Below, one piece after another: positions 1 to 64,000 of a stretch of 64,000 nt of DNA (positions within the stretch are counted from its first letter, which is position 1; each line of letters starts with the position of its first letter). This DNA is from a virus. The stretch lies in the IMG/VR virus record IMGVR_UViG_3300034117_000713, positions 62,001 to 126,000 of that record; one strand, 5' to 3'. The translations under genes were made by a program, and so were the position numbers. The notes under the pieces are model-generated. The model ran no database searches. It saw only the letters and a program-made list of their open reading frames with translations, and had not been told where the DNA came from.

Positions 1-3000
1 GCGGCCCAACTTTATCATTTAATGCACTAGGTGCACCGGGAAAGAAACACGCAAACTATCTTGATGAGAATTTCTTTAACGGAACTAACAGTATTGCAGT
101 TTACGATAACGCAAGTTCTGGACAAACTGCTATCACTCGAATTGCAGCACCGTCGGGTACTCCTACTACTTCTGGATTTGTGTTGCAGGTACAGCATACA
201 GGCAGCAGTCAAAGTCCCGGATTCGGCGGATTCTACTTTGCTGTAGGCACTAGAGCCAATGCAATTTTAGTAGCAAGATTTAAAGCTAGACTGCCGGCTG
301 GCTACACGTTAACCTGGGCAAGTAATTCTATCGGAACAAACGGCCAAAGCTATTGGGCAACAAACAATGTAGGCACAGGCAAGTGGGAAGAATACGCATA
401 TGTAGTAATCTGCGGTGATTCAGGAACATTCAGTTCAACGCACTTCTTCTACGTTACTGGTAGTCCAACACCTACAGCAGGTGCTCCTTTAACATGGTAC
501 ATCTGCTCCGCAGCAATATATGATGCAACTGATCAACGAACTGACATTCTTTACTTAGATCGTGCATCCGGTGCAGCTAACATCAAAGGTTACGGAGAAG
601 GTCAAGTTATTATTGACGGCTCTACTACGGGCAAAGGCGTATATTTAAATCACTATGTAAATGCTGATGTCTATGCTGCCGGTGGTGGCGGCAAGATGCG
701 AATTGGTAGTACTGCGGCACCTGTTTTTGAATTAGATGTTGCTGGTGAAGCAGCATTCCAGGGATATGTAAGAATTACTGCAACATCAGGAGTACAAAGT
801 CTGTTGATGGGTAATCAGGACAGCTCGGGTGCTAACAACCCTAGCGTGATCCGTGCAGCCAACGGTACTTTAACTTTTGGTAACGGAAACAGTTGGACAA
901 CTACTGGCGGCACTATTACTGATTTTGCTACATGGGCTCCTACAGGTAGTACATTAAACGGCAGCGGAGTTGGAGTCCCTGCCCTAACAATTAATACAAC
1001 AGGTGCCGGAAACTGGTCAGAAGGTATTAGAGTTAATCCTAATGCAAATACATACTCAGCTATTTTATTCCCACTAGTTGCAGGTAGTACAACTGCATGG
1101 TTTGTTGGTAAGATGGCGACTTCTGTTTATAATGATGGCTTTGTCATTATGAAGAACGGATTTACTGGAGGTATTGCAGCAAGGGCCGATGCAGCGTTTG
1201 ATATAAGTGCGTCCACTGGTAGAACAACATTTGGTTATAATCCGTATGTGGGTACTAACGTTATCTGGCATGCCGGTAACCTGACCAACGTTAACCAGTT
1301 AAGCAACGGCCCGGGATTTGTCACAGGTGGCGGTGCAGCCACATTCCAATATGTGTTAACTACCAACGGTGGTTTAACTGACAATAATAATGGTTTAAAA
1401 GTTTACGCACCGGGTGGTGGATCATATGTTACTGGCACAAGCACAGTAACAGGTGCAATTAAGATTAGATTACCGCAGTTTAGATCATCTACAATGATGC
1501 GAATGACTGTCAAGATCTACGAATACGCAGGCGGCAATGCAGGCACAAGTAGAACAATTGAACTAGGTGGTTACAACTACGGACCAGGTGGTTGGTACAA
1601 CGTTTTTGCACATCAGATCACACATGGCGGCGGAGACTTAAATGTCCGTTGGGGCCACGACGGCACAAGAAATGCAATTTGGATTGGTGAAACTAGCACA
1701 GCATGGACGTATCCTCAGGTATTCATTACTGAATTCCAAGCTGGATATAATGCCTACGGTAATACAGACTGGAATGATGATTGGGCAATTACTTTCCCAA
1801 CAGCATTTGACACTGTGGAAACCGGCCCAGTTACTGCGGCACGAGCACACACTAATTACAGTTTAACTAACCTAAGTCAGTTAAGCAACGGTCCGGGATA
1901 CATTACTGCGTACTACACTAGCCCGCTAGATTTCCGCGGCGGTAAGCACATGTTCCATTCAAGCGGAACTGGGGCAAGCACTATTAACAGTGATTCTTAT
2001 GCACTGCAAGTTGGCCCTGCAACTAGTCGTGTAACAACTGCAAACAGTTACTACGGCGGCATTGCATTTAACCACTTGCTAAACTACTCAGGCGGAACAC
2101 TGAATGCAGACAATACCAGCTATAATATTTCACCACATGCCTGGGTAGGTTTAAGACTGCACGATACTCCGGGTAGCGAGCGTAGCTTCTTGGTATTTGC
2201 AACTAAGCCAGGTACAGGTACAACTGGTGGCGGAACTGATCTTCCTATCGAACGCATGACCATCGATCCAGTTGATGGATTTGTGGGTATTAACGTTACT
2301 GATCCTACAACAAGATTACATATTAACGGAGATACTAGACACCAAGGCGATAGTAGATCATATTTTGGACCAAACAGTTCCTGGGGTGCCGATTTAATTA
2401 TTGGCGGTAACGGCCGCACTGATGCGACTCGTGCTACTGTGGCAGCAACTAACGGCAACCTGCACATTGATGCAGCCAACGGTTACGATCTATACTTAAA
2501 CTATTACAGTGGTCGACCTATCTATACTAGAGGTAGTGCATTTACCAACTGGGATAGCGGCAACTTAACTAACCTAAGTCAGTTAACTAACGGACCCGGA
2601 TTTATTACCAGCAGCGGTAGTGTTGATAACCTAGGTGGAATTTATTACGACAGGTTTGTCTACGGTGATAACTCAACTAAGACTAGAGAAACAGGATTAA
2701 CAGCAGCGTTACCATCCGGATTCTATAACGCCTATAACAACGGCACACCGACCGGTACTTGGTATACCGCATTACATACTCGTCATACCAACACCGGTAA
2801 TAACTTTGGTAATCAGTGGGCTGCTAGTTTCTATGACGACGGTGAAATTTACAACAGACGTATTGAAAACGGCAGTTACGGTACATGGCGTAGAATTTGG
2901 AACAACTTCAACTTAACAAATCTGAGTCAGTTGACTAACGGACCTGGATTCTTAGGCAAGTTTGGTAATGCATATTATCAAGTAGACACTTGGTTGCAGT

Positions 3001-4850
3001 TAACAGGCAATCATGGTCTGTACGCACCAATTGGCGGCTTTAATAATGCACCACATTTTTATCCAAACCCTAACAGCTACGGTTCATGGTATTCTGAAGG
3101 ACGTAAAAACGGTTGGGGTGGTATTGAATTTACAGGATATATTAGCGGTAACGTATCGTTAATGATAAACTCAAATACTACTGGATTCCATAACAACAGT
3201 TACGGATGGCAGTGGAGATGGGATCAGGGAACAATTTACGTTAACCGTTCAACTTACGGTGCTGGTACACAATATACTGTATGGGATAGTGGTAATTTAA
3301 CTAACCTAAGTCAGTTAACCAACGGACCTGGATTTATTACCTCAGGCGGTGCAGTAAGCAGCATACAAAACGGTGCTAACTTTATAGGACCTAGTGTATG
3401 GCCAAGTGCGGCATTTGGTTATCAATACAGTGGTGGTACAGTTAATTGGGGATTCTCATCAACTGGCGGCCAAGTTAACGTATATGCAGATGGTAATTTC
3501 TATGCAACTGACAGCCAACATTTAGTATGGCATGCAGGAAACTTATCCAACCTAAGTCAGTTGAGTAACGGACCTGGTTATGTGGTCAACGGCCAAGGCA
3601 GTGTTACATTTAGTGATATCTATAACAACGGCTGGTTCCGTAATAATAATGCCGGCCAGGGTCTATATAATCAAGCAACGGCTAACCATTGGTACAGTAT
3701 CAACGGAAACTATTGGGATGCAGGCCAGCAAGGCACTGGTGGTATTAGATTACGTAACGGTTATCAAGGCACCGTTATGGGTTACCTATATGGTACTACT
3801 GGTAATGAATTTGGTTTATTAAACAGTTCAGGTAACTGGCAGTTGCGTATGGAAGCTGGCAATGCCAACATGGAACTGTATCGTATTACATACTTAGACG
3901 ATGCAAGAGCCTATATCTATTATGATAGAAACAATACTGGTTACTATACTGACCCTGCAAGTACCAGTAACGTAAACGTACTTAACACAGAAGGTACCAC
4001 AGTTCGTTGGTTGAGCTTTAAAGGCGAAGGCGGGGATAGCGGTAACGGAACTCGTGCTTACTCGATATTCCAAGAAGGCGGCGGCTGGGGATTCCCATAC
4101 CCTGACTTAAGAATTGCATTCCATACTGGTCTAAAGTTTGGTGCAAACCTTAGCTACGAAGGTATGCGTTTCTACACAGACTACGATATGAGTGGTCGTG
4201 TTATGCAGGTCAACGGTAGCAGCAATTACATCTTTATAGATCGCTGGATAAACGTTTCCGGACATCAAGGAATTTATTCCGATACAAACGGTGCTCACAT
4301 ATATCCAAACAACGGTGACTACGGTTCTTGGCGTATGGACGGAACTCGTAACGGCTGGTATGGTATCTATTTTGCATCTGGTTCTACACTGATGATGAAC
4401 GACGGTGACGGAGGTATTCATCGTTCGGGCAACGGTTGGAGAATTTATCACAGCGGAAATAACCTGTACGCACGTGGTGAAGTTACCGCCTACTGGTCCG
4501 ATCGTAGATTAAAGCAGAACATCAAACCTCTAGAAAAAGGATCCGGTTTAGCATTAGTTGATCGTCTAGTACCGTCTAGCTTCGAATGGAACGAATTAGC
4601 AACCAAAGTCAATGACGGTTTCTACGAAGGGCAGGTCGAAACTGCACTGATTGCACAAGAAGTACAAGAAATTTTACCAATTGCCGTAGCTGAAAACAAA
4701 GCAGGTAGATGTGCTGGCAAAGATTCTAACATCGAGAGTTACCTAACTGTTAAATACGACAAGATTACGCCGTTCTTAATCCAGGCGATTAAAGATCTAA
4801 AAGCTGAAATTGATGAACTCAAGGAAATAATAAAAAATGGCACTAATTAA
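1..4850 (+). CDS. Large tail fibre protein with C-terminal S74 chaperone domain (5' end outside window)
   Basis: The frame is open from base 3, so the gene begins upstream of the window; about 1615 residues are visible. It is a virion fibre that should contact the host surface. Six copies of an N-L-(T/S)-N-(L/V)-(S/N)-Q-L-(S/T)-N-G-P-G-(F/Y) motif, near positions 1275, 1860, 2563, 2913, 3295 and 3540, mark boundaries between variable beta-rich modules, as in long fibres of environmental T4-like phages. The last ~115 residues are a peptidase S74 intramolecular chaperone: the SDRRLKQNI motif (base ~4497) supplies the Ser of the self-cleavage site, followed by ALIAQEVQEILP and a coiled-coil end. 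After trimerisation the chaperone is expected to cut itself off. Repeats suggest module shuffling by recombination. The S74 call is firm; which T4 fibre it corresponds to is not resolved. Confidence 0.93.
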   Translation, partial: GPTLSFNALGAPGKKHANYLDENFFNGTNSIAVYDNASSGQTAITRIAAPSGTPTTSGFVLQVQHTGSSQSPGFGGFYFAVGTRANAILVARFKARLPAGYTLTWASNSIGTNGQSYWATNNVGTGKWEEYAYVVICGDSGTFSSTHFFYVTGSPTPTAGAPLTWYICSAAIYDATDQRTDILYLDRASGAANIKGYGEGQVIIDGSTTGKGVYLNHYVNADVYAAGGGGKMRIGSTAAPVFELDVAGEAAFQGYVRITATSGVQSLLMGNQDSSGANNPSVIRAANGTLTFGNGNSWTTTGGTITDFATWAPTGSTLNGSGVGVPALTINTTGAGNWSEGIRVNPNANTYSAILFPLVAGSTTAWFVGKMATSVYNDGFVIMKNGFTGGIAARADAAFDISASTGRTTFGYNPYVGTNVIWHAGNLTNVNQLSNGPGFVTGGGAATFQYVLTTNGGLTDNNNGLKVYAPGGGSYVTGTSTVTGAIKIRLPQFRSSTMMRMTVKIYEYAGGNAGTSRTIELGGYNYGPGGWYNVFAHQITHGGGDLNVRWGHDGTRNAIWIGETSTAWTYPQVFITEFQAGYNAYGNTDWNDDWAITFPTAFDTVETGPVTAARAHTNYSLTNLSQLSNGPGYITAYYTSPLDFRGGKHMFHSSGTGASTINSDSYALQVGPATSRVTTANSYYGGIAFNHLLNYSGGTLNADNTSYNISPHAWVGLRLHDTPGSERSFLVFATKPGTGTTGGGTDLPIERMTIDPVDGFVGINVTDPTTRLHINGDTRHQGDSRSYFGPNSSWGADLIIGGNGRTDATRATVAATNGNLHIDAANGYDLYLNYYSGRPIYTRGSAFTNWDSGNLTNLSQLTNGPGFITSSGSVDNLGGIYYDRFVYGDNSTKTRETGLTAALPSGFYNAYNNGTPTGTWYTALHTRHTNTGNNFGNQWAASFYDDGEIYNRRIENGSYGTWRRIWNNFNLTNLSQLTNGPGFLGKFGNAYYQVDTWLQLTGNHGLYAPIGGFNNAPHFYPNPNSYGSWYSEGRKNGWGGIEFTGYISGNVSLMINSNTTGFHNNSYGWQWRWDQGTIYVNRSTYGAGTQYTVWDSGNLTNLSQLTNGPGFITSGGAVSSIQNGANFIGPSVWPSAAFGYQYSGGTVNWGFSSTGGQVNVYADGNFYATDSQHLVWHAGNLSNLSQLSNGPGYVVNGQGSVTFSDIYNNGWFRNNNAGQGLYNQATANHWYSINGNYWDAGQQGTGGIRLRNGYQGTVMGYLYGTTGNEFGLLNSSGNWQLRMEAGNANMELYRITYLDDARAYIYYDRNNTGYYTDPASTSNVNVLNTEGTTVRWLSFKGEGGDSGNGTRAYSIFQEGGGWGFPYPDLRIAFHTGLKFGANLSYEGMRFYTDYDMSGRVMQVNGSSNYIFIDRWINVSGHQGIYSDTNGAHIYPNNGDYGSWRMDGTRNGWYGIYFASGSTLMMNDGDGGIHRSGNGWRIYHSGNNLYARGEVTAYWSDRRLKQNIKPLEKGSGLALVDRLVPSSFEWNELATKVNDGFYEGQVETALIAQEVQEILPIAVAENKAGRCAGKDSNIESYLTVKYDKITPFLIQAIKDLKAEIDELKEIIKNGTN

Positions 4851-5235
4851 AAGGTATGAACTTGCTAATGGTATTGACGCCGACTCTGCGTACCATGTAA
4901 TAAGTCAAGTTATAACACATAAGATTCCAACAGATATTCCGGATCCGGGAGGTGTTAGACCGGCTAACTGTCCTGATTGGCAGTGGAAAAAAGGATACTA
5001 CGGTAGAGTATGCGTACAGGTATTTTATAATAAAGCTGCAAGAGATGCAGGCAAATTACCAATTGCACATATTGGAGTTTATCCTACAGATGTACCTGCA
5101 GACATGCGAGTTGAAACCAAATCAGAAACTAATTTCTGGATGTCTATTGACATGGCATCTACAAAAACAGTGGTAGAACAAGCATATGATTTCTTAAAAA
5201 CTCTAAATTACTATAGCGATGCAGTAGAGGATTGA
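4837..5235 (+). CDS. Hypothetical fibre-associated protein, 132 aa
   Basis: ATG start overlaps the fibre gene by 14 nt and is preceded by AAGGAAA inside the fibre 3' end, so translation is probably coupled. The protein is mixed alpha/beta and rich in Tyr, Trp and Lys, with no membrane segment or signal peptide and no catalytic motif I recognise. Its place directly after the S74 fibre suggests a fibre-tip, fibre-assembly or adhesin accessory role, but that is inference from position only. Confidence 0.85.
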   Translation: MALIKRYELANGIDADSAYHVISQVITHKIPTDIPDPGGVRPANCPDWQWKKGYYGRVCVQVFYNKAARDAGKLPIAHIGVYPTDVPADMRVETKSETNFWMSIDMASTKTVVEQAYDFLKTLNYYSDAVED

Positions 5236-5237
5236 TT

Positions 5238-5630
5238 ATGGCAGTTACTTACACATGGCAAATTACTTCTCTTAGAACTAGAACTGAAGGCGAAAATCTT
5301 AATGCAGTAGTGCAAACTTATTGGAAAAAGACCGGCACTGACGAGAACGGTAATTCTGGAACGTTTGAAGGTGCAACACCTTTTTCTGCAGCCAGTGTGC
5401 CAGCAGGAGAGTTTATTGCTTTTGAACAACTGACTGAAGAAACTGTGTTAAATTGGATTAAAGCAGTAGTAGTGGGCGATTACGAACAGCATGTTAATGC
5501 AAGAATACAAGATAAAATAAACAGTGCCGCAATTTCTCAACCAGAATTGCCGTGGGCACCAGGTAAAGGAACAGCGTCTATTGCTGAACCGGGAGCAGCA
5601 TCTGTTGCCGACCCGTCTTTACAACCTTAA
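5238..5630 (+). CDS. YTW-family small protein, paralogue 1 (130 aa)
   Basis: Start placed at ATG 5238 (MAVTYTWQI); a TTG six bases upstream is in frame but overlaps the preceding stop and is less likely. It is one of three paralogues in 2 kb (with 5902-6285 and 6854-7177) that share an N-terminal (V/T)TYTW(Q/D/E)(I/F), a middle DENGNSG/DDGEGNS-type loop and a WIK/WVK/WVE helix after T(E/K/Q)(E/D). This copy alone has a low-complexity Ala/Pro tail. Function unknown. Clustering behind the tail fibre and the late-gene context suggest small virion or fibre accessory proteins. Confidence 0.85.
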   Translation: MAVTYTWQITSLRTRTEGENLNAVVQTYWKKTGTDENGNSGTFEGATPFSAASVPAGEFIAFEQLTEETVLNWIKAVVVGDYEQHVNARIQDKINSAAISQPELPWAPGKGTASIAEPGAASVADPSLQP

Positions 5631-5639
5631 ACTCAGAAA

Positions 5640-5662
5640 ATACCAATAGATTATATTGGTAT
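5640..5662 (+). terminator. Perfect 9-bp hairpin abutting a late promoter
   Basis: ATACCAATA pairs with TATTGGTAT across a 5-nt loop. There is no U-tract, and the right arm runs straight into the TATAAATA late promoter. It may end transcripts of the YTW gene or mark the operon break; termination is unproven. Confidence 0.45.
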
Positions 5663-5667
5663 ATAAA
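5660..5667 (+). promoter_or_regulatory. T4-type late promoter (TATAAATA, full consensus)
   Basis: Exact match to the eight-base T4 late promoter, 23 nt before ATG 5691, which has its own CGGAG ribosome site. It is the only full eight-base match I noticed among the TAAATA sites listed. Confidence 0.8.
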
Positions 5668-5690
5668 TAATATACCTTAACGGAGCTTTT

Positions 5691-5873
5691 ATGAACAAGA
5701 TTAATTTAACTTTAGATATGAACGAACTAAACACCATCATGGCGGGTTTAGGCAAACTACCTTACGAACAATGCTTTGCTGTTGTTGACTCAATCCGTCA
5801 GCAAGTCGCACCGCAACTTCAAGAACAACAGGCCGCAGGCGGCCAAGGTGCAATGGGACCTGGTAAAGAATAA
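5691..5873 (+). CDS. Small hypothetical protein, 60 aa
   Basis: Preceded by CGGAG nine bases before ATG and by the consensus late promoter. Sequence is a short amphipathic protein with a Gln/Gly/Ala-rich tail (residues 43-60). No recognised domain. Late expression and position among fibre accessory genes suggest a minor structural or assembly factor. Confidence 0.8.
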   Translation: MNKINLTLDMNELNTIMAGLGKLPYEQCFAVVDSIRQQVAPQLQEQQAAGGQGAMGPGKE

Positions 5874-5876
5874 ATA
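5871..5876 (+). promoter_or_regulatory. Late promoter box TAAATA
   Basis: Overlaps the stop codon of the 60-aa gene (TAA TAC); 25 nt before ATG 5902, which has a CGGAG ribosome site. Confidence 0.6.
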
Positions 5877-5901
5877 CTAGTTTAGTACAGCGGAGAAAAC
5901 A

Positions 5902-6285
5902 ATGGCAACAACTTATACCTGGGATATTGAGAACGTAGATTTAATAAGTTCTCACAACGGAAATGAAAACGTAGTATTTCGTGTCACATGGAAATGCACA
6001 GCAGACGACGGTGAAGGAAATTCTAAGTATCAGGTAGGAATTGTAGAACTTAACCCTAATGTGAATTCTGAAGTATTTGTGTCAATTGACAACGTAACTA
6101 AACAAGATATTATTGGCTGGGTTAAAAATACTGTAGCAGTTTCTGTAATTGAAAGAGACTTACTGCCTAATGTTACTACTATTACTTTTTCAGGAACAGA
6201 TACCACAACAGCCACTACAGTAGCCGAAGCAATGGCTAGCACTATTGCAAAACGAACAGCAACTCCTGACCCAAATAATACATGA
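5902..6285 (+). CDS. YTW-family small protein, paralogue 2 (127 aa)
   Basis: Begins MATTYTWDI and carries the family loop DDGEGNS and helix IIGWVK. The C-terminal third is Thr/Ala-rich. Its stop overlaps the start of the oxygenase gene by four bases (ATGA), so the two are translationally coupled. Same family as 5238-5630 and 6854-7177; function unknown, probably a late virion-associated protein. Confidence 0.87.
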   Translation: MATTYTWDIENVDLISSHNGNENVVFRVTWKCTADDGEGNSKYQVGIVELNPNVNSEVFVSIDNVTKQDIIGWVKNTVAVSVIERDLLPNVTTITFSGTDTTTATTVAEAMASTIAKRTATPDPNNT

Positions 6286-6845
6286 TAGGTGAGTGGGCTT
6301 ATATTAAAAGTTATTTTACGCCCGAACAATGTGATAGAATAATTCAAGAGGCCCTAATTTTGCCAGAACAAGAAGCAAAATTAGGGCCTTCTAGTGATAG
6401 GGTTAACAACGAATGGCGTAGAAGCTCAATTCGCGGTATAGTAAGAAACTCCACATGGTCATACTTGTTTAATGAATTAGACAAGGTAGTTGATCAAATT
6501 AATAAAGAATGGTTTCAGGTAGATTATAAATTTTTACCTGCAATACAGTTTGCTACCTACACTGGTGAAGAACAGAGTTTTTACAAACGGCATCAGGATG
6601 TATTTTTAGCACCGTTACCTACGCAAAGAAAGCTGAGTGTAACTGTACAACTTAGTGATCCTGACGCATACGAAGGCGGTGATTTAAAGTTTTTAGATGT
6701 TGGGCATTATCCTAACTCGGAAAATCTTCGTGCTAGAGGAACAGTTTGTGTATTTCCTAGTATCATTTTTCATGAAGTTACACCGTTAATTAGCGGTGTA
6801 CGACATAGTTTAGCAGGATGGTACGAAGGACCGCATTGGAGATAA
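6282..6845 (+). CDS. 2-oxoglutarate/Fe(II)-dependent oxygenase (prolyl-4-hydroxylase-like), 187 aa
   Basis: Predicted to hydroxylate an amino-acid side chain using O2, 2-oxoglutarate and iron. The double-stranded beta-helix metal triad is visible: H104-Q-D106 in YKRHQDVF and H164 in IIFHEV, with the 2OG-binding Arg at R174 (GVRHSLAGW). EGGDLKF (131-137) matches the conserved core strand of PKHD-type hydroxylases. Start overlaps the upstream YTW gene (ATGA). Such enzymes are common in T4-like environmental phages next to tail genes, where a virion or host protein is the presumed target; the target here is unknown. Confidence 0.92.
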   Translation: MIGEWAYIKSYFTPEQCDRIIQEALILPEQEAKLGPSSDRVNNEWRRSSIRGIVRNSTWSYLFNELDKVVDQINKEWFQVDYKFLPAIQFATYTGEEQSFYKRHQDVFLAPLPTQRKLSVTVQLSDPDAYEGGDLKFLDVGHYPNSENLRARGTVCVFPSIIFHEVTPLISGVRHSLAGWYEGPHWR

Positions 6846-6848
6846 ATA
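6843..6848 (+). promoter_or_regulatory. Late promoter box TAAATA, leaderless spacing
   Basis: Exactly 5 nt separate the box from ATG 6854; by the T4 rule (box at -11 to -6) transcription would start on the A of ATG. No Shine-Dalgarno present. Confidence 0.65.
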
Positions 6849-6853
6849 TTATT

Positions 6854-7177
6854 ATGATTACATATACTTGGGAATTTCCTAGATTTGCTGCACACCCTAC
6901 ATTAAACGGCTTGACAAATGTCGTGTATAATGTAGAGTTTATCTTATCTGCAACAGACGGTGAAGGGCACGGATCTCAAATTTTTGGTTCAGTTGGCCTT
7001 TCGGAACCTGATCCAGAAACATATAAGCCATTTAATCTATTGACTCAAGATGCTGTGCAGGCCTGGGTTGAAACTGCAATGGGTGAAGAAGTCCTTGCAG
7101 ATTATAAACTAAATTTAGAAAATCAAATTGAGCAACAAAAGGCACCTGCTGTTGTTACTCTAAACAAGCCTTGGTAA
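6854..7177 (+). CDS. YTW-family small protein, paralogue 3 (107 aa)
   Basis: An in-frame upstream start at 6818 lies inside the oxygenase gene; the family N-terminus (MITYTWEF) and the late promoter fix the start at ATG 6854. Carries the family loop TDGEGHGS and the helix AVQAWVE. It ends one base before the convergent Nudix gene. Function unknown, as for its two paralogues. Confidence 0.87.
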   Translation: MITYTWEFPRFAAHPTLNGLTNVVYNVEFILSATDGEGHGSQIFGSVGLSEPDPETYKPFNLLTQDAVQAWVETAMGEEVLADYKLNLENQIEQQKAPAVVTLNKPW

Positions 7178-7627
7178 TCAGCTGACTATTTCAATTAGCA
7201 ATTCTATTTTAGTTTTGTTAGTTCGATTAGATAGGCTTCTCTTAACACCTTGATGCAGAGGCTTTGGCCACTGATTTAAACTGCACCATGCGTATCCCAC
7301 GTGTTCGTCATTAAGCACAGGAATAAACTCTTTGTCAACAATTAACATGTATGTGTTAAAATAAAATCGTTGATCTTCACTAGTAAACAGCTCTAGCGGA
7401 ATTACTTTCTTTATTTTAGGCAGAGATCCAACTTCTTCTGTGATTTCTCTTTCTAATGCGGCATACGGAGTAGCATCAGCAGGCTCTTTCTTGCCGCCAA
7501 CAATGCCCCATGTGCCCGCAGTTTTGCCTTGATTTCTTAACAAAAATAAAAATCTTTTTGTATCTTTAGCAAAGAATAAACCTCCACTGCATACAATGTC
7601 TTCACGTATCATAAAACTAAACGCCAT
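7178..7627 (-). CDS. Nudix hydrolase, 149 aa
   Basis: Nudix enzymes hydrolyse nucleoside diphosphates linked to another moiety (e.g. oxidised nucleotides, NADH, ADP-ribose). The Nudix-box core R60-E-I-T-E64-E65-V-G is intact and preceded by G44-G45-K-K-E. Relative to the textbook G-x5-E-x7-RE spacing the loop is offset by one residue, and the upstream acidic position is filled by D51 or E48, which may affect metal binding. Full domain length. The start overlaps the end of the gp15 gene by 19 nt; M6 is an alternative start. Substrate unknown; nucleotide-pool cleaning is the common phage role. Confidence 0.9.
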   Translation of the reverse strand: MAFSFMIREDIVCSGGLFFAKDTKRFLFLLRNQGKTAGTWGIVGGKKEPADATPYAALEREITEEVGSLPKIKKVIPLELFTSEDQRFYFNTYMLIVDKEFIPVLNDEHVGYAWCSLNQWPKPLHQGVKRSLSNRTNKTKIELLIEIVS

Positions 7628-9039
7628 TCACTAGGATAATACATACCGTCTACACTCTTAGACCACTGGGTGCCATCCCACTTGTATTGTATTCCTGTAT
7701 ATGAATTAGTTATATATGTTGTTTCAGTTGTATCTGCAGAACTGAGAATTATATTCCACTGCACTCCGTCCCATTGAATAATATCATTTGCAGATGCAGT
7801 AAAGTTGGTGCTATTACTGTTGGCCCATGCATTAGGTCCATCCTCTTCTGTTGTAACAATATCTTCTAGTATCAAATAACGTGCATCAACACTAGGTGTA
7901 CCTGGATTAAATGTTTTTGGATTTACAATAGCATTGACTGTGCCCCTACTTACAGTATTTGTAAGATCAGAAATTGCAGTGTTCAGCAAAGTTTCTCCGT
8001 CAAACTGAATGTTTAAAACATCCATGTCTGCTTCGTCAAATGGATTAATACTTAGGTAGCCTACAATTTTCCCACCATCAAGTTTTGTAAGTTCGATGTG
8101 GCTCAGTCCTGTTCTAAACTTGCCAGGATATAGATCTAATAATGCCTTCCAGTTAATTTTAGTGCCAGCTTTAATTGGAATCTGTTCTAAGTCATTTACT
8201 AACAAGTTTTCAGATGCTGCCATTAGTTTAGCTGTGTTATTTGTTAACAAGATCGAAAAGTTGCCCGGAGTTACCGTGACTCTAGATACTGGATTAGAGA
8301 AACTAAATTCAGGACCCATTGCACTTGTACCTTGTTCCTCTGCAAAAATGTTAGCAATAATTTTAGTAATGATACCTAACTTTTTAACTTTAGCAGGAGG
8401 ACTTAACCATATAGGAGTTAAGAAATTCATGGTGGCAATGTCAATGTCGTTTTCAGTACCTTGCGGAATAGTTCTGCTAGACCAATTCATTCCGGTAAGC
8501 TCTACATAGCTGAGACTGGTCCAATCAATATAGTTACTAGTAGTCTGTATTTCCATTGCAGGACGAAACAATACTAAAATTTGTTCTAGAATTTGTAGTT
8601 TCTGTTCAGTGTTGGTACTCCACACGTCTGCAACAAATTGTAAATTAAACGGTGTTGGCATTAATCGTTCAACTGTATAATTTTCACCTTGCACATTTGC
8701 GTAGTCTTGAATAGTTTGTCCAAATGTAGGGCTATCTGGGTTTTCATCAACGTAACCAAACTGCCTTTCTCTAATGTGCATTTTGCCCACAAAGCTAGGA
8801 TCTTGTAACCTATCGCGGGCTATGTCTAGACTTTTAATATAGCAGGCAATGAAAGGTGCAGAGTTAAGCACGTTCTCACTGTTCTTTTTCAATGTGCTGG
8901 CTACTTGCCTAGACATATCTCCATATCTAACTGGTATTTGAATCACATTTCCACGACCATCTTTGTAAGTAAAATTACTCATTAGTCGCATAAATTGTGT
9001 CAAGTAACGGCGTATTTGGCCGTCGTAAAAATGTTCCAT
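7609..9039 (-). CDS. 15: Tail sheath stabilisation protein, gp15-like (476 aa)
   Basis: The N-terminus (FYDGQIRRYLTQFMRL, then RYGD, then SAPFIACYI) matches gp15 proximal-tail terminators of T4-like phages, which cap the sheath and tube and join tail to neck. It lies in a minus-strand run with gp14, opposite gp13, as expected for neck genes. T4 gp15 is about 270 aa; this one is enlarged by a C-terminal region with two W-D-G-(V/T)-Q-W motifs, the same short beta module seen in the enlarged sheath protein. A gp15 role is inferred from N-terminal similarity and neighbours. Confidence 0.78.
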   Translation of the reverse strand: MEHFYDGQIRRYLTQFMRLMSNFTYKDGRGNVIQIPVRYGDMSRQVASTLKKNSENVLNSAPFIACYIKSLDIARDRLQDPSFVGKMHIRERQFGYVDENPDSPTFGQTIQDYANVQGENYTVERLMPTPFNLQFVADVWSTNTEQKLQILEQILVLFRPAMEIQTTSNYIDWTSLSYVELTGMNWSSRTIPQGTENDIDIATMNFLTPIWLSPPAKVKKLGIITKIIANIFAEEQGTSAMGPEFSFSNPVSRVTVTPGNFSILLTNNTAKLMAASENLLVNDLEQIPIKAGTKINWKALLDLYPGKFRTGLSHIELTKLDGGKIVGYLSINPFDEADMDVLNIQFDGETLLNTAISDLTNTVSRGTVNAIVNPKTFNPGTPSVDARYLILEDIVTTEEDGPNAWANSNSTNFTASANDIIQWDGVQWNIILSSADTTETTYITNSYTGIQYKWDGTQWSKSVDGMYYPSEWRLVL

Positions 9040-9044
9040 TAATT

Positions 9045-9191
9045 TTATCCTCTAGATTTGTCAAGCTCTTTGCATTCAGGGCATTCGCAGTCCGGACAGT
9101 ATTCGCACTCAGTACAACTATGATCACAGTGTGCAGGACATCCGCATTTGCATTTAGATGTAAATCTTTTGTAATTTTGATAATCGTCCAT
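9045..9191 (-). CDS. Cysteine-rich mini-protein, 48 aa, metal-binding candidate
   Basis: An ATG-to-TAA frame fills the gap between gp15 and gp14. It encodes 10 Cys (positions 14, 16, 18, 22, 26, 29, 32, 35, 37, 40) and two His within 27 residues, then a charged tail ending KSRG. The CxCxC, CxxC and CxC spacing resembles metallothioneins or a compact zinc cluster. A GAGG ribosome site for gp15 lies in its 3' end. No family identified. The frame is short, but chance accumulation of ten Cys codons in one open frame is very unlikely. Confidence 0.72.
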   Translation of the reverse strand: MDDYQNYKRFTSKCKCGCPAHCDHSCTECEYCPDCECPECKELDKSRG

Positions 9192-9202
9192 ATATACCTC
9201 TA

Positions 9203-10408
9203 TCATAAATCTGCTTCAGGCCCCTGTCGTTTCTTTAAAGCCTTACTTAGACTCTGTCTCTCTTCAATAACTCGGCCTGCAATAGTTGCAGTGTTGTTAT
9301 TGTTAATAAAACTGCCAAGTTGAGTATGTCTAGTTAATGCATCTGGTGCAGGAATTCCGTCAACTGGCTTGTTAGTCATAGTCATTCTAACATTGCTTTC
9401 TACATAAACCCAACCGTTGCCGCTAAATCTAAACAATCTATTTGGCATGTAATCTGTGCGTAAATGATATGCACCTATACCGGGGTTAGCTGGGTATTCA
9501 ATGCCGAAACTGTAAGGTGCTCCATTTGGTGGTTTGCCGTCTCCTTGAAGATAGCTAATGTAAACGTCTTTTTCAGGAGTTACAAATACAGAACTTGCAT
9601 CTGCTGCATTACCGTCATAGCTAGCATCAACATCTGTATCAGTAGTGTCTCGAATATCTAATTTGCCATCTTCTTGTAAAGGCAAAATATAATATTGATC
9701 AGTGTCGTATCCACTTAACCCAGCATCTGATTCTGCCTGTGCAATAATTTGATTGTTAATGGCAATGTTTTGATTGTATGTTGAAAGGATGTCTCGAAGG
9801 CTGTTCTGTCCATCACCGCTGTCTTGATCCAATATCTGTTTGTATTCTTGACTGTCAACTAGTGGCTCACATTTTGCACGGAGCAAATGTGGATACCATG
9901 TTTGGCTATAACCTGATGCAGGACGAGCAACATCCGACACTACATAAAATCGTTTTAGTGCAACCATATCGTCGCCTAGTGCATATTCGTCTTTTAAGTG
10001 CGGCAGTTCTAACACATCTCCTGCCATTAATTTTCTACCTAACAGTTCTACAATACCACGTAGGTGGAAAGTAATCATAATGTTATCGTTAGATAAGAAG
10101 AAACCAAACTGCTGAAGATTAAAATCAATATCCTGCATTGTGTAGATTCCTCGAGAAACATACACATCGGGTTCATATTTTCTGTCTCTATTTTCCATAA
10201 ACAACACATCTTGTATTCCTAGTTCAGGAATAGGGTTAGTGTTTACAGGAGTGGTAGGAGTTGCCTCGCCCTCTAAAGGGTCAGCAGGACCTAGGTATTT
10301 GTGAATAATGATATCAGTACCGCCGACTTGAAACTGTTCATAAATGACACGGTCAATCATACGGAAATCATTGCCTTTTTCAGGGCGGTAAAGTGATAGT
10401 CTTGGCAT
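9203..10408 (-). CDS. 14: Neck protein gp14-like (head completion), about 401 aa
   Basis: Matches gp14 neck proteins, which with gp13 form the collar ring closing the packaged head: an N-terminal PRLSLYRPEKGNDFR segment, then DVLFMENRDRKYE, a YTMQDIDFNLQQFGFFLSNDN stretch and GDVLELPHLKD. The open frame extends to 10489, but residues before M-T-M-P-R overlap the divergent gp13 promoter; I start at ATG 10408, with 10414 as alternative. A GNGWVYVES motif near the C-terminus resembles the WDG modules of gp15 and sheath. Divergent from gp13 across a paired late promoter. Confidence 0.85.
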   Translation of the reverse strand: MPRLSLYRPEKGNDFRMIDRVIYEQFQVGGTDIIIHKYLGPADPLEGEATPTTPVNTNPIPELGIQDVLFMENRDRKYEPDVYVSRGIYTMQDIDFNLQQFGFFLSNDNIMITFHLRGIVELLGRKLMAGDVLELPHLKDEYALGDDMVALKRFYVVSDVARPASGYSQTWYPHLLRAKCEPLVDSQEYKQILDQDSGDGQNSLRDILSTYNQNIAINNQIIAQAESDAGLSGYDTDQYYILPLQEDGKLDIRDTTDTDVDASYDGNAADASSVFVTPEKDVYISYLQGDGKPPNGAPYSFGIEYPANPGIGAYHLRTDYMPNRLFRFSGNGWVYVESNVRMTMTNKPVDGIPAPDALTRHTQLGSFINNNNTATIAGRVIEERQSLSKALKKRQGPEADL

Positions 10409-10415
10409 AGTCATA

Positions 10416-10421
10416 TATTTA
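10416..10421 (-). promoter_or_regulatory. Late promoter box TAAATA (minus), divergent pair
   Basis: Reads AATAAATA on the minus strand; predicted +1 is about 10410, two bases before ATG 10408. Shares a 16-bp window with the plus-strand box at 10426. Confidence 0.6.
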
Positions 10422-10425
10422 TTGC

Positions 10426-10431
10426 TAAATA
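10426..10431 (+). promoter_or_regulatory. Late promoter box TAAATA, leaderless spacing
   Basis: GCTAAATATT with exactly 5 nt between box and ATG 10437; predicted +1 is the A of the gp13 start codon. Confidence 0.65.
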
Positions 10432-10436
10432 TTGGT

Positions 10437-11195
10437 ATGAACGAACTTGACACCCAAAGACAAAACGTAGTTGAATATATCCGTACCATGCTAGGTGACG
10501 GGATGGTCGATGTTGAATTAGACCCTAAACACTACAATACTGCTATTGATCGTGCCCTAGCAAAATATCGTCAACGTAGCAGCAATGCTGTTGAAGAAAG
10601 TTTTGGCTTCTTAACCTTGCAAACAGATGTTAATGATTACATACTTGCACCAGAAGTTATGCAAGTTCGTCAAGTATTTCGTAGAAGCGTAGGCAGTAGA
10701 ACAGGCGGTGGCGATGGCGGTACGCTATTTGAACCGTTTAACTTGGCCTATACTAACACTTATCTAATGGCCAGCACACAGATGGGTGGGATTGCTACCT
10801 ATTATATGTTTGCTAGCTACCAGAAAGAAGTTGGTAAAATGTTTGGTAGCTACATTAACTTTGATTGGAATCCTACTGCAAAGCGTTTGAGAATTACTCA
10901 ACGCCCTCGCGGAGAAGAAAACGTTCTATTGTGGATGTATAATCAGAAGCCTGATTTTACCATCATTCAAGACCCTTACTCTGGCATATGGATCAAGGAC
11001 TATGCACTGGCAAACTGTAAAGTCATGCTAGGTGAAGCACGTGAAAAGTTTGCAACTATTGCAAGTCCGCAAGGCGGCACCAACCTAAACGGTACTGCAT
11101 TAAAATCAGAAGGCAAAGCCGAAATGGAAGCCTTAGAAATGGATCTAATCAACTACAAAGATAACCAAACACCGTTGACATTTGTCATAGGATAA
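10437..11195 (+). CDS. 13: Neck protein gp13 (head completion), 252 aa
   Basis: Clear gp13 family member: MNELDTQRQNVVEYIR, then LGDGMVDVELDPKHY and a Q-V-R-Q-V-F-R-R-S motif, all typical of T4-like gp13, which forms the neck ring joining portal to tail. Length is close to T4 gp13 (309 aa) but shorter. ATG 10437 chosen over an in-frame TTG at 10422, because TTG sits upstream of the late promoter box. Transcribed divergently from gp14, its structural partner. Confidence 0.93.
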   Translation: MNELDTQRQNVVEYIRTMLGDGMVDVELDPKHYNTAIDRALAKYRQRSSNAVEESFGFLTLQTDVNDYILAPEVMQVRQVFRRSVGSRTGGGDGGTLFEPFNLAYTNTYLMASTQMGGIATYYMFASYQKEVGKMFGSYINFDWNPTAKRLRITQRPRGEENVLLWMYNQKPDFTIIQDPYSGIWIKDYALANCKVMLGEAREKFATIASPQGGTNLNGTALKSEGKAEMEALEMDLINYKDNQTPLTFVIG

Positions 11196-11223
11196 TGTAA
11201 ATTATAGTATCGCAGGAGATACT

Positions 11224-11880
11224 ATGATAGTAGGTTTCGTTGGTTTTATTGGCTCAGGCAAAGACACTGCCGCAGATTATTTGGTAAATTTTCACGGTTA
11301 TCGACGAGACTCATTTGCAAATACTCTTAAAGATGCAGTGGCCTGCGTATTTGGATGGGATCGCACTCTGTTAGAAGGCCGCACAAAAGAAGCCCGCGAA
11401 TGGCGTGAACAAGTAGATACTTGGTGGGCAGAACGCTTAAAAATGCCTAATCTTACTCCTAGACTTATGCTACAGTTATGGGGTACAGAAGTTTGCCGCA
11501 CTGGCTTCCACGACGATATCTGGATTGCTTCATTAGAAAATAAAATGCGAAAAACTGGTGATAATATTGTTATCTCAGATGTACGTTTTCCTAACGAAAT
11601 TAAAGCTATTCACAATGCTGGAGGTATTGTGGTTCGTATTAAGCGGGGAGATGATCCTGAATGGTATGACGCCGCAGTTAGCTACAATAGAGGCCCCGAT
11701 GGTAACTCTACTTGGAGTCTAAGCAAGAGTCATTTAGACAAACTTAAGATACACGCTAGTGAAACTGCTTGGGTTGGTAGAGATATTGACCACACAGTCT
11801 ACAATGATACTACCATCGATGCACTATTCGAACAGATTAAAAATCTGGTGTTAGATCCCCACGCCTCCAAGGTTGTTTGA
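11224..11880 (+). CDS. 1: Deoxynucleoside monophosphate kinase, T4 gp1-like (218 aa)
   Basis: Phosphorylates dNMPs to dNDPs to feed phage DNA synthesis. P-loop G7-F-I-G-S-G-K13-D-T is at the N-terminus, followed by the LID/substrate segments RLMLQLWGTEV and ISDVRFPNE, which are hallmark strings of the T4 gp1 family. ATG has a CAGGAG site. The 3' end overlaps the convergent HNH gene by 44 bp, so the two transcripts are antisense there. Confidence 0.92.
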   Translation: MIVGFVGFIGSGKDTAADYLVNFHGYRRDSFANTLKDAVACVFGWDRTLLEGRTKEAREWREQVDTWWAERLKMPNLTPRLMLQLWGTEVCRTGFHDDIWIASLENKMRKTGDNIVISDVRFPNEIKAIHNAGGIVVRIKRGDDPEWYDAAVSYNRGPDGNSTWSLSKSHLDKLKIHASETAWVGRDIDHTVYNDTTIDALFEQIKNLVLDPHASKVV

Positions 11881-12172
11881 GCTTGTGTAATATTCGTTGA
11901 CAGTTAGCACAGACTGTTTTTAAATTTGAATACTTGCAATTACTGATGTCACCGTCTATGTGATACACATCGAACTGCTCCGAGTCTTCACCTTTAAAGC
12001 CGCATCTATCACATGCGGCTTTCTTTTTGTACCCACTACTTGACCAGGTAGGGCGAGCTGTCTTGTAACTCTTAGAACAATGATCGCACATTGACCTATA
12101 GTATATCCTGCCTTCTTTAAGATAATTGATAGCAACAGGCCTTCTTTGACATTTTTTACATAGATCACGCAT
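11837..12172 (-). CDS. HNH-type endonuclease with four CxxC zinc knuckles, 111 aa
   Basis: Four CxxC pairs (C5/C8, C29/C32, C54/C57, C88/C91) bracket an HNH core with H71-x-D73 in VYHIDGD and Asn residues at 78 and 83, ending NLKTVCANCQ. Free-standing HNH nucleases in phages are often homing endonucleases. It lies between the dNMP kinase and the sheath gene on the opposite strand, has its own late-type promoter and overlaps the kinase 3' end, all consistent with an inserted mobile gene. Activity and target are not shown. Confidence 0.88.
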   Translation of the reverse strand: MRDLCKKCQRRPVAINYLKEGRIYYRSMCDHCSKSYKTARPTWSSSGYKKKAACDRCGFKGEDSEQFDVYHIDGDISNCKYSNLKTVCANCQRILHKLKQPWRRGDLTPDF

Positions 12173-12203
12173 ACGACCGCCCTTTTAGTTCCCTTTTGTT
12201 CAG

Positions 12204-12209
12204 TATTTA
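12204..12209 (-). promoter_or_regulatory. Late promoter box TAAATA (minus) for HNH gene
   Basis: GGTTAAATACTG on the minus strand, 31 nt before ATG 12172; forms a divergent pair with the sheath promoter at 12236. Confidence 0.5.
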
Positions 12210-12235
12210 ACCCGGTAGTTTTTAGCCATTGGTAC

Positions 12236-12241
12236 TAAATA
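12236..12241 (+). promoter_or_regulatory. Late promoter box TAAATA for sheath gene
   Basis: ACTAAATATAC, 33 nt before ATG 12275; the leader carries a GGGAGA ribosome site. Confidence 0.65.
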
Positions 12242-12274
12242 TACAAAAGAAAACCATTATATGGGAGATAACAA

Positions 12275-15200
12275 ATGGCTTTAAATTCACCAGGCGTACA
12301 AGTTAGCGTAATTGACGAGAGTTTTTACTTACCGGCAGCACCGTCGACTGTACCTTTGATTTTTGTGGCAACCGCATCCAACAAGCAGAATGCTAGCGGT
12401 ACAGGTACGGCACCCGGAACACTATCAGCAAATGCTGGTCGAGTTTATTTAATTACTAGCCAACGTGATCTAACTGATACATTCGGAACTCCGCAATTCT
12501 ATCAAGATGCAAGCGGAAATCCAGTACACGGTGGTGAACAAAACGAATACGGCTTACAAGCAGCATATTCTGTATTAGGTGTAAGTTCACGTGCATATGT
12601 TGTTCGTGCAGATTTAGATCTAAGTCAAATTAGTGCAGCAAGTTCTATGCCAGTGGGCGAACCAGTAGACGGAACATACTGGCTTGATACATCTAACACA
12701 CGTTGGGGTATTTTTGAGTGGAACACTTCTACAGACAGCTTTACTAACAAAGTTCCTCTAGTAATTGATAACGATAACTATGCCACAGTAACTGATGGCG
12801 GTACTGGCGTTACTCCAAAAGCAAGTTTTGGCTCTAACGGTCAGTATGCAATAGTAGTAACTAGCGATAATGCCAACACTGTATGGTACAAAAACAGCAG
12901 CGGAAATTGGGTAGTAGTCGGTACAAACTTTGAAGCAGGTTTTGCTTCTGCTGCAACATTCTCTAGCACATGCTGGCAGACAAGCCACCCTGTTGTGGTA
13001 TCTACTGCATCTAACCCTGCATTAACTGCTTATAATGGCAACACATTGATCATCAACGGTCAAACTGTTACCCTAAGCGGAACTACACTAACTGCACTAG
13101 CAACTAGCATTAACACTGCTATGAGAGTGCATGGAGTTGGTTCTAGAGTAAATGCCGGCGGGTTCTTAGAGCTATATGCAGATGCTCGTGCAAAGAGTGA
13201 CGGTTCTGTATCTGACGGAAAGATTAGAATTGTAGAAGGTACTGGATTAGCATTAATGTTAACTGCTATTGGTTTACCAGCAGCTACTTATGATGCAGTA
13301 ACTCTATATCAAGCACCTCACACTAAGTATCCAGATTTTGGCGATAAGCCAACAGGTTCTGTATATGTTAAAACAACTGTGCCTAACAGCGGTGCAGATT
13401 GGTATGTTAAGTTGTACAGCGAAGCACAAGGTGCATTTAGCTTGCAATCTGCTAGTATTTTTGATGAGCATCAAACAGCTATTAATACTATCGATGCTAC
13501 TGGTGATATTCCAGTTGGCAGAGTCTATATTCAGCAGAACTTTACAATGGGTGCAGGAAGTGCAACAACTTCTACATCTAGTCCGCAGGTTGCTGCATTC
13601 AAAGCCTACAGAAGAAACGCCAGCGGTGCAACAAAGATTACCAGCGTTGCTACAACTGGAACAGTTTCTACAACATCTAACTTTGTAATTTACGAAGGTT
13701 TAGACACATCCACTGCTGGCGTTGCTAATTATAGCACTGCATACACTGTTAACTTAGTAGCAGGCGACGATGTTGATGATATTATCAGCAAGATTAACGC
13801 ACTGAATATGACGCATGTAACTGCTAGTGTTGCTAGTTCAAACGCTAGCGGAGCAGCTACAAGTTTAACAATTCAACACGCAATAGGCGGCCAGATCAAT
13901 CTTAAGAATGGTACAGGTTCACCATTGACTAGTGTGTTAGGATTCTCCGGTTGGAGCAGAAACAGCACTACCGGTATTGAAACTGGAACAAAGAATTTAT
14001 ACGCAAAAGCTACATACGACAGCAGAGACATCACGTTCTATGCAAGTAACTGGAAGCCTTTAGTATACGAAGCAGCAGCACAAACACCATTTACAGACCC
14101 AATTGATGGTCAATTATGGTATAGCAGTGTTGTTGACGAAGTAGATATTATGGTTCACAACGGAACAACATGGAAAGGTTATAAGAATGTATATCCTTTA
14201 ACTGATCCTGCAGGTCCAATTGTTGCCAGTGTAGCACCTACTACACAGAGCAACGGTGATCCATTAGTTGATAACGACATTTGGATCAGCACAGCTGACG
14301 TCAGTAACTATGGCAGAGTAGTTTATATCCGTACAGGCGGAAAATGGATTTTACAAGACACTACAGATCAAACAACTCCAGACGGATGGTTGTTTGCAGA
14401 TGCACGTTGGAGCACAGCAGGAACAAGCGAAGAGATGGCAGACATTGTTGATCTACTAGCCAGTGACTACTTAGACCCAGACGCACCAGATCCAGCATTA
14501 TACCCACGTGGTATGCATTTGTGGAACCTACGCCGTTCAGGATTCAACGTTAAGAAGTATGTTACAACACACATCAACATTGATGCAAACGACGGTAAGA
14601 ACCCACGTTACAACGACGAGCAAATGGACGGATCTAACAGCTCTACTCCTTATGTTGCTAACCGTTGGATCACAGTAAGTCCTAACCAACCAACCGGCCA
14701 GGGCAGCTTTGGTCGTTGGGCTCAACGAGGTTTTGTTGTAGAAGCATTCAAAGCCCTAATTGACACTAACCAAAGTATTCGTGACACTGACACTGTAATC
14801 TTTAATTTGATTGCAGCTCCTGGATATCCAGAAGCAATTCAAAATATGATTGCATTCAACACAGATCGCGGATTAACAGCATTTGTTGTTGGTGATACAC
14901 CGTTTAGATTACAACCTAACGGAACAGAACTAAACAACTGGGGCTTCAACACAGCGTTGGCATTTGACAACAGTGAAGAAGGTGCAGTTAGCTATGACGA
15001 ATATATGGCTATGTTCTATCCAAGCGGTTATACAAATGACAACTTAGGAAATGCTATTGTTGTTCCACCAAGCCACATGATGCTACGTACTATCGTTAAC
15101 AGCGATGCTAAGAGCTTCCAGTGGTTTGCTCCGGCTGGCACACGTCGCGGCGGTGTTGACAATGCTACCAGTGTTGGTTACATTACTAGTGAAGGCGAGT

Positions 15201-15655
15201 TTAAAACAACTAGCTTGCCACAGAGCTTACGTGATGTACTAGCAGGAGTTAAAGTTAACCCAATCGCTACAATTCCAGGTGCTGGCATTGTTAACTTTGG
15301 TCAATACACTCGTGCAAGAAACGCCAGTGCATTAGACAGAATTAACGTTGCACGTTTAGTTGCATACTTACGTAGACAGTTAAGTCTATTAGTTAAGCCG
15401 TTCTTGTTTGAACCTAACGATAGAATTACTCGTAACGAGATCAAACAAGCAACAGAAAGCTTCTTACTAGAGTTAGTAGGACAGCGAGCACTGTACGACT
15501 TCTTAGTAGTGTGTGATGAAACAAACAACACACCTACAAGAGTAGACCGTTCAGAACTATGGTTAGACATTGCTATTGAACCAGTAAAAGCAGTTGAATT
15601 TATCTATATTCCACTACGCTTGAAAAACACTGGCGATATTCAAGCTGGACTATAA
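12275..15655 (+). CDS. 18: Tail sheath protein gp18, greatly enlarged (1126 aa)
   Basis: Forms the contractile sheath. The N-terminus (MALNSPGVQVSVID, then STVPLIFVATASNKQ) and the C-terminus (NDRITRNEIKQATESFL, then AVEFIYIPLRL) are canonical gp18. T4 gp18 is 659 aa; here the outer region between about residues 120 and 720 holds extra beta modules with a repeated D-G-x-(Y/L)-W pattern (DGTYWLD, DGQLWYSS, DNDIWIS, GGKWIL). These insertions would decorate the outside of the tail. Followed closely by gp19 with its own late promoter. Confidence 0.95.
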   Translation: MALNSPGVQVSVIDESFYLPAAPSTVPLIFVATASNKQNASGTGTAPGTLSANAGRVYLITSQRDLTDTFGTPQFYQDASGNPVHGGEQNEYGLQAAYSVLGVSSRAYVVRADLDLSQISAASSMPVGEPVDGTYWLDTSNTRWGIFEWNTSTDSFTNKVPLVIDNDNYATVTDGGTGVTPKASFGSNGQYAIVVTSDNANTVWYKNSSGNWVVVGTNFEAGFASAATFSSTCWQTSHPVVVSTASNPALTAYNGNTLIINGQTVTLSGTTLTALATSINTAMRVHGVGSRVNAGGFLELYADARAKSDGSVSDGKIRIVEGTGLALMLTAIGLPAATYDAVTLYQAPHTKYPDFGDKPTGSVYVKTTVPNSGADWYVKLYSEAQGAFSLQSASIFDEHQTAINTIDATGDIPVGRVYIQQNFTMGAGSATTSTSSPQVAAFKAYRRNASGATKITSVATTGTVSTTSNFVIYEGLDTSTAGVANYSTAYTVNLVAGDDVDDIISKINALNMTHVTASVASSNASGAATSLTIQHAIGGQINLKNGTGSPLTSVLGFSGWSRNSTTGIETGTKNLYAKATYDSRDITFYASNWKPLVYEAAAQTPFTDPIDGQLWYSSVVDEVDIMVHNGTTWKGYKNVYPLTDPAGPIVASVAPTTQSNGDPLVDNDIWISTADVSNYGRVVYIRTGGKWILQDTTDQTTPDGWLFADARWSTAGTSEEMADIVDLLASDYLDPDAPDPALYPRGMHLWNLRRSGFNVKKYVTTHINIDANDGKNPRYNDEQMDGSNSSTPYVANRWITVSPNQPTGQGSFGRWAQRGFVVEAFKALIDTNQSIRDTDTVIFNLIAAPGYPEAIQNMIAFNTDRGLTAFVVGDTPFRLQPNGTELNNWGFNTALAFDNSEEGAVSYDEYMAMFYPSGYTNDNLGNAIVVPPSHMMLRTIVNSDAKSFQWFAPAGTRRGGVDNATSVGYITSEGEFKTTSLPQSLRDVLAGVKVNPIATIPGAGIVNFGQYTRARNASALDRINVARLVAYLRRQLSLLVKPFLFEPNDRITRNEIKQATESFLLELVGQRALYDFLVVCDETNNTPTRVDRSELWLDIAIEPVKAVEFIYIPLRLKNTGDIQAGL

Positions 15656-15659
15656 TTGG

Positions 15660-15665
15660 TAAATA
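15660..15665 (+). promoter_or_regulatory. Late promoter box TAAATA for tail tube gene
   Basis: GGTAAATATT, 22 nt before ATG 15688; leader contains AAGGAG. Confidence 0.65.
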
Positions 15666-15687
15666 TTAAGGACAAGGAGCACATAAG

Positions 15688-16326
15688 ATGGCAATCGCAA
15701 GTTTAAGCAGATTCACAGTTCCACTAGCAGGTGGTGGACAAAGTAGTACCGTTCAAGGTCTATTGATGCCGAAGTTGAAGTATCGCTTCCGTGTATCACT
15801 AGAAAATTTTGGTGTTACAAAACCTACCACTGAGCTAACCAAGCAAGTTGTAACGGCAGCTAGACCGCAAGTTCAGTTTGAAAATCAAACAATTCACGTG
15901 TATAACAGCCAGATTAACTATGCCGGTAAGCACACATGGCAACCAATGAACTTGACTCTTCGCGACGATGCTCAAGGCAACGTTACTAAGTTAGTTGGCG
16001 AACAACTACAGAAGCAGTTTGATTTCTTTGAACAAGCAAGTGCAGCAGCAGGTGCTGAATACAAGTTCTTAACTCGTATTGAGATGCTTGACGGCGGCAA
16101 TGGCGACAATGCAAATTGGGCAGCTAACGTATTAGAAACATGGGAAGTTTATGGTTGCTATTTGCAGTCAGTAAACTATAACGAATTGGCATATGCTGAG
16201 AGTGCTCCGATGGAGATTGCACTTACAATCCAATACGATAACGCACTACAGATCGGACCTTCAGGTCAACCAGTTGGCTTAGGAGCTACTGTAGGAAGAA
16301 CATTATCTTCCTTAGCAACAGGTTAA
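15688..16326 (+). CDS. 19: Tail tube protein gp19, 212 aa
   Basis: Forms the inner tube through which DNA passes. The gp19 signature is visible: LLMPKLKYRFRVSLENFG near the start, TRPQVQFENQTIHVYNS-type centre, and EMLDGGNG...ETWEVYGCYLQ in the last third. Length is near T4 gp19 (163 aa) plus a short extension. Strong AAGGAG site and late promoter; followed by a rho-independent terminator, so it is the end of the sheath-tube unit. Confidence 0.95.
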   Translation: MAIASLSRFTVPLAGGGQSSTVQGLLMPKLKYRFRVSLENFGVTKPTTELTKQVVTAARPQVQFENQTIHVYNSQINYAGKHTWQPMNLTLRDDAQGNVTKLVGEQLQKQFDFFEQASAAAGAEYKFLTRIEMLDGGNGDNANWAANVLETWEVYGCYLQSVNYNELAYAESAPMEIALTIQYDNALQIGPSGQPVGLGATVGRTLSSLATG

Positions 16327-16343
16327 TTAACCTGTTCAAAGAT

Positions 16344-16367
16344 TGGCCCTTTAGGGGGCCTTTTTTT
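16344..16367 (+). terminator. Rho-independent terminator after gp19
   Basis: GGCCC/GGGCC stem followed by seven T residues, 17 bases after the gp19 stop and six bases before the next late promoter box. Confidence 0.85.
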
Positions 16368-16372
16368 ACGGC

Positions 16373-16378
16373 TAAATA
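16373..16378 (+). promoter_or_regulatory. Late promoter box TAAATA, leaderless spacing
   Basis: GGCTAAATATT with exactly 5 nt to ATG 16384 and no Shine-Dalgarno; sits directly behind the gp19 terminator. Confidence 0.7.
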
Positions 16379-16383
16379 TTACT

Positions 16384-18000
16384 ATGGCAAATGCATTCAC
16401 TAATTTTCTAGGTCAAGCACTTACGACCACTACGCAGGTTAAAGACTACCAACATGCGAGTAGATTGTATGTTGATGACTATTTTAGACTAGCACCCAAG
16501 TCTGGGTTCATGTATTATGTTGTGTTTAACATCAACAGAAATAACAATCCTATCACTGAACAGTTTTTAACAAAGAACGGTGCTGAGTTAGGTTTGCTGG
16601 TAAAAAATATCGACCTACCTAAATACAGAATTGCTACAGAAACAATTAATCAGTACAATAGAAAAGCTATTGTACAGAGTAAAATTGAATATCAACCAGT
16701 GGCTATGGCGTTTCATGATGATCACAATAACACCACTACTGGTATGTGGAAAGCCTATTACAACTATTATTTTGTTGACGGAAAGAACACTTCTGCATTG
16801 ACCATTGCCCCAGGATTTGCAGATACAAAATATAAAAAGATAGGAACCAATGTTAACGAAAGCACAGCGTTTGGTCTAAACAATGGGCAAACAGATCCTT
16901 TCTTTAGATCTATTGAAATTTATCAGCTCAATAGAAAACAGTTTACAGCGTTTGTACTAGTCAATCCTATTATTACAGATTTCAGTCACGATAAACTAGA
17001 TCAAACACAGAGTAAATTGTTAGAAAATAATATGACTGTGCAATTTGAAACAGTACTGTACGGAACTGGGCAAATTAAAAGAGATAGCCCTACTGGGTTT
17101 GCTACTATACATTACGATACAACTCCCGGCCCATTGAGTATTTTTGGCGGCGGCAACAATAGTATATTAGGGCCAGGCGGCATTATCCCCGGAATTGGAG
17201 AAATATTTGGCGGTGCAGGTGATGCAAGTCCGTTAGGATTATTCAAAACTGCAAGAGGTGCCGCTGCAATTTTTAACAATGCTAAGAATATCTCCAAGGC
17301 AAGTATCTTATCAGAAGGTTACGGAATTTTAGACAAAGTTGCAAGAACTGGAAAGTTACCTGATGTGTTAACTGGAAAAAGTCCTGCTGGACTTTCTCTA
17401 GCAACATTACCAGGAGAGATGCCTACTACCGCAGTACCTAGGTCGCAGCAGGCCGGTGGCGGTGGCTTTAATTTAGGCGGATTAGCGGCAGGCATCGGCG
17501 GAGCAGTTGGCGGATTAACTGATAAGATCGGAAACGCAATCAAAGGATTGTTGCCGTCTAGTGCTGCCGGCACATCTGCCGCAATTGCAACTGCTCGTGC
17601 AGAAAAAGCAGCATTGGCCTCAGATATTTCCGCACAGATTGCACAAAGTCGCAGTTTAAAAGGCGAACTAGATGCAAGGATTGCAGCAGCAGACGGGGAC
17701 CCTGAAGCAGTAGAAGCAATCTATGCAGAATTTGATGAGCTTGGCTACACAGATCCTGATAAATTAACATCAAGTTTAAACACTATTGCTTTAGAAGATG
17801 CAGAATTAGAAACATTACTAGCAGAGGCAGAAGCTTCTGAAAATTCAGATGAAACAATAGGTGCCGACGATCCGTTCGAAACTGAAAGGCTAAATGCCGA
17901 AACTCGATTCTCAGACACAGAAGACATAGATGTTTCAGAAGCAGAAGTATACGAAGTCCAAGAAGATGACGACGATTCAACAACTACATATTTTGCATAA
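16384..18000 (+). CDS. Second tail-tube-like structural protein with long acidic tail, 538 aa
   Basis: The first ~230 residues look like a tube/baseplate-hub fold (YVDDYFRLAPKSGFMYYVVFNIN, then LVKNIDLPKYRIATETINQYNRK), as in tube-like proteins that follow gp19 in environmental T4-like phages. A glycine-rich stretch (GGAGGxN, residues ~245-285 and 355-390) leads into an Ala/Glu/Asp-rich, probably disordered C-terminus ending EVYEVQEDDDDSTTTYFA. It could be a baseplate-tube initiator (T4 gp54/gp48 role), but I cannot assign it to one. Its stop overlaps the next start (TAATG). Confidence 0.85.
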   Translation: MANAFTNFLGQALTTTTQVKDYQHASRLYVDDYFRLAPKSGFMYYVVFNINRNNNPITEQFLTKNGAELGLLVKNIDLPKYRIATETINQYNRKAIVQSKIEYQPVAMAFHDDHNNTTTGMWKAYYNYYFVDGKNTSALTIAPGFADTKYKKIGTNVNESTAFGLNNGQTDPFFRSIEIYQLNRKQFTAFVLVNPIITDFSHDKLDQTQSKLLENNMTVQFETVLYGTGQIKRDSPTGFATIHYDTTPGPLSIFGGGNNSILGPGGIIPGIGEIFGGAGDASPLGLFKTARGAAAIFNNAKNISKASILSEGYGILDKVARTGKLPDVLTGKSPAGLSLATLPGEMPTTAVPRSQQAGGGGFNLGGLAAGIGGAVGGLTDKIGNAIKGLLPSSAAGTSAAIATARAEKAALASDISAQIAQSRSLKGELDARIAAADGDPEAVEAIYAEFDELGYTDPDKLTSSLNTIALEDAELETLLAEAEASENSDETIGADDPFETERLNAETRFSDTEDIDVSEAEVYEVQEDDDDSTTTYFA

Positions 18001-18371
18001 TGTATACCAATATACCACCTAAACAAGCAGCAAGGTCTGCAAGTGATTTATCAAACAAGAACTTAAATCAATATAATGATTTACCTGTTCAATTACATAA
18101 CGACACGTTGACCGCAATGAAAGGGCTATTGTCTAACAAAGGATTCAGCGACGAATCTGCAGAAAATATTGCCATAACAATTATGATGCAGGCCAAGCGT
18201 GACAGCTTTAATCCGATGAACGTTCTCGATTCTATGAAAAATTTAGGAAATGTTGAGCTGAGCCAGTTAGTATCGGAAATATTAAATTTCAATAGATTTA
18301 AGACCAGTGTATTGGGCACAACACAAAACATTACACCCGTTGAAGTGGTTAAACGTAACATTTTACCCTAA
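18000..18371 (+). CDS. Hypothetical late protein, 123 aa
   Basis: Start overlaps the upstream stop and its own stop overlaps the next start (TAATG both times), so it is part of a tightly coupled tail/head operon. Mostly helical, polar, without recognisable motifs. Position between a tube-like protein and head-completion gp4 suggests an assembly factor. Confidence 0.85.
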   Translation: MYTNIPPKQAARSASDLSNKNLNQYNDLPVQLHNDTLTAMKGLLSNKGFSDESAENIAITIMMQAKRDSFNPMNVLDSMKNLGNVELSQLVSEILNFNRFKTSVLGTTQNITPVEVVKRNILP

Positions 18372-18811
18372 TGAGAAACACAGCTAAAGGTCGATACATT
18401 CCCAAAAATCCTGAAAAATTTGTGGGGCAACATGATCCTGTTTATAGATCAAGTTGGGAACATACGTTTATGCTGTTCTGCGACAACAACCCTGCAATAG
18501 AGCAGTGGGCTAGTGAAGCTGTTAAGATTCCTTATAGAGATCCGCTCACCGGAAAGAATACAGTATACGTTCCGGATTTTTTAATCGTCTATTCGGATAA
18601 GAATCAAAAACGTCATGCGGAAATGATAGAAATTAAACCCAACAATCAAGCAGTAAAAGAATCTGTGGGCAAGAACCCCCATAATCAAGCAGCTTATGTA
18701 AAAAATATGGCAAAATGGGAAGCAGCCAGTGCATGGTGTAAAGCCCGTGGAATACAGTTTAGAGTAGTAAGCGAGCGTGATATTTTCCATAATGGCAGTA
18801 AAAAGCGATAA
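18371..18811 (+). CDS. 4: Head completion protein gp4 (nuclease fold), 146 aa
   Basis: Matches T4 gp4 (also called gp50), needed to make filled heads competent for tail joining. Family strings: YIPKNPEKFVG, YRSSWEHTFMLFCDNNP and WASEAVKIPY. The PD-(D/E)xK nuclease residues are present as P68-D69 and E87-I-K89, with E30 in the SSWE helix. Same length as T4 gp4 (150 aa). Coupled to the gene before it. Confidence 0.92.
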   Translation: MRNTAKGRYIPKNPEKFVGQHDPVYRSSWEHTFMLFCDNNPAIEQWASEAVKIPYRDPLTGKNTVYVPDFLIVYSDKNQKRHAEMIEIKPNNQAVKESVGKNPHNQAAYVKNMAKWEAASAWCKARGIQFRVVSERDIFHNGSKKR

Positions 18812-18819
18812 GTAATATT

Positions 18820-19287
18820 ATGACAAAGAAACTTGAAGAACTTTTTAATTTGCCGCAAGATAACGAGGAAGTAGTTATTCCTGCCGAACCTATAACAATT
18901 TCCTTACAAGAAAAACTAGAAGAATTTGACAAAATTTCAGCAGCCTTACCTCGTGTTAAAGGACTTGGCGACATTAGCGATAGTGAATTAGATGCACTAG
19001 CAAACAAAGCTGAAAAAGCCTACGACGATCTAATGGATCTAGGTATGAACGTCGAAGCACGTTACGGTGCCCGCATGTTTGAAGTTGCAGGCAATATGCT
19101 AAATGCCGCAATCACTGCCAAAAGTGCAAAAATTGATAAAAAGTTAAAAATGGTAGAATTACAGCTAAAAAAATATGCTGTAGATAAAAAAGAAGGTAAT
19201 GCAAATCCTGAGTCAGTACAAGCTGAAGGAGTGCTGATTACAGACCGTAACAGCCTCATTGCAAAACTTAAAAATCTGGATAAATAA
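18820..19287 (+). CDS. 16: Small terminase subunit gp16-like, 155 aa
   Basis: The small terminase forms a ring that recognises concatemeric DNA and regulates gp17. Acidic N-terminus (EELFNLPQDNEE), a central coiled-coil (NVEARYGARMFEVAGNMLNAAITAKSAKIDKKLKMVELQLKK region) and a short C-terminal tail follow the T4 gp16 layout and length (164 aa). Located just upstream of the large terminase, with two other genes between. Call rests on architecture and context more than residue identity. Confidence 0.8.
   Translation: MTKKLEELFNLPQDNEEVVIPAEPITISLQEKLEEFDKISAALPRVKGLGDISDSELDALANKAEKAYDDLMDLGMNVEARYGARMFEVAGNMLNAAITAKSAKIDKKLKMVELQLKKYAVDKKEGNANPESVQAEGVLITDRNSLIAKLKNLDK
19281..19286 (+). promoter_or_regulatory. 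Late promoter box TAAATA overlapping the gp16 stop
   Basis: GGATAAATAAAG includes the last codons and stop of gp16; 17 nt before ATG 19304. Confidence 0.5.
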
Positions 19288-19303
19288 AGCATAGGAAATC
19301 ACC

Positions 19304-19822
19304 ATGAGATCATTTAAAGAATATCTTACAGAGTCTGTAAAAAAATACGATTTTAAAATTAAAGTCGCACAAGAATGCACCTCTGAATCAGAAGCAAAGA
19401 TGAAGGGTTTATTAGAACGTTTCAGCGTAGCTGAGTTTAGCAAAAAAGGCAAAACTCCTATCCAGCAATTACCACTAGACTTTCCAAAAATTAAAAATGC
19501 AGAAGTTAGTATCTACGAAATCTCTCTTAATTACCCAACTACTGCAAATGAATTACACAAATATCTGACAGCAGAATTAGGCATTAACGAAAACTACATG
19601 GTAGTACGTAGCCCATTAGAGCCGTCGGAAGAATATCAAGAACCCGTAGAAAAGAGAGAAGGTGCGTTACTAACAGATAGTGAGTACAAAGAATTGCCTA
19701 ATGCAAAGTTTGATGATTACTACGGTGAAAAATATAATACATCATTTTTGAAACAGTTAAATGCAGATGCCGCAGCTAGACGCAAAGAGCGTGGGGAACA
19801 GATCCCTACTTCGGGTCAATAA
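19304..19822 (+). CDS. Probable capsid-internal protein with T4-like targeting peptide, 172 aa
   Basis: The N-terminus MRSFKEYLTES resembles the capsid-targeting sequence of T4 internal proteins (M-K-T-Y-Q-E-F-I-A/T-E), which is cut by the prohead protease after (L/I)-x-E; here LTE followed by S fits that site. The rest is charged and soluble, with an Arg/Lys-rich C-terminus. I infer packaging inside the prohead; the function of the mature protein is unknown. Lies between gp16 and gp17 in the head-maturation cluster. Confidence 0.8.
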   Translation: MRSFKEYLTESVKKYDFKIKVAQECTSESEAKMKGLLERFSVAEFSKKGKTPIQQLPLDFPKIKNAEVSIYEISLNYPTTANELHKYLTAELGINENYMVVRSPLEPSEEYQEPVEKREGALLTDSEYKELPNAKFDDYYGEKYNTSFLKQLNADAAARRKERGEQIPTSGQ

Positions 19823-19835
19823 AGGAAATACGAAT

Positions 19836-20825
19836 ATGGAAATGTTAAACATACTTAAAAAATTGTCTAGCCTAAACGGCAGCAACGCACAGCCTGCACT
19901 AGTTGAAAAGCCAGCAGTCTTAACAGAAAGCAAAGAAGTAGAATTGAATCTACCTGAGCCAGATATGTCCGAGCTAAGAGCATTAAGCGGTTTTAAGAAA
20001 CAACTTAATGAGTCTGCACTTGCAGAATGCGGTATGATGGGCATGGGGTCTCCAATGAATATGGCACCTCAGATGCCAGCTAGTATTAACATGAGTGCTG
20101 GCAATGCACAAGAAATTGTTTCTATGATGCGTGGCATTATGGATCTGGCTAAAACTGATACTCCTAGTGCTACAATGGGTATGCCAGGAATGGATCCTAT
20201 GATGAAAGCATTGGGCGATGTTGACATGGATGGTGATCATGATATGACGGATCACGATCTTGAGCAACCAGATGATGGCCCATTAACTGCTGAGCCTCCT
20301 GCAAACATAGACGATAGCGGTGCAGACGAATTAGCTGACATTATTAAAAAGATTCGCACAGGGCAACCAGTAAAAATCTCCACAGATATGCCAGTTAAGG
20401 TTACTAGCGACGAACCTATTAAAGGCAGCACAACTGACAAGTTAAATGCACGTGATAACGGAAAGCCAGAAGACGAAGGGTATGATAATACACCTGATCC
20501 AAAGACACGCGATTATAACCCTAACGACTTTGCACATGTAGTAAACAAAGTTCGTGATTTTGATTATACTCCGCCGAACAGTGGTTCTAATCCAATGCCC
20601 GATCCGAACGCAAAAAAGAAGGAAGAGACTGCTAGCCCGGTGGCTGCATTTGAATCTAAGCTAATGGATGATTATAGAAAGTTTGTTGCAGAAGGTCCGA
20701 AACCTGAAGACGTTCCTGCGTTTATCCGTAAGTCAAAAGAGCCCGGCAAGGCCGCTAATAAAGAAGCTAACGACAAACGAAACGAAAGGGTTGGTGCTAA
20801 AGTTTTCTCTAGCCCAAGAAAGTAA
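19836..20825 (+). CDS. Acidic Met-rich late protein, 329 aa, possible prohead-processed
   Basis: Start set at ATG 19836 with AAAGGA upstream; an in-frame ATG at 19761 lies inside the previous gene. Sequence is largely disordered: Met/Gly-rich centre (MGMGSPMNMAPQMPAS), then Asp-rich (DVDMDGDHDMTDHD) and Lys/Asp-rich segments. It contains LTES and LNES, both matching the (L/I)-x-E prohead protease consensus. No enzymatic motif. Probably a scaffold-like or internal head protein; inference from composition and neighbours. Confidence 0.8.
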   Translation: MEMLNILKKLSSLNGSNAQPALVEKPAVLTESKEVELNLPEPDMSELRALSGFKKQLNESALAECGMMGMGSPMNMAPQMPASINMSAGNAQEIVSMMRGIMDLAKTDTPSATMGMPGMDPMMKALGDVDMDGDHDMTDHDLEQPDDGPLTAEPPANIDDSGADELADIIKKIRTGQPVKISTDMPVKVTSDEPIKGSTTDKLNARDNGKPEDEGYDNTPDPKTRDYNPNDFAHVVNKVRDFDYTPPNSGSNPMPDPNAKKKEETASPVAAFESKLMDDYRKFVAEGPKPEDVPAFIRKSKEPGKAANKEANDKRNERVGAKVFSSPRK

Positions 20826-20841
20826 TCCATTTGGATTAACC

Positions 20842-20869
20842 AAATAGCCTCTTAGGAGGCTATTTTTTT
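20842..20869 (+). terminator. Rho-independent terminator
   Basis: Perfect 10-bp stem (AAATAGCCTC/GAGGCTATTT, loop TTAG) running into a T tract, just before the gp17 late promoter. Confidence 0.9.
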
Positions 20870-20872
20870 CGG

Positions 20873-20878
20873 TAAATA
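20873..20878 (+). promoter_or_regulatory. Late promoter box TAAATA, leaderless spacing
   Basis: GGTAAATATT with exactly 5 nt to ATG 20884, no Shine-Dalgarno; directly behind a terminator. Confidence 0.7.
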
Positions 20879-20883
20879 TTCAC

Positions 20884-22470
20884 ATGTCAGCTAACAAATA
20901 CGATAACTTAATCAAGAAGCCCTATTCTACACAGAAATGGACAGAACAGGACATCGAAGATTTAATGAAATGTACTGATTCAGTAATTGGCCCTCATTAT
21001 TTTCTTGATAATTTCTTCTACATCCAACATCCAGTTAAGGGTAAGATGAAGTATGTACCGTTCGAATATCAGATAAGATTAATCGACAGTTATCACGATC
21101 ATCGATTTAATGTAAATTTACTACCACGTCAAACAGGTAAAACTACTACCGCGGCGGGCTACCTGTTATGGTACGCTATGTTTATTCCTGATTCAACTAT
21201 CTTAGTTGCAGCTCACAAGTATACAGGTGCCCAGGAAATTATGTCGCGTATTCGTTATGCATACGAATTATGTCCCGATCATATTCGTTGCGGTGTAAAG
21301 AGTTACAATAAACAGAGCATTGAATTTGACAACGGTTCACGTATTATTGCACAGACAACTACTCCGACTACTGGTCGAGGTTTATCTTTGTCCTTACTAT
21401 ACGCTGATGAGTTTGCATTCGTTGAACCTAACATTGCTACAGAATTCTGGACGTCTATTAGCCCTACACTAGCTACTGGTGGTAAGGCGATTATTACTTC
21501 TACGCCAAACAGTGACGAAGATCAGTTTGCACAGATCTGGAAAGAAGCAAACAAGAAATTTGACGAATACGGGAACGAACAAGAAGTTGGTCGTAACGGA
21601 TTCTTCCCCTTTAGAGCATTTTGGAGAGAGCATCCAGACAGAGACCAAGAGTGGGCTGACACTGAAAAATCCCGTATTGGTGAGGAGAGATTCCGTCGAG
21701 AACACGATTGCGAATTCTTGATTTTTGACGAAACTCTGATTAATAGTATTACATTATCTGATCTAGAAGGTGTTGACCCGATCATGAAAATGGGTCAGGT
21801 AAGGTGGTACAAGAAGATAGATCCTAACAGTATATATGTTGTGTCTCTTGATCCAAGCCTGGGCACGGGCGGGGATTATGCAGCACTTCAGATATTTGAA
21901 GTACCTAGCTTTGAACAAGTAGGCGAGTGGAATCACAATACTACTCCAGTTCAACAGCAGGTTAGAATCATGCGAGATATTTGCAAGCACATCGATAATG
22001 AATGCTCAAAGAGCGAAAATAGAGGCCAGATCTATTACTCAGTAGAAAACAATACTGTTGGAGAAGCTGCTCTAGTTGCAATTAACGAAATGGGCGAAGA
22101 AACTATACCCGGAATGTTTATGAGCGAGCCCATTAAGAAAGGGCACGTGAGACGATTCCGCAGAGGTTTTAACACTACAAATGTAAGCAAAATATCCGCG
22201 TGTGCAAAGCTCAAGCAGTTAATTGAACAAAAACGTTTAAAAATTAAAAGTAAAGCCCTAATCAGTGAGCTTAAAACTTATATTGCAAAAGGCATTAGTT
22301 TTGAAGCAAAAACCAATGAACACGACGATCTAGTATCTTCTACGCTACTAGCAGTACGGATGATCAGCCAGTTAGGTGATTGGGATCCTACAGTGTACGA
22401 TCGAATGGTAGAAGATAGGGCAATGGACGATATTGATCTGCCCATGCCGATATTTGTATCACATTATTAA
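20884..22470 (+). CDS. 17: Terminase large subunit gp17 (packaging ATPase/nuclease), 528 aa
   Basis: DNA-packaging motor. Walker A P81-R-Q-T-G-K-T-T, Walker B LLYADEF (~residues 170-176), coupling motif TSTPNS, and an RNase H-like nuclease with D in VVSLDPSLG (~320) and the NEHDDLV motif near 480 are all present. Slightly shorter than T4 gp17 (610 aa). Late promoter and clean terminator upstream. Confidence 0.97.
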   Translation: MSANKYDNLIKKPYSTQKWTEQDIEDLMKCTDSVIGPHYFLDNFFYIQHPVKGKMKYVPFEYQIRLIDSYHDHRFNVNLLPRQTGKTTTAAGYLLWYAMFIPDSTILVAAHKYTGAQEIMSRIRYAYELCPDHIRCGVKSYNKQSIEFDNGSRIIAQTTTPTTGRGLSLSLLYADEFAFVEPNIATEFWTSISPTLATGGKAIITSTPNSDEDQFAQIWKEANKKFDEYGNEQEVGRNGFFPFRAFWREHPDRDQEWADTEKSRIGEERFRREHDCEFLIFDETLINSITLSDLEGVDPIMKMGQVRWYKKIDPNSIYVVSLDPSLGTGGDYAALQIFEVPSFEQVGEWNHNTTPVQQQVRIMRDICKHIDNECSKSENRGQIYYSVENNTVGEAALVAINEMGEETIPGMFMSEPIKKGHVRRFRRGFNTTNVSKISACAKLKQLIEQKRLKIKSKALISELKTYIAKGISFEAKTNEHDDLVSSTLLAVRMISQLGDWDPTVYDRMVEDRAMDDIDLPMPIFVSHY

Positions 22471-22476
22471 TAAATA
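22471..22476 (+). promoter_or_regulatory. Late promoter box TAAATA
   Basis: Overlaps the gp17 stop region (TTAATAAATACG); 7 nt to ATG 22484, predicted leader about two bases. Confidence 0.6.
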
Positions 22477-22483
22477 CGCTAAT

Positions 22484-24424
22484 ATGAATATCATCGAATT
22501 TATTGCACAAGACGTCTTTGACAAAGTACGCGGCCGTTTCACTAATGTTGAGATGGGTGACGCCGAGGGCACAATAACCACCGCACCGAAAGATGCACGA
22601 TTTTTTGACTTTGATTTTGTCATTGAAGGCAACAATTTAGGTCGTGTTAGTGTTTCAATTAACGATTTAGGCAGCTTAAAAGTTTTCTATAGTCAAGGTA
22701 TTACTGAGGACGTAGACACTATTACTCTTAATGAGTGGTATGAATTTTTAAGAGAAATGCGTTATTTTGCCAAACGTAGAATGCTACGATTTGACACTAG
22801 AGACATTACAAAAAGCAATTTAAACAAGAATGATTTTCAATATCTTGCACAAACAGGAACGAAGGAAAACAATATGAACGAGTCTGCAATGATTGGTAGA
22901 GGTCCAAAGACCAGCATGAGAAAACTAGAAAACACTAGACTGATTGTACGTCACTCTAAAGTAGTTGACGAAACACAGAAGGGTGCAAGAAGTAGAAATA
23001 TTAATTCCTTATATATTGAAAACTCCGACGGTGAACGTTTTAAGTATCCTTTCATCCACTTGGCTGGTGCTAAAGCAATGCAACGTCATGTATCAAATGG
23101 TGGCAGACCGTACGACGATGCAGGCAAAGAAATTATTTCTCTAAGCGAAAAAGTAAGTCAGCTAGTTGCATTTAAAAGACATGTAGGACACCACGACGGC
23201 ATGAATCAAGAAGTAAATGAAATTCTTGAACGCAGTCAAGTAAAACTTGAACAAATTCGTAAAGTAATCGAAGGACTTGGCGGACAGAAATTTTATGAAT
23301 CATGGGTAGAATCTCTTCAACCATCTAATGAAGATGACGGCTTTGTGTTAGATCAAGCCACTATGGAAGACTACAAGAGTAAGTTTACAGTTAAGAATTT
23401 CAAAGAAGACTTGGCACAATACTTTCCACTGATCCACAAAATTATGCAAGAAACAAGTGAAATTGATCTTGAAAGTTTTGGTGAAGTTGAAGAAGATATT
23501 AGTGAAGAAACAATGCCAGTTGATGACTTTGCTGCATTTGAGTCTTGGGCAACCTCTGTATCTGAAGGTACACTAGAGCCTGACACTATTATGGCATTGA
23601 AAGATCTATTAGACAACGGTTTAACATTTGGCGGCCCAGATGCAACCGGTGCTATTGAAGCACTGCAAGGTATTGGAGTGTTTAATGATGCACTAGAGAA
23701 TGCACTAACAGCAGCCGCACAATTAAACCCAGAGGGTGATCCTAAAGGCACAATTTTATCTTGGCTGATGAAAGATGATCCAGAAGCTGCACAAGAACTA
23801 AGCGGAGAGCAGCCGGCTGAACCTGCACCTGCACCTGCAGAAATGCCTCCAGCCGCACCTCCTGCAGAAATGCCAGTCGATCAACCTGTTGCGGAAGCCC
23901 CAGAAGATCGCACAAGCTATCAGGTTGCTAAAATTCTTTTTGATAAAGGTATCAAATACGATTCTGCAAAAGAAAACGAATTGATCAGTGCTATTGGCAT
24001 GATATTAGTTAAACATCTTGACATGAGTCCAAAACATGCACGTCACATGATCAGCTATGACGAAGACTTTGTAGGTGATACATTATCAGAATTGAGAAAC
24101 ATGGATAACACGCCTGAAGAAGGTGAAGACATGGAAAATCAAGAAAGCAAGCCAGAAGGTCGTAGCCCGTCAATGAAAGAAATTGTAGAATTTATCAAAC
24201 CTTTCTATAATAAACACGCCCAAGAACAGGGTTTAGGCGAGTGGCGTAAAGGTCCTACTGAGTTAGGCATTATGGCTGGCAAGCAATTTGGCGATCATGT
24301 TGGCAAACTTGTAGAGAAGTATGTTGAAGAAATGCAGGCCAAAACTGAAGCAATGCGTAGTCAACAAGAAGCCACAATGCAGTTCGAAGCTATTAAAAAA
24401 CTAGCAGGTCTTTCAAGAATTTAA
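22484..24424 (+). CDS. Large late protein of unknown function, 646 aa
   Basis: Start at ATG 22484, just after the late box; a longer frame reaches back into gp17 but lacks a site. N-terminal ~120 residues look folded, residues ~150-280 helical, 300-480 acidic, followed by a Pro/Ala linker (EPAPAPAEMPPAAPPAEMP, ~465-485), then a helical C-terminus with GEWRKGPTELG. Similar multi-segment proteins sit near terminase in environmental T4-like phages; no enzymatic motif seen. Structural or internal virion role is an inference. Confidence 0.85.
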   Translation: MNIIEFIAQDVFDKVRGRFTNVEMGDAEGTITTAPKDARFFDFDFVIEGNNLGRVSVSINDLGSLKVFYSQGITEDVDTITLNEWYEFLREMRYFAKRRMLRFDTRDITKSNLNKNDFQYLAQTGTKENNMNESAMIGRGPKTSMRKLENTRLIVRHSKVVDETQKGARSRNINSLYIENSDGERFKYPFIHLAGAKAMQRHVSNGGRPYDDAGKEIISLSEKVSQLVAFKRHVGHHDGMNQEVNEILERSQVKLEQIRKVIEGLGGQKFYESWVESLQPSNEDDGFVLDQATMEDYKSKFTVKNFKEDLAQYFPLIHKIMQETSEIDLESFGEVEEDISEETMPVDDFAAFESWATSVSEGTLEPDTIMALKDLLDNGLTFGGPDATGAIEALQGIGVFNDALENALTAAAQLNPEGDPKGTILSWLMKDDPEAAQELSGEQPAEPAPAPAEMPPAAPPAEMPVDQPVAEAPEDRTSYQVAKILFDKGIKYDSAKENELISAIGMILVKHLDMSPKHARHMISYDEDFVGDTLSELRNMDNTPEEGEDMENQESKPEGRSPSMKEIVEFIKPFYNKHAQEQGLGEWRKGPTELGIMAGKQFGDHVGKLVEKYVEEMQAKTEAMRSQQEATMQFEAIKKLAGLSRI

Positions 24425-24473
24425 GTCACAGCAACCTTAATAGATAATTAATTGATTAGCTAATGAGGTTGCA

Positions 24474-25136
24474 ATGTTAAAAAAAATTGAATCATTTGAA
24501 TACGATTTCCAAGGTGATTTATTCATCGATATTGGTGGGAACGTAGGTATGTGGTCGTCGCAGTTATACAACGACTATTCTAAAATTATCTTTGTTGAGC
24601 CATCAACTGAAGCACTGGATGCTGCAAAAATCAAAATAAATGATCAACAGAACAAGGTAAAATTCTTAAAAAATATCTGTTCAAATGAGTTAGATCAGGT
24701 AAAATCAATTTCTACCCCTTCTGCAGATTCGGGACAATTTACGGTATTTGGTAAAGACTTATACGAAAATATTGACCGCACAGAAGAAGGAATCAGGACA
24801 ATAACTCTTGATAGTCTATCTGACGAAGCAAAAGTTGGTGACAATATTCTTGTAAAAATTGACACCGAAGGCAGTGACTTAGATGTCATACTAGGCGGCA
24901 AAGAATTTATTCAAAAGTTTAAACCTACACTAGCAATTGAGTTCCATTTTCACATGTATTTTGATGAAGTCAAATATGAAGAAGTGGTAAATTTCTTAAA
25001 TGAACAAGGCTATGTAGTAACTGAACACAAGTTTTCAGGGTACCGCGGCGAGCCCTATAGAATTTTTGACGGCAAGCACAACGGCCTAGAAATGTACGAT
25101 CTACATTATCACATGTTGGCAGAACTCGCTCAATAA
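24474..25136 (+). CDS. FkbM-family methyltransferase, 220 aa
   Basis: SAM-dependent O-methyltransferase, typically acting on sugars. SAM-binding motif F17-I-D-I-G-G-N-V-G is followed by IFVEPSTEAL (ribose-binding acid) and the FkbM hallmarks TITLDSL and LVKIDTEGSD, then LAIEFHFHM. Full domain length. Ribosome site is weak (AATGAGG). It is isolated between structural and replication genes and could modify phage or host glycan; no substrate evidence here. Confidence 0.9.
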   Translation: MLKKIESFEYDFQGDLFIDIGGNVGMWSSQLYNDYSKIIFVEPSTEALDAAKIKINDQQNKVKFLKNICSNELDQVKSISTPSADSGQFTVFGKDLYENIDRTEEGIRTITLDSLSDEAKVGDNILVKIDTEGSDLDVILGGKEFIQKFKPTLAIEFHFHMYFDEVKYEEVVNFLNEQGYVVTEHKFSGYRGEPYRIFDGKHNGLEMYDLHYHMLAELAQ

Positions 25137-25170
25137 TTTCAACCAAATAGGTTGCAGTGATAAATAAAGC

Positions 25171-25206
25171 TGTGTATACTTAACCGTATGCACAGTTTTT
25201 CTTTTT
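25171..25206 (+). terminator. Rho-independent terminator before gp32
   Basis: CTGTGTATAC/GTATGCACAG stem of 10 bp (one G-U in RNA), 6-nt loop, then TTTTCTTTTT. Separates late genes from the replication operon. Confidence 0.88.
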
Positions 25207-25260
25207 AGTCAGTGGGCTTTAAAGAAGAGGCATAATAAATCAACATTAAGGAAAAACATT

Positions 25261-26280
25261 ATGGCAACGTTAGCAGAAATTAGAGCAAAACTTCAAGCAT
25301 CATCTCAACAAAACACTGGTGGCTCATCCGGTGGAGACAACGCAATTTACCCCCATTGGAACATCGCAGAAGGACAAACCGCAACGGTTCGTTTCTTGCC
25401 TGACGCTGATCCAAACAACACCTTCTTCTGGATCGAACGTGCAATGATCAAATTGCCTTTCGCCGGTGTCAAAGGTGAAGCAAATTCCAAGCCCGTGACT
25501 GTGCAAGTTCCTTGTATGGAAATGTGGGGCGAGACATGTCCAATTCTTACTGAGGTTCGCCCTTGGTTTAAAGACAAGTCTTTGGAAGACATGGGTCGTA
25601 AGTACTGGAAAAAGAAGTCATACCTGTTCCAAGGTTATGTAGTAGATAGCCAGTACAAAGAAGATGGCAAAACTCCTGAAAATCCAATTCGTCGATTCAT
25701 TATCGGCAGTCAAATCTTTAACATTATCAAGGCAGCTTTGCTAGATCCTGATATGGAAGAATTGCCAACTGACACACTTCGCGGTGTGGACTTCCGCATT
25801 GTTAAAACTAGCAAGGGCGGATATGCAGACTACTCTACATCACAATGGGCTCGTCGTGAACGTGCTCTAGGTGATGCTGAACAGGCAGCTTTGACACAAT
25901 ACGGTGCGTTTGACTTAAAGTCATTCTTGCCTAAAAAGCCCGGCGATGTTGAACTCAAAGTCATGAAAGAAATGTTTGAAGCGTCAGTAGACGGTGAAGC
26001 ATTTGACATGGAACGTTGGGGTCAATACTTCAAGCCAGCAGGTTATGGTGGTCGTGACAACGCCTCGGGTACAGCATCTGCTGCCCCAGCTGCTCGTCCA
26101 GCACCGGCGGCTCCAATGGCTGCTACTCCGGTAGCAGAAGCGGCACCGTGGGAAGAAGAAGTTCAAGTAGCTGAAAAGTCATTCACTCCTGCACCGACTG
26201 CACCAGCAGGTGGAAGCGAAGCAAGTTCACGAGCTCAAGATATCTTAGCTAAGATTAAAGCACGTAACGCAACCGCTTAA
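25261..26280 (+). CDS. 32: Single-stranded DNA-binding protein gp32, 339 aa
   Basis: Coats ssDNA in replication and recombination. LAEIRAKLQ N-terminus (cooperativity), central OB/zinc region with C-M-E-M-W-G-E-T-C-P-I and HW-type His upstream, KDKSLEDMGRKYWKKKSYLFQGYVV core, and an Ala/Pro-rich acidic C-terminus (~260-320) that in T4 recruits UvsY and gp59. AAGGAA site. First gene of the recombination operon, followed by uvsX. Confidence 0.95.
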   Translation: MATLAEIRAKLQASSQQNTGGSSGGDNAIYPHWNIAEGQTATVRFLPDADPNNTFFWIERAMIKLPFAGVKGEANSKPVTVQVPCMEMWGETCPILTEVRPWFKDKSLEDMGRKYWKKKSYLFQGYVVDSQYKEDGKTPENPIRRFIIGSQIFNIIKAALLDPDMEELPTDTLRGVDFRIVKTSKGGYADYSTSQWARRERALGDAEQAALTQYGAFDLKSFLPKKPGDVELKVMKEMFEASVDGEAFDMERWGQYFKPAGYGGRDNASGTASAAPAARPAPAAPMAATPVAEAAPWEEEVQVAEKSFTPAPTAPAGGSEASSRAQDILAKIKARNATA

Positions 26281-26294
26281 TTTAGGAGATCATA

Positions 26295-27353
26295 ATGGCA
26301 AAATCATTTGATATTTCTAAGTTTCGCAAGTCCATCACTAAGTCTATTGAAGGCTTAGGTATTGGCTTCAACGATCCTACTGACTGGATTTCAACTGGCA
26401 ACTTTGCTCTTAACTACTTGATCTCGGGGGACTTTAATAAAGGGGTCCCCCTTGGTAAAGTTACTGTTTTCGCAGGCGAAAGCGGTGCAGGTAAGAGTTA
26501 TATTTGTTCAGGCAACATTATTAAACATGCACAAGAGCAAGACATGTATGTTATCCTAGTTGATAGCGAAAATGCACTTGACGAAGCATGGCTACACGCA
26601 CTTGGTGTTGATACTTCAGAGAAAAAACTTCTAAAACTTAACATGGCTATGATTGACGACGTGGCAAAAACCATTAGTGAATTCATGAAAGAATATAAAA
26701 CAATGCCGTTGGAAGAACGTCCAAAAATTTTGTTTGTAATTGATTCTTTAGGCATGTTGTTGACTCCTACTGACGTAAATCAGTTTGAAGCAGGCGAAAT
26801 GAAAGGTGACATGGGCCGTAAACCCAAAGCACTTACATCTCTTGTTCGTAATTGTGTCAACATGTTTGGTAGCTATAACGTTGGGTTAGTTTGTACTAAC
26901 CACACCTATGCTAGCCAGGATATGTTTGACCCTGATGACAAGATCAGTGGAGGCCAAGGCTTCATTTATGCTAGCTCTATTGTAGTTGCTATGCGTAAAT
27001 TGAAATTGAAAACAGACGCAGATGGTAATAAGACTACAACAGTTAACGGTATCCGTTCTGCTTGTAAGATTATGAAAACTCGTTATGCAAAACCATTTGA
27101 GTCAGTACAAGTTGAGATCCCGTATGCAACAGGTATGGCACCGACGTCCGGATTAGTGGACTTATTTGAAGCTAAAAACGTTTTGACAAAGAGCGGAAAT
27201 AAGCTACAATATATAAGTAAAGAAACTGGCGAAGTTCATTCTTTTTTCCGAAAAGGTTGGACTGAAGACAAGTTAAAAATTATTATGGATGAATGGGACG
27301 AAGCTGCAATGGATATTGCGGCAGTAGTTGCTGAAGATACTGAGGAAGCATAA
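26295..27353 (+). CDS. uvsX: UvsX recombinase (RecA-like), 352 aa
   Basis: Strand-exchange ATPase. Walker A G61-E-S-G-A-G-K-S, Walker B ILFVIDSLG and the GLVCTNHTYAS motif fit UvsX; length is close to T4 UvsX (391 aa). TAGGAG ribosome site. Lies directly after gp32 and upstream of uvsY and uvsW, the T4 recombination set. Confidence 0.97.
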   Translation: MAKSFDISKFRKSITKSIEGLGIGFNDPTDWISTGNFALNYLISGDFNKGVPLGKVTVFAGESGAGKSYICSGNIIKHAQEQDMYVILVDSENALDEAWLHALGVDTSEKKLLKLNMAMIDDVAKTISEFMKEYKTMPLEERPKILFVIDSLGMLLTPTDVNQFEAGEMKGDMGRKPKALTSLVRNCVNMFGSYNVGLVCTNHTYASQDMFDPDDKISGGQGFIYASSIVVAMRKLKLKTDADGNKTTTVNGIRSACKIMKTRYAKPFESVQVEIPYATGMAPTSGLVDLFEAKNVLTKSGNKLQYISKETGEVHSFFRKGWTEDKLKIIMDEWDEAAMDIAAVVAEDTEEA

Positions 27354-27601
27354 TGGAAGAAGCATTGATTATGGAGGTATGGGATACCTTCCGAGAATAT
27401 ATCCCAGACAAAAACAAAGAATTGGCTGCTCATCAGTACGTTGATTTCTTGTTAGGCAAGGATGTCGAAATTGCCGCACTTGAAGCTCTTATGGGATATG
27501 ATCCTCATCTAGACATTGCTGTTAAGGCAGTGGTTGATGAAGAAAAAGAATTCGAAGACGAAGAAGACGACGGTTATTCCGAAGAAGACGAGGACTATTA
27601 A
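27353..27601 (+). CDS. Small acidic protein between uvsX and uvsY, 82 aa
   Basis: Start overlaps the uvsX stop (TAATG) and its own stop overlaps uvsY the same way, so it is translationally locked into the recombination operon. The last ~25 residues are almost all Glu/Asp (EEKEFEDEEDDGYSEEDEDY), a DNA-mimic-like or protein-docking tail. Function unknown; a regulator or partner of UvsX/UvsY is plausible from position. Confidence 0.85.
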   Translation: MEEALIMEVWDTFREYIPDKNKELAAHQYVDFLLGKDVEIAALEALMGYDPHLDIAVKAVVDEEKEFEDEEDDGYSEEDEDY

Positions 27602-28056
27602 TGAACTGGTACAGCAAAGTTAGCAATGATATTGCTCACTTACCAGGCTGTATCGATCATTACTATTCCGAATTAGAACAGGCAAGGGGCGAGGTTAAAG
27701 TCTATGGCAACATAGAAAAAACTTCTGCCGCCTTACCAGGAATTGTAGCACATCGATTTAATCAACTTCAAGAAATTGAAGGTATCCTCGAATACCTGAA
27801 CATTGAACTTCGCAGAATCAGATCAAAGACCTTTAAAAAATATTTAGAAAACTATGCTAGGGCTCTTAGTTCTAGAGATGTTGAAAAATATGTCGACGGC
27901 GAAGCAGACGTAGTTGATATGGAAAAGATCATTAATGAGTTTGCACTCTTGCGTAATCAATGGTTGGGTATTATCAAGGGATTAGACATAAAACAGTGGC
28001 AAGTTAGTAACATCATTAAACTCCGTACCGCCGGTATGGAAGACGTGTCAATATAA
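27601..28056 (+). CDS. uvsY: UvsY-like recombination mediator, 151 aa
   Basis: UvsY loads UvsX on gp32-coated DNA. This small helical protein has the UvsY layout: helical N-terminus, Lys/Arg-rich middle and a C-terminal NQWLGIIKGLDIKQWQVSNIIKLR segment corresponding to the T4 YWGILLDFCSGALDAIKSRGF region. Length matches T4 UvsY (137 aa). Position between uvsX and uvsW supports the call. Confidence 0.82.
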   Translation: MNWYSKVSNDIAHLPGCIDHYYSELEQARGEVKVYGNIEKTSAALPGIVAHRFNQLQEIEGILEYLNIELRRIRSKTFKKYLENYARALSSRDVEKYVDGEADVVDMEKIINEFALLRNQWLGIIKGLDIKQWQVSNIIKLRTAGMEDVSI

Positions 28057-28057
28057 A

Positions 28058-29260
28058 ATGAAACTCTACATTGAAGATCTCATCTGTAGGCTCGGTAACA
28101 CCGGAAGCTATCTATTTTCTAATCCAATCTCTTTATGGGCAATGGATGAAAAAGTAGTACACAGCCTTGCGGCCAATCCATCAGCTGGCCGAGGCTTCAC
28201 AGAGAAGCAACGATCACTGGTTTTACGTCTTTGTAAAAAATACCAAGGCCAGCTTACCGCTGACCTCGGCACCGCAGTTACCGTGGCCCTTGATGCTCCT
28301 GAGTTTAAATTTAATTTAATAGAACCTGCACTTCAAGAAAAGTCCATTAAAATAGAAGGGAAGGAAATTTTGATAAAATTTCCATTTTCTGAGGAAATTG
28401 TTGAAAAAATTAGAAAATTCAAATCAGAAGTAAAAGTTAAAACTGTGGAGTGGAACGGTGACTCTAAGGCATGGAAGTTTGCCTTAGAAGAAAATAATGT
28501 ACTATGGATCACTCAACATATCCTAAATGATAGTTTTATAGTGGATCCTGAATTTCTTGAATTTTCTGGTCAAATTTCCGAAATTCTTGAAAATATGGAA
28601 AACTATGTACCCACAGTGGCTTACGAAAATAACCAGTACTTGTTCAAGAATGTATATCGAACAGTACCTCAACCTGAATCTAATGATCTAATTGAGACTC
28701 TGTTACTGGCCAAGCACTACGGCATTAGTACATGGGACGAAACTGTTGAAAATCTGATAAAAAATGCAAATTTTTCACCAGTTCTGACATCGTTTTTAGA
28801 AGAATCGATATCGAATAAGCCAGAATTTGACGTCAATGAAAATAGTATTGATCAGTTTACTGAGCTGTTCAAGCATAATGTTCCCGCATTGATCATCATT
28901 CCCGGCTACGGCGAATTCTTCACTTTAAAAACATGGACTACCTGGTTAAAATCTCAAGGATTTAAAGAAAAAGACATTAGTGTATTGTTTAGACTAGACA
29001 GTGACACCGGTGGCATGTTTAACGAACTAGTAAAACAGAACAACTTAAACAACCCTATTAACGATAACACTAAAATTGTATTTGTCAGCCAAAAGATTCC
29101 TAAACCATTGATTAAAAGTGGCATAGAATTTAAACTAATTGTAAATCTAGGAAGTCTGTCCGGAGTTCACTATAGTGTTTCTACATACTTGGATGGTAGG
29201 GCAGACGTAATTAGATATACAGATAAAACTAAATCAGGATACCAGTTTGGCCTATTGTAA
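28058..29260 (+). CDS. HARP-like protein upstream of uvsW, 400 aa, no Walker motifs
   Basis: Residues ~85-150 (F-x-F-N-L-I, KFPFSEEIVEKIRKFKSEVKVKTVEWNGDSKAWKFAL) resemble the HARP domain of SMARCAL1-type annealing helicases, where a basic helix is followed by (W/Y)-x-x-x-x-K-x-W-x-F. The C-terminal ~170 residues read like an eroded helicase lobe (IIIPGYG, KIVFVSQ) but no GKT or DExx is present. The gene overlaps the UvsW helicase by 14 nt. I infer a DNA-junction-binding partner of UvsW; homology is suggestive only. Confidence 0.85.
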   Translation: MKLYIEDLICRLGNTGSYLFSNPISLWAMDEKVVHSLAANPSAGRGFTEKQRSLVLRLCKKYQGQLTADLGTAVTVALDAPEFKFNLIEPALQEKSIKIEGKEILIKFPFSEEIVEKIRKFKSEVKVKTVEWNGDSKAWKFALEENNVLWITQHILNDSFIVDPEFLEFSGQISEILENMENYVPTVAYENNQYLFKNVYRTVPQPESNDLIETLLLAKHYGISTWDETVENLIKNANFSPVLTSFLEESISNKPEFDVNENSIDQFTELFKHNVPALIIIPGYGEFFTLKTWTTWLKSQGFKEKDISVLFRLDSDTGGMFNELVKQNNLNNPINDNTKIVFVSQKIPKPLIKSGIEFKLIVNLGSLSGVHYSVSTYLDGRADVIRYTDKTKSGYQFGLL

Positions 29261-30704
29261 AATTATAATCAAGGATGAAGTCAATGTAAAAATTGAAAAC
29301 TTAGACCTTGACACAAGAAAAAAACTGGTTACAAAATTCAAATATTTTGATCAAAAAGCTCGCTACTTGCCTGCTTATAAATTAGGTCGTTGGGACGGTT
29401 GCACTAGCTTCTTTGGACTTGGTGGCACTACCTATATGAGTATGTTACCTGATGTTATTGAGGAATTAGTACATCAGGGTTACGATCCTGTACTAGAAGA
29501 TCATCGTGTTCCTATGGCCTTGAGCTTTGACCTAGTTGCTGAAGATTTTTGGGGTGACCAAACATGGCCTGAAGGTCATCGGTTTGCCGGATCAAAGATT
29601 AGACTGCGTGATGATCAAGTTGAAGTTGTTAACAAGTTTCTAGAAAATCCTCAGTGCATTCAAGAAATTGCCACGGGCTTTGGTAAGACAATTACCACAG
29701 CCACGTTGGCAAAAATCTGTGAAAAATATGGTCGAACTGTGACCATTGTTCCTAACAAAAGTCTAGTTGAACAAACTGAAGAAGACTTCATTAACTGCGG
29801 ATTAGACGTCGGAGTGTACTACGGAGATAGAAAAAATCTTGATAAGACACATACTATCTGTACTTGGCAAAGTTTGAATATTCTTGACAAGAGATCTAAA
29901 AATACCACCGACGAAGAGTTATTAACACTGGCAGAATTACTTGAAGGTGTTCAAACAGTAATGGTTGATGAGGTGCATATGGCCAAGGCAGAAGTGTTGA
30001 AGAAACTGTTAACCAACAATCTTGCCAATGCACCCATTCGTTGGGGACTAACCGGAACTGTGCCTAAAGAAGATATAGATTTTCAAAATATTAAATGTGC
30101 ATTAGGCGAAGTAGTACACACAGTTAAGGCACATACTCTGCAAGAGGCAGGAGTACTAAGCACCTGCCATGTAAATGTTATCCAAACTGCTGAGTGGAAA
30201 GAATTTGGCAGTTATCCTGAAGAACTAAAGTATCTAGTGACCGATGAAGATCGAGTTGCATGGATTAGTAAACTGGTTGCAGGAATTGCAGAAAGTGGAA
30301 ATACGTTAGTACTGGTTGACAGGATTGAAACAGGACGTATAATAGTAGACAACATCCCAGATAGTGTCTTTATCTCGGGAGAAGTAAAAACTAAAGACCG
30401 GAAGACTGAGTATGACGAAGTTAGAACTGCTGATAAAAAGATTATTGTGGCGACTTATGGTGTGGCCGCTGTGGGTCTTAATATCCCCCGTATTTTTAAT
30501 TTGGTTATGGTTGAGTCCGGAAAGAGCTTTACAAGGGTTATACAAAGCATTGGGCGAGGCATTAGAAAAGCAGACGACAAAGACTTTGTACAAATCTGGG
30601 ATATTACAGCGTCGACGAAGTATGCGAAGAGACACCTTACTGAACGAAAGAAGTTCTACAAAGACGCCAAGTATCCGTTCACAATTGAAAAGGTAAAATA
30701 TTAA
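29247..30704 (+). CDS. uvsW: UvsW helicase, 485 aa (TTG start)
   Basis: SF2 helicase that regresses forks and unwinds recombination intermediates. N-terminal domain ends KLGRWDG as in T4 UvsW; motif I ATGFGKT, motif II VDEVHMA (DEVH), motif III LTGT, motif V TYGVAAVGLNIP, motif VI QSIGRGIRK. No ATG is available early enough; TTG 29247 gives MAYCKIIIKDEVNVKIE, matching the T4 N-terminus, with CAGGAT upstream. Overlaps the HARP-like gene and is coupled to the next gene. Confidence 0.94.
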   Translation: MAYCKIIIKDEVNVKIENLDLDTRKKLVTKFKYFDQKARYLPAYKLGRWDGCTSFFGLGGTTYMSMLPDVIEELVHQGYDPVLEDHRVPMALSFDLVAEDFWGDQTWPEGHRFAGSKIRLRDDQVEVVNKFLENPQCIQEIATGFGKTITTATLAKICEKYGRTVTIVPNKSLVEQTEEDFINCGLDVGVYYGDRKNLDKTHTICTWQSLNILDKRSKNTTDEELLTLAELLEGVQTVMVDEVHMAKAEVLKKLLTNNLANAPIRWGLTGTVPKEDIDFQNIKCALGEVVHTVKAHTLQEAGVLSTCHVNVIQTAEWKEFGSYPEELKYLVTDEDRVAWISKLVAGIAESGNTLVLVDRIETGRIIVDNIPDSVFISGEVKTKDRKTEYDEVRTADKKIIVATYGVAAVGLNIPRIFNLVMVESGKSFTRVIQSIGRGIRKADDKDFVQIWDITASTKYAKRHLTERKKFYKDAKYPFTIEKVKY

Positions 30705-31207
30705 TGCAAATTCTCACACTTGATAATAAGATTTATCATCTAAACGACCTACCAGATGAGGTTGATGAAGATCTCAGATTCAGTGTTATGGACAATAGCG
30801 ATCCACAAAATCCTGACTATTTTTATATTCCTCTAATATTCTTAGAGTCGTTCACTGCACCTGCTGCGGTACTTAAAGTCGGGCCATATACTGTAAACAT
30901 GCCATTAGATTGGTGTACTATTGTAGGAGACCCAGAGGGTCCCGATATGGAAATTATACCTCTGACTAGTTTGAATGATCGCGGCTTTAGAACATTTATT
31001 TTTAATCCATTGAGCTCATTTAGACCCGAGTTTTACGATATTGATATTGTTGATGTGTATCAAGATGTTCGTTGGTATTTTCCTAAAATGAAGCCAGGAC
31101 AACTGTTATGTACTCCGTTAAACAACGATCCTAAACCTCCGTGTGCATACTTTGTTAAAGAAGTCAGTCGTCAAAGTGAACTAGTAGATTACTCAAGGTG
31201 CTGGTAA
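30704..31207 (+). CDS. Hypothetical protein after uvsW, 167 aa
   Basis: Start overlaps the uvsW stop (TAATG). Globular, rich in Pro, Asp and aromatic residues, with strings VGPYTVNMPLDWCTIVGDPEG and FNPLSSFRPEFYDI; no catalytic motif recognised. Its conserved location in the replication operon suggests a transcription or replication accessory; not assigned. Confidence 0.85.
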   Translation: MQILTLDNKIYHLNDLPDEVDEDLRFSVMDNSDPQNPDYFYIPLIFLESFTAPAAVLKVGPYTVNMPLDWCTIVGDPEGPDMEIIPLTSLNDRGFRTFIFNPLSSFRPEFYDIDIVDVYQDVRWYFPKMKPGQLLCTPLNNDPKPPCAYFVKEVSRQSELVDYSRCW

Positions 31208-31208
31208 T

Positions 31209-31367
31209 ATGCCGTATACTGAACCGCAAATATTTGAAACATTGAATAGACTAATTAGAATCTATTCAGAGAGTTATCCGAATGATCGAGAAGGATTAGA
31301 ACGATTTTCTCGCTGGGCACATTCACAATATGGATATACGTATGGGCAGTCTGACTCCGAACGTTAA
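31209..31367 (+). CDS. Small protein, 52 aa
   Basis: ATG directly after the upstream stop (GGTAATATG) opens a frame MPYTEPQIFETLNRLIRIYSE ending TYGQSDSER, amphipathic and helical. Its 3' end overlaps the start of the next gene by 38 nt. No match recognised; support is the dense operon packing and the natural protein-like composition. Confidence 0.6.
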   Translation: MPYTEPQIFETLNRLIRIYSESYPNDREGLERFSRWAHSQYGYTYGQSDSER

Positions 31368-31629
31368 GCTAATTTACGAACGAGTAGGCGGCACTGTATA
31401 TGCCCGCGAACAAGGTAGCACTGAAAGGACCGTTGTGGGATACGACTATCATAGGGATCCGTTAGATCACAGAAATTATATGAGTACGCCTAGCGAATCT
31501 CAGTTATGGCATGATATTAGACAAGCAGCCTTGGACAATAAAGAATTGGAAAACGCCTTAGAACGTGTTAAAATATTGTACTATCTAAGCAAAGACAAAG
31601 AATATAAAGTTCCTCATCATCCGGTATAA
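31330..31629 (+). CDS. Conserved small protein, 99 aa
   Basis: Two candidate starts, ATG 31330 and ATG 31342 (MGSLTPNVKLIYERV); the second gives the cleaner N-terminus. Contains a YERVGGTVYAREQG strand pair and a long helix (ESQLWHDIRQAALDNKELENALERVKILYYLS). Function unknown; resembles short accessory proteins in environmental T4-like replication operons. Confidence 0.82.
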   Translation: MDIRMGSLTPNVKLIYERVGGTVYAREQGSTERTVVGYDYHRDPLDHRNYMSTPSESQLWHDIRQAALDNKELENALERVKILYYLSKDKEYKVPHHPV

Positions 31630-31631
31630 AC

Positions 31632-32093
31632 ATGGCAGCAAAACTAGACATTGGCAGAGAATTAACAGCGGTAAATCGTAGAGACCACGATTTTTATAAG
31701 AACTTAACTGACGAAGAGAAGAAAGTTTTTAGTCCGTATATTTTAATGAGATATGTAAGCAATCCTCAAGTTGATCCCGAAACATATCAGTTCATTCTCG
31801 AACGAGTTAATGATCTTGTCAATATCAATCACTGGACTTTAAGTAAAGGTCATAAGCAACTTCTTTGGCAATTATTTGCCAGTTGCGGAGTTGGTGTGCC
31901 TGTCAAATACACATACCTGAAGTCAGGTGCCAAAGGCAAAGCAAACAAGATTGAGAAGCTTCTTGAAGAATTATATCCTGCAATGAAGTTAAGTGATATC
32001 AAAGTGTTAGCATCATTGATGGACGATAAAGACAAACAAGAATTGTTTGATAAAATGGGATTTGATAAGAAACAACGGAAAGAATACGAGTAA
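31632..32093 (+). CDS. 62: Clamp-loader small subunit gp62-like, 153 aa
   Basis: Layout follows gp62 of environmental T4-like phages: FYKNLTDEEKKVFSPYILMRYVSN (the F-x-P-F/Y-x-x-x-R-x-x-S motif), a middle N-D-L-V-N helix and a Lys-rich stretch, then a C-terminal LSDIKVLASLMDDKDKQELF helix like the SxEKAxEALxLLSxEDL region. gp62 helps gp44 load the sliding clamp gp45; neither partner gene is in the window. Call is by pattern, not certain. Confidence 0.72.
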   Translation: MAAKLDIGRELTAVNRRDHDFYKNLTDEEKKVFSPYILMRYVSNPQVDPETYQFILERVNDLVNINHWTLSKGHKQLLWQLFASCGVGVPVKYTYLKSGAKGKANKIEKLLEELYPAMKLSDIKVLASLMDDKDKQELFDKMGFDKKQRKEYE

Positions 32094-32785
32094 TGGAGTT
32101 AGTTGACCAACCTTTTACATGTGTGCATTGTAACAAGAGTTTTATGCAAGAGAAAACTCTTGTTGCTCATATGTGTGAACGAAAAAGGCGAGTGCTACAA
32201 AAGGATGAAAAAAGAGTCCAGATGGGATTCTTTGCCTACAACAGATTTTATCAACTTACTCAGGCTGCAAAAAAACAAAAACCCTATAGTGACTTTTGTA
32301 AGAGTGCATACTATAATGCCTTTGTAAAATTTGGTAGCTTTATTAACAATGTAAATCCTTTGTATCCAGAACGATTTATCGACTACGTAGTTAAGAGCGG
32401 AATTAAATTAGATCATTGGTGTAGAGATGATCTGTATGACAAATATCTAAGTGAGCTGATCAAAATAGAGCCTGTAGAAAGTGCTATTGAAAGAAGCTTG
32501 CAATATATGATGGAATGGGGCGAAGAACAAAATGCAAATTTTGCACATTACTTCAAATACGTAAATGTAAATCGTGCAGTACATCATATTAGAGATGGAA
32601 AAGTCAGTCCCTGGTTAGTTCTAAATTCTGGGAGCGGAGTTGAACTAATGAGAATGTTTAATGACGAGCAATTGGATATGATTAATCAAACATTAGATTT
32701 ATCTTTTTGGTCAAAGAAATTTAGAGACTGCCCGGCGGATGTGGCGTTTGTAAAAGAAATTTGTAGGGAGACTGGAATTGCCTGA
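32093..32785 (+). CDS. C2H2 zinc-finger protein, possible gp59-like helicase loader, 230 aa
   Basis: The N-terminus carries a classical finger F-T-C9-V-H-C12...H25-M-C27/H-type, followed by a basic patch (KRRVLQKDEKR). The all-helical remainder (YNAFVKFGSFINNV, VNRAVHHIRDGKVSPWLVLNS) loosely parallels T4 gp59, which loads helicase gp41, and the neighbours are replication proteins. The finger would be an added DNA-binding element. Starts on the stop of the gp62-like gene (TAATG). Finger is seen; the gp59 role is inference. Confidence 0.88.
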   Translation: MELVDQPFTCVHCNKSFMQEKTLVAHMCERKRRVLQKDEKRVQMGFFAYNRFYQLTQAAKKQKPYSDFCKSAYYNAFVKFGSFINNVNPLYPERFIDYVVKSGIKLDHWCRDDLYDKYLSELIKIEPVESAIERSLQYMMEWGEEQNANFAHYFKYVNVNRAVHHIRDGKVSPWLVLNSGSGVELMRMFNDEQLDMINQTLDLSFWSKKFRDCPADVAFVKEICRETGIA

Positions 32786-33356
32786 TATTGATATAGATTT
32801 CTTAAATCGTTCAAATGTGTTGGATATAATTCAGCATGTGCCTGCTTGTCTTGAAGACGGAAAGAAACATAACACAGGTGCGTATTGTCATGCAATTCCT
32901 GTTAACTCATTAACCGGCAATGCCAATATCAATTATAAAGAAGCAGAATCTCGAGGCTACTTTAAAATTGATTTTTTAAATGTTAGTGCATATGAAGGTG
33001 TCCGTAATGAAGAACATCTTAAAGAATTATTAGCAGCTGAGCCGCTTTGGGACTTATTAGAAGATCCGGCGGTATGTGACCAGCTGTTTCATATCAATGG
33101 GTATCATCAATTGATTGCAAAATTAAAGCCTAAGAGCATTGAAGAATTATCCATGTTCCTTGCACTTCTCCGCCCGGGTAAAAAACATCTCATCCCAGTA
33201 TGCGAGAAAGAAGGTTTCCAAGGTATCCAACAGGAGATATGGACTAAAACGGATGATGCTTATTTCTTTAAGAAGGCTCATGCTGTTGCTTATGCTCACG
33301 TTATTGTTGTTCAACTTAACTTGATTTGCGAACGGGTTAGCTACCCTTTTTCTTAA
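32778..33356 (+). CDS. Miniature C-family (DnaE-like) DNA polymerase relic, 192 aa
   Basis: The best start is TTG 32778, overlapping the zinc-finger gene by 8 nt, which puts P-D3-I-D5-I-D7-F at the N-terminus. This is the palm motif of bacterial PolIII alpha. Three further DnaE motifs follow in the right order: GYFKID65FLNV (third catalytic Asp), LALLRPGK (128-135) and FKKAHAVAYAHV (164-175). Full DnaE is ~1100 aa; PHP, most of the fingers and the clamp-binding and OB regions are absent. Whether it polymerises, binds DNA/dNTP, or regulates replication is unknown. Motif order is seen; function is open. Confidence 0.86.
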   Translation: MPDIDIDFLNRSNVLDIIQHVPACLEDGKKHNTGAYCHAIPVNSLTGNANINYKEAESRGYFKIDFLNVSAYEGVRNEEHLKELLAAEPLWDLLEDPAVCDQLFHINGYHQLIAKLKPKSIEELSMFLALLRPGKKHLIPVCEKEGFQGIQQEIWTKTDDAYFFKKAHAVAYAHVIVVQLNLICERVSYPFS

Positions 33357-33720
33357 CACTTCTAACCAGTTGAATGCTCTTGCGTTTGACACGCTTTTCA
33401 GCAATCTCACCTAGATTAACAATTGGCCCAAAAATAATTTCAACATCTTTGCTGTTGAATGTTTTTATAAAAGGCCTGAAAGCCACCATTTCTTGTTTTA
33501 GAAAAATGTTGATAGGGATTTTCCTATTACTTTCCCACCACCAAACTTCTCCCATTTCTAAGAACAAGTGTTTATGTTCTTCGTTGCGTATATCAGCATA
33601 GTTGTATATGCTAGTAACGTTATCATCGTGATTTACAATGATACCTATATACTCATTATCTGAGGTTTTGATGCAGGTTATGAATGGAAACTTTTGTTGA
33701 AACTCGTCCTTGTTGGTCAT
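33337..33720 (-). CDS. Conserved hypothetical protein of T4-like environmental phages, 127 aa
   Basis: Start at ATG 33720 (MTNKDEFQQKFPFITCIK); upstream ATG 33750 is in frame but lies across the divergent late promoter. The sequence GEVWWWESNRKIPINIFL and FNSKDVEIIFGPI is familiar from T4-like cyanophage proteins of unknown role. Ends in a basic tail. Overlaps the mini-DnaE 3' end by 20 nt on the opposite strand. Confidence 0.85.
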   Translation of the reverse strand: MTNKDEFQQKFPFITCIKTSDNEYIGIIVNHDDNVTSIYNYADIRNEEHKHLFLEMGEVWWWESNRKIPINIFLKQEMVAFRPFIKTFNSKDVEIIFGPIVNLGEIAEKRVKRKSIQLVRSVKKKGS

Positions 33721-33723
33721 TAA

Positions 33724-33729
33724 TAAATA
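33724..33729 (+). promoter_or_regulatory. Late promoter box TAAATA, leaderless spacing
   Basis: TTAATAAATATATG: 5 nt from box to ATG 33735. A second, out-of-frame ATG overlaps at 33731. Confidence 0.6.
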
Positions 33730-33734
33730 TATGT

Positions 33735-34853
33735 ATGCAGAAATTACCAATCTATTTATACTCCAATTTGTTCAGTGTACAATTAGATCTGGACGACGAT
33801 ATAACAAGGACACATGAAACTATGTACCAACGAGAGTTAAAATTACAAAGAGGACTTAAAAACAAGGTACAGCTACAGTTTAAAAACTCTGATCAAAAAT
33901 TAGTTAGAATTTTAGCTGCATCTAGTACTGTTGGGGCTGCAACATCTGCTTCTAATTTACTCACAGTAGCCGATGCTACCAATGTCCAAGTAGGTATGCT
34001 AGTGAACAGTGATAGTGTAACTAACGGCACTTATATTTCTGCAATTAATTCAAATACCCTAACACTTGATAACTTAGATCCACAATACGATGCTGATCTA
34101 GGACAATTCCTATCACCCATTACTGAAACTATAACATCGGGCACCGCGGTTACTTTCAATCATAATTTTGTATTTTCTATGTTTGATGCAGAACAAAATA
34201 GAATGGTTGTGCAGAAAACACTTGAAGTTATTGACAACGGTGTTACTACTGCAACTCGCGGACTAGCGGTATTATCGTTGACTGAAAACGACACTCGAGA
34301 ACTACATAACGGTTACTATAATTTTTCAGTTACATTGACTGACAATGATGGTTCATCTATCCCTGCATATTCAAACACATATTATAATATTGCCGGAGTT
34401 GCAAGATTAACTAGCGAACTTGTACCAGTATTGAAAGACAGTTTAGAAACTGCTGCCTTTAAATATTTTGCAAATAGGGACGTCGAACCTAATAGATATG
34501 AATTCTATTCTGGAAACTTACGTGCAAATCCTGAAATGAGTCAGGCCACTACAATCGCTATGTATTTTACCAATTACACTGGCACCGTAGATGTGCAAGC
34601 AACCTTGGACAATGCACCTTCTAACTTTGCTAATTATGCAACATTAGAAACTAAAACCTATACAAATTTTACCGGTGTAGATTATGCAAATGCAGTAGGC
34701 ATTTGGAGTGATGTTAGAGTAAAATGGTATCCTGATAATTCAAATTTACCAAATCTGTTAAACTTCTACAGTCCTGAAATGCCAGGCAATCCTACTCCTG
34801 GTTCGGCTTATTATCCAAACGGAAAAATTGACAAAGTACTTGTAAGAAGCTAA
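33735..34853 (+). CDS. Virion structural protein, 372 aa
   Basis: Start at ATG 33735; the frame extends upstream into the minus-strand gene but without signal. Begins MQKLPIYLYSNLFSVQLDLDDD and contains ELKLQRGLKNKVQLQFKNSDQK, strings typical of a conserved structural protein of environmental T4-like phages. Beta-rich, Thr/Asn-rich, without a membrane segment. Late promoter agrees with a virion role. It splits the replication genes in two. Confidence 0.82.
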   Translation: MQKLPIYLYSNLFSVQLDLDDDITRTHETMYQRELKLQRGLKNKVQLQFKNSDQKLVRILAASSTVGAATSASNLLTVADATNVQVGMLVNSDSVTNGTYISAINSNTLTLDNLDPQYDADLGQFLSPITETITSGTAVTFNHNFVFSMFDAEQNRMVVQKTLEVIDNGVTTATRGLAVLSLTENDTRELHNGYYNFSVTLTDNDGSSIPAYSNTYYNIAGVARLTSELVPVLKDSLETAAFKYFANRDVEPNRYEFYSGNLRANPEMSQATTIAMYFTNYTGTVDVQATLDNAPSNFANYATLETKTYTNFTGVDYANAVGIWSDVRVKWYPDNSNLPNLLNFYSPEMPGNPTPGSAYYPNGKIDKVLVRS

Positions 34854-34862
34854 ACTGTATGT

Positions 34863-35864
34863 ATGAATCTCATACAGGCTTCCGTACAAACTTTTCTGCC
34901 TCCTAAAAGGAAGACAACTCCTAGTGGCTGGATAGGTTTCAACGCAGTCTGTTGCCATCACAATGGAGATCATCAAGACACAAGAAAACGTGGTGGTGTG
35001 CTGTTCAGTAACGATGGATTCCAATATCATTGTTTCAACTGCGGATTCAAAGCAGGCTGGACACCCGGAAGGTTATTAAGCAAGAATACTAAAAATTTGT
35101 TTAACTGGATGGGAATGCCTAGTGAGGAAATTAATAAACTAAACCTCGAGGCGTTACGTAGTAAAGAAGATCAACCGGTAGCTGCTCCTACTATTAATTT
35201 TCATCAAGAGCCCAGACCTCTCCCGGAAGACTGTAAGTCAATATTAGAATGGTTAATGGCTGAGCCAAACGATGAAGTATTAGCAGTGGTTGATTACCTT
35301 GCTGGTAGAAGCATGGATTTAGAATGGTACAACTGGATGTGGAGTCCGGAGAACGGATATCGTGATCGAGTTATTATTCCCTTCTATCAGGACGGTGTGG
35401 TAGTGGGGTTTACTGGGCGGAAAATAAAACCCGGTAAACCCAAATACCTTACAGACAGTCAAAGTGGCTATGTGTTCAACATCGATCGGCAGACCGAAGA
35501 TAGAGAATATGTAATTGTAGTTGAAGGGCAATTTGATGCGATAGCTGTTGACGGTGTAGCAATTATGACTAACGAACCAAATGCTACGCAAATTGCTAGA
35601 ATTAATAAGTTAGGTAAGCGAGTTATCGCGGTGCCTGATCGAGACAAGCCTGGAGCAAAATTAATACAAGCCGCATTAGAAAATAGCTGGACAGTGAGTA
35701 TGCCAGAGTGGCAAGACAGCGTCAAAGACTGTGCCGATGCTGTGCATAGATATGGTAGATTGTATACCCTGTTCACAATTCTACAGTACGTAGAAGCAAA
35801 TGAGATAAAAATACAATTACTAAAGAAAAAACTAGAGAACCTGCATGACGATGAACAAACCTAA
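34863..35864 (+). CDS. 61: DNA primase gp61-like, 333 aa
   Basis: Makes RNA primers for lagging-strand synthesis. Zinc-binding domain: C30-C31-H32-H33 and Y-H-C57-F-N-C60-G; TOPRIM core: VVEGQFDAIAV (~220-230) and VPDRDKPG (~256-263). Length equals T4 gp61 (342 aa). Its 3' end overlaps the helicase gene by 20 nt, matching their partnership in the primosome. Confidence 0.94.
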   Translation: MNLIQASVQTFLPPKRKTTPSGWIGFNAVCCHHNGDHQDTRKRGGVLFSNDGFQYHCFNCGFKAGWTPGRLLSKNTKNLFNWMGMPSEEINKLNLEALRSKEDQPVAAPTINFHQEPRPLPEDCKSILEWLMAEPNDEVLAVVDYLAGRSMDLEWYNWMWSPENGYRDRVIIPFYQDGVVVGFTGRKIKPGKPKYLTDSQSGYVFNIDRQTEDREYVIVVEGQFDAIAVDGVAIMTNEPNATQIARINKLGKRVIAVPDRDKPGAKLIQAALENSWTVSMPEWQDSVKDCADAVHRYGRLYTLFTILQYVEANEIKIQLLKKKLENLHDDEQT

Positions 35865-37293
35865 TTATAACGCAGAAATGCAAAAACTGTATCTGGAGAT
35901 GTTTCTTTCAGATGCTGAAACTTTTATCCGCTGTCAGAATATCTTTGATGCTGAAAATTTTGACAAACGATATCAGGATTCTGCGGCGTTTGTTACCAAG
36001 TATGTAGACGACTACAAAGTCATGCCTGAGGTTAGTATTGTTAATGCTAGCTGTAGCACAGACTTTCAGGCTATTACATTACCTAAAGAAAACTATGACT
36101 GGTTGATGAATGAATTTGAAACATTTAGTCGACATAAAGGGCTAGAGCGGGCAATTCTTAAATCAGCCGACTTGTTGGAAAAGGGCGAGTACACTCCGGT
36201 CGAAAAGCTGATCAAAGACGCTATCCAGATCAGTTTGAACAAAGACATGGGCACTGACTACTGGTTTGATCCAAGAGCCCGCTTGTTATTGTTGAAGGAC
36301 AATAATGGACAGATCAGCACTGGTTATCCAAGTATTGATCGCAAGCTGTACGGCGGTTTCAAGCGTGGTGAATTGAACATTTTCTGTGCTGGCTCTGGTG
36401 GCGGTAAGAGTTTATTCCTTGCCAACTTAGGTGTAAACTTTTCGCTCGCCGGGTTGAACGTGATCTATTTTACCTTTGAATTGAGTGAAGGTTTAGTGGG
36501 TATGCGTGTGGACAGTATGCTAACTGGTATTGCTTCCAAAGACATCTTTAAGAACTTAGATGACGTTGAAATGAAGGTTAAACTCACTGGTCGCCGTGCT
36601 GGCGGAATGCAGATAAAATACATGCCTTCCGGCAAAAACTGTAACGATTTAAGGTCATATTTAAAAGAATATCAGGTCAAAACAGGCAAAAAACCTGACA
36701 TTATTTTAGTGGACTACTTGGACCTTATGATGCCACTAAGTGTTAAAGTTAGCCCAAGTGACTTGTTTGTTAAAGACAAATACGTATCAGAAGAGCTTCG
36801 TAACTTTGCAATGGAAACTCAGTGTGTAGTAGTAACTGCCGCACAGTTGAACCGCAGTGCTGTTGAAGAAATCGAATTTGATCACAGTCACATCTCAGGT
36901 GGTTTAAGTAAGATTCAAACAGCAGATAACGTTATTGGTATCTTTACCAGTAGGGCTATGCGTGAACGTGGACGTTATCAAATTCAATTTATGAAGACAC
37001 GTAGTTCGAGCGGAGTAGGGCAAAAGGTTGACTTAGAATTTGACATCGATAGTCTTAGAATTAAGGACTTAGGTGAAGAAGAAGAGGGCAGTTTTAGCCA
37101 ACAACGTAGTGCAGCAAGCAATGCATTAATTGACGGATTAAAGAAAACCAGTGTAGTTACAGCAACTAACGTTGATCCGGAAACTGGTGAAATCGATCCT
37201 ACTAGAGGCAGCTCGTTGCCTAAGGCCAAAGTCTCACCGCAACAAAGAAGTGTTAGAGATATCCTGAGTAGTTTTAGTCCGGAAAAGGATTAA
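35845..37293 (+). CDS. 41: Replicative helicase gp41 (DnaB family), 482 aa
   Basis: Hexameric 5'-3' helicase. Walker A GSGGGKSL (~183-190), Walker B IILVDYLDLM, and the DnaB-type ITAAQLNRS and KTRSSSGVG motifs. T4 gp41 is 475 aa. ATG 35845 or 35851. The stop overlaps the convergent YqgE gene stop through a shared TTAA. Confidence 0.95.
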   Translation: MTMNKPNYNAEMQKLYLEMFLSDAETFIRCQNIFDAENFDKRYQDSAAFVTKYVDDYKVMPEVSIVNASCSTDFQAITLPKENYDWLMNEFETFSRHKGLERAILKSADLLEKGEYTPVEKLIKDAIQISLNKDMGTDYWFDPRARLLLLKDNNGQISTGYPSIDRKLYGGFKRGELNIFCAGSGGGKSLFLANLGVNFSLAGLNVIYFTFELSEGLVGMRVDSMLTGIASKDIFKNLDDVEMKVKLTGRRAGGMQIKYMPSGKNCNDLRSYLKEYQVKTGKKPDIILVDYLDLMMPLSVKVSPSDLFVKDKYVSEELRNFAMETQCVVVTAAQLNRSAVEEIEFDHSHISGGLSKIQTADNVIGIFTSRAMRERGRYQIQFMKTRSSSGVGQKVDLEFDIDSLRIKDLGEEEEGSFSQQRSAASNALIDGLKKTSVVTATNVDPETGEIDPTRGSSLPKAKVSPQQRSVRDILSSFSPEKD

Positions 37294-37850
37294 AGCCAAT
37301 TGGAGATTTTGTTTTGTGCAACTAGTTCTATACTGCGATTCCATTGACCGTCATCGACTAGATTGAAAATTGACTCAATGGTTGCCGGGGCATCGAGCCA
37401 TCTATTTTGTGGTTTCCACGGAGGATCTCCCCTAAATTCTCCGTCTAATTGATTAGGTGCCCAACCACAGCTACCTATACATGTTCTATAAAGTCCCGGG
37501 CCTTCGTCTTTACTAATTGCAGCAAGTATGGCCATTTCGTTAGTGATTCCAATATCTGGCGTAATTTTTATAGTATTAGAACTTTGCCAATCTAGAGTAT
37601 GAATAATAAACACTCTGTGCGTATCGACTGGTCCTCCAACAAATACTTTATCTCGTTTTTTTGAATCAATCCCTACTGCCTGCATAATTGTACCCAGGGT
37701 TAAATTTGCGGCAGGTTTGTTAACCATTAAACCCCAAGACCCGCTAGGACTGTGTTTTGCAACTAATATAACTCCCTTGGTAAAATAGGGATCCTCGCTT
37801 CTAGGCTGCGATACTATAATACTTCCGGTTAAACTTTTTATTTCACTCAT
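37290..37850 (-). CDS. YqgE/AlgH-family (DUF179) protein, 186 aa
   Basis: Family features are plain: SIIVSQPRSEDPYFTKGVILVAKHSPSG (opening strand and helix), GLMVNKP, VFVGGPVD and the CGWAPNQLDGEF motif. YqgE is a widespread bacterial protein of unclear biochemical role, so a phage copy is notable. It has a late promoter with exact leaderless spacing and is convergent with gp41. Probable acquisition from a bacterial host. Confidence 0.92.
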   Translation of the reverse strand: MSEIKSLTGSIIVSQPRSEDPYFTKGVILVAKHSPSGSWGLMVNKPAANLTLGTIMQAVGIDSKKRDKVFVGGPVDTHRVFIIHTLDWQSSNTIKITPDIGITNEMAILAAISKDEGPGLYRTCIGSCGWAPNQLDGEFRGDPPWKPQNRWLDAPATIESIFNLVDDGQWNRSIELVAQNKISNWL

Positions 37851-37855
37851 CGAGA

Positions 37856-37861
37856 TATTTA
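37856..37861 (-). promoter_or_regulatory. Late promoter box TAAATA (minus), leaderless spacing
   Basis: TTAAATATCTCG on the minus strand, exactly 5 nt before ATG 37850. Divergent with the plus box at 37868. Confidence 0.62.
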
Positions 37862-37867
37862 ATAAAA

Positions 37868-37873
37868 TAAATA
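37868..37873 (+). promoter_or_regulatory. Late promoter box TAAATA
   Basis: AAATAAATAATAG, 6 nt before ATG 37880; predicted leader of one base. Divergent pair with 37856. Confidence 0.58.
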
Positions 37874-37879
37874 ATAGTT

Positions 37880-38566
37880 ATGAGTATTGCTGAATTTACT
37901 GACCCAATTGATCTTAATAAAGAACTCAATCCTGCATTGTGGCAGGGCAGTGATCTAAGAACAGATGTAAGAGTTGCGTTATTAAAAATAGCCAAAGCCT
38001 ACTATAATTTTTTAGACATAGATGTTCCTATTATAGACATACTAGTAACAGGCAGTCAGGCAAACTATAACTATACTCGACATTCAGATTTAGATCTGCA
38101 TCTTATTGTTCCGTATGACAGCGTCGATTGTGATCTTGCAGTTGCAGAATTGTTTGACGCAAAAAGAAGATTATGGAAACAAAATCACGATCTATACATT
38201 CGTAACGTTCCTGTAGAATTGTACGCAGAAGATTCTAAAGAGCCTGCTGTTTCGTCTACATACTCAGTTCTTAGAGGAGAGTGGATTAAGAAACCCGGTG
38301 CTCCTATTATGGACTATGATCGGAAAGAAGTTAGACGATTGTTTGATATGTGGGAAAATTTAATTCTTAAAGCAGTTAAAACTGGTGATCTAGAATTTAT
38401 GGAAAAACTAAAAGACATGCTGAAGAATTTCAGAAAGGCGGGACTGGCAAAAGATGGCGAATTTGGTCCTGCAAATCTGGCATTCAAAAGCCTTCGCAAC
38501 GACGGCTTAGTTGGACATCTTATGTCTGCAATTACTAAAGCAACCGATAAACAATTAAGTATTTGA
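37880..38566 (+). CDS. Nucleotidyltransferase-fold protein, 228 aa
   Basis: Pol-beta-type nucleotidyltransferase signature V-T-G58-S59...H-S-D70-L-D72-L-H with an acidic third strand near ELYAED. Such enzymes transfer NMP to RNA, protein or antibiotics. The C-terminal half is helical and basic (RKEVRRLF, KNFRKAGLAK). Its TGA stop lies inside the -35 box of the next gene. Substrate unknown. Confidence 0.88.
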   Translation: MSIAEFTDPIDLNKELNPALWQGSDLRTDVRVALLKIAKAYYNFLDIDVPIIDILVTGSQANYNYTRHSDLDLHLIVPYDSVDCDLAVAELFDAKRRLWKQNHDLYIRNVPVELYAEDSKEPAVSSTYSVLRGEWIKKPGAPIMDYDRKEVRRLFDMWENLILKAVKTGDLEFMEKLKDMLKNFRKAGLAKDGEFGPANLAFKSLRNDGLVGHLMSAITKATDKQLSI

Positions 38567-38591
38567 CATTAGATTGCAAATAGTTTATAAT
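38563..38591 (+). promoter_or_regulatory. Perfect sigma70 promoter (TTGACA-17-TATAAT)
   Basis: -35 TTGACA at 38563-38568 and -10 TATAAT at 38586-38591 with a 17-bp spacer. The upstream gene's TGA stop is embedded in the -35. Only 5 nt separate -10 from ATG 38597, so the message should be leaderless or nearly so. Confidence 0.9.
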
Positions 38592-38596
38592 AAACT

Positions 38597-43983
<5,387 letters not shown>

Positions 43984-44017
43984 TCAAGGTTATCCTGTTT
44001 AGATATGCTAATTTTTA

Positions 44018-44023
44018 TATTTA
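44018..44023 (-). promoter_or_regulatory. Late promoter box TAAATA (minus) for collagen-like fibre
   Basis: GCTAAATATAA on the minus strand, 37 nt before ATG 43980; divergent pair with 44040. Confidence 0.5.
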
Positions 44024-44039
44024 GCAGGATATTAACAAG

Positions 44040-44045
44040 TAAATA
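44040..44045 (+). promoter_or_regulatory. Late promoter box TAAATA, near-leaderless
   Basis: AAGTAAATACTC, 6 nt before ATG 44052; no Shine-Dalgarno. Confidence 0.6.
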
Positions 44046-44051
44046 CTCTGT

Positions 44052-44993
44052 ATGGTAAACACTGAAATTTTAGAAATCACAGCTAACGACCCTGTATTCC
44101 AATTGACCTGGAGTATCAACAATATCTGCACCAACCACTGCCGTTACTGCCCTTCAACACTGCATTCTGGAAAAAATCATCACTATGAATGGGCACACGC
44201 AGAACGTTTTGCCCTGGCCCTGATGGATCGACATGAACATATACAGTTGGCCATAGCAGGTGGTGAACCCACTGTGAGTCCCTGGCTTAAAGATCTCATT
44301 AATCTATTTCTCAGCAGGGGGCATCAGGTAGGAGTGACTTCAAACGGTGTTCGTGCTGCTCATTACTGGAGTGATTGCCGCCCGGACTATATCTGTCTCA
44401 GCTATCATGCCGAATACGCAGACGATGAGTGGGTTGTTCGTGCTGTGGCTACTAATCAGCTGATACCGCACACCACTGCCAGAATAATGATGGATCCCGA
44501 TCGATGGGATCAATGTGTCAGAGTGTTTAAAATGTTGCAGGCAACTCCCATGGGTGTAGAAGCTGTACGCATATTGGATTGGGGCGGTGGCAGTCAAACA
44601 GTACTGTACACTGAGGAACAGCTAGCATGGTTGGACCAGTGCCGGAACAAAAAGCCCCGTCCTTTTGCCACTGACAAGTTGGAATATTCTGCCACTGTAC
44701 ACTATCTAGCGGGCCACACTGAATATGCATCGGGTCCCTGGGCAAATCAGCTGATCAGCCAGAATAAACACTATTTCACCGGCTGGCAATGTGACATTGG
44801 CCTAAACAGCCTATTTGTGCAGTACGACGGCAGCTATCGTAGGGGCAACTGCTCGCAGGGCGGATATATAGGATGGCTGAAAGATCCCCTGCTGAAATGG
44901 CCCACAGAATCCGTGATCTGTGAACTGAACCACTGCCACTGCACCACGGACATATTAACTCCCAAACGCTTGATCCCCATCCGGCAGATCTGA
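44052..44993 (+). CDS. Radical SAM enzyme with Cys-rich C-terminus, 313 aa
   Basis: C26-T-N-H-C30-R-Y-C33 binds the 4Fe-4S cluster; the SAM-binding G-G-E-P motif is A-G-G71-E-P-T. The last third holds further Cys (GWQC, GNCSQGG, CELNHCHC), suggesting auxiliary iron-sulphur clusters as in SPASM/twitch proteins, which modify peptides or cofactors. About the size of minimal family members. Late, leaderless-type expression and location beside the collagen-like fibre are compatible with virion-protein modification, but no substrate is shown. Confidence 0.92.
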   Translation: MVNTEILEITANDPVFQLTWSINNICTNHCRYCPSTLHSGKNHHYEWAHAERFALALMDRHEHIQLAIAGGEPTVSPWLKDLINLFLSRGHQVGVTSNGVRAAHYWSDCRPDYICLSYHAEYADDEWVVRAVATNQLIPHTTARIMMDPDRWDQCVRVFKMLQATPMGVEAVRILDWGGGSQTVLYTEEQLAWLDQCRNKKPRPFATDKLEYSATVHYLAGHTEYASGPWANQLISQNKHYFTGWQCDIGLNSLFVQYDGSYRRGNCSQGGYIGWLKDPLLKWPTESVICELNHCHCTTDILTPKRLIPIRQI

Positions 44994-45002
44994 ACATTCC
45001 TG

Positions 45003-45044
45003 TTTCTTGCGGCGAAGCCGCGAAGCGGTAACGCAGAAATTTTT
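45003..45044 (+). terminator. Rho-independent terminator
   Basis: TTTCTTGCG pairs with CGCAGAAA (one bulge) around an inner GGC-GAA-GCC hairpin, followed by TTTTT; lies after the radical SAM gene. Confidence 0.8.
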
Positions 45045-45086
45045 CTAACATAAACTACCCAGATAATAATTTAAACCACATTAAAA

Positions 45087-45092
45087 TAAATA
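45087..45092 (+). promoter_or_regulatory. Late promoter box TAAATA, leaderless spacing (4 nt)
   Basis: AAATAAATACTGG, 4 nt before ATG 45097. Confidence 0.55.
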
Positions 45093-45096
45093 CTGG

Positions 45097-45642
45097 ATGC
45101 TGCCCTACTATAAACAACTAGACTACGAACATTCAGCTATCCAACAGCAGGCAGCAATGCTGGCATTGAGTTTGGATCTGATTCATAACCCCATAACAAT
45201 CCCATGGCGTGAAATCAGTTTGGACATGCTGTACAATGAAATTCCCACTATACGTCCACTGTTGAGTCTGTATAATTTCACTGTGAAAACTGCTAGTCTT
45301 ACTGTGTTAAAAGAGTTGGACAGTACTGCTATATACTCTGAAATATTGGGCCCGGGTGCTAGATTGGAAATTCCAGTTATAGGCTGTGAGTATGGATACA
45401 CTGCTTACTATCCCACAGCTGAAATGCTCAAGTATGATCCCACTGTGACAGCCAACTACTGGAGATATAACAGTGAAAGTGCTGTAGAAATGGCACGAGT
45501 CACTATGAGAAAGCCCACAGTGATCAACACCAAAATTCCACGTGCTACAGTGGTCACAAGACGGCATGTAAGACGTATCAGTCTAATGCTGGATGTGGGT
45601 CCAATAGCATACTCTATGTTGACTAACCCTGAAGCACAATGA
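45097..45642 (+). CDS. Unknown protein, possibly a degenerate double-stranded beta-helix, 181 aa
   Basis: No confident family. The pattern LEIPVIGC...(Y)YP, then KPTVINTKIPRATVV...RRISLML resembles the strand layout of cupin/2OG-oxygenase-like viral proteins, in which the INT-x-x-P-H element supplies a metal His; here that residue is Arg. If related, it is probably not iron-dependent. Its stop overlaps the next start (ATGA). Late, leaderless-type promoter. Confidence 0.82.
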   Translation: MLPYYKQLDYEHSAIQQQAAMLALSLDLIHNPITIPWREISLDMLYNEIPTIRPLLSLYNFTVKTASLTVLKELDSTAIYSEILGPGARLEIPVIGCEYGYTAYYPTAEMLKYDPTVTANYWRYNSESAVEMARVTMRKPTVINTKIPRATVVTRRHVRRISLMLDVGPIAYSMLTNPEAQ

Positions 45643-45863
45643 TCTCATTGGTGAGAGTCACTGCACAAACACTGAATCCAAATAGACTAGACGCTGTTAT
45701 CAGTGGTCCAAAAGGTACACTACTGTTGAAAGATCTACTGTGGATAGTGGATGAACAGGCAGTATTGGACTGTTACTATTGGTCAGCATGGGCCAGTACA
45801 CAGGGCATGTATCACTGCTGTTGGTCATGGCCCGGTAAAGTTACGCTGTTGCCACCACAGTAG
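45639..45863 (+). CDS. Small hypothetical protein, 74 aa
   Basis: ATGA overlap couples it to the preceding gene. Trp/Cys-rich C-terminal half (YYWSAWAS, YHCCWSWPG). The last 39 bases overlap the end of the convergent minus-strand membrane gene. No known domain. Confidence 0.72.
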   Translation: MISLVRVTAQTLNPNRLDAVISGPKGTLLLKDLLWIVDEQAVLDCYYWSAWASTQGMYHCCWSWPGKVTLLPPQ

Positions 45864-46019
45864 CCAAGGTAGAACATGTGCTAGACTCATGATAAACCAC
45901 ATGGCAGTCATACTATAGTCAGTGCCGCAGATGGGACTGTGATTAAACAGGCTCCAAATGAAACCTATAAAGAACAAGGGTGCGGGCACAAGACTCAACG
46001 CAGTGTATAATAGACGCAT
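45825..46019 (-). CDS. Small membrane protein, 64 aa, two TM helices
   Basis: Two hydrophobic segments (residues ~5-25 LYTALSLVPAPLFFIGFIW and ~39-56 AMWFIMSLAHVLPWLLWW) separated by a short polar loop. Typical of small early phage membrane proteins that alter the host envelope. Shares the antisense 3' overlap with 45639-45863. No Cys/His catalytic features. Confidence 0.72.
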   Translation of the reverse strand: MRLLYTALSLVPAPLFFIGFIWSLFNHSPICGTDYSMTAMWFIMSLAHVLPWLLWWQQRNFTGP

Positions 46020-46040
46020 AGTGTATTTACAGTACCAACA

Positions 46041-46226
46041 CTAGTCAATGTGCTCACAATGCTGACCCCAACGTAGTAAGAACTCTGTGAGTAGTGGACC
46101 TTCGGGAACCCAAAAGCGAGTACGGTTTAGGTGCGGTTCCCACTGTAGGTTATGCTGACCAACCCATTCTAAACAGTAGCGGAAATTGGGATCTAGAGTG
46201 TATATAGCGTATTGTCTTGTGCTCAT
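46041..46226 (-). CDS. Small hypothetical protein, 61 aa
   Basis: MSTRQYAIYTLDPNFRYCLEWVGQ: compact, aromatic-rich, soluble. First gene after a 280-bp non-coding stretch; a weak TTGTCC/TATAAG pair lies upstream on the minus strand. Followed by the two-TM gene, so the two probably form a unit. Function unknown. Confidence 0.68.
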   Translation of the reverse strand: MSTRQYAIYTLDPNFRYCLEWVGQHNLQWEPHLNRTRFWVPEGPLLTEFLLRWGQHCEHID

Positions 46227-46507
46227 AGTGTGTACTTATACAGGCCGAAGTATACAGCGGACAAAAAATTGCGTAAAAAAATTTTCAAGAGTGCAAAACA
46301 GTAGTGGCCGAGAGTTTTACAACCCCGGTCTATATAGCCCGCAAAAAATTACTACGCAGTTAAAAGTATAGAGTGAGAACCGTGGTCCTGGTGATCTAGT
46401 CTAACAGGGGTGGGGATTTTGGAAAAAGTTTGACAAGCAAGCAAAGCTAGCGGGCAAGCGGCAGCAGGGGAGCGACCCCCCACCCCACCTCAGTGCCCCA
46501 CCCCACC
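46227..46507. other. Non-coding stretch at the start of the early region
   Basis: No convincing frame. AT-rich on the left, with two similar boxes (GCGGACAAAAAATTGCG at ~46257 and GCCCGCAAAAAATTACTACG at ~46339), G/C-rich on the right. It separates the early minus-strand array from 46226. An origin or regulatory region is possible but not supported by a specific motif. Confidence 0.5.
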
Positions 46508-46516
46508 TCAGTGCCC
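46481..46516 (-). repeat. 18-bp tandem direct repeat, G-rich on minus strand
   Basis: Unit CACCCCACCTCAGTGCCC occurs twice in tandem (46481-46498, 46499-46516), spanning the stop of the 101-aa gene. The minus strand shows repeated GGGG runs that could form a G-quadruplex in RNA or DNA. Confidence 0.8.
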
Positions 46517-46813
46517 CACCACCACCTGGTCCTCATCAGCCTCGAACTGATTAGTCTTGAGTTCTGATGTGCCGTAGCAGTCAAATCCTTCTGCTTCCAG
46601 CTGTTCGATAGCATCGTTGAACAGTGACTCTACTAGCCTAACCTTCTGTGCGATCAGTTCGTCCTTGCGTCTACGTGTGCCCGAGCCTACCTTGTAGACC
46701 ATTGCGTAGTGCTCTGCACAGTAGCTCTTGCCGGGCAGTGTTGCGTGTCCACAGGCAGTGTTGGTGTGACCCAGGTAGGTACATGCTGTGATCTGTGTGC
46801 TCTGCTGCTTCAT
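46508..46813 (-). CDS. Zinc-binding treble-clef-like protein, 101 aa
   Basis: Cys/His set C11, C21-G-H and a P-G-x-S-Y-C31-A-E-H34 turn form a short zinc finger of the GcrA-like/treble-clef type, followed by a helical C-terminus with a basic patch (GTRRRKDEL). Could be a nucleic-acid-binding regulator. ATGA-type overlap with the upstream membrane gene; third gene of the AAA operon. Confidence 0.82.
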   Translation of the reverse strand: MKQQSTQITACTYLGHTNTACGHATLPGKSYCAEHYAMVYKVGSGTRRRKDELIAQKVRLVESLFNDAIEQLEAEGFDCYGTSELKTNQFEADEDQVVVGH

Positions 46814-47010
46814 GGTGTGTCCTTGTTGTTGTTGTCTGCTCGCATCCGAGCTACTTCTTCAGTGATCTGATCCCACAGTTCCTGTCTGGTCAAGTGCTCC
46901 GATGCCCAGAACAATCCCACCACTGACCAGAACTGCCATGTGTCCAGTGTGGCACCCACAGCACTGAGCACTAGGCCCAATGCGGTGTACAGTGCTAGCC
47001 TAGTCAACAT
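46810..47010 (-). CDS. Small membrane-associated protein, 66 aa
   Basis: One or two hydrophobic stretches (LALYTALGLVLSAVGATLD, WQFWSVVGLFWAS) followed by an amphipathic charged tail (ELWDQITEEVARMRADNNNK). Lies one base after the AAA ATPase stop and overlaps the zinc-finger gene by four bases: a clear three-gene unit. Function unknown. Confidence 0.8.
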   Translation of the reverse strand: MLTRLALYTALGLVLSAVGATLDTWQFWSVVGLFWASEHLTRQELWDQITEEVARMRADNNNKDTP

Positions 47011-47011
47011 G

Positions 47012-47890
47012 TTAGACTCGCTTCATACAGGTTGTCTTGGCCATTGCAGTCCAGCTCTTTGGAAAGCTCTTACGCAGGTCTGCCAACTTCAGTACCATAC
47101 GCAGGCTCAGCTCACGAAGCTTGCTCTGGTTCTGCTCTACGAAGGTAACAATCTCGTCTTTCACACACTGCTCGAAATCGTAGCGGTCCAACATGCCCTT
47201 TTCATTTACAACCTGCTTGATACGGAGTATCTTCTCACGATCAGTGTCCATCTGCAGATCGATGTAGTGGCAACGGCTTTCCAATGCATCCAAGTGATCA
47301 CGCAGTCGCTTAGACTTTACGTGCTCGAACTTAATATTAGTGATGAAGATGGCTGCACCTTTGAACTCAAAGCGATCTGGAATGCCTTCTGAGCGTAGCA
47401 AGCGGCTGTCAGTGTTCCAAGCAATGAAACGGCGTTCTGAACTGTCCAAGGCACCCTTAAGGATGTTCAGGCTCAGGTCTTCCATAAGGATTGAGTCGCA
47501 GTCGTCAAACACTACAACGTTACCTGCATCCGAGAACTCGTAGAGTTTAGCGTAGAGACCCAGTGCTGACATAGCACCTTTGACGATCTCAAACTTGGGC
47601 TTCTTCTCTGCTAAGGTATTGAAGAGGTCTGCTTTTTGCAGTACTGCCTCAACACCGTAGCTCTTGCCCACGCCCGGAGGACCCGATACGATCATAGCAC
47701 GGACATCACCTGACTTCACAGCCTTGGTCATCTCGTCCAGAATCTCAAAACGCTCGCCCAATCTGGCCAGGATCTCTTGATCTGTTTCACGTGCCACGCG
47801 GTTCTCGTTGGCTTTGATAGCCTGTGTGTCAAACTCCAGAACGGTGGTGCCCTTGCTGGGTTTCTGTGCTGCCTTCTTTGCTGTTGCCAT
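47012..47890 (-). CDS. AAA+ ATPase, 292 aa
   Basis: Lys-rich N-terminal tail, then Walker A G-P-P-G-V-G-K-S (~70-77), Walker B VVVFDDCDSIL (~125-135), sensor-1 AAIFITNI and an Arg-finger-like region (SKRLRDHLDALESRC). The C-terminal lid has LSLRMVLKLADLRK. It does not match clamp loader gp44 closely; small AAA+ proteins of this form recur in environmental phages with unknown clients. Has a consensus sigma70 promoter, so is expressed early. Confidence 0.92.
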   Translation of the reverse strand: MATAKKAAQKPSKGTTVLEFDTQAIKANENRVARETDQEILARLGERFEILDEMTKAVKSGDVRAMIVSGPPGVGKSYGVEAVLQKADLFNTLAEKKPKFEIVKGAMSALGLYAKLYEFSDAGNVVVFDDCDSILMEDLSLNILKGALDSSERRFIAWNTDSRLLRSEGIPDRFEFKGAAIFITNIKFEHVKSKRLRDHLDALESRCHYIDLQMDTDREKILRIKQVVNEKGMLDRYDFEQCVKDEIVTFVEQNQSKLRELSLRMVLKLADLRKSFPKSWTAMAKTTCMKRV

Positions 47891-47920
47891 TTTGCTTCCT
47901 TAGTGTGTTGCGAAGTTAGT

Positions 47921-47949
47921 ATTATAACACCAATAGGGCCTAGTGTCAA
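47921..47949 (-). promoter_or_regulatory. Sigma70 promoter for the AAA operon
   Basis: TTGACA, 17-bp spacer, TATAAT on the minus strand. Confidence 0.9.
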
Positions 47950-47956
47950 GCCCTAT
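47933..47956 (-). terminator. Hairpin with the -35 box in its loop
   Basis: ATAGGGC/GCCCTAT stem; the loop contains TTGACA of the AAA promoter. Lies after the stop of the 120-aa gene. Confidence 0.6.
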
Positions 47957-47968
47957 CAGTCTTACTTA

Positions 47969-48331
47969 TCAGTCCATACGCGAGCCAGCGTAGACCTTCT
48001 CCAAGCCCAATTTCTCTTTGAGCACCTCTGCGTATGCATAGGCACCTGCTTCCAGAACGTCGATGCTCTGTGCAGCCGCCTTGCCCGGATTCCACAATTG
48101 CAGTGAACCGGTGTAGTCTTTGCGGAAGCCTGCGGCCAACAGGGCCTTGCCCAGTTTGGAGTTGCTACGGACGCCCCACACGTTAACCCAAGCAAAGCCA
48201 CAAGCACCACGGTCGCCACCCATTTGGGCCAGCGTCTGCTTGCAGGCTGTACGAGCTTGGATTGCGGCTTCGTTACATGCGTCTTGGACTGCGTCTGCGT
48301 TGAAAGTCTCTTTAGCGGCTACTGCGAACAT
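47969..48331 (-). CDS. Hypothetical early protein, 120 aa
   Basis: Has its own consensus promoter and an AAAGGAAA site. Ala-rich helical N-terminus (AVAAKETFNADAVQDACNEAAIQA), then a compact domain GDRGACGFAWVNVWGVRSNSKLGKALLAAGFRKDYTGSLQLWNPG, a string that recurs in small proteins of other large phages. No catalytic motif identified. Confidence 0.85.
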   Translation of the reverse strand: MFAVAAKETFNADAVQDACNEAAIQARTACKQTLAQMGGDRGACGFAWVNVWGVRSNSKLGKALLAAGFRKDYTGSLQLWNPGKAAAQSIDVLEAGAYAYAEVLKEKLGLEKVYAGSRMD

Positions 48332-48360
48332 AGTGTTTCCTTTGCGTTGTTTAAGTATGT

Positions 48361-48389
48361 ATTATATGGTAAAACCACAAACCTGTCAA
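48361..48389 (-). promoter_or_regulatory. Sigma70 promoter, spacer with TGGTAAAACCA
   Basis: TTGACA, 17 bp, TATAAT; palindromic TGGTAAAACCA at 48367-48377 immediately upstream of the -10. Confidence 0.92.
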
Positions 48390-48640
48390 CCTCTTTTGGT
48401 GTTGTATTTTCGCAACACACTGTCAGCTTCTTCCATCTCCTGATTGACTCCGTCGTAGCATTGTTCGATGGCCGCCATCTTCATCAGCTCTACGATGGAG
48501 CAAGCTTCGTCACGCAGGGCCTGTGTAGGCAGTGCCTTGATGAACTTCTGAACACCTGCAAAGTCTCGGCAGGCCCAGATGATGTCTGCTAGGACTCGCT
48601 GTTGGGCATTGAGCCCTTGGATTGTGAACTCAACTGACAT
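48386..48640 (-). CDS. Hypothetical helical protein, 84 aa
   Basis: MSVEFTIQGLNAQQRVLADIIWACRD... all-helical, charged, ends in a short basic tail. Its start codon overlaps the stop of the 27-aa membrane peptide upstream (TAATG), and its 3' end overlaps the -35 of the next promoter. Third gene of a mini-operon with two membrane peptides. Confidence 0.82.
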   Translation of the reverse strand: MSVEFTIQGLNAQQRVLADIIWACRDFAGVQKFIKALPTQALRDEACSIVELMKMAAIEQCYDGVNQEMEEADSVLRKYNTKRG

Positions 48641-48723
48641 TAGAACTCTCCCATGATGATCATTGCCAAACCCATAACGATGACGGGCATCATAACAATA
48701 GCTAGGTTGATGTAGGCCTGCAT
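48640..48723 (-). CDS. 27-aa single-TM peptide
   Basis: MQAYINLAIVMMPVIVMGLA followed by MIIMGEF: almost entirely hydrophobic, one membrane helix. Has a CAGGAGT site inside the preceding frame and TAATG coupling with the next gene. Small but clearly arranged as a coding unit. Confidence 0.68.
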   Translation of the reverse strand: MQAYINLAIVMMPVIVMGLAMIIMGEF

Positions 48724-48724
48724 A

Positions 48725-48838
48725 TTAAACTCCTGCGATAAAAGAAAGGGCCAGCATGGTGTAGATTGCAATCAGTTGAGCGATACCAAAATGGAACATG
48801 GCCCAAATCACTGTACACCAACCTATCAATTTTAACAT
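48725..48838 (-). CDS. 37-aa membrane peptide
   Basis: MLKLIGWCTVIWAMFHFGIA then QLIAIYTMLALSFIAGV: two short or one long hydrophobic segment. AAGGAG six bases before ATG, directly behind a consensus promoter. First gene of the unit with 48640 and 48386. Confidence 0.72.
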   Translation of the reverse strand: MLKLIGWCTVIWAMFHFGIAQLIAIYTMLALSFIAGV

Positions 48839-48864
48839 AGTCAACTCCTTGTTGCGATGTATGT

Positions 48865-48893
48865 ATTATAACGCCTTTTGGAAACCCTGTCAA
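48865..48893 (-). promoter_or_regulatory. Sigma70 promoter (spacer with TCCAAAAGGCG)
   Basis: TTGACA, 17 bp, TATAAT, followed by the recurrent leader ACATACATCGCAACAAGGAG. Confidence 0.92.
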
Positions 48894-48903
48894 CTGGCGG
48901 GTT
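48883..48903 (-). terminator. Hairpin AACCC/GGGTT enclosing the -35 box
   Basis: Includes the stop codon of 48902-49291; loop holds TTGACA of the next promoter. Confidence 0.5.
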
Positions 48904-49291
48904 AATAGCCGTAGCCGTTGTCCTCGTCGTAGAACTCCGACTCTTCGTACTCTTCATCGGTCATCATGTACTCGTCACTGTCTTCAAACAGCATGTCGTC
49001 CTTGAGCATCTGGTTCACAGCCTTGACGTCGACCTGCTTGGCGAGGTCCTTCCACAGTTGGGCTTCCAACTTGGCCAGTTTCTCATCAATGTGAGCTTGG
49101 ATGGTCTTCATCATAGCGTGATCTTGATTAGTGCCTACATTAGGGGCACACTCTTCGATCATGTCAAAGGTCTCTTGGAAGTTCAGAGCCTTCTCACCAG
49201 AGTTCTTGTTATAGGCTTTGCGGCTGGCACCTAGGAAGTTGATAGCGTGTTGCAGTTCCATAGGGCGGATAAGATCGTGCCAATTATACAT
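48902..49291 (-). CDS. Hypothetical early protein with acidic tail, 129 aa
   Basis: Helical body with the segment RPMELQHAINFLGASRKAYNKNSG; residues ~100-129 are strongly acidic (FEDSDEYMMTDEEYEESEFYDEDN), possibly a protein-docking or DNA-mimic tail. AAAAGGAGC site. Own promoter. No assigned family. Confidence 0.85.
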   Translation of the reverse strand: MYNWHDLIRPMELQHAINFLGASRKAYNKNSGEKALNFQETFDMIEECAPNVGTNQDHAMMKTIQAHIDEKLAKLEAQLWKDLAKQVDVKAVNQMLKDDMLFEDSDEYMMTDEEYEESEFYDEDNGYGY

Positions 49292-49320
49292 GTGAGCTCC
49301 TTTTGTGTTAGTGTGTATGT

Positions 49321-49349
49321 ATTATAACTTCAATCGATCTGGACGTCAA
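49321..49349 (-). promoter_or_regulatory. Sigma70 promoter (TTGACG-17-TATAAT)
   Basis: Lies inside the last cod­ons of the upstream gene 49330-49527, so transcription units overlap. Confidence 0.85.
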
Positions 49350-49527
49350 CCACTTTTCCGTCACGGAATACGAAGTAGAGGTTCATGTTGCTGTAATAGA
49401 CCCAGACGCATTCGTTGCCCGGAGTCATTGTATAGTGTGTGACCCGGGGCCAGTGCTTGGTCATGTACTCCTCAACTAGAATCACTTCTAGTGGGTTCAG
49501 CTTAGGGTGAATCGAGATGTCAGCCAT
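49330..49527 (-). CDS. Small hypothetical protein, 65 aa
   Basis: Start at ATG 49527 (MADISIHPKLNPLEVILVEE); the longer frame upstream belongs to another gene. Beta-rich, ending VFRDGKVVDVQID, which also encodes the next promoter. Overlaps the upstream gene end by 8 nt. Confidence 0.8.
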   Translation of the reverse strand: MADISIHPKLNPLEVILVEEYMTKHWPRVTHYTMTPGNECVWVYYSNMNLYFVFRDGKVVDVQID

Positions 49528-49732
49528 TCTTGAAATGCTCCATAAATTGATTGTTGATGATGTCCATCTCTTCTTTGAACACATAGAAGTCTGTAGTAGG
49601 ATCGTAGTACAGACCTTCCTTGACATCGTAGTACAGAACACGACCGGAGAAGTTGAACGGACCCTCTAGTCCCTTGCGGGCACTGTACTTGTCACGCATC
49701 ATGTCTACGGTGTCCATTACGCGATATCCCAT
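49520..49732 (-). CDS. Small hypothetical protein, 70 aa
   Basis: Start at ATG 49732 (MGYRVMDTVDMMRDKYSARK) with AAGGAGC upstream; the frame continues back through the promoter but that is not translated. Tyr/Phe-rich. Followed by 49330-49527 in the same unit. Confidence 0.8.
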   Translation of the reverse strand: MGYRVMDTVDMMRDKYSARKGLEGPFNFSGRVLYYDVKEGLYYDPTTDFYVFKEEMDIINNQFMEHFKNG

Positions 49733-49762
49733 GTTCTGCTCCTTGTTGCTGTCTATGTATGT

Positions 49763-49791
49763 ATTATAACGCCTTTTGGATAACCTGTCAA
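49763..49791 (-). promoter_or_regulatory. Sigma70 promoter (spacer with TCCAAAAGGCG)
   Basis: TTGACA, 17 bp, TATAAT; spacer nearly identical to that at 48865. Confidence 0.92.
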
Positions 49792-49804
49792 CCAGTAGGG
49801 TTAT
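49780..49804 (-). terminator. Hairpin ATAACC/GGTTAT enclosing the -35 box
   Basis: Six-bp stem that includes the upstream stop codon and carries TTGACA in its loop. Confidence 0.5.
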
Positions 49805-50025
49805 AGCCATTCCTTGTAGTCGCCCATCTCTTCGTTGTCGTTGAAGCCTGCGGTGTAGGCCACGATCTCATCGGGTGTCATGTCCTTGAGGATGACACGC
49901 CCTGAAGCTTTGGTGTCGCCCAGGTAGTAGTGGGGATTGTAGTCCCTGCGGTAGTAGCTGTCTGCCATACCGCGATCATAAGGACCACCGTGTCGTGTGT
50001 CCATCTCAATGTGCTCTCTTACCAT
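49801..50025 (-). CDS. Conserved phage protein with MDTRHGGPYDRG motif, 74 aa
   Basis: The MDTRHGGPYDRGMADSYYRRD opening and the TPDEIVAYTAGFNDNEE end recur in small proteins of marine and freshwater phages; function unknown. ATG 50025 (MVREHIEMDTRH) or internal ATG 50004. Overlaps 50019-50336 by 7 nt. Confidence 0.85.
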   Translation of the reverse strand: MVREHIEMDTRHGGPYDRGMADSYYRRDYNPHYYLGDTKASGRVILKDMTPDEIVAYTAGFNDNEEMGDYKEWL

Positions 50026-50336
50026 ACCAACTCCTTAGATGCAAAACGGATCTTACCTTCGTAGTCCAGCTGGCTCTGCTCAAACTCTGTAAGGTAGTCG
50101 TCCTTGACAATGCGGAAGTCGATCACAGTCTCACGGAAGTGATCGTTGTCTGACTCGATCTGTGCTCGCAGGCACATGACCGCCATGGTAGCATCAGTAG
50201 AGCCACCTTTGAACTTCTTGACCACGTAGTCCGAACCGCCTTTGGCTTTCCAGTACTGTGGGCACTCGTTCTTACCGTCCCAATCATGGGCACCGTAGTT
50301 CTCGTAGACCTGGGTTGTGATTAACAGTTTAGCCAT
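50019..50336 (-). CDS. Conserved hypothetical early protein, 105 aa
   Basis: MAKLLITTQVYENYGAHDWD... then GGSDYVVKKFKGG; familiar in several phages as a small alpha/beta protein. CAGGAC site; coupled to 49801-50025. No catalytic residues recognised. Confidence 0.85.
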   Translation of the reverse strand: MAKLLITTQVYENYGAHDWDGKNECPQYWKAKGGSDYVVKKFKGGSTDATMAVMCLRAQIESDNDHFRETVIDFRIVKDDYLTEFEQSQLDYEGKIRFASKELVW

Positions 50337-50346
50337 GTCCTGCTCC

Positions 50347-50430
50347 TTAGAGTTTAGTGATGATCCAGCACTTGATAGCGAAGATTGCCGCTACGATCAG
50401 TGTGGTTACGATAATTTCAGTTCCTGTCAT
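50347..50430 (-). CDS. 27-aa single-TM peptide
   Basis: MTGTEIIVTTLIVAAIFAIK then CWIITKL: one strong membrane helix. AAGGAGC site, directly behind a consensus promoter and first in the unit with 50019 and 49801. Frame also opens upstream, but that part lies across the promoter. Confidence 0.72.
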   Translation of the reverse strand: MTGTEIIVTTLIVAAIFAIKCWIITKL

Positions 50431-50457
50431 TGTGTGCTCCTTGCTGTCTATGTATGT

Positions 50458-50486
50458 ATTATAGCAAGGTTTTACCACTCTGTCAA
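50458..50486 (-). promoter_or_regulatory. Sigma70 promoter, spacer with GGTAAAACC
   Basis: TTGACA, 17 bp, TATAAT; TGGTAAAACC at 50468-50477. Confidence 0.92.
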
Positions 50487-50489
50487 CCT

Positions 50490-50600
50490 CTTTTGGTGTT
50501 GTATTTTTACAACAAAGGTGAGCCCCGCGATGCTTCACAGCAGGGCGGGGCTCGGGGGTTTGCCTGGGACACTACCCCCAGGACTTAGGAGCGAGCTCTC
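50490..50600 (-). terminator. Cluster of hairpins downstream of the HTH gene
   Basis: GAGCCCCGC/GCGGGGCTC (50520-50528 with 50545-50553, 9 bp), CCTGGG/CCCAGG (50563-50568 with 50577-50582), and GTTGT/ACAAC near 50495-50510. Strong structure in a 115-nt gap; likely multipartite terminator. Confidence 0.6.
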
Positions 50601-50601
50601 T

Positions 50602-50871
50602 TTAAACTAGGCCGAGAGCCATAGCCTTATAACCTGCGGCAATCAACTTGCGGCTTGGTTGACCCATCACATACTCTGTGACTGCAACACCGTTACCGGC
50701 TTTGCGGTTGTTTGCATACACTGCAAAACCGCTTTGACGAATGCGACTGACTTCAGCTGTGACATTCTTAATACCGAAACGCTTTGCAGCCTGAGCAGGA
50801 GTTACTGCTTCGCCTGACTTCAATGCTGTGAATAGCTTACCGGTTTTGGTTTCTGGGTTAATTGTTTTCAT
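50602..50871 (-). CDS. Small HTH-like protein, 89 aa
   Basis: Residues ~20-50 (AVTPAQAAKRFGIKNVTAEVSRIRQSGFAVY) form a winged-helix/HTH pattern of the short Rep/MarR-like type common in phages; probable DNA-binding regulator. Own promoter of weaker sequence than its neighbours. Confidence 0.85.
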   Translation of the reverse strand: MKTINPETKTGKLFTALKSGEAVTPAQAAKRFGIKNVTAEVSRIRQSGFAVYANNRKAGNGVAVTEYVMGQPSRKLIAAGYKAMALGLV

Positions 50872-50911
50872 AATAGTTTCCTTGTTTTAGACTGCTGTGC
50901 AGTTAATAACA

Positions 50912-50940
50912 AGTATACATAACCTAGACTGGTAAATCAA
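50912..50940 (-). promoter_or_regulatory. Sigma70 promoter (TTGATT-17-TATACT)
   Basis: Imperfect hexamers, correct spacing; serves the HTH-like gene. Confidence 0.7.
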
Positions 50941-51155
50941 CCACGAATTTTGCCAAACTCTCTGCCCACATAGTGTGCAATCAGTTCTCGTTGGATTTGG
51001 GTAATGAGATCACCGTGATCATCGTTAACCACAAACCTTACAGGGCAACGGCCCCATTTGGCTGTACGATTAAACTCGGCAAACCATTTGCGATGTTCTT
51101 TATCTTTGGCGTCAAACACTACCCAGGGACGCCCGTGCAGTTGTAAGCGGCTCAT
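50937..51155 (-). CDS. Conserved small phage protein, 72 aa
   Basis: MSRLQLHGRPWVVFDAKDKEHRKWFAEFNRTAKWGRCPVRF: a compact basic domain that recurs in phages, function unknown. ATGA-type coupling with the membrane gene upstream. Confidence 0.85.
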   Translation of the reverse strand: MSRLQLHGRPWVVFDAKDKEHRKWFAEFNRTAKWGRCPVRFVVNDDHGDLITQIQRELIAHYVGREFGKIRG

Positions 51156-51382
51156 TTGGTGCTCGAAGTGTTTGTAGACTTGAAGAAACTACCAACGAAG
51201 CCCAAGACCGCACCCATATCAAATGCGTCAAGTGCCAGGCCAGTAACCTGATTCAGCGTTACATTGACCACAGGGAACAACAAGTTCACACACCAGCCAA
51301 CAATGCCGCCGACCAGCGTGGTCAGGATCACTACAAAGAACAGCGTGGCCAGCACGCCAGCAATTGCTAAAAATGCTTTCAT
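51152..51382 (-). CDS. Small membrane protein, 76 aa
   Basis: Long hydrophobic N-terminus (LAIAGVLATLFFVVILTTLVG, then GIVGWCVNLLF) and a second segment (AVLGFVGSFF). Two TM helices likely. AGGAG site. Coupled to 50937. Confidence 0.82.
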   Translation of the reverse strand: MKAFLAIAGVLATLFFVVILTTLVGGIVGWCVNLLFPVVNVTLNQVTGLALDAFDMGAVLGFVGSFFKSTNTSSTK

Positions 51383-51399
51383 TTCAAACTCCTAAGTGT

Positions 51400-51449
51400 A
51401 AAAAGACTGTGGGATCCAGTTTTCTGACCGAGTACTAAGACCCCACAGT
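51400..51449 (-). terminator. Terminator between the Lys/Ala-tail gene and the membrane gene
   Basis: ACTGTGGG/CCCACAGT stem with a long loop, followed on the minus strand by TCTTTTT. Possibly an attenuator because no promoter separates the two genes. Confidence 0.6.
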
Positions 51450-51452
51450 AAA

Positions 51453-51845
51453 TCAGAACGGTGCGTCTTCGCTCTCAACAACCTTTGCAGGCACTTTGGC
51501 CTTGGCCTTGATAGACTCCAGCGTAGGCTTGACTGCCTTCTTTGCAGTGGCTTTGACTGCCTTGACCTTCTCAACCTTGCCAGTTGACTTAGGTGCCTTG
51601 GGCTCACGCTTGCCCTGCTCTGCTTCTAGTGCAGCTCGGACTTCTTTGTTACCGTTGTCGAAGTTGATGCTCAACAGGTAAGTGACCACATCCTCTTTGA
51701 TCATAGGATGCTTCAACTCCAAGATATCAATATCAGTGTGACCGTTCTTGATCAGCACCTTGGTACGAAGGCTATCATTGCAATAGCGAACTTTGAACTT
51801 ACCGTCCAGTTTAGAAACACCAGCGTGGGTAAAAGATTTAGACAT
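51453..51845 (-). CDS. Hypothetical protein with histone-H1-like Lys/Ala tail, 130 aa
   Basis: N-terminal ~75 residues are folded (SKSFTHAGVSKLDGKFKVRYCNDS...) ; the C-terminus is Lys/Ala/Pro-rich (KSTGKVEKVKAVKATAKKAVKP), ending SEDAPF like gp32-type acidic tips. The basic tail suggests nucleic-acid binding. Own promoter, GGAGT site. Confidence 0.87.
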   Translation of the reverse strand: MSKSFTHAGVSKLDGKFKVRYCNDSLRTKVLIKNGHTDIDILELKHPMIKEDVVTYLLSINFDNGNKEVRAALEAEQGKREPKAPKSTGKVEKVKAVKATAKKAVKPTLESIKAKAKVPAKVVESEDAPF

Positions 51846-51901
51846 GTTAACTCCTTTGTGTATGTGTGTATGTCATCTGCGAACCGTTTCGCATTAATTA
51901 A

Positions 51902-51931
51902 ATTATAACACTGATTGGACGGCAGTGTCAA
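51902..51931 (-). promoter_or_regulatory. Sigma70 promoter (18-bp spacer)
   Basis: TTGACA, 18 bp, TATAAT on the minus strand. Confidence 0.85.
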
Positions 51932-51943
51932 CCGTTTTTTGGT

Positions 51944-52159
51944 TTAGGCACCGTAGTAGGGGCTATAGATCTCCTCCTCTTGTGGCTTATCTGCCACACC
52001 CATTTCTGCTAGCTCTCCAAGAACCATTTCGACTGGACAGCCTAACTCGGCTGCAATCTGTTTGGCACTCAGGCCGTCAATGTACAACTCTTGAATGTCG
52101 TAGCTCAGTTCTGCCATTTTACTCATAGCCATTTCCTTTTTACTTTTAAAGCCTGTCAT
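51944..52159 (-). CDS. Small HTH-motif protein, 71 aa
   Basis: DIQELYIDGLSAKQIAAELGCPVEMV is a helix-turn-helix of the resolvase/sigma-region-4 type (G-L-S-A-K-Q-I-A). Possible early regulator. Start overlaps the stop of 52159-52665 (TAATG); internal Met at 10, 12 or 15 are alternatives. Confidence 0.82.
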   Translation of the reverse strand: MTGFKSKKEMAMSKMAELSYDIQELYIDGLSAKQIAAELGCPVEMVLGELAEMGVADKPQEEEIYSPYYGA

Positions 52160-52665
52160 TAATAGTTTTCGCCTTCTGCTACCAATGCAACAAGGCCCTG
52201 GGCCTCATCCATTGTAGCCCAGACGCCGTCTGTAGCATAGCAGCGTACAAACCACGTAGCCACGCCGTCGACGTTGCGGAGGATGTAGTCGTATTCTTCT
52301 TGCTGTGAGCAGTCGAAGTATTCGTCTGCGTTCTTGTACTTGTTGACGCTGATCTCTTCGCCACGGTCACGTGCGTAGAATGTAGTGTAACCTGCTTCGT
52401 TAGCCAAGTCAATTTCTGTTTGGATCTTGGCCCGCTTCAAAGCGTCAGTCTCATTGTAAGCAGGGCTAAAGGGATGCTTCTTGCCAATGTTCTTGCCTAG
52501 CGAACTAATGCCGCCCATGTCAATCAAGTCACGCAGTTTGAACGGGTCGGAGTAGTGCTCCTGCAGGGTCTTGCCGTTGTAGTCCAAGTAGCCGTCCCAG
52601 TGGCAGTAGACCTGCTCAACTGTGCCGTCTGCGAATTCCAATGCAATAGTGCTTCGTGTTCCCAT
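52159..52665 (-). CDS. Conserved phage protein (MGTRSTIALEF family), 168 aa
   Basis: The opening MGTRSTIALEFADGTVEQVY followed by CHWDGYL, and the LRDLIDMGGISSLG segment, are characteristic of a widespread phage family of unknown function. Full length. Own promoter and AGGAGC site, coupled with the HTH protein. Confidence 0.9.
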   Translation of the reverse strand: MGTRSTIALEFADGTVEQVYCHWDGYLDYNGKTLQEHYSDPFKLRDLIDMGGISSLGKNIGKKHPFSPAYNETDALKRAKIQTEIDLANEAGYTTFYARDRGEEISVNKYKNADEYFDCSQQEEYDYILRNVDGVATWFVRCYATDGVWATMDEAQGLVALVAEGENY

Positions 52666-52697
52666 TGTCAGCTCCTAGTGTGTTTGTGTAAGTGTTA

Positions 52698-52726
52698 ATT
52701 ATAGCGTCTTTTGGATTGGCTGTCAA
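52698..52726 (-). promoter_or_regulatory. Sigma70 promoter (spacer with TCCAAAAGACG)
   Basis: TTGACA, 17 bp, TATAAT. Confidence 0.9.
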
Positions 52727-52735
52727 TCAATGCCC

Positions 52736-52870
52736 TTACTTCTTGGCGGGCTTCTGTTTAGCTTCTTGAGCGGCGATCTTACCGCTGTAGGCTTTGCCTG
52801 CGGTGTGGATCAGGCCAGTCTTAGTGAAAGTAATAGTGCCGCCGGTGCTTGAAGCGATAGTCTTTTGCAT
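52736..52870 (-). CDS. Small basic protein, 44 aa
   Basis: MQKTIASSTGGTITFTKTGL then IHTAGKAYSGKIAAQEAKQK and PAKK. Short beta start and Lys-rich tail; AAGGACT site nine bases upstream and a consensus promoter in front. Fully accounted transcription unit of its own. Confidence 0.75.
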   Translation of the reverse strand: MQKTIASSTGGTITFTKTGLIHTAGKAYSGKIAAQEAKQKPAKK

Positions 52871-52896
52871 TTGAAGTCCTTGTTGTTTAAGTATGT

Positions 52897-52925
52897 ATTA
52901 TAACAGGTTTTACCGACTTTGTCAA
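52897..52925 (-). promoter_or_regulatory. Sigma70 promoter, spacer with GGTAAAACC
   Basis: TTGACA, 17 bp, TATAAT; GGTAAAACC at 52906-52914. The -35 overlaps the end of 52922-53110. Confidence 0.9.
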
Positions 52926-53110
52926 CCGAAATAATTTTCTACGGCATCCTCAATGCCTTCTTCAAAGGTATCGCCGTAAAAGCCCTCGATGTCCTGCTCA
53001 AAGAACTTCTCTAGCACTTTTGTAGAAGGAGTCTTGCCATTGAGTTCTTTAACGTAGGCCTTGACTGATTTGACAGCATGTTTTGGAACAGTAATCGTGA
53101 TCTTCATCAT
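52922..53110 (-). CDS. Small hypothetical protein, 62 aa
   Basis: MMKITITVPKHAVKSVKAYV begins a ribbon-helix-like fold; acidic C-terminus. AAGGAG precedes both ATG 53110 and ATG 53107, the latter better spaced. Second gene after 53118-53363. Function unknown. Confidence 0.8.
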   Translation of the reverse strand: MMKITITVPKHAVKSVKAYVKELNGKTPSTKVLEKFFEQDIEGFYGDTFEEGIEDAVENYFG

Positions 53111-53117
53111 TTTCTCC

Positions 53118-53363
53118 TTAACCTAGCACAACAACGCGGCGGACGGACTCTTTGTAGTTGCCCGTTTCTTCGTCGTAGCAGTCCTCGTCGTCTACCATCT
53201 TGTCCATGCGGTGGTAGTCGCTGAACTCCACTACACCTTCGTCAACACGGCTCACGCTAGGAGCGACCTCAGTACGCCAGTGGTCACCGTAGCAGTAGCT
53301 GAAGTGAACTTCTGCTTCGGCATCCATGCATTGCAGTTGCTCGATGAGTTGTGATACTTTCAT
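53118..53363 (-). CDS. Conserved small phage protein, 81 aa
   Basis: MKVSQLIEQLQCMDAEAEVHF starts a domain common in phages (MKVSQLIxxLxxxDPxAEV), with the acidic middle DDEDCYDEETG and a beta end VRRVVVLG. AAGGAGC site. Function unknown. Confidence 0.85.
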   Translation of the reverse strand: MKVSQLIEQLQCMDAEAEVHFSYCYGDHWRTEVAPSVSRVDEGVVEFSDYHRMDKMVDDEDCYDEETGNYKESVRRVVVLG

Positions 53364-53389
53364 AGTGTGCTCCTTGTTGCGATATATGT

Positions 53390-53418
53390 ATTATAACATC
53401 AGTCTTTGAAAAACACAA
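53390..53418 (-). promoter_or_regulatory. Promoter with TATAAT but poor -35 (TTGTGT)
   Basis: -10 and leader match the array, but the -35 is degenerate; the exception in the series. Confidence 0.55.
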
Positions 53419-53668
53419 CCAATACCCGACCATTTTGGTCAAGTACTGCATAGCCTGCATCACTACGATCTGTGTTGCTATTACGCAACACTTTGCCTGC
53501 TATGATCTTGACACTACGCTCGTTGACACTGTCGCTTACGTCATAGCCCGGGCTGTCTTCTACTGCCCCTTTAGCCGTGTAACTGTACTTGCCTGCACAA
53601 CCGCACATACAGGTCCCGGCCTTGCCCGAGTAAACTTTAGTGATGTTGCTGATGTTGACTGCTTGCAT
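53399..53668 (-). CDS. Conserved small phage protein (KVYSGKAGTCMCGC), 89 aa
   Basis: The ITKVYSGKAGTCMCGCAGKY motif recurs in phage proteins of this size; the C-x-C-G-C may bind metal. C-terminus is beta-rich. AAGGAGC site, own promoter. Function unknown. Confidence 0.87.
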   Translation of the reverse strand: MQAVNISNITKVYSGKAGTCMCGCAGKYSYTAKGAVEDSPGYDVSDSVNERSVKIIAGKVLRNSNTDRSDAGYAVLDQNGRVLVVFFKD

Positions 53669-53694
53669 AGTGTGCTCCTTGTTGCGATGTATGT

Positions 53695-53723
53695 ATTATA
53701 ACAAAGATCTGTCCAACTGTCAA
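53695..53723 (-). promoter_or_regulatory. Sigma70 promoter
   Basis: TTGACA, 17 bp, TATAAT. Confidence 0.92.
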
Positions 53724-53959
53724 CCGATGCTGGCAGTAACCCTATCCGCTGTAGGGTCATATCGCAGGAACATTTTGGCACTGTCACTGCCGCCTTTGAC
53801 CTCGTGGACAATGTGATAGCAGAACTCGCTGCCGTTAGTCATGCCCAGGAACTTGACCCCTGTGATAGCATAGCCGCTGATCTTGTTCTCAACGGCAATG
53901 GCTTTCATATGCTCGACAGGGATGTCGATCATGTAGCGAACGTTGGCTGCTGTGATCAT
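53720..53959 (-). CDS. Small hypothetical protein, 79 aa
   Basis: MITAANVRYMIDIPVEHMKA... compact alpha/beta domain, no recognised motif. ATGA-type overlap with 53956-54153, so second in a two-gene unit. Confidence 0.8.
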   Translation of the reverse strand: MITAANVRYMIDIPVEHMKAIAVENKISGYAITGVKFLGMTNGSEFCYHIVHEVKGGSDSAKMFLRYDPTADRVTASIG

Positions 53960-54153
53960 GCCTGCTCCTTTGCCGACATGTCGTCAAACTCAATAATGTC
54001 TGACACAATGTCGTCAGCAATACTTTGTATTGCAATATGGGTTTCCCAAGTTACATCGCTATCCCCTAGTGCCTGTTGCACTAGTGCGTCTGCTTCGTTA
54101 AGCATGTCTACTGCTTTGTTGAGTAAAGCACTCTTTTCTGCGTTTGACAACAT
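53956..54153 (-). CDS. Small helical acidic protein, 65 aa
   Basis: MLSNAEKSALLNKAVDMLNE... helical throughout, ends FDDMSAKEQA. CAGGAGC site behind a consensus promoter. Function unknown. Confidence 0.8.
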   Translation of the reverse strand: MLSNAEKSALLNKAVDMLNEADALVQQALGDSDVTWETHIAIQSIADDIVSDIIEFDDMSAKEQA

Positions 54154-54178
54154 GTCTGCTCCTGTTTAGTGTAAGTGT

Positions 54179-54207
54179 ATTATAACGCAAAAAGGCACTG
54201 CTGTCAA
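54179..54207 (-). promoter_or_regulatory. Sigma70 promoter whose -35 is a terminator loop
   Basis: TTGACA, 17 bp, TATAAT; see terminator 54189-54215. Confidence 0.92.
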
Positions 54208-54215
54208 GCAATGCC
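54189..54215 (-). terminator. Terminator with loop exactly equal to the -35 hexamer
   Basis: GGCATTGC pairs with GCAGTGCC (one G-U), loop TTGACA, then TTTTT on the minus strand. Ends the 54224-54571 transcript while supplying the next promoter. Confidence 0.82.
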
Positions 54216-54223
54216 CTTCCACT

Positions 54224-54571
54224 TTACTCGACTACTAGTACTGTCCCAAACTTAGCTTCCCACAGTTGCAGGAACTTGCCCTCTACGTCTAAACTAACAT
54301 AGTCCTCTCCCTGCATACCCTGCTCGCTATACTCCGCAGTTGCAAGACCCTGTGCTACGAGAAACTCGTTAAGCTCTCGCTTAAACTGTTTGTCTGTATA
54401 AATGAGACCCATTGTGTTTACGTCCCATGTGTCTGTGTTAAAGTAAACACACAACTCGCCGAAGCTCTTTTCGTCGTTAATGTAATTAATACGCATGTCA
54501 ACAATCTCTACTGCCTTAGCAGTGCGGCTCCAATAGCCCAGACCGTTTGTGTTAAATGTAACTGCTTGCAT
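54224..54571 (-). CDS. Hypothetical early protein, 115 aa
   Basis: Start at ATG 54571 (MQAVTFNTNGLGYWSRTAKA) with AAGGAAGC upstream; a longer frame overlaps the promoter. Alpha/beta, no catalytic motif. The opening MQAV resembles 53399-53668 (MQAVNIS), perhaps from promoter-leader duplication. Confidence 0.83.
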   Translation of the reverse strand: MQAVTFNTNGLGYWSRTAKAVEIVDMRINYINDEKSFGELCVYFNTDTWDVNTMGLIYTDKQFKRELNEFLVAQGLATAEYSEQGMQGEDYVSLDVEGKFLQLWEAKFGTVLVVE

Positions 54572-54601
54572 GTCGCTTCCTTTGCTGTTTAGTGTAAGTG
54601 T

Positions 54602-54630
54602 ATTATAACAGTAAAACGCACAGTTGTCAA
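54602..54630 (-). promoter_or_regulatory. Sigma70 promoter
   Basis: TTGACA, 17 bp, TATAAT. Confidence 0.92.
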
Positions 54631-54634
54631 CCAA

Positions 54635-54648
54635 AGCCCCTGGGGGCT
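54635..54648 (-). terminator. Hairpin AGCCCC/GGGGCT directly upstream of the -35
   Basis: Six-bp stem followed by TTTGG and TTGACA on the minus strand; after the 54655 gene stop. Confidence 0.6.
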
Positions 54649-54654
54649 GTAGGG

Positions 54655-55230
54655 TTATTCTTGATCCTCTTCAGCGTTCTCTGCTTCCCATTCTGCCGCA
54701 CTCTCAGAGATGCCAAACGCTTCGTCTAGTTCTGCAGGCAGTGTGTCAGCAATGCCCTTACTGTCTAAGCCACCATACTCGTAATAGTCATCATTGCCTT
54801 CTTCCCAAATGCCGGCAAAGGCCATGCCACCTTCGTAATACATGGCACGGATACGGAAGCCCTGCTCGGTCAACTTCTCATAGGCTGCACAAGGAGGGGC
54901 CCATGCTGAGTCAAAGCCCAACATCAATCCACCTGGGATGTCCTGTGCAGGGTTGCCATCAGCACCGATGTCCCACTTAGTTCCCCATTCGTTTACGCAG
55001 TAGTCATACCAGTTGCCGTAGCCGTGGACCTCTAGGTTACGATTGGTATCCTCTATCAACTTGGCCTGCTCTACAGGATCGCCTACTGAGCCTGCTACAA
55101 TCTGCAGACTCTCTGGCACTGGGATGAACTCTTGTAGCAGGGCACCCTTGTTGAATGCTTCACGCACTCGTTCAATCATCGCTGGGTCTTCGTGGTAGAT
55201 CTCTACCGAGTTGTTGCACCAATTAGGCAT
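54655..55230 (-). CDS. DUF1281/Api92-like ferredoxin-fold protein, 191 aa
   Basis: Start at ATG 55230 gives MPNWCNNSVEI, the family signature; the open frame extends 19 codons more but into the neighbour. C-terminus is very acidic. Such proteins are widespread on phages and plasmids and have no assigned reaction. Start lies 8 nt inside the end of 55223-55435. Confidence 0.88.
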   Translation of the reverse strand: MPNWCNNSVEIYHEDPAMIERVREAFNKGALLQEFIPVPESLQIVAGSVGDPVEQAKLIEDTNRNLEVHGYGNWYDYCVNEWGTKWDIGADGNPAQDIPGGLMLGFDSAWAPPCAAYEKLTEQGFRIRAMYYEGGMAFAGIWEEGNDDYYEYGGLDSKGIADTLPAELDEAFGISESAAEWEAENAEEDQE

Positions 55231-55435
55231 CGTAGCTCTCCTCACCAAGTTCAGTAATCTCTTCTTCCACCACACTGATATCAACAATGCGGAACCGTTG
55301 TGTCATATCGCTAACACCTAGGAACGCATCAGTGAAACTTTGATTCTCTGCTAGGAACCCTAGCACACTCTCACGATCGGTGCCTTCCGGCACTTCGATA
55401 GTCTGTCGTAGGATGGTTGTTACTTCTGCTTTCAT
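55223..55435 (-). CDS. Small hypothetical protein, 70 aa
   Basis: ATG 55435 (MKAEVTTILRQTIEVPEGTD) overlaps the upstream stop (TAATG). Beta-rich N-terminus, acidic tail. Middle gene of a three-gene unit. Confidence 0.8.
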   Translation of the reverse strand: MKAEVTTILRQTIEVPEGTDRESVLGFLAENQSFTDAFLGVSDMTQRFRIVDISVVEEEITELGEESYDA

Positions 55436-55704
55436 TAGATGATCTCCTCTTCCCACTCGTAAAAAGAAACAGCAGGGTCAAGTTGCTTCAACTGCTTGGC
55501 CGCTGTGACCAACTCCTTGTAGCGACGATTGACTTCTGCACGGGGCAGTTCGCCATCGCAGGTAAGGTTCTCTGGGCTAAGAGCTGAGTCAATCATGTCT
55601 GCGACACGCTGACGACCCTTGGCACTCTGGATCTCGTATTGCTCGCCTTTGAAGAAACTGTTCCAGTGGTTCTTCTGCTCAATGAACTTCTGTAGTGCTT
55701 TCAT
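55435..55704 (-). CDS. Hypothetical early protein, 89 aa
   Basis: MKALQKFIEQKNHWNSFFKG... helical, charged. AAGGAGC site behind a consensus promoter; first of the unit with 55223 and 54655. No family assigned. Confidence 0.83.
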   Translation of the reverse strand: MKALQKFIEQKNHWNSFFKGEQYEIQSAKGRQRVADMIDSALSPENLTCDGELPRAEVNRRYKELVTAAKQLKQLDPAVSFYEWEEEII

Positions 55705-55730
55705 CTTTGCTCCTTAGTGTGTAAGTGTGT

Positions 55731-55759
55731 ATTATAGCAAGAAAACAGGGGATTGTCAA
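55731..55759 (-). promoter_or_regulatory. Sigma70 promoter
   Basis: TTGACA, 17 bp, TATAAT. Confidence 0.92.
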
Positions 55760-55764
55760 CTACC

Positions 55765-55941
55765 CGCTAGTCCGTCTCTAGCGTTCGGTGTGCCAAACAT
55801 TACGCCCTAGTTCCCCGTCAGCAACTCGTGTAAACTTTCGTTTACAACTGCCTTCATGCCCCACAGCAACCTGTCCCCGTCGGAACCTTTCGCTTGCTGT
55901 GGGCCCTAACGGACTAGGTAACCCTGTTTATTTCTTGCTAT
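55765..55941 (-). ncRNA. Putative structured small RNA with its own promoter (~175 nt)
   Basis: A consensus sigma70 promoter (55948-55976) fires into a stretch with no gene-sized frame, and the next promoter lies just beyond. On the minus strand the transcript holds four hairpins: CCCACAGCAA/TTGCTGTGGG (55894-55903 with 55860-55869), an inner GTTCC/GGGAC, TGTAAAC-GAAA-GTTTACA (GNRA tetraloop, 55829-55846) and GTTTGG-CACA-CCGAAC (55783-55798). Its ends can close by ACTAGTCCG-type 9-bp pairing (55909-55917 with 55767-55775), which competes with a local CGCTAG/CTAGCG hairpin. A 16-codon frame (from ATG ~55857) is the only ORF and spans the GNRA hairpin. No known RNA family recognised. Promoter and pairings are seen; RNA function is inference. 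Confidence 0.68.
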
Positions 55942-55947
55942 GTATCT

Positions 55948-55976
55948 ATTATAATAGGTTTTACCACTCTTGTCAA
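55948..55976 (-). promoter_or_regulatory. Sigma70 promoter for the putative ncRNA
   Basis: TTGACA, 17 bp, TATAAT; spacer holds TGGTAAAACC (55957-55966). Confidence 0.92.
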
Positions 55977-56203
55977 CCAAGTGCTTTGTATAACCCTATA
56001 AGCGTTATGGTTACTCCTGTAACGTTAACAATGGTCTGTTGTCGATTTGCCACACGCAACGACCACACTAAGAACAATGCTCCTCCCATGCATCCGGCAA
56101 TTAATTGCAGGGTATGCAGTTCTTTGAAGAAGCTCATAGTCGTGTACATGACCATGAAGCAGGCAGTCCCTGCCCACTGTAGTACTTCATTAATATTACG
56201 CAT
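55973..56203 (-). CDS. Small membrane protein, 76 aa, three TM helices
   Basis: ATG 56203 (MRNINEVLQWAGTACFMVMY) overlaps the previous stop by 8 nt. Three hydrophobic segments: WAGTACFMVMYTTMSF, LQLIAGCMGGALFLVWSL, VNVTGVTITLIGLY. Likely inner-membrane protein; function unknown. Confidence 0.82.
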   Translation of the reverse strand: MRNINEVLQWAGTACFMVMYTTMSFFKELHTLQLIAGCMGGALFLVWSLRVANRQQTIVNVTGVTITLIGLYKALG

Positions 56204-56594
56204 CAATACCTTCCCGATCAACCATATCACTCAACTCAGCGAACTTCTGCTTGTACTTGTAGACTTCACGTTTGGCTTCTGCCAATGCTTCGCCGATGCA
56301 GTCTTCCGCAGTACCGTCTGTCAATACTTCGCGAGCGTCTTTGTACAGGCACCCTCCCAGGTAGTGCGAGCCCATCTCAAGGCTGTCAACCATTACACGT
56401 ACACGCAGCATGAACCAATCCAAGTTGCCGCTGTCAATGTCCCGGGCCATCTCTTTAAGGTCAAAGAGGGGAACACCGTTCTCGTCCAAGCTGTCATCAA
56501 AACATTGGTCCAGGCTCAGGTCTTCGTAGCTCTTGTCCACGATCACAGTAAAGCCATCACGCTCGTAAGTTGCCAGTTCGTCGTAGTATCGCAT
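56196..56594 (-). CDS. Conserved early phage protein, 132 aa
   Basis: MRYYDELATYERDGFTVIVDKSYED, then DLSLDQCFDDS and GSHYLGGCLYKDAREVL: a pattern met in several phages, no known reaction. Follows 56604-56750 without its own promoter and is coupled to the membrane gene. Confidence 0.87.
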   Translation of the reverse strand: MRYYDELATYERDGFTVIVDKSYEDLSLDQCFDDSLDENGVPLFDLKEMARDIDSGNLDWFMLRVRVMVDSLEMGSHYLGGCLYKDAREVLTDGTAEDCIGEALAEAKREVYKYKQKFAELSDMVDREGIDA

Positions 56595-56603
56595 GTTCAG
56601 TCC

Positions 56604-56750
56604 TTATCGTGTTGCGGGTTTAACAATGATGTCGCAAGGGTAGCCGTCGTGATTGATCAGGCCGTTGCGTACATACCAAAGATCACAATTGCTGTCGTAG
56701 AATACAGTGTCAATGACCTTGCCGTTGCGTATAACATCCCATGCTTTCAT
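56604..56750 (-). CDS. Small protein, 48 aa
   Basis: ATG 56750 (MKAWDVIRNGKVIDTVFYDS) with GGAGCAG upstream; the larger frame reaching 56927 crosses the promoter. Beta-rich with a basic end (IIVKPATR). First gene of its unit. Confidence 0.75.
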   Translation of the reverse strand: MKAWDVIRNGKVIDTVFYDSNCDLWYVRNGLINHDGYPCDIIVKPATR

Positions 56751-56774
56751 CTCTGCTCCTTGTTGTGTAAGTGT

Positions 56775-56803
56775 ATTATAACACTGAACAGCCTCAGTGT
56801 CAA
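56775..56803 (-). promoter_or_regulatory. Sigma70 promoter
   Basis: TTGACA, 17 bp, TATAAT. Confidence 0.92.
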
Positions 56804-56856
56804 CCCCTGCGAAGTACCCAGGCGTGTTGCAGGGTCTAGTGGCAGGGGCTGGCACT

Positions 56857-57078
56857 TCAGCAATCTGCGTCGAAGTCTGCCCACTCTTGGGCTTCGTCGG
56901 GCTGGCCGTCATCTTCTTCGTCTTCATCGTAGTCTTCGCCGATCAAAAGATCGTTAGCAAGACACATGTCTTTGACGTCATCTTCGCTCATGTAGGCCAA
57001 GGCCATCTCTGCCACAGCTTCCGCAGAGATCAAGCCCTCATCCATCATAGCAATCAGCTTCGAAGTGTATTCACGCAT
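56857..57078 (-). CDS. Small acidic protein, 73 aa
   Basis: Helical N-terminus (MREYTSKLIAMMDEGLISAE) and a very acidic C-terminus (GEDYDEDEEDDGQPDEAQEW). AGGAG site, own promoter. Similar short acidic proteins recur in phages; role unknown. Confidence 0.83.
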   Translation of the reverse strand: MREYTSKLIAMMDEGLISAEAVAEMALAYMSEDDVKDMCLANDLLIGEDYDEDEEDDGQPDEAQEWADFDADC

Positions 57079-57103
57079 ATCATCTCCTGTTGAACAAGTA
57101 TGT

Positions 57104-57132
57104 ATTATAACACGGTTTTACCATTCAGTCAA
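57104..57132 (-). promoter_or_regulatory. Sigma70 promoter (TTGACT), spacer with GGTAAAACC
   Basis: 17-bp spacer, TATAAT; TGGTAAAACC at 57114-57123. Confidence 0.9.
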
Positions 57133-57136
57133 CCAA

Positions 57137-57152
57137 AGACCCTTTCGGGTCT
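57137..57152 (-). terminator. GNRA-loop hairpin AGACCC-GAAA-GGGTCT before the -35
   Basis: Perfect six-bp stem, then TTTGG and TTGACT; follows the 57157 gene stop. Confidence 0.7.
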
Positions 57153-57156
57153 AGGG

Positions 57157-57429
57157 TTAAGCCGTTTCTAGCATGTTAGCAGGCACTTTCCACAAGCCCT
57201 GCGGAGTACGCACTGTGACGAACTTGATAGCGATCTTGTCCACAGTGCCCTGCAAGGTCATGCCCGACTTAGTGCTGGTAAACTTCACAACACCGCCTAA
57301 GCGTAGGCTCCGCTTGTTCTGTTCAGTAAGGCGTGCCCGGGCAAACTTCACAGCATCAATGACGCTGGACAGTTGCTCGTTAGTGAAGTTGCCTGCGAGG
57401 ATCTCTGCGTTAACTGTTTGAATAGACAT
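57157..57429 (-). CDS. Conserved small phage protein, 90 aa
   Basis: MSIQTVNAEILAGNFTNEQL... then LRLGGVVKFTSTKSGMTLQG and VDKIAIKFVTVR: a helical start followed by a KOW-like beta barrel, familiar in many phages, function unknown. AAGGAGC site and own promoter. Confidence 0.88.
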   Translation of the reverse strand: MSIQTVNAEILAGNFTNEQLSSVIDAVKFARARLTEQNKRSLRLGGVVKFTSTKSGMTLQGTVDKIAIKFVTVRTPQGLWKVPANMLETA

Positions 57430-57456
57430 TCAATGCTCCTTAGTGTGTAAGTGTAT

Positions 57457-57486
57457 ATTATACGGTAAAACCAATAACCTTGTCAA
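57457..57486 (-). promoter_or_regulatory. Sigma70 promoter, 18-bp spacer with GGTTTTACC
   Basis: TTGACA and TATAAT; TGGTTTTACC in the spacer (57464-57473). Confidence 0.85.
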
Positions 57487-57619
57487 CCATCGGGTTATTG
57501 CGAGCCACAGCCCGCCATGCCCGATTGGCCTTGGCGTATTGCTTAGGATCTGTAGTAAAGCCCGGGAAGCGATCCCGTGCCCAGATCACGAAGTTCAAGC
57601 GTTCAATTTCGTTCTTCAT
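57458..57619 (-). CDS. Small basic protein, 53 aa
   Basis: ATG 57619 (MKNEIERLNFVIWARDRFPG) overlaps the upstream stop (TGATG). Basic helical domain with ANRAWRAVARNNP. Its last codons overlap the next promoter. Function unknown. Confidence 0.75.
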   Translation of the reverse strand: MKNEIERLNFVIWARDRFPGFTTDPKQYAKANRAWRAVARNNPMVDKVIGFTV

Positions 57620-57900
57620 CACATGCTCCAGTAGAGTTCGCTTGAAGGATCGCATGAGCGGGGAGTGTCCGTTGGGATCTGGATCTCTTTGCCCGACATC
57701 AAGTTGCGTACAGTCTTCATTGCAGGGAACCATTCAAAGCGGAAGCCGTCTTCAGGCTTGTACAGGTCAAACATGTCCGCCACAGTTCGACGCATGCCGT
57801 TGTCGTCAGTGCTGGTCCAAACAGTGGTACTGAACAGACGCTCACCAGTCTTGCGACGACGATCTGCTTTGTAGATATACAGTGTGTAATCTTGTTTCAT
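57619..57900 (-). CDS. Hypothetical early protein, 93 aa
   Basis: MKQDYTLYIYKADRRRKTGE... beta-rich start, RFEWFPAMKTVRNLMSG middle. AAGGAGC site, own promoter; upstream gene of a coupled pair. Function unknown. Confidence 0.84.
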   Translation of the reverse strand: MKQDYTLYIYKADRRRKTGERLFSTTVWTSTDDNGMRRTVADMFDLYKPEDGFRFEWFPAMKTVRNLMSGKEIQIPTDTPRSCDPSSELYWSM

Positions 57901-57926
57901 ATCCTGCTCCTTGTTGCGATGTATGT

Positions 57927-57955
57927 ATTATAACACCAAACGAATAACCTGTCAA
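57927..57955 (-). promoter_or_regulatory. Sigma70 promoter
   Basis: TTGACA, 17 bp, TATAAT; -35 overlaps the end of 57952-58290. Confidence 0.92.
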
Positions 57956-58290
57956 TCACCCCGGATATCGCTGTTCAATGCGGGTTGCAGTTCGCGTCGG
58001 ATACGAACTTCTTCTTTATGTGCAGGGGCCTTGCCTCGAACCACTGCCAACACTGTCACAACGATCTCGCCCTTGTCGTTGAGTTCACGCAATGCTTCGC
58101 ACAAGAGCCAGTCCTTATTCTCAGTCTTGGCACGATAGAAGTGCTTGGCCGCTCTGGTACGTGCCGACTTCAATGCAGTGCTCTCTGTCTTTGCAGTGAC
58201 TCCCACGTATGTGAGTCCCATAACGTTGAGCTCATAGATCACGTGATTGCGATCTACTCTCTTCTTGCGGTGTGTAAGTGTCTGTGTCAT
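57952..58290 (-). CDS. GIY-YIG-like nuclease domain protein, 112 aa
   Basis: Start at ATG 58290, six bases after the -10, hence a leaderless message. V-I-Y19-E-L...G-L-T-Y28-V-G30-V-T matches the GIY-YIG beta hairpin, followed by a helix with R46 and H50, positions expected for the catalytic Arg/His. Resembles single-domain GIY-YIG proteins of phages; no DNA-recognition domain is attached. Activity unproven. Confidence 0.82.
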   Translation of the reverse strand: MTQTLTHRKKRVDRNHVIYELNVMGLTYVGVTAKTESTALKSARTRAAKHFYRAKTENKDWLLCEALRELNDKGEIVVTVLAVVRGKAPAHKEEVRIRRELQPALNSDIRGD

Positions 58291-58296
58291 GTGTGT

Positions 58297-58325
58297 ATTA
58301 TAGCATGGTTTTACCACAGTGTCAA
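58297..58325 (-). promoter_or_regulatory. Sigma70 promoter, leaderless spacing, TGGTAAAACCA spacer
   Basis: TTGACA, 17 bp, TATAAT, then six bases to ATG 58290. Palindromic TGGTAAAACCA at 58306-58316. Confidence 0.9.
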
Positions 58326-58327
58326 CC

Positions 58328-58354
58328 AAAGACCCTAGACCCCGAAGGGTCTTT
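58328..58354 (-). terminator. Hairpin with UUCG tetraloop option before the -35
   Basis: AGACCC-TTCG-GGGTCT nested in or competing with AAAGACCCT/AGGGTCTTT; ends with TTTGG and TTGACA. Confidence 0.7.
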
Positions 58355-58358
58355 GCAG

Positions 58359-58505
58359 TTAAAACACTGCGTCGTCTAGTTCCATTGCAAGTGCATTAAA
58401 AGCATTTTGTATGCGTTCGTGTTCGTCGAGACCTACGATCTCTAGCATGTCTTGCAACTGTAGCATGAGACTGTCGATTTGCTTTTTAGCTTGTGTGCTT
58501 GTCAT
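58359..58505 (-). CDS. Small coiled-coil protein, 48 aa
   Basis: MTSTQAKKQIDSLMLQLQDM then LEIVGLDEHERIQNAFNALA and MELDDAVF: heptad-like leucine spacing. AAGGAGC site behind a consensus promoter and terminator-insulated at both ends. Confidence 0.77.
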   Translation of the reverse strand: MTSTQAKKQIDSLMLQLQDMLEIVGLDEHERIQNAFNALAMELDDAVF

Positions 58506-58531
58506 ATAGCTCCTTTTTAGTGTATGTGTGT

Positions 58532-58560
58532 ATTATAGCAAAACTTTGCAACACTGTCAA
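58532..58560 (-). promoter_or_regulatory. Sigma70 promoter
   Basis: TTGACA, 17 bp, TATAAT. Confidence 0.92.
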
Positions 58561-58562
58561 CC

Positions 58563-58589
58563 AAAGACCCTACACAGTGCAGGGCCTTT
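58563..58589 (-). terminator. Nine-bp hairpin AAAGGCCCT/AGGGTCTTT before the -35
   Basis: One G-U pair, 9-nt loop; precedes TTGACA at 58560. Confidence 0.68.
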
Positions 58590-58600
58590 GTGTATTAATA

Positions 58601-58864
58601 TTAAACAAATTCTACATAATCGGTACGCATTGTTTTTTTAGCTTGTGCTATAATGCGTTCTTTATCTGCTTGTAATGTCTCGTAACTAATATCTCCGCTA
58701 ACATAAGCACATTTACTTTGTACAGGGAACATATATACAATATCTCCATTATCTTTTTCTTTTTTATGCACATTAAATGCAAAGATAATCTTATAAGTTT
58801 CTTTATCTTTATAATAGATAATTTTAGCTTTGGCAGTGTTTGCAGTATAAACAGCTTTAGACAT
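58601..58864 (-). CDS. Hypothetical protein, 87 aa, AT-rich gene
   Basis: MSKAVYTANTAKAKIIYYKD... Lys/Ile/Tyr-rich with AAA, TAT and ATA/ATT codons, clearly more AT-rich than its GC-richer neighbours, suggesting a different or recent origin. Beta-rich, no motif. AAGGAAA site and own promoter. Confidence 0.83.
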   Translation of the reverse strand: MSKAVYTANTAKAKIIYYKDKETYKIIFAFNVHKKEKDNGDIVYMFPVQSKCAYVSGDISYETLQADKERIIAQAKKTMRTDYVEFV

Positions 58865-58891
58865 TGTGTTTCCTTTTGCGTTTAAAAATGT

Positions 58892-58920
58892 ATTATAGCG
58901 TCTTTACTGCCAACCGTCAA
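58892..58920 (-). promoter_or_regulatory. Sigma70 promoter (TTGACG-17-TATAAT)
   Basis: Directly behind the CCAAAGACCC hairpin. Confidence 0.88.
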
Positions 58921-58959
58921 CCAAAGACCCAGAGTCCCGTAGTGTTATAGGGTCTTTGG
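58921..58959 (-). terminator. Ten-bp hairpin CCAAAGACCC/GGGTCTTTGG
   Basis: Perfect stem, 19-nt loop; the 3' arm touches the -35 of the next promoter. Confidence 0.72.
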
Positions 58960-59219
58960 TCCAAGAGAAAACCCTAAAGCCACAAGGGTCTTAGGGTTTC
59001 TCAGTCGTCAGCTGGGCAGGTCTCCCACTAACGCCCCCTCCAGTTGTCCCTGCAATCTCTCGATCGCGAGCCCTAACACGCTTACTGAAACGGTCCTGGA
59101 TTCTCAACAGTTACGGCGATCTATGACAACTACCTCACCAGATCTGCACGGTGCTCCCAGCCAGTAAGAGCCTGCACCAGTTGATTCGGATTTACCTGCT
59201 GTTCTAGGGTTTATCTCTA
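58960..59219 (-). ncRNA. Putative structured RNA downstream of the tRNA (~255 nt)
   Basis: No credible ORF on the minus strand. Five helices nest inside each other: TAGGGTTTATCTC/GAGAAAACCCTA (59205-59217 with 58965-58976, one bulge), CCTGCACCAGTTG/CAGCTGGGCAGG (59171-59183 with 59009-59020, 11 pairs), GACAACT/AGTTGTC (59125-59131 with 59042-59048), GCGATC/GATCGC (59116-59121 with 59062-59067) and CAGT/ACTG (59108-59111 with 59084-59087). The outer 5' arm resembles the 5' arm of the 3' terminator hairpin (58991-59002), so the two pairings are alternatives. Begins at the tRNA CCA end. Pairing is seen; a functional RNA is inferred. Confidence 0.62.
58965..59002 (-). terminator. Terminator hairpin after the putative RNA
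   Basis: GAGAAACCCTAAG pairs with CTTTAGGGTTTTCTC around ACCCTTGTGG; a shorter CCCTAAG form leaves TTTTCTCTT as U-tract. Confidence 0.7.
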
Positions 59220-59294
59220 TGGTGCACCAACTTGGAATTGAACCAAGACTCAATCGATTATGAGTCGAACGCTTTACCATTAAGCTATTGGTGC
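59220..59294 (-). tRNA. tRNA with CAU anticodon (Met or lysidine-type Ile), CCA encoded
   Basis: Cloverleaf folds cleanly: acceptor GCACCAA/TTGGTGC, discriminator A, CCA; D-arm GCTT/AAGC with AATGGTA loop; anticodon arm TTCGA-CTCATAA-TCGAT (outermost T-T mismatch, anticodon CAT); T-arm CTTGG-TTCAATT-CCAAG. Total 75 nt with CCA. Elongator Met and Ile2 (needing TilS) cannot be told apart by eye; acceptor G1-C72 argues against an initiator. Confidence 0.95.
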
Positions 59295-59306
59295 AGCTCT
59301 AACACT

Positions 59307-59335
59307 AGTATAACATCACTTGCCCATGCTTGCAA
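59307..59335 (-). promoter_or_regulatory. Promoter for the tRNA and downstream RNA
   Basis: TTGCAA, 17 bp, TATACT within the 3' end of the glycosyltransferase-like gene; predicted start a few bases before the tRNA. Confidence 0.65.
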
Positions 59336-60059
59336 GCGGAAAATATTGCCAGTCTGATAACAGCACAGGCGTTAGATCCATCTTTGATCTGCGGATGAAC
59401 CATTTATTACGATGCATATCCAAGCCGTCTACTAGGTTACTCACACAGCTATCAATTAGATACAGCTCTTCTGCCCCTTCTATTACTGACAGCCAGTTGA
59501 CCACGTTGTCCGTGACACCTTCCCGTATATACACTACCTGATAACCCGCATCTTCAGCTTCTGAAAAGTCTAGATTCAATCGAGTATCTGATCCTTCTAG
59601 ATGCACTACTATATAATGATCCTGAGTTACTACCTTACTGTATACAGCACTCTCTGCAACGGGGTCTCTGGTTATACACTCTGGGAGTCGCTGCTTATGC
59701 TTGAATGGCACTCCCGCCTTGGCATACTTGGTCTGATCGAACTTGAGTATGGGAAACAGATCCGGATCAGTCAGTTCGGGCATGTTACTCAAGAACTGAT
59801 ACAGGCATATGATGTCCTCGCAGCCTCGGTACTTCAAATTCTTCTCTGCATGATGGTAAAAGAAGCTACCATCACGAGTAGTCTTCAACGGGATCCAAGT
59901 AACCCAAGGAGCACACTGAGTCATCGTGCTCATAAACTCTTCACAGATGGGCCACAGTACCTCATCATATCCGGATTCTTTATAGTGCAGTGCAATGGGC
60001 AATGCAATAAACAAGTCACCCAATCCACGCGACTGTATAATACCTATAGTTCTTTTCAT
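59316..60059 (-). CDS. GT9/heptosyltransferase-like protein, 247 aa
   Basis: Start at ATG 60059; the frame reaches a TTG at 60068. I-Q-S-R-G-L-G-D-L-F-I-A-L-P-I-A matches the N-terminal nucleotide-sugar motif of ADP-heptose-type glycosyltransferases (GLGDxxxxxP), and VVHLEGSDTRLNL with the late YLIDSCVSNLVDGL recall the C-terminal sugar-nucleotide pocket. Shorter than GT9 (~330 aa). Likely transfers a sugar to DNA, protein or surface glycan; acceptor unknown. Confidence 0.85.
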   Translation of the reverse strand: MKRTIGIIQSRGLGDLFIALPIALHYKESGYDEVLWPICEEFMSTMTQCAPWVTWIPLKTTRDGSFFYHHAEKNLKYRGCEDIICLYQFLSNMPELTDPDLFPILKFDQTKYAKAGVPFKHKQRLPECITRDPVAESAVYSKVVTQDHYIVVHLEGSDTRLNLDFSEAEDAGYQVVYIREGVTDNVVNWLSVIEGAEELYLIDSCVSNLVDGLDMHRNKWFIRRSKMDLTPVLLSDWQYFPLASMGK

Positions 60060-60071
60060 TATTTTCAATCT

Positions 60072-60077
60072 ATTACA
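60072..60077 (-). promoter_or_regulatory. Weak -10 (TGTAAT) after the AAAGACCCCGTTG element
   Basis: 12 nt before ATG 60059; -35 poor. Shares GACCCCGTTG with the promoter at 60262. Confidence 0.4.
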
Positions 60078-60097
60078 ACGGGGTCTTTGTGTATATA

Positions 60098-60223
60098 TTA
60101 CTTGCGAGTGTTACGTGCGATCTCTTCCATCCAACGATCACGATCACGCTGCTTGTACACATGGCTCTTATAAAAGAACACTGCGAAGAAGCCTATGAAG
60201 AAGCTCTTAAGTATCTGTCCCAT
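60098..60223 (-). CDS. Small membrane protein, 41 aa
   Basis: MGQILKSFFIGFFAVFFYKS then HVYKQRDRDRWMEEIARNTR and K: one TM helix and a basic/acidic cytoplasmic tail. AAGGATAACACA leader with AAAGGAT site, consensus promoter 40 nt upstream. Likely an envelope-associated early peptide. Confidence 0.75.
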   Translation of the reverse strand: MGQILKSFFIGFFAVFFYKSHVYKQRDRDRWMEEIARNTRK

Positions 60224-60261
60224 TGTGTTATCCTTTCGATTCTACTTAGTGTATATAGTAT

Positions 60262-60290
60262 ATTATACAACGGGGTCTTGGTTTTGTCAA
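60262..60290 (-). promoter_or_regulatory. Sigma70 promoter, spacer with GACCCCGTTG
   Basis: TTGACA, 17 bp, TATAAT; serves the 41-aa membrane protein. Confidence 0.9.
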
Positions 60291-60713
60291 TGGTTACCGT
60301 GGCAGAACCGCAACAGATCGGTGGTGATTCGGTGGCAAAATGGTGAAGAAACGGTGGAGTTTTGGTGTGGTTTTGGAGTTTTTCAGGCGGAAAACTATGG
60401 TTTTTCCACTGTGATTTAAGCTAGAATTTTTTAGAATGGCGGCGGGGCTGAGAGGTATAGTTAGAATGGTGCCAACTCTAATCTCACAATTCTCACTGTA
60501 GACCAAAGGATACCCCACTGTAGATATTGTTTTCTTTGGTTACTCACTGTGCCCAACAATTTCTGGATTGACCCCCACAGTTCTGCCATCGGTCTTTACA
60601 ACGGGGTCTAGTGTATATATACTATAGCTAAGGTTCTTGTATATAGTATTCAAGTTCAGCACAGTGACTAGATCAGTGTTATACGCACAGTCAGTTATAC
60701 ACAGTGTTTGACT

Positions 60714-60719
60714 TAAATA
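60714..60719 (+). promoter_or_regulatory. Late promoter box TAAATA
   Basis: CTTAAATATCTG, nine nt before ATG 60729; predicted leader of four bases. Confidence 0.58.
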
Positions 60720-60728
60720 TCTGTACAT

Positions 60729-60944
60729 ATGAATCGAGCGGAATTTCAACAAGAGTTATTAGCATACACATATAGTCTACTAGTACAGACTCAATATGCT
60801 GACTCCGAACGATCAGTGCAGTTGTGCTATCAGATGGGAGTTCTTTTGAGATTATTAACTGATCTGGCAGATGCTGACAGTTATAACTACAACAGGATCA
60901 AATATACTATACATCCGGAACTCAAGCCTAAGTCTAAGAGTTAA
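60729..60944 (+). CDS. Small helical late protein, 71 aa
   Basis: MNRAEFQQELLAYTYSLLVQ... mostly helical with a Lys-rich end (ELKPKSKS). Late promoter. No recognised motif; first gene of the right-hand late cluster. Confidence 0.78.
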   Translation: MNRAEFQQELLAYTYSLLVQTQYADSERSVQLCYQMGVLLRLLTDLADADSYNYNRIKYTIHPELKPKSKS

Positions 60945-60980
60945 TGATAACTATCTGAACTTATTGAGAGAGAACTATAT

Positions 60981-61661
60981 ATGAATTTTGTTTTTGATGT
61001 TGACGGTACATTAACACCGTCGAGAGGTCAGATGGATCCCGAGTTTAAGCTGTGGTTTAAGACGTGGATTAGGCACAAGCCCGTGTATCTGGTCACTGGA
61101 TCTGATTACGCCAAGACTTTGGAGCAGGTTGGAAAGGATCTCTGTGAGTCAGTTACGGGTGTGTATAACTGTGCCGCGAATCAACTGCATCGAAGTGGTG
61201 TTCAAGAATACTCGCAGGAGTTTACCTTACTGCCCGCTCAGCGGGGGTTCTTAGAAGGACTGTTGGCAGCATCGCAGTGGCCCATACGCACTGGACAGCA
61301 CATAGAAGATCGTGGTGCATTGACCAACTTTAGCACTGTGGGGCGTGGTGCTGACCCAGCTCAACGTGCTCTATATTCAGCTTGGGATCGATCTGTACAG
61401 GAACGCCGCCGACTGGCAGTGCTAATAGAAACTCAGTATCCCGAACTTGCAGCCACAGTAGCAGGTGAAACGGGCATTGACATATACCCACAGGGCCGGG
61501 ACAAGAGTCAGATCTGTACAGATATTCGGGGCATTGTGTTCTTTGGAGATCAGACACAGCCCGGGGGCAATGACTATACCATCAGTCAACAGGCCCAAAC
61601 AGTTCACACTGTGTCATCGTGGACAGACACTTGGGAAATATTGCGAACACAATATGCCTAA
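60981..61661 (+). CDS. Eukaryotic-type phosphomannomutase-like HAD phosphotransferase, 226 aa
   Basis: Catalytic F5-D6-V-D8-G-T-L-T motif, then the cap, and near residues 165-205 the PMM-specific strings IDIYPQGRDKSQ and VFFGDQTQPGGND, which match the substrate-loop and GDKTxxGGNDxEI of eukaryotic/archaeal-type PMM2. It would interconvert hexose-6- and hexose-1-phosphates, feeding sugar nucleotide synthesis, fitting the nearby GT9-like gene. Slightly shorter than PMM2 (246 aa). Stop overlaps the next start by 8 nt. Confidence 0.87.
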   Translation: MNFVFDVDGTLTPSRGQMDPEFKLWFKTWIRHKPVYLVTGSDYAKTLEQVGKDLCESVTGVYNCAANQLHRSGVQEYSQEFTLLPAQRGFLEGLLAASQWPIRTGQHIEDRGALTNFSTVGRGADPAQRALYSAWDRSVQERRRLAVLIETQYPELAATVAGETGIDIYPQGRDKSQICTDIRGIVFFGDQTQPGGNDYTISQQAQTVHTVSSWTDTWEILRTQYA

Positions 61662-63135
61662 AACTCAGTGTGTGATCTTATGGTCAGATCACAGTTGGAC
61701 AGATCGTGACAATGAGATCAGCAGAGCATTAAATGCGGGCTATCAAAAGAGCCTGGGACCCTATCTGATCAGCAGTGCATTGGCCGCACAGGGCTACAGC
61801 ACTGAAGTGGTCAATATGAGCTACATGACCTGGGATCAGCTGTGGGCACGGGTAGAACCCCTATTGGACCAGGATACACTGTGGGTGGGTGTCAGTACCA
61901 CATTTGCCGTTAGGGGCCTGTTCGGACTCATGACCCTGAAATCGGATTGGCGGCAGATCATGCAGTTCATGGCTCGTGTACGCACAGTGAGCCCCAAGTG
62001 CCAGTTTGCGGCCGGTGGTTACTTCTCGGGAGTATGGACTCGACTGGGCTGGTGGGTGTTTAAAAATCACAGTGACGAAAGCATCGTAGCCTGGACAGAT
62101 CATCTAGCTGGACGGAATCCCCTTTGGACCCATACTAATCGCATCATAGAGGGCAATCATAACGTGCTGTTCAAAAGTCGTGTACACACATGGCGAGGTG
62201 TGACTCAGGGTGAAGCCCTACCTCTAGAGATCAGCAGAGGGTGCCGCTTCAAGTGTGCATTCTGTAGGTTCAGCTTGAATGGCCGTGCCAAGAACGATTA
62301 TCTACGTGACCCCCAGTGTATTAGGGCAGAGCTAGAAGCCAACTATGCTCAGTGGGGTACTACACGCTATACACTGGCAGATGACACATTTAACGAAAGC
62401 ACAGAAAAACTAGAAAGCATATGGCTGGCTGTGAAAGACCTCAAGTTCAGAGTCAAGTTCTCTGCATACATACGTGTGGACCTATTGGAAAGCCACCCTG
62501 AACAGATACAGTTGTTACGGAACCTGGGCATTGAAAACGCCATGTTTGGCATAGAGAGCCTGAACCCCCGTAATGGCCCCATAATTGGCAAGGCCCGTGA
62601 CCCCCAGCGTACCATTGACTTTATTGCAGAGTTGCGAACCCAGCATTGGCCCGGCGTGGGCCTGCATTCAGGATTCATATTGGGCCTGCCCTGGGATCGA
62701 CCAGAGTCCTCAGGTGCCGAACTAGCAGACTGGGCTGTGAGCGATCAATGCCCCCTACACAGTGTCAGCATAGAATCACTGAACATCATACGCCCTGCAT
62801 GGCGTAAGTTCTGGAGTGAAAACAATACCCTAAGCCTATTTGATGCTGACGCTGAAAAGTATGGGTATCTGTGGCTAGACCCCCGTGAACAAGAGTGGAC
62901 CAACAGCAATACGGGTATGAGCCTGACCCAGGCCTATCTGGACAGCTATCGGGCTGCGGAGAAGATATTCCATCATGCTGATCAGCATAGGGTAGCGGGC
63001 TTTGCATTTAACAGGTTCATTAATCTGGGCATACCCGAGTCGGCGTTGACTACCCAGACCATCAAGCAGATTAGCCAGCAGTGGGATTTACCCGAGCTGA
63101 CTAGGCAGCGTCACTGGCTCTGCTCTAGCTCTTGA
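61654..63135 (+). CDS. Radical SAM protein with N-terminal B12-type Rossmann domain, 493 aa
   Basis: Start at ATG 61654; the open frame extends upstream within the PMM gene. N-terminal 150 residues (YLISSALAAQGYSTEVVNM, VGVSTTF) resemble the cobalamin-binding Rossmann domain of class B radical SAM enzymes, though the DxHxxG cobalamin motif is not evident. Cluster ligands C197-R-F-K-C201-A-F-C204; the radical SAM barrel follows with YTLADDTFN and GIESLNPRNG. Substrate unknown; sits with sugar-phosphate and glycosyltransferase-like genes. Convergent overlap of 25 bp with the next gene. Confidence 0.9.
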   Translation: MPKTQCVILWSDHSWTDRDNEISRALNAGYQKSLGPYLISSALAAQGYSTEVVNMSYMTWDQLWARVEPLLDQDTLWVGVSTTFAVRGLFGLMTLKSDWRQIMQFMARVRTVSPKCQFAAGGYFSGVWTRLGWWVFKNHSDESIVAWTDHLAGRNPLWTHTNRIIEGNHNVLFKSRVHTWRGVTQGEALPLEISRGCRFKCAFCRFSLNGRAKNDYLRDPQCIRAELEANYAQWGTTRYTLADDTFNESTEKLESIWLAVKDLKFRVKFSAYIRVDLLESHPEQIQLLRNLGIENAMFGIESLNPRNGPIIGKARDPQRTIDFIAELRTQHWPGVGLHSGFILGLPWDRPESSGAELADWAVSDQCPLHSVSIESLNIIRPAWRKFWSENNTLSLFDADAEKYGYLWLDPREQEWTNSNTGMSLTQAYLDSYRAAEKIFHHADQHRVAGFAFNRFINLGIPESALTTQTIKQISQQWDLPELTRQRHWLCSSS

Positions 63136-63260
63136 ATAGCCACTTGCAGTTGAAATATATTGCTCAACAACTCTGCACTGGGCTCTTGATTGTATGCTAG
63201 TTGCAGTTCGGCTAGATTGCTACGTAACATTAGCAAATGAGTTTGATTTTTTGTATCCAT
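63111..63260 (-). CDS. Small coiled-coil protein, 49 aa
   Basis: ATG 63260 (MDTKNQTHLLMLRSNLAELQ) exactly 5 nt behind a minus-strand late box; the larger frame crosses the divergent promoter. Leu/Gln heptads throughout. Overlaps the radical SAM gene 3' end antisense. Confidence 0.75.
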   Translation of the reverse strand: MDTKNQTHLLMLRSNLAELQLAYNQEPSAELLSNIFQLQVAIQELEQSQ

Positions 63261-63265
63261 ACAGA

Positions 63266-63271
63266 TATTTA
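63266..63271 (-). promoter_or_regulatory. Late promoter box TAAATA (minus), leaderless spacing
   Basis: AATAAATATCTG, exactly 5 nt before ATG 63260; divergent pair with 63277. Confidence 0.65.
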
Positions 63272-63276
63272 TTTGG

Positions 63277-63282
63277 TAAATA
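63277..63282 (+). promoter_or_regulatory. Late promoter box TAAATA
   Basis: GGTAAATATG, 15 nt before ATG 63298, with GGGAG ribosome site. Confidence 0.65.
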
Positions 63283-63297
63283 TGCAGGGAGATAATA

Positions 63298-63486
63298 ATG
63301 GCAGGATTTTTTGCAGGAACAGGTAACACCAGTGAGTTGGGCAGAGTAGCCAGAGCTCTGTATGGCTACGGCCTAGGCACCCAAGTTGGCCTATACTCAC
63401 CTTGCTGGACCTACTACGGTGGCGGTGCCAGCAACGTGGGACTCAGCAGTTCATTTGCCGGCCGCTACTATCCCGGAACTTACTAA
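63298..63486 (+). CDS. Gly/Tyr-rich small late protein, 62 aa
   Basis: MAGFFAGTGNTSELGRVARA then LYGYGLGTQVGLYSPCWTYY and a Gly/Ser/Tyr tail. Low complexity, possibly a small virion or tail-decoration protein. Late promoter with a Shine-Dalgarno. Confidence 0.78.
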   Translation: MAGFFAGTGNTSELGRVARALYGYGLGTQVGLYSPCWTYYGGGASNVGLSSSFAGRYYPGTY

Positions 63487-63518
63487 TCAAAAACTTATCC
63501 CCTAGTTAACTTGGGCGT

Positions 63519-63524
63519 TAAATA
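63519..63524 (+). promoter_or_regulatory. Late promoter box TAAATA in a GCGT/ACGC hairpin
   Basis: GCGTTAAATACGC, 20 nt before ATG 63545; leader has AAAGGAG. Confidence 0.6.
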
Positions 63525-63544
63525 CGCTAAAGGAGACTCCGTCC

Positions 63545-64000
63545 ATGGATATGACAATTGTGACTCGACTATTATCGAGTCAATGCACCAAACAAAGCCG
63601 CTGGGAATTCGTTAATTTTGTTCTAGAAGAACACGGTGAATTTAAGGGCCGTGCTGCCCAGGCAGTATTAGCACGCCGCAGACAACTACACGAATTACTC
63701 GGCCACACTGCACAAGACAGCCTACGTACTGATCTGGTCAACGAAGCAGCTCAACTAGATGACTGGCTGAATAAACACACAGAATCAGAACTGGCAGCAA
63801 TGCTGGCCACTATCGAAGATCAAGAAGCTGACTACTGGGCCGAACGCTTAGGTCGTGAAGCTGCTGTGGATCTAATGAGCCAGGGTAAAGTCAGCAAAGA
63901 AGTAATGACTCGTGCCGTGTTACTCAGTGAAGAGGGCTATCGAAAATTTGCTGAAACTTGCGGCAGCATCAGCTATGTGATCAGCACTACTTCTAAAGAA
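63545..64000 (+). CDS. Helical late protein, 3' end outside window (152+ aa)
   Basis: Frame MDMTIVTRLLSSQCTKQSRW, then EFVNFVLEEHGEFKGRAAQA, runs to the last base without a stop. Helical, charged (ARRRQLHELLGH, DQEADYWAERLGREAAVDLM). Strong AAAGGAG site and late promoter; ATG 63545 or 63551. No family recognised from the visible part. Confidence 0.85.
   Translation, partial: MDMTIVTRLLSSQCTKQSRWEFVNFVLEEHGEFKGRAAQAVLARRRQLHELLGHTAQDSLRTDLVNEAAQLDDWLNKHTESELAAMLATIEDQEADYWAERLGREAAVDLMSQGKVSKEVMTRAVLLSEEGYRKFAETCGSISYVISTTSKE

Follow-up and report, generated by a model that had tools for sequence, protein, structure and literature searches.

The window analysed here, a stretch of 64,000 nucleotides, is part of a 151,088-base IMG/VR virus record that represents a T4-type phage of freshwater type. 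At several of its genes the hexamer TAAATA lies only a few nucleotides before the ATG, which raises the question of what kind of signal it is and what mRNA it would specify. A preliminary description of the window had interpreted such boxes as late promoters whose +1 coincides with the start codon, and had placed beside them a second class of late genes with longer leaders and a Shine-Dalgarno (SD) sequence. Our analyses, which compare sequences throughout, support this interpretation, and we consider it highly probable that TAAATA marks late promoters of the gp55 type from which leaderless mRNAs are made, as a second class beside the leadered one.

A comparison of TerL proteins places the PA5oct group closest to the window phage among named phages (54% identity), followed by Phosso, Atu_ph07 and the CBB/Munch jumbo phages. 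A host search, in which the phage was looked for in bacterial genomes, gave no match. Using TerL and the tail sheath, we collected 159 related contigs or loci (2.07 Mb), the database contigs being partial, and 80 loci related to HTVC008M, a cultured phage of SAR11 (Pelagibacter), served as a marine comparison set.

A box at a fixed distance from start codons

The preliminary description listed seven ATG codons with a box exactly 5 nt upstream and four more with a box 4–7 nt away, and every one of these spacings is present in the window. The sites are given below, together with the intrinsic terminators that end just before two of the boxes.

6843..6848, plus strand: TAAATA box 5 nt before ATG 6854; 107-aa ORF, phrog_7802
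10426..10431, plus strand: TAAATA box 5 nt before ATG 10437; head-tail adaptor, Ad2-like, phrog_211
16345..16367, plus strand: intrinsic terminator (hairpin and T-run) ending just before the 16373 box
16373..16378, plus strand: TAAATA box 5 nt before ATG 16384; 538-aa second tail-tube-like protein, phrog_13438
20844..20869, plus strand: intrinsic terminator ending just before the 20873 box
20873..20878, plus strand: TAAATA box 5 nt before ATG 20884; TerL
22471..22476, plus strand: TAAATA box 7 nt before ATG 22484; virion structural protein, phrog_13484
33724..33729, plus strand: TAAATA box 5 nt before ATG 33735; 372-aa protein, weak virion-protein match
37856..37861, minus strand: TAAATA box 5 nt before ATG 37850; 186-aa ORF
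37868..37873, plus strand: TAAATA box 6 nt before ATG 37880; phrog_36119
44040..44045, plus strand: TAAATA box 6 nt before ATG 44052; radical-SAM-like protein
45087..45092, plus strand: TAAATA box 4 nt before ATG 45097; 181 aa
63266..63271, minus strand: TAAATA box 5 nt before ATG 63260; ORF of just 49 aa

Two of these sites have the right spacing but are less secure: 63260 on the minus strand is doubtful as a gene because of the length of its ORF (49 aa), and the class assignment of 6854 is ambiguous because GGAG sits 13–16 nt upstream. The product of 22484 is portal-like, as judged from its position adjoining TerL. The ATG codons at 37850 (minus) and 37880 (plus) are divergent and 29 bp apart, with back-to-back boxes, one for each gene.

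The designation of the motif as the T4 late box needs correction. The core TAAATA, i.e. the conserved final six bases of the T4 late box, is found at all the listed sites, but the full TATAAATA is absent from them. This 8-mer is rare, its 2 exact copies in the window being fewer than expected by chance and neither of them a listed site, and it was rejected as the motif. When the 12 bases upstream of TAAATA are tabulated, box position -13 is mostly A or G and position -12 is A, C or G.

The pattern TAAATA-N5-ATG occurs 7 times in the window, compared with 1.09 occurrences expected, and none of 100 shuffles reaches this count. A scan of box-to-ATG distances beyond the window had been proposed as a check; in the whole 151-kb record, window included, the box at 5 nt likewise stands out, with 13 occurrences vs 1.21 expected (Poisson P 6e-10). 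An ORF of 40 aa or more starts at 11 of these 13 sites, and the count for the backwards pattern, included as a control, is 3. In an unbiased scan of the same record with all 4096 hexamers at 38 offsets (3–40 from ATG), TAAATA at 5 nt ranks second, directly after AAGGAG at 6 nt, i.e. the SD sequence.

Conservation of the spacing in related phages

According to the preliminary description, its reading would fall if related genomes had no excess of the 5-nt spacing, but the 159 contigs do exhibit one: 206 of 1041 distinct TAAATA sites stand at 5 nt, a total that is less safe than the 14 gene families with a 5-nt site, because the contigs are not independent samples. Other offsets of ATG from TAAATA account for roughly 10–60 sites each, control hexamers have a flat offset profile, and other A/T hexamers lack such spacing.

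Gene by gene, the spacing is exactly 5 nt at 52 of 57 sites for TerL (34 different spacers), at 59 of 65 for the second tail tube (29 different spacers, down to 34% amino acid identity), and at 31 of 39 for the adaptor at 10437, the remaining 8 being at 15–21 nt. For 33735 it is found in 8 of the 8 orthologues listed, down to 59% amino acid identity and with varying spacers. Orthologues thus keep 5 nt with varied spacers, so it is the exact distance that is conserved and not the letters. Orthologues of 22484 are distributed over 5 nt (26), 6 nt (17) and 7 nt (10), and those of 6854 comprise 5 sites at 5 nt and others at 19–25 nt.

The excess extends to marine phages. In HTVC008M itself TAAATA-N5-ATG occurs 14 times vs 4 for the reversed pattern, and in two annotated stretches of its genome 11 of 12 5-nt sites are annotated CDS starts. 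The genes concerned include gp2, gp4, a gp48-like gene, a gp25-like gene and tail completion; gp25 has a 5-nt box in HTVC008M and in the window phage alike (the two are homologues, E 1e-8). Among the 80 marine relatives 104 of 637 sites have the 5-nt spacing, and these represent 11 gene families, again the safer count.

Two discrete classes of late genes

The four genes put forward earlier as leadered (12275, 15688, 63298 and 63545) indeed have TAAATA farther upstream and an SD sequence. Together with two others they are as follows.

5871..5876, plus strand: TAAATA 25 nt before ATG 5902; GGAG
12236..12241, plus strand: TAAATA 33 nt before ATG 12275; tail sheath, GGGAG SD
15660..15665, plus strand: TAAATA 22 nt before ATG 15688; tail tube, phrog_4542, AAGGAG SD
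19281..19286, plus strand: TAAATA 17 nt before ATG 19304; AGGAAA, leadered in the window
63277..63282, plus strand: TAAATA 15 nt before ATG 63298; GGGAG
63519..63524, plus strand: TAAATA 20 nt before ATG 63545; AAAGGAG

In orthologues the box is always 28–38 nt away for the tail sheath and always 19–25 nt away for the main tail tube. Taking both classes together, boxes precede late (virion and packaging) genes, i.e. those for TerL, tail tube, sheath, adaptor, baseplate wedge and fibres; the genes for the ssDNA-binding protein and UvsX have an SD sequence and no TAAATA box.

The existence of two late-gene classes, suggested previously from the window, is borne out by the relatives, and the classes prove to be discrete. 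Counting sites at which an ORF of 60 aa or more begins, there are 307 at 4–7 nt and 284 at 15–39 nt, vs 16 at 8–14 nt, so that the interval between the classes is nearly empty. SD sequences are almost restricted to the distant class: SD four-mers are found in 3% of the close class vs 71–73% of the leadered groups, 6854 being an exception to their absence, and the median pairing energy with the 16S tail is 0.4 kcal/mol for the close class vs -6.4 and -7.3 kcal/mol for the leadered groups. Orthologues of 19304 (26 sites at 5–7 nt, 34 at 17–24 nt), 10437 and 6854 move from one class to the other, and intermediate spacings are almost never seen. Such skipping is what one would predict if every gene had to offer either a 5'-terminal AUG or enough space for an SD sequence.

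Probable transcription from the start codon and its alternatives

The earlier description located T4 late boxes at -13 to -6, in agreement with a review of T4 late transcription, according to which the box starts at -13 and 5 nt separate it from +1 (PMC2988020). The sequence of events that we consider highly probable would begin with the recognition of TAAATA by the phage's own gp55-type sigma factor. Because the T4 box begins at -13 and the spacer is 5 bases, +1 would coincide with the A of ATG, and late mRNAs of the close class would be leaderless and translated by ribosomes initiating on the 5'-terminal AUG. Boxes 4, 6 or 7 nt away would give leaders of 0–2 nt, and at the remaining late genes the same box 15–40 nt upstream would give a leader with an SD sequence. 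The leaderless reading is weakened by the fact that the 5-nt offset is borrowed from T4, whose box is the full 8-mer.

Leaderless mRNAs are expected to start with AUG in preference to GUG or UUG and to lack an SD sequence; in line with this, the start codons at 5 nt that begin an ORF of 60 aa or more comprise 210 ATG, 0 GTG and 2 TTG, and SD sequences are scarce in the close class. Of the alternatives, the one that survives best, albeit as an unlikely one, accepts the late promoters and has +1 upstream or scattered, which would yield short non-SD leaders and mRNAs that are not truly leaderless. Start sites can wobble by 1–2 nt, and 6- and 7-nt boxes are conserved in some families. However, 5 nt dominates the close class, with 210 sites vs 18, 26 and 53 at 4, 6 and 7 nt, respectively. 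Immediately before the ATG there is a pyrimidine (T or C) in 205 of the 210 5-nt sites and in all 6- and 7-nt sites, compared with 61% and 43% in the leadered groups. This fits a start at the ATG, because a transcription start is expected to be pyrimidine–purine, and the presence of T or C at -1 for each spacing suggests that the A of ATG is +1 throughout.

A somewhat smaller chance attaches to the possibility that TAAATA near ATG is a translation signal on longer mRNAs, e.g. an A/U-rich ribosome-binding element, and not a promoter. TAAATA does occupy the usual SD position and takes the place of the SD sequence there, yet the same box is found 15–40 nt before SD-led genes in these very phages, its letters are those that end the T4 late box, the record encodes a gp55 homologue, and the other A/T hexamers show no comparable spacing. 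The pyrimidine at -1 argues against a translation signal as well, and so does the location of the boxes directly after terminators. An intrinsic terminator lies directly upstream of 97 of 306 close sites, the corresponding counts being 1 for 283 distant sites and 14 for 4000 random places; in 81 of the 97 the T-run ends 4–5 nt before the box, and the T-run is about 16–20 nt from the ATG. With a terminator just before the close-class box, read-through RNA would therefore stop immediately ahead of the gene.

It is very improbable that the ATG at +1 is bypassed in favour of a downstream, SD-led start codon. A few genes (20884 and 33735) have a further ATG in frame at codon 27–29, accompanied by a weak SD-like stretch, but most genes have no SD-led alternative, and the alignments of orthologues begin at residue 1 and show conserved N-termini (e.g. 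MANAFTNF in the tail tube). Chance or base composition, conceivable for an A/T-rich motif in an A/T-rich phage, can practically be dismissed and is already refuted by the conservation tests, given that no control hexamer or reversed pattern behaves likewise and that TAAATA is rarer in the record than expected (79 seen vs 153–165 under Markov models) yet concentrated at one offset.

Late sigma factor and accessory factors

At L001:13707-14612 the record carries the gene for a 301-aa late sigma factor of the gp55 type, which matches phrog_234 (E 2.8e-26) and phrog_12791 (E 5.9e-83). In a pairwise alignment this protein has no counterpart to the clamp-binding segment at the C-terminus of T4 gp55, and the gp45 clamp found no match in the 151-kb partial record, which is possibly incomplete. 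The missing clamp motif in gp55 and the lack of a gp45 match weaken the proposed reading, and the mechanism of activation may therefore differ from that of T4.

Two candidate partners of leaderless translation were considered and rejected. The phage tRNA-Met (59220-59294), as an initiator tRNA, could have favoured leaderless mRNAs, but, judged by eye, its acceptor stem is fully paired (G1-C72) and its anticodon stem lacks the three G-C pairs. The other, a phage bS21, has no match in 11 clade records (that of the window and ten relatives, all possibly partial); it is present in HTVC008M and also in PA5oct and Phosso, both of which, PA5oct clearly so, lack the 5-nt pattern.

Possible significance

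Our tentative idea, which we hold to be possible but rather doubtful, is that in environmental T4-type phages one type of late promoter serves two modes of translation, one leaderless, for packaging, connector and baseplate genes (TerL, the Ad2-like adaptor, gp25, gp2/gp4), and the other SD-led, for bulk virion proteins (sheath, main tail tube, the HTVC008M capsid), with genes switching class by jumping the 8–14-nt gap. The arrangement could set protein ratios or favour late mRNAs as the host initiation machinery changes late in infection. The sorting of genes between the classes may point to a role in protein ratios; a large baseplate wedge gene, which is leadered, runs counter to it.

As a system, gp55-dependent late transcription has long been in the textbooks; in T4 itself, leaders with ribosome-binding sites precede the late genes examined. 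If the leaderless reading is true, leaderless translation would be a main route for structural proteins in abundant freshwater and marine phages, and the spacing would provide a sequence rule for locating late promoters and correct start codons where prediction had failed. It would also make directly testable when and why phages use leaderless translation.

Comparison with known systems

We found no report of leaderless late mRNAs in T4-like phages in the open-access literature. The window phage shares with T4 the TAAATA core, a gp55-type sigma factor, boxes before virion genes and a subset of genes with SD leaders. It differs in a box that does not open with TA, in a large class without a predicted leader, in a gp55 of 301 aa without the C-terminal clamp motif and in the lack of a gp45 match in the partial record. 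In the late regions of T4 examined the boxes are 9–46 nt from the start codon, typically 27–28, with an SD sequence and none at 5 nt. The beginning of the box in the window phage, with -13 mostly A/G, resembles the late-box variant of Aeh1 named in PMC2988020.

That the 5-nt pattern is a general property of T4-like phages was rejected, many named phages showing no clear excess over the reversed pattern: T4, PA5oct, Phosso, Atu_ph07, CBB, Vibrio 2.275.O, S-PM2 (none of whose 5-nt sites coincides with a CDS start in the annotated stretch), KVP40, phiM12, CBA120, Munch, pf16, AF3, Cr30, P-SSM2 and RAS14. A small excess is seen in Flavobacterium phage immuto (7 vs 3) and marine virus AG-345-O18 (6 vs 2). 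For jumbo phages of the CBB/GAP32 type an ATAAATA late motif has been predicted, and gp55 was found but gp33 and gp45 were not (PMC5259590). The similar late motif and the gp55 without a gp45 match are paralleled in the partial record of the window phage; in contrast, CBB and Munch have no 5-nt excess.

The Deinococcus-Thermus -10 motif near ORFs (PMC12340547) and leaderless genes of other bacteria combine a promoter element at a fixed short distance from the start codon with leaderless mRNA, as proposed for the window phage; there, however, a cellular sigma factor and a -10 motif are involved, not a phage late sigma factor.

HTVC008M and the related marine myophages share with the window phage the TAAATA box, an exact 5-nt class beside an SD class and the order terminator, box, ATG. 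The differences are that the box is usually followed by GT, gp45 is present and gp55 has a hydrophobic C-terminus. Late promoters of pelagimyophages were reported not to be predictable with the methods used for cyanophages (PMC7029224).

Gene content and composition of the window and the rest of its record

The G+C content steps up near 40 kb of the window, from about 38–44% in positions 1–40000 to 47–50% in 40000–64000, and near 40 kb the gene layout also shifts to numerous small ORFs, mainly on the minus strand; positions 40000–64000 possibly represent an early-gene or acquired region. Short C-rich tandem repeats (CCCCACCCCACCTCAGTG) occur in the 46.5-kb region (approximately 46460–46560). 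Individual genes discussed here are as follows.

Window 39115–43980, minus strand: tail fibre (1621 aa), with collagen-like and fibre-family matches
L006 (a separate stretch of the record) 2315–5086: second fibre-like gene, at the end of the record
Window 59220–59294, minus strand: single tRNA gene, CAT anticodon
L001 (another such stretch) 13707–14612, record 13707–14612: gp55-type sigma factor

The tRNA has a paired acceptor stem and, judged from its sequence, is of the elongator Met or Ile2 type, not an initiator. Elsewhere, two almost identical copies of a sequence 50 bases or more in length (L003 120 and 7861; record 40120 and 47861) lie 7.7 kb apart, inside coding sequence.

Comparison with T4 and HTVC008M

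The N-terminal part of the sigma factor is about 110 aa longer than that of T4 gp55; the C-terminal clamp-binding stretch of the latter is absent in the pairwise alignment, and no gp45 was detectable in the 151-kb partial record searched. Prediction of late promoters had not been possible for HTVC008M in the pelagimyophage study (PMC7029224). Late genes with the TAAATA box exactly 5 nt before the ATG, predicted to yield leaderless mRNAs, occur in both the window phage and HTVC008M (KC465899), a SAR11 phage in culture, with sites in the latter spanning 6280–75830.

Follow-up and report, generated by a model that had tools for sequence, protein, structure and literature searches.

The C-terminal half of a split, minimal DNA polymerase III alpha in the replication operon of an uncultured phage

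The open reading frame at 32778–33356 of the window (the whole stretch of 64,000 nucleotides that was analyzed) encodes another member of the split minimal DNA polymerase III alpha that was described from sequence in 2021 (PMC7824862). In that description, Iyer et al. reported that group 2.2 jumbo phages have a family-B DNA polymerase (PolB) together with a phage-specific minimal Pol III alpha that is split over distant genes, one of the split proteins being NTP-binding and the other Mg- and template-binding, and they suggested that an enzyme is reconstituted from the two (PMC7824862). The window protein represents the same C-terminal subunit, and its relatives show the same division between NTP-binding and Mg-binding proteins from distant genes, with PolB for company. 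It differs from the group 2.2 cases in that its phage is uncultured and fragmentary, and its own N-terminal half is not on the contig. We infer, with a probability of roughly two in three, that the two halves associate and rebuild one catalytic C-family active site, the role of which would be limited, auxiliary synthesis beside PolB. Beyond the 2021 description, which arrived at the same interpretation independently, the present analysis adds the exact break point, co-occurrence statistics and the invariance of catalytic residues in both halves, as well as the loss of the thumb, R390, and R709/R710, and a fold prediction of each half.

Gene, family assignment, and predicted fold

The half-gene and the element preceding it are as follows.

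32765–32770, plus strand: AGGGAG, a probable ribosome-binding site 7 nt upstream of the TTG of the polymerase half-gene
32778–33356, plus strand: C-terminal subunit of the split minimal DNA polymerase III alpha (PHROG 11778), beginning at the catalytic DxD strand

The encoded protein (C-half) has 192 residues. Its TTG start is supported by the upstream AGGGAG and by the fact that many relatives have ATG at the same codon. The protein matches PHROG 11778, annotated as “DNA polymerase,” with E = 1.2e-61, and its match to the large DnaE-type family PHROG 405 is weaker. A profile of the C-half family scored 14.4 bits against Escherichia coli DnaE, compared with a maximum of 2.8 bits in 1000 shuffles, none of which (0/1000) reached the real score. 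When used in hmmsearch, this profile matched four colinear segments of Pol III alpha in the PDB. The profile was needed for this, since phmmer with the single window sequence gave no PDB matches. Alignment with hhalign against the single E. coli DnaE sequence was weak for the C-half (probability 40%) and better for the N-terminal half described later (85%).

The structures of both halves were predicted with AlphaFold2, that of the C-half from an alignment without isolate-phage sequences, and compared with the PDB using Foldseek. The C-half model (pLDDT 88.8) gave a first ten matches that were all Pol III alpha and an eleventh that was a DNA polymerase, the remainder being noise; the best match had E = 1.2e-3, probability 1.00, and a TM-score of approximately 0.42. 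For the N-half (pLDDT 90.6), the first 16 matches were DNA polymerases; wherever a family was named, it was Pol III alpha or PolC, and the best E was 0.026. Modest E-values and TM-scores near 0.4 are as expected for half-domains. A C-family identity with preserved active-site residues, as proposed in a sequence-only reading of the same DNA, is thus supported by sequence, profile, and predicted fold, and the fold, which would have refuted that reading had it been unrelated to the C-family palm, gave credible matches only to chains of the DNA polymerase III alpha type.

Active-site residues and missing parts

Alignment to DnaE places the following motifs in the half-gene, all on the plus strand.

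32781–32801, plus strand: PDIDIDF, with D3, D5, and D7 equivalent to E. coli D401, D403, and D405 (alignment; invariant in 61 sequences)
32868–32879, plus strand: HNTG, residues 31–34, equivalent to the DnaE “AGKHAGG” region after the deleted thumb (alignment; H31 and G34 invariant)
32958–32978, plus strand: YFKIDFL, with K63 equivalent to E. coli K553 and D65 to E. coli D555 (alignment and conservation)
33171–33182, plus strand: RPGK in the fingers region; R132, P133, and K135 invariant (alignment, conservation, and PF17657)
33267–33293, plus strand: FKKAHAVAY, with H168 equivalent to E. coli H760 (alignment and conservation)

D401, D403, and D555 are the ligands of the catalytic magnesium ions and show absolute conservation throughout the C-family, and D405 is conserved in DnaE groups (PMC3919608). 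All three magnesium-binding aspartates are present in the window protein, as D3, D5, and D65. The earlier observation that four motifs occur in DnaE order holds in the alignment, in the profile, and in the colinear PDB segments, and the mapping of aspartates that it proposed as a check can now be made precise, the third aspartate of PDIDIDF being the D405 equivalent. In the fingers region, R132 aligns with E. coli R639, and PF17657 matches 52 of 61 C-half members at E up to 0.1.

Relatives of the C-half were found by tblastn in 90 phage records, and viral contigs contain at least 502 further candidate stretches that code for such relatives. D3, D5, D7, K63, and D65 are invariant across 61 diverse C-halves and are kept in all 133 full-length C-half loci, and the catalytic residues stay invariant down to approximately 45% identity. 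Of 136 loci, 131 contain the motif string that includes the catalytic residues; of the five that do not, three are truncated at the end of their contig and two (L165 and L232) lack only a lysine near H168. This pattern bears on the idea that the gene is a decaying, functionless remnant of a full-length dnaE, for which the small size of the protein relative to DnaE could speak. We regard that idea as having a negligible chance of being right, given some 500 candidate places in viral contigs with the same boundaries in those that were read, invariant catalytic residues, and a conserved place in the operon.

Bacterial Pol III alpha (DnaE, C-family; PDB 2hnh, 2hpi, 4iqj, and 5lew) and the phage proteins share the palm motifs, the three catalytic aspartates plus D405, K553, and the RPG and F-K-H elements in order, as well as the predicted fold of both halves. 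They differ in that DnaE is a single chain of 1160 residues, whereas the phage version would consist of approximately 360 residues in two chains, lacking PHP, thumb, the R709/R710 segment, (HhH)2, and the beta-binding, OB, and tau regions. The window protein starts at DnaE position ~399, two residues before D401, and since GRGS precedes D401 in DnaE, the GS nucleotide-binding motif of the palm (G363–S364) is absent from this chain. A short linker stands in place of the thumb (~420 to ~505), there is a deletion of the segment LRRAMGKKK with R709/R710, and little of the chain follows the H760 equivalent. As judged by alignment and length, the full fingers are absent, with a small proximal element remaining. 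PHP and all the C-terminal parts of DnaE, including (HhH)2, beta-binding, OB, and tau, are absent as well. The missing bulk of Pol III alpha, put at about 80% in the earlier reading, includes, in addition to the PHP, thumb, C-terminal, and clamp-binding regions, the first half of the palm, which is a separate protein in the relatives.

It has also been considered that the protein is a repurposed, non-catalytic scaffold or a decoy imitating a portion of the host's Pol III alpha, binding or disrupting the host replisome or holding the phage primase or helicase. Most DNA-contacting parts of Pol III alpha are indeed missing, and no activity of these proteins is reported in the literature searched, where we found no functional study or biochemistry of the split enzyme (others may exist). 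We give this explanation little credence in view of the complete lack of variation at catalytic positions in both halves: the D401/D403/D555/K553 equivalents are present in 133/133 full-length loci, and GRGS is present in 38/38 N-halves. In addition, the regions through which Pol III alpha binds its host partners (PHP, beta-binding, OB, and tau) are exactly those that are absent.

The separately encoded N-terminal half

The missing half of the palm is found elsewhere in related genomes. PF07733 gave one over-threshold match in each of the four complete relatives (4/4), far from the C-half, and the proteins concerned, each of approximately 170 residues, are Phosso gp138, 121Q gp56 (the C-half of 121Q being gp16), Atu_ph07 gp316, and Paride gp87. 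This partner family is PHROG 11127. The C-terminal sequence of these proteins reads “...GVGRGSSVASY..LIGVHK..S..Y.LD..EFLK,” followed by a stop, and in viral contigs the termini of all 80 related loci fall at “...EFLK” or no more than approximately seven residues away. Thus, the N-half stops at E. coli position ~392–394 and the C-half starts at 399, which defines the break point. GRGS is present in 38/38 N-halves, with G148 and S149 invariant. The position of E. coli R390 is occupied by Glu in the N-half. R390 and R709/R710 are residues that we take to contact the dNTP in Pol III structures, and with the former replaced by Glu and the segment carrying the latter deleted, nucleotide binding must differ from that in Pol III alpha.

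The two halves occur together. Using a profile, the N-half was found in all eight isolate phages with the C-half that were tested (8/8; the hosts are Sinorhizobium, Pseudomonas, Agrobacterium, Escherichia, Vibrio, Salicola, Klebsiella, and Xanthomonas, i.e., eight genera), with distances between the two genes ranging from approximately 15 kb in XacN1 to approximately 224 kb in Phosso. Among the 15 contigs that carry either half and are 200 kb or longer, 13 have both. The exceptions are G004, which lacks the N-half, and G024, which lacks the C-half, both of which may be incomplete contigs. In the closest large relative (G001, 221 kb), the C-half of which is 72% identical to that of the window, both halves and PolB are present. 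No natural fusion of the N- and C-halves was seen among 118 C-half ORFs or 80 N-half ORFs. In three of the four complete relatives, the N-half gene lies three or four genes before a gp44-like clamp-loader gene; in Phosso, an AAA-ATPase gene lies eight genes beyond it.

Pfam and profile searches of the 151-kb source contig, which is a fragment, gave no N-half, so the partner of this particular phage is not seen. Metagenome 3300034082 contains one contig with an N-half and another with a C-half identical to that of the window. The former was considered as the source of the window phage's N-half, and it did not stand out by tetranucleotide composition, where it ranked 38 of 138.

These data also address the suggestion that the 192-residue protein is a minimal polymerase by itself. 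The C-half is predicted to fold confidently on its own, and neither the fragmentary source contig nor G004 shows an N-half. Nevertheless, with its start at the DxD strand, the chain is missing the GRGS half of the palm, which is cut at the complementary point and encoded separately in 8/8 isolates and 13/15 large contigs, so we do not consider the window protein to be a stand-alone mini-polymerase and judge activity without the N-half to be very improbable.

Parts of this system have been noted before. CBB_328 of Pectobacterium phage CBB (PMC5259590) and gp316 of Atu_ph07 (PMC6102473) were described as truncated Pol III alpha. The latter is the N-terminal half of the split enzyme, and an annotated CBB match indicates that the former is as well. 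Atu_ph07, which was named as a group 2.2 phage (PMC7824862), carries both halves. The C-terminal halves are annotated as hypothetical proteins in many records, and the present assignment corrects these labels. Among viral models, the best structural match was to compact single-chain phage C-family polymerases (e.g., PHROG 11165; BFVD A0A8S5RVH1, 791 residues), which are likewise shorter than bacterial DnaE but consist of one longer chain, with both palm halves apparently in one family profile. Separately, 35 of 38 N-halves matched PHROG 13169 (463 positions, a phage “DNA polymerase”), in which the GRGS region lies near the C-terminal end, a layout that hints at a possible split of C-family polymerases in further phages as well.

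Gene neighborhood and proposed function

The half-gene lies in the following surroundings.

25261–37293, plus strand: replication/recombination operon comprising SSB, UvsX-like, UvsY-like, a 400-aa gene, UvsW-like helicase, unassigned genes, zinc-finger gene, polymerase half-gene, structural-like gene, primase, and DnaB-like helicase
32093–32785, plus strand: C2H2 zinc-finger gene, PHROG 11058, 230 aa, with an 8-nt overlap with the polymerase half-gene
33337–33750, minus strand: convergent conserved gene, PHROG 11637, tail to tail with the polymerase half-gene, with a 20-nt overlap

The sequence-only reading had placed the gene in a phage replisome operon, after a zinc-finger gene with an 8-nt overlap, and both points agree with this map. 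The order of the operon is broadly the same in Phosso, Paride, Atu_ph07, and 121Q, and in these four relatives a PHROG 11058 zinc-finger gene either immediately precedes the C-half gene or is found one to three genes before it. The zinc-finger protein was considered as the missing half of the palm and rejected: its C-terminus contains “NSGSG” in the window, but the relatives have TVGDQ, AVGQD, LASSS, or LAPKK at that place, so this is not a GRGS motif. In those isolates for which the region was read out, a reverse-strand gene of a size similar to that of the PHROG 11637 gene is found at or adjoining the corresponding position, and the constancy of its place suggests a functional link to the polymerase half-gene.

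The carriers of the C-half are Rak2/121Q-type coliphages, relatives from Klebsiella, Erwinia, Salmonella, and Serratia, PA5oct-type Pseudomonas phages, Atu_ph07, Phosso, SCTP-2, and XacN1. The term T4-like, used in the earlier reading, is correct in a broad sense, the carriers being jumbo phages of the Rak2/121Q, PA5oct, Atu_ph07, and SCTP-2 kind. A family-B DNA polymerase was found in G001 and in all eight isolates tested; none was found on the 151-kb source fragment. A role of the split Pol III alpha as the main phage replicase was rejected, the relatives having PolB and no PolA. In Paride (OR805295.1, 88.9–92.7 kb) and KP13-7 (OP617745.1, 351–354.7 kb), the PolB matches are divided among separate frames, a pattern consistent with the intein-split PolB that has been reported in the related phage MIJ3 (PMC6892783).

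In the proposed mechanism, the C-half would supply the metal-binding carboxylates (the D401/D403/D555 equivalents), K553, and the small proximal fingers element, and the nucleotide-binding half of the palm, with GRGS, would come from the separately encoded N-half of approximately 170 residues. Association of the chains would take place across the palm, such that GS from the N-half and D/D/K/D from the C-half form one two-metal active site. Since there is no thumb or clamp-binding part, a distributive enzyme with a limited task is to be expected, most likely carrying out short synthesis such as extension of primers or recombination intermediates or gap filling, beside the family-B replicase. 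Our best guess is a step in recombination-dependent replication, in which the enzyme would extend or fill at D-loops, primers, or gaps next to PolB. This guess is based on the location of the C-half in an SSB–UvsX–UvsY–UvsW–primase–helicase cluster and of the N-half near a clamp loader in most genomes read out. The full version of this proposal, i.e., an active heterodimeric C-family polymerase of approximately 360 residues, without thumb or dNTP-holding arginines, that performs a specialized step in recombination-dependent replication beside PolB, is tentative, and we would put the odds somewhat against it.

An alternative, which we consider unlikely, is that the halves form a C-family-derived nucleotidyltransferase that is not template-directed and adds one or a few nucleotides to primers or DNA ends, or that they act as a nuclease or in end processing. 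The metal-binding, GS, and K553 equivalents are invariant while the thumb, R390, and R709/R710 are gone, and the same genomes have a full PolB; there is also a precedent in another nucleotidyltransferase family, that of prokaryotic PolX enzymes reported to lack polymerase activity (PMC9226535). This alternative gains if the dNTP contacts of R390 and R709/R710 are not replaced. On the other hand, the RPxK and FKKxH elements of the fingers are retained with little or no variation, although a simple end-transferase has no obvious need of them, and the operon context is one of replication and recombination.

Should the auxiliary-polymerase reading be true, the heterodimer of approximately 360 residues would define the minimal part of the bacterial replicase fold that still functions. 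If the halves are active together, they would reveal how small a portion of the bacterial replicase suffices for nucleotidyl transfer, and for what reason a phage that encodes PolB retains a second polymerase core unrelated to it. Both the break point and the partner gene are now defined precisely enough for a direct test in a cultured phage such as 121Q.

Some other reading frames in the window deserve mention. The 400-aa ORF between the UvsY-like and UvsW-like genes (28058–29260, plus strand) has no significant Pfam or PHROG match; its place is taken by a DnaQ-like exonuclease gene in 121Q and by an uncharacterized 500-aa gene in Phosso. Adjoining the DnaB-like helicase gene, a minus-strand ORF (37290–37850) encodes a bacterial-type, AlgH-like DUF179 protein (PF02622, E = 2.8e-31). 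The 1621-aa protein encoded at 39115–43980 on the minus strand has collagen triple-helix repeats and a C-terminal Peptidase_S74 (endosialidase chaperone) domain and is probably a tail fiber; several proline-rich ORFs opposite this gene look like artifacts of the repeats.
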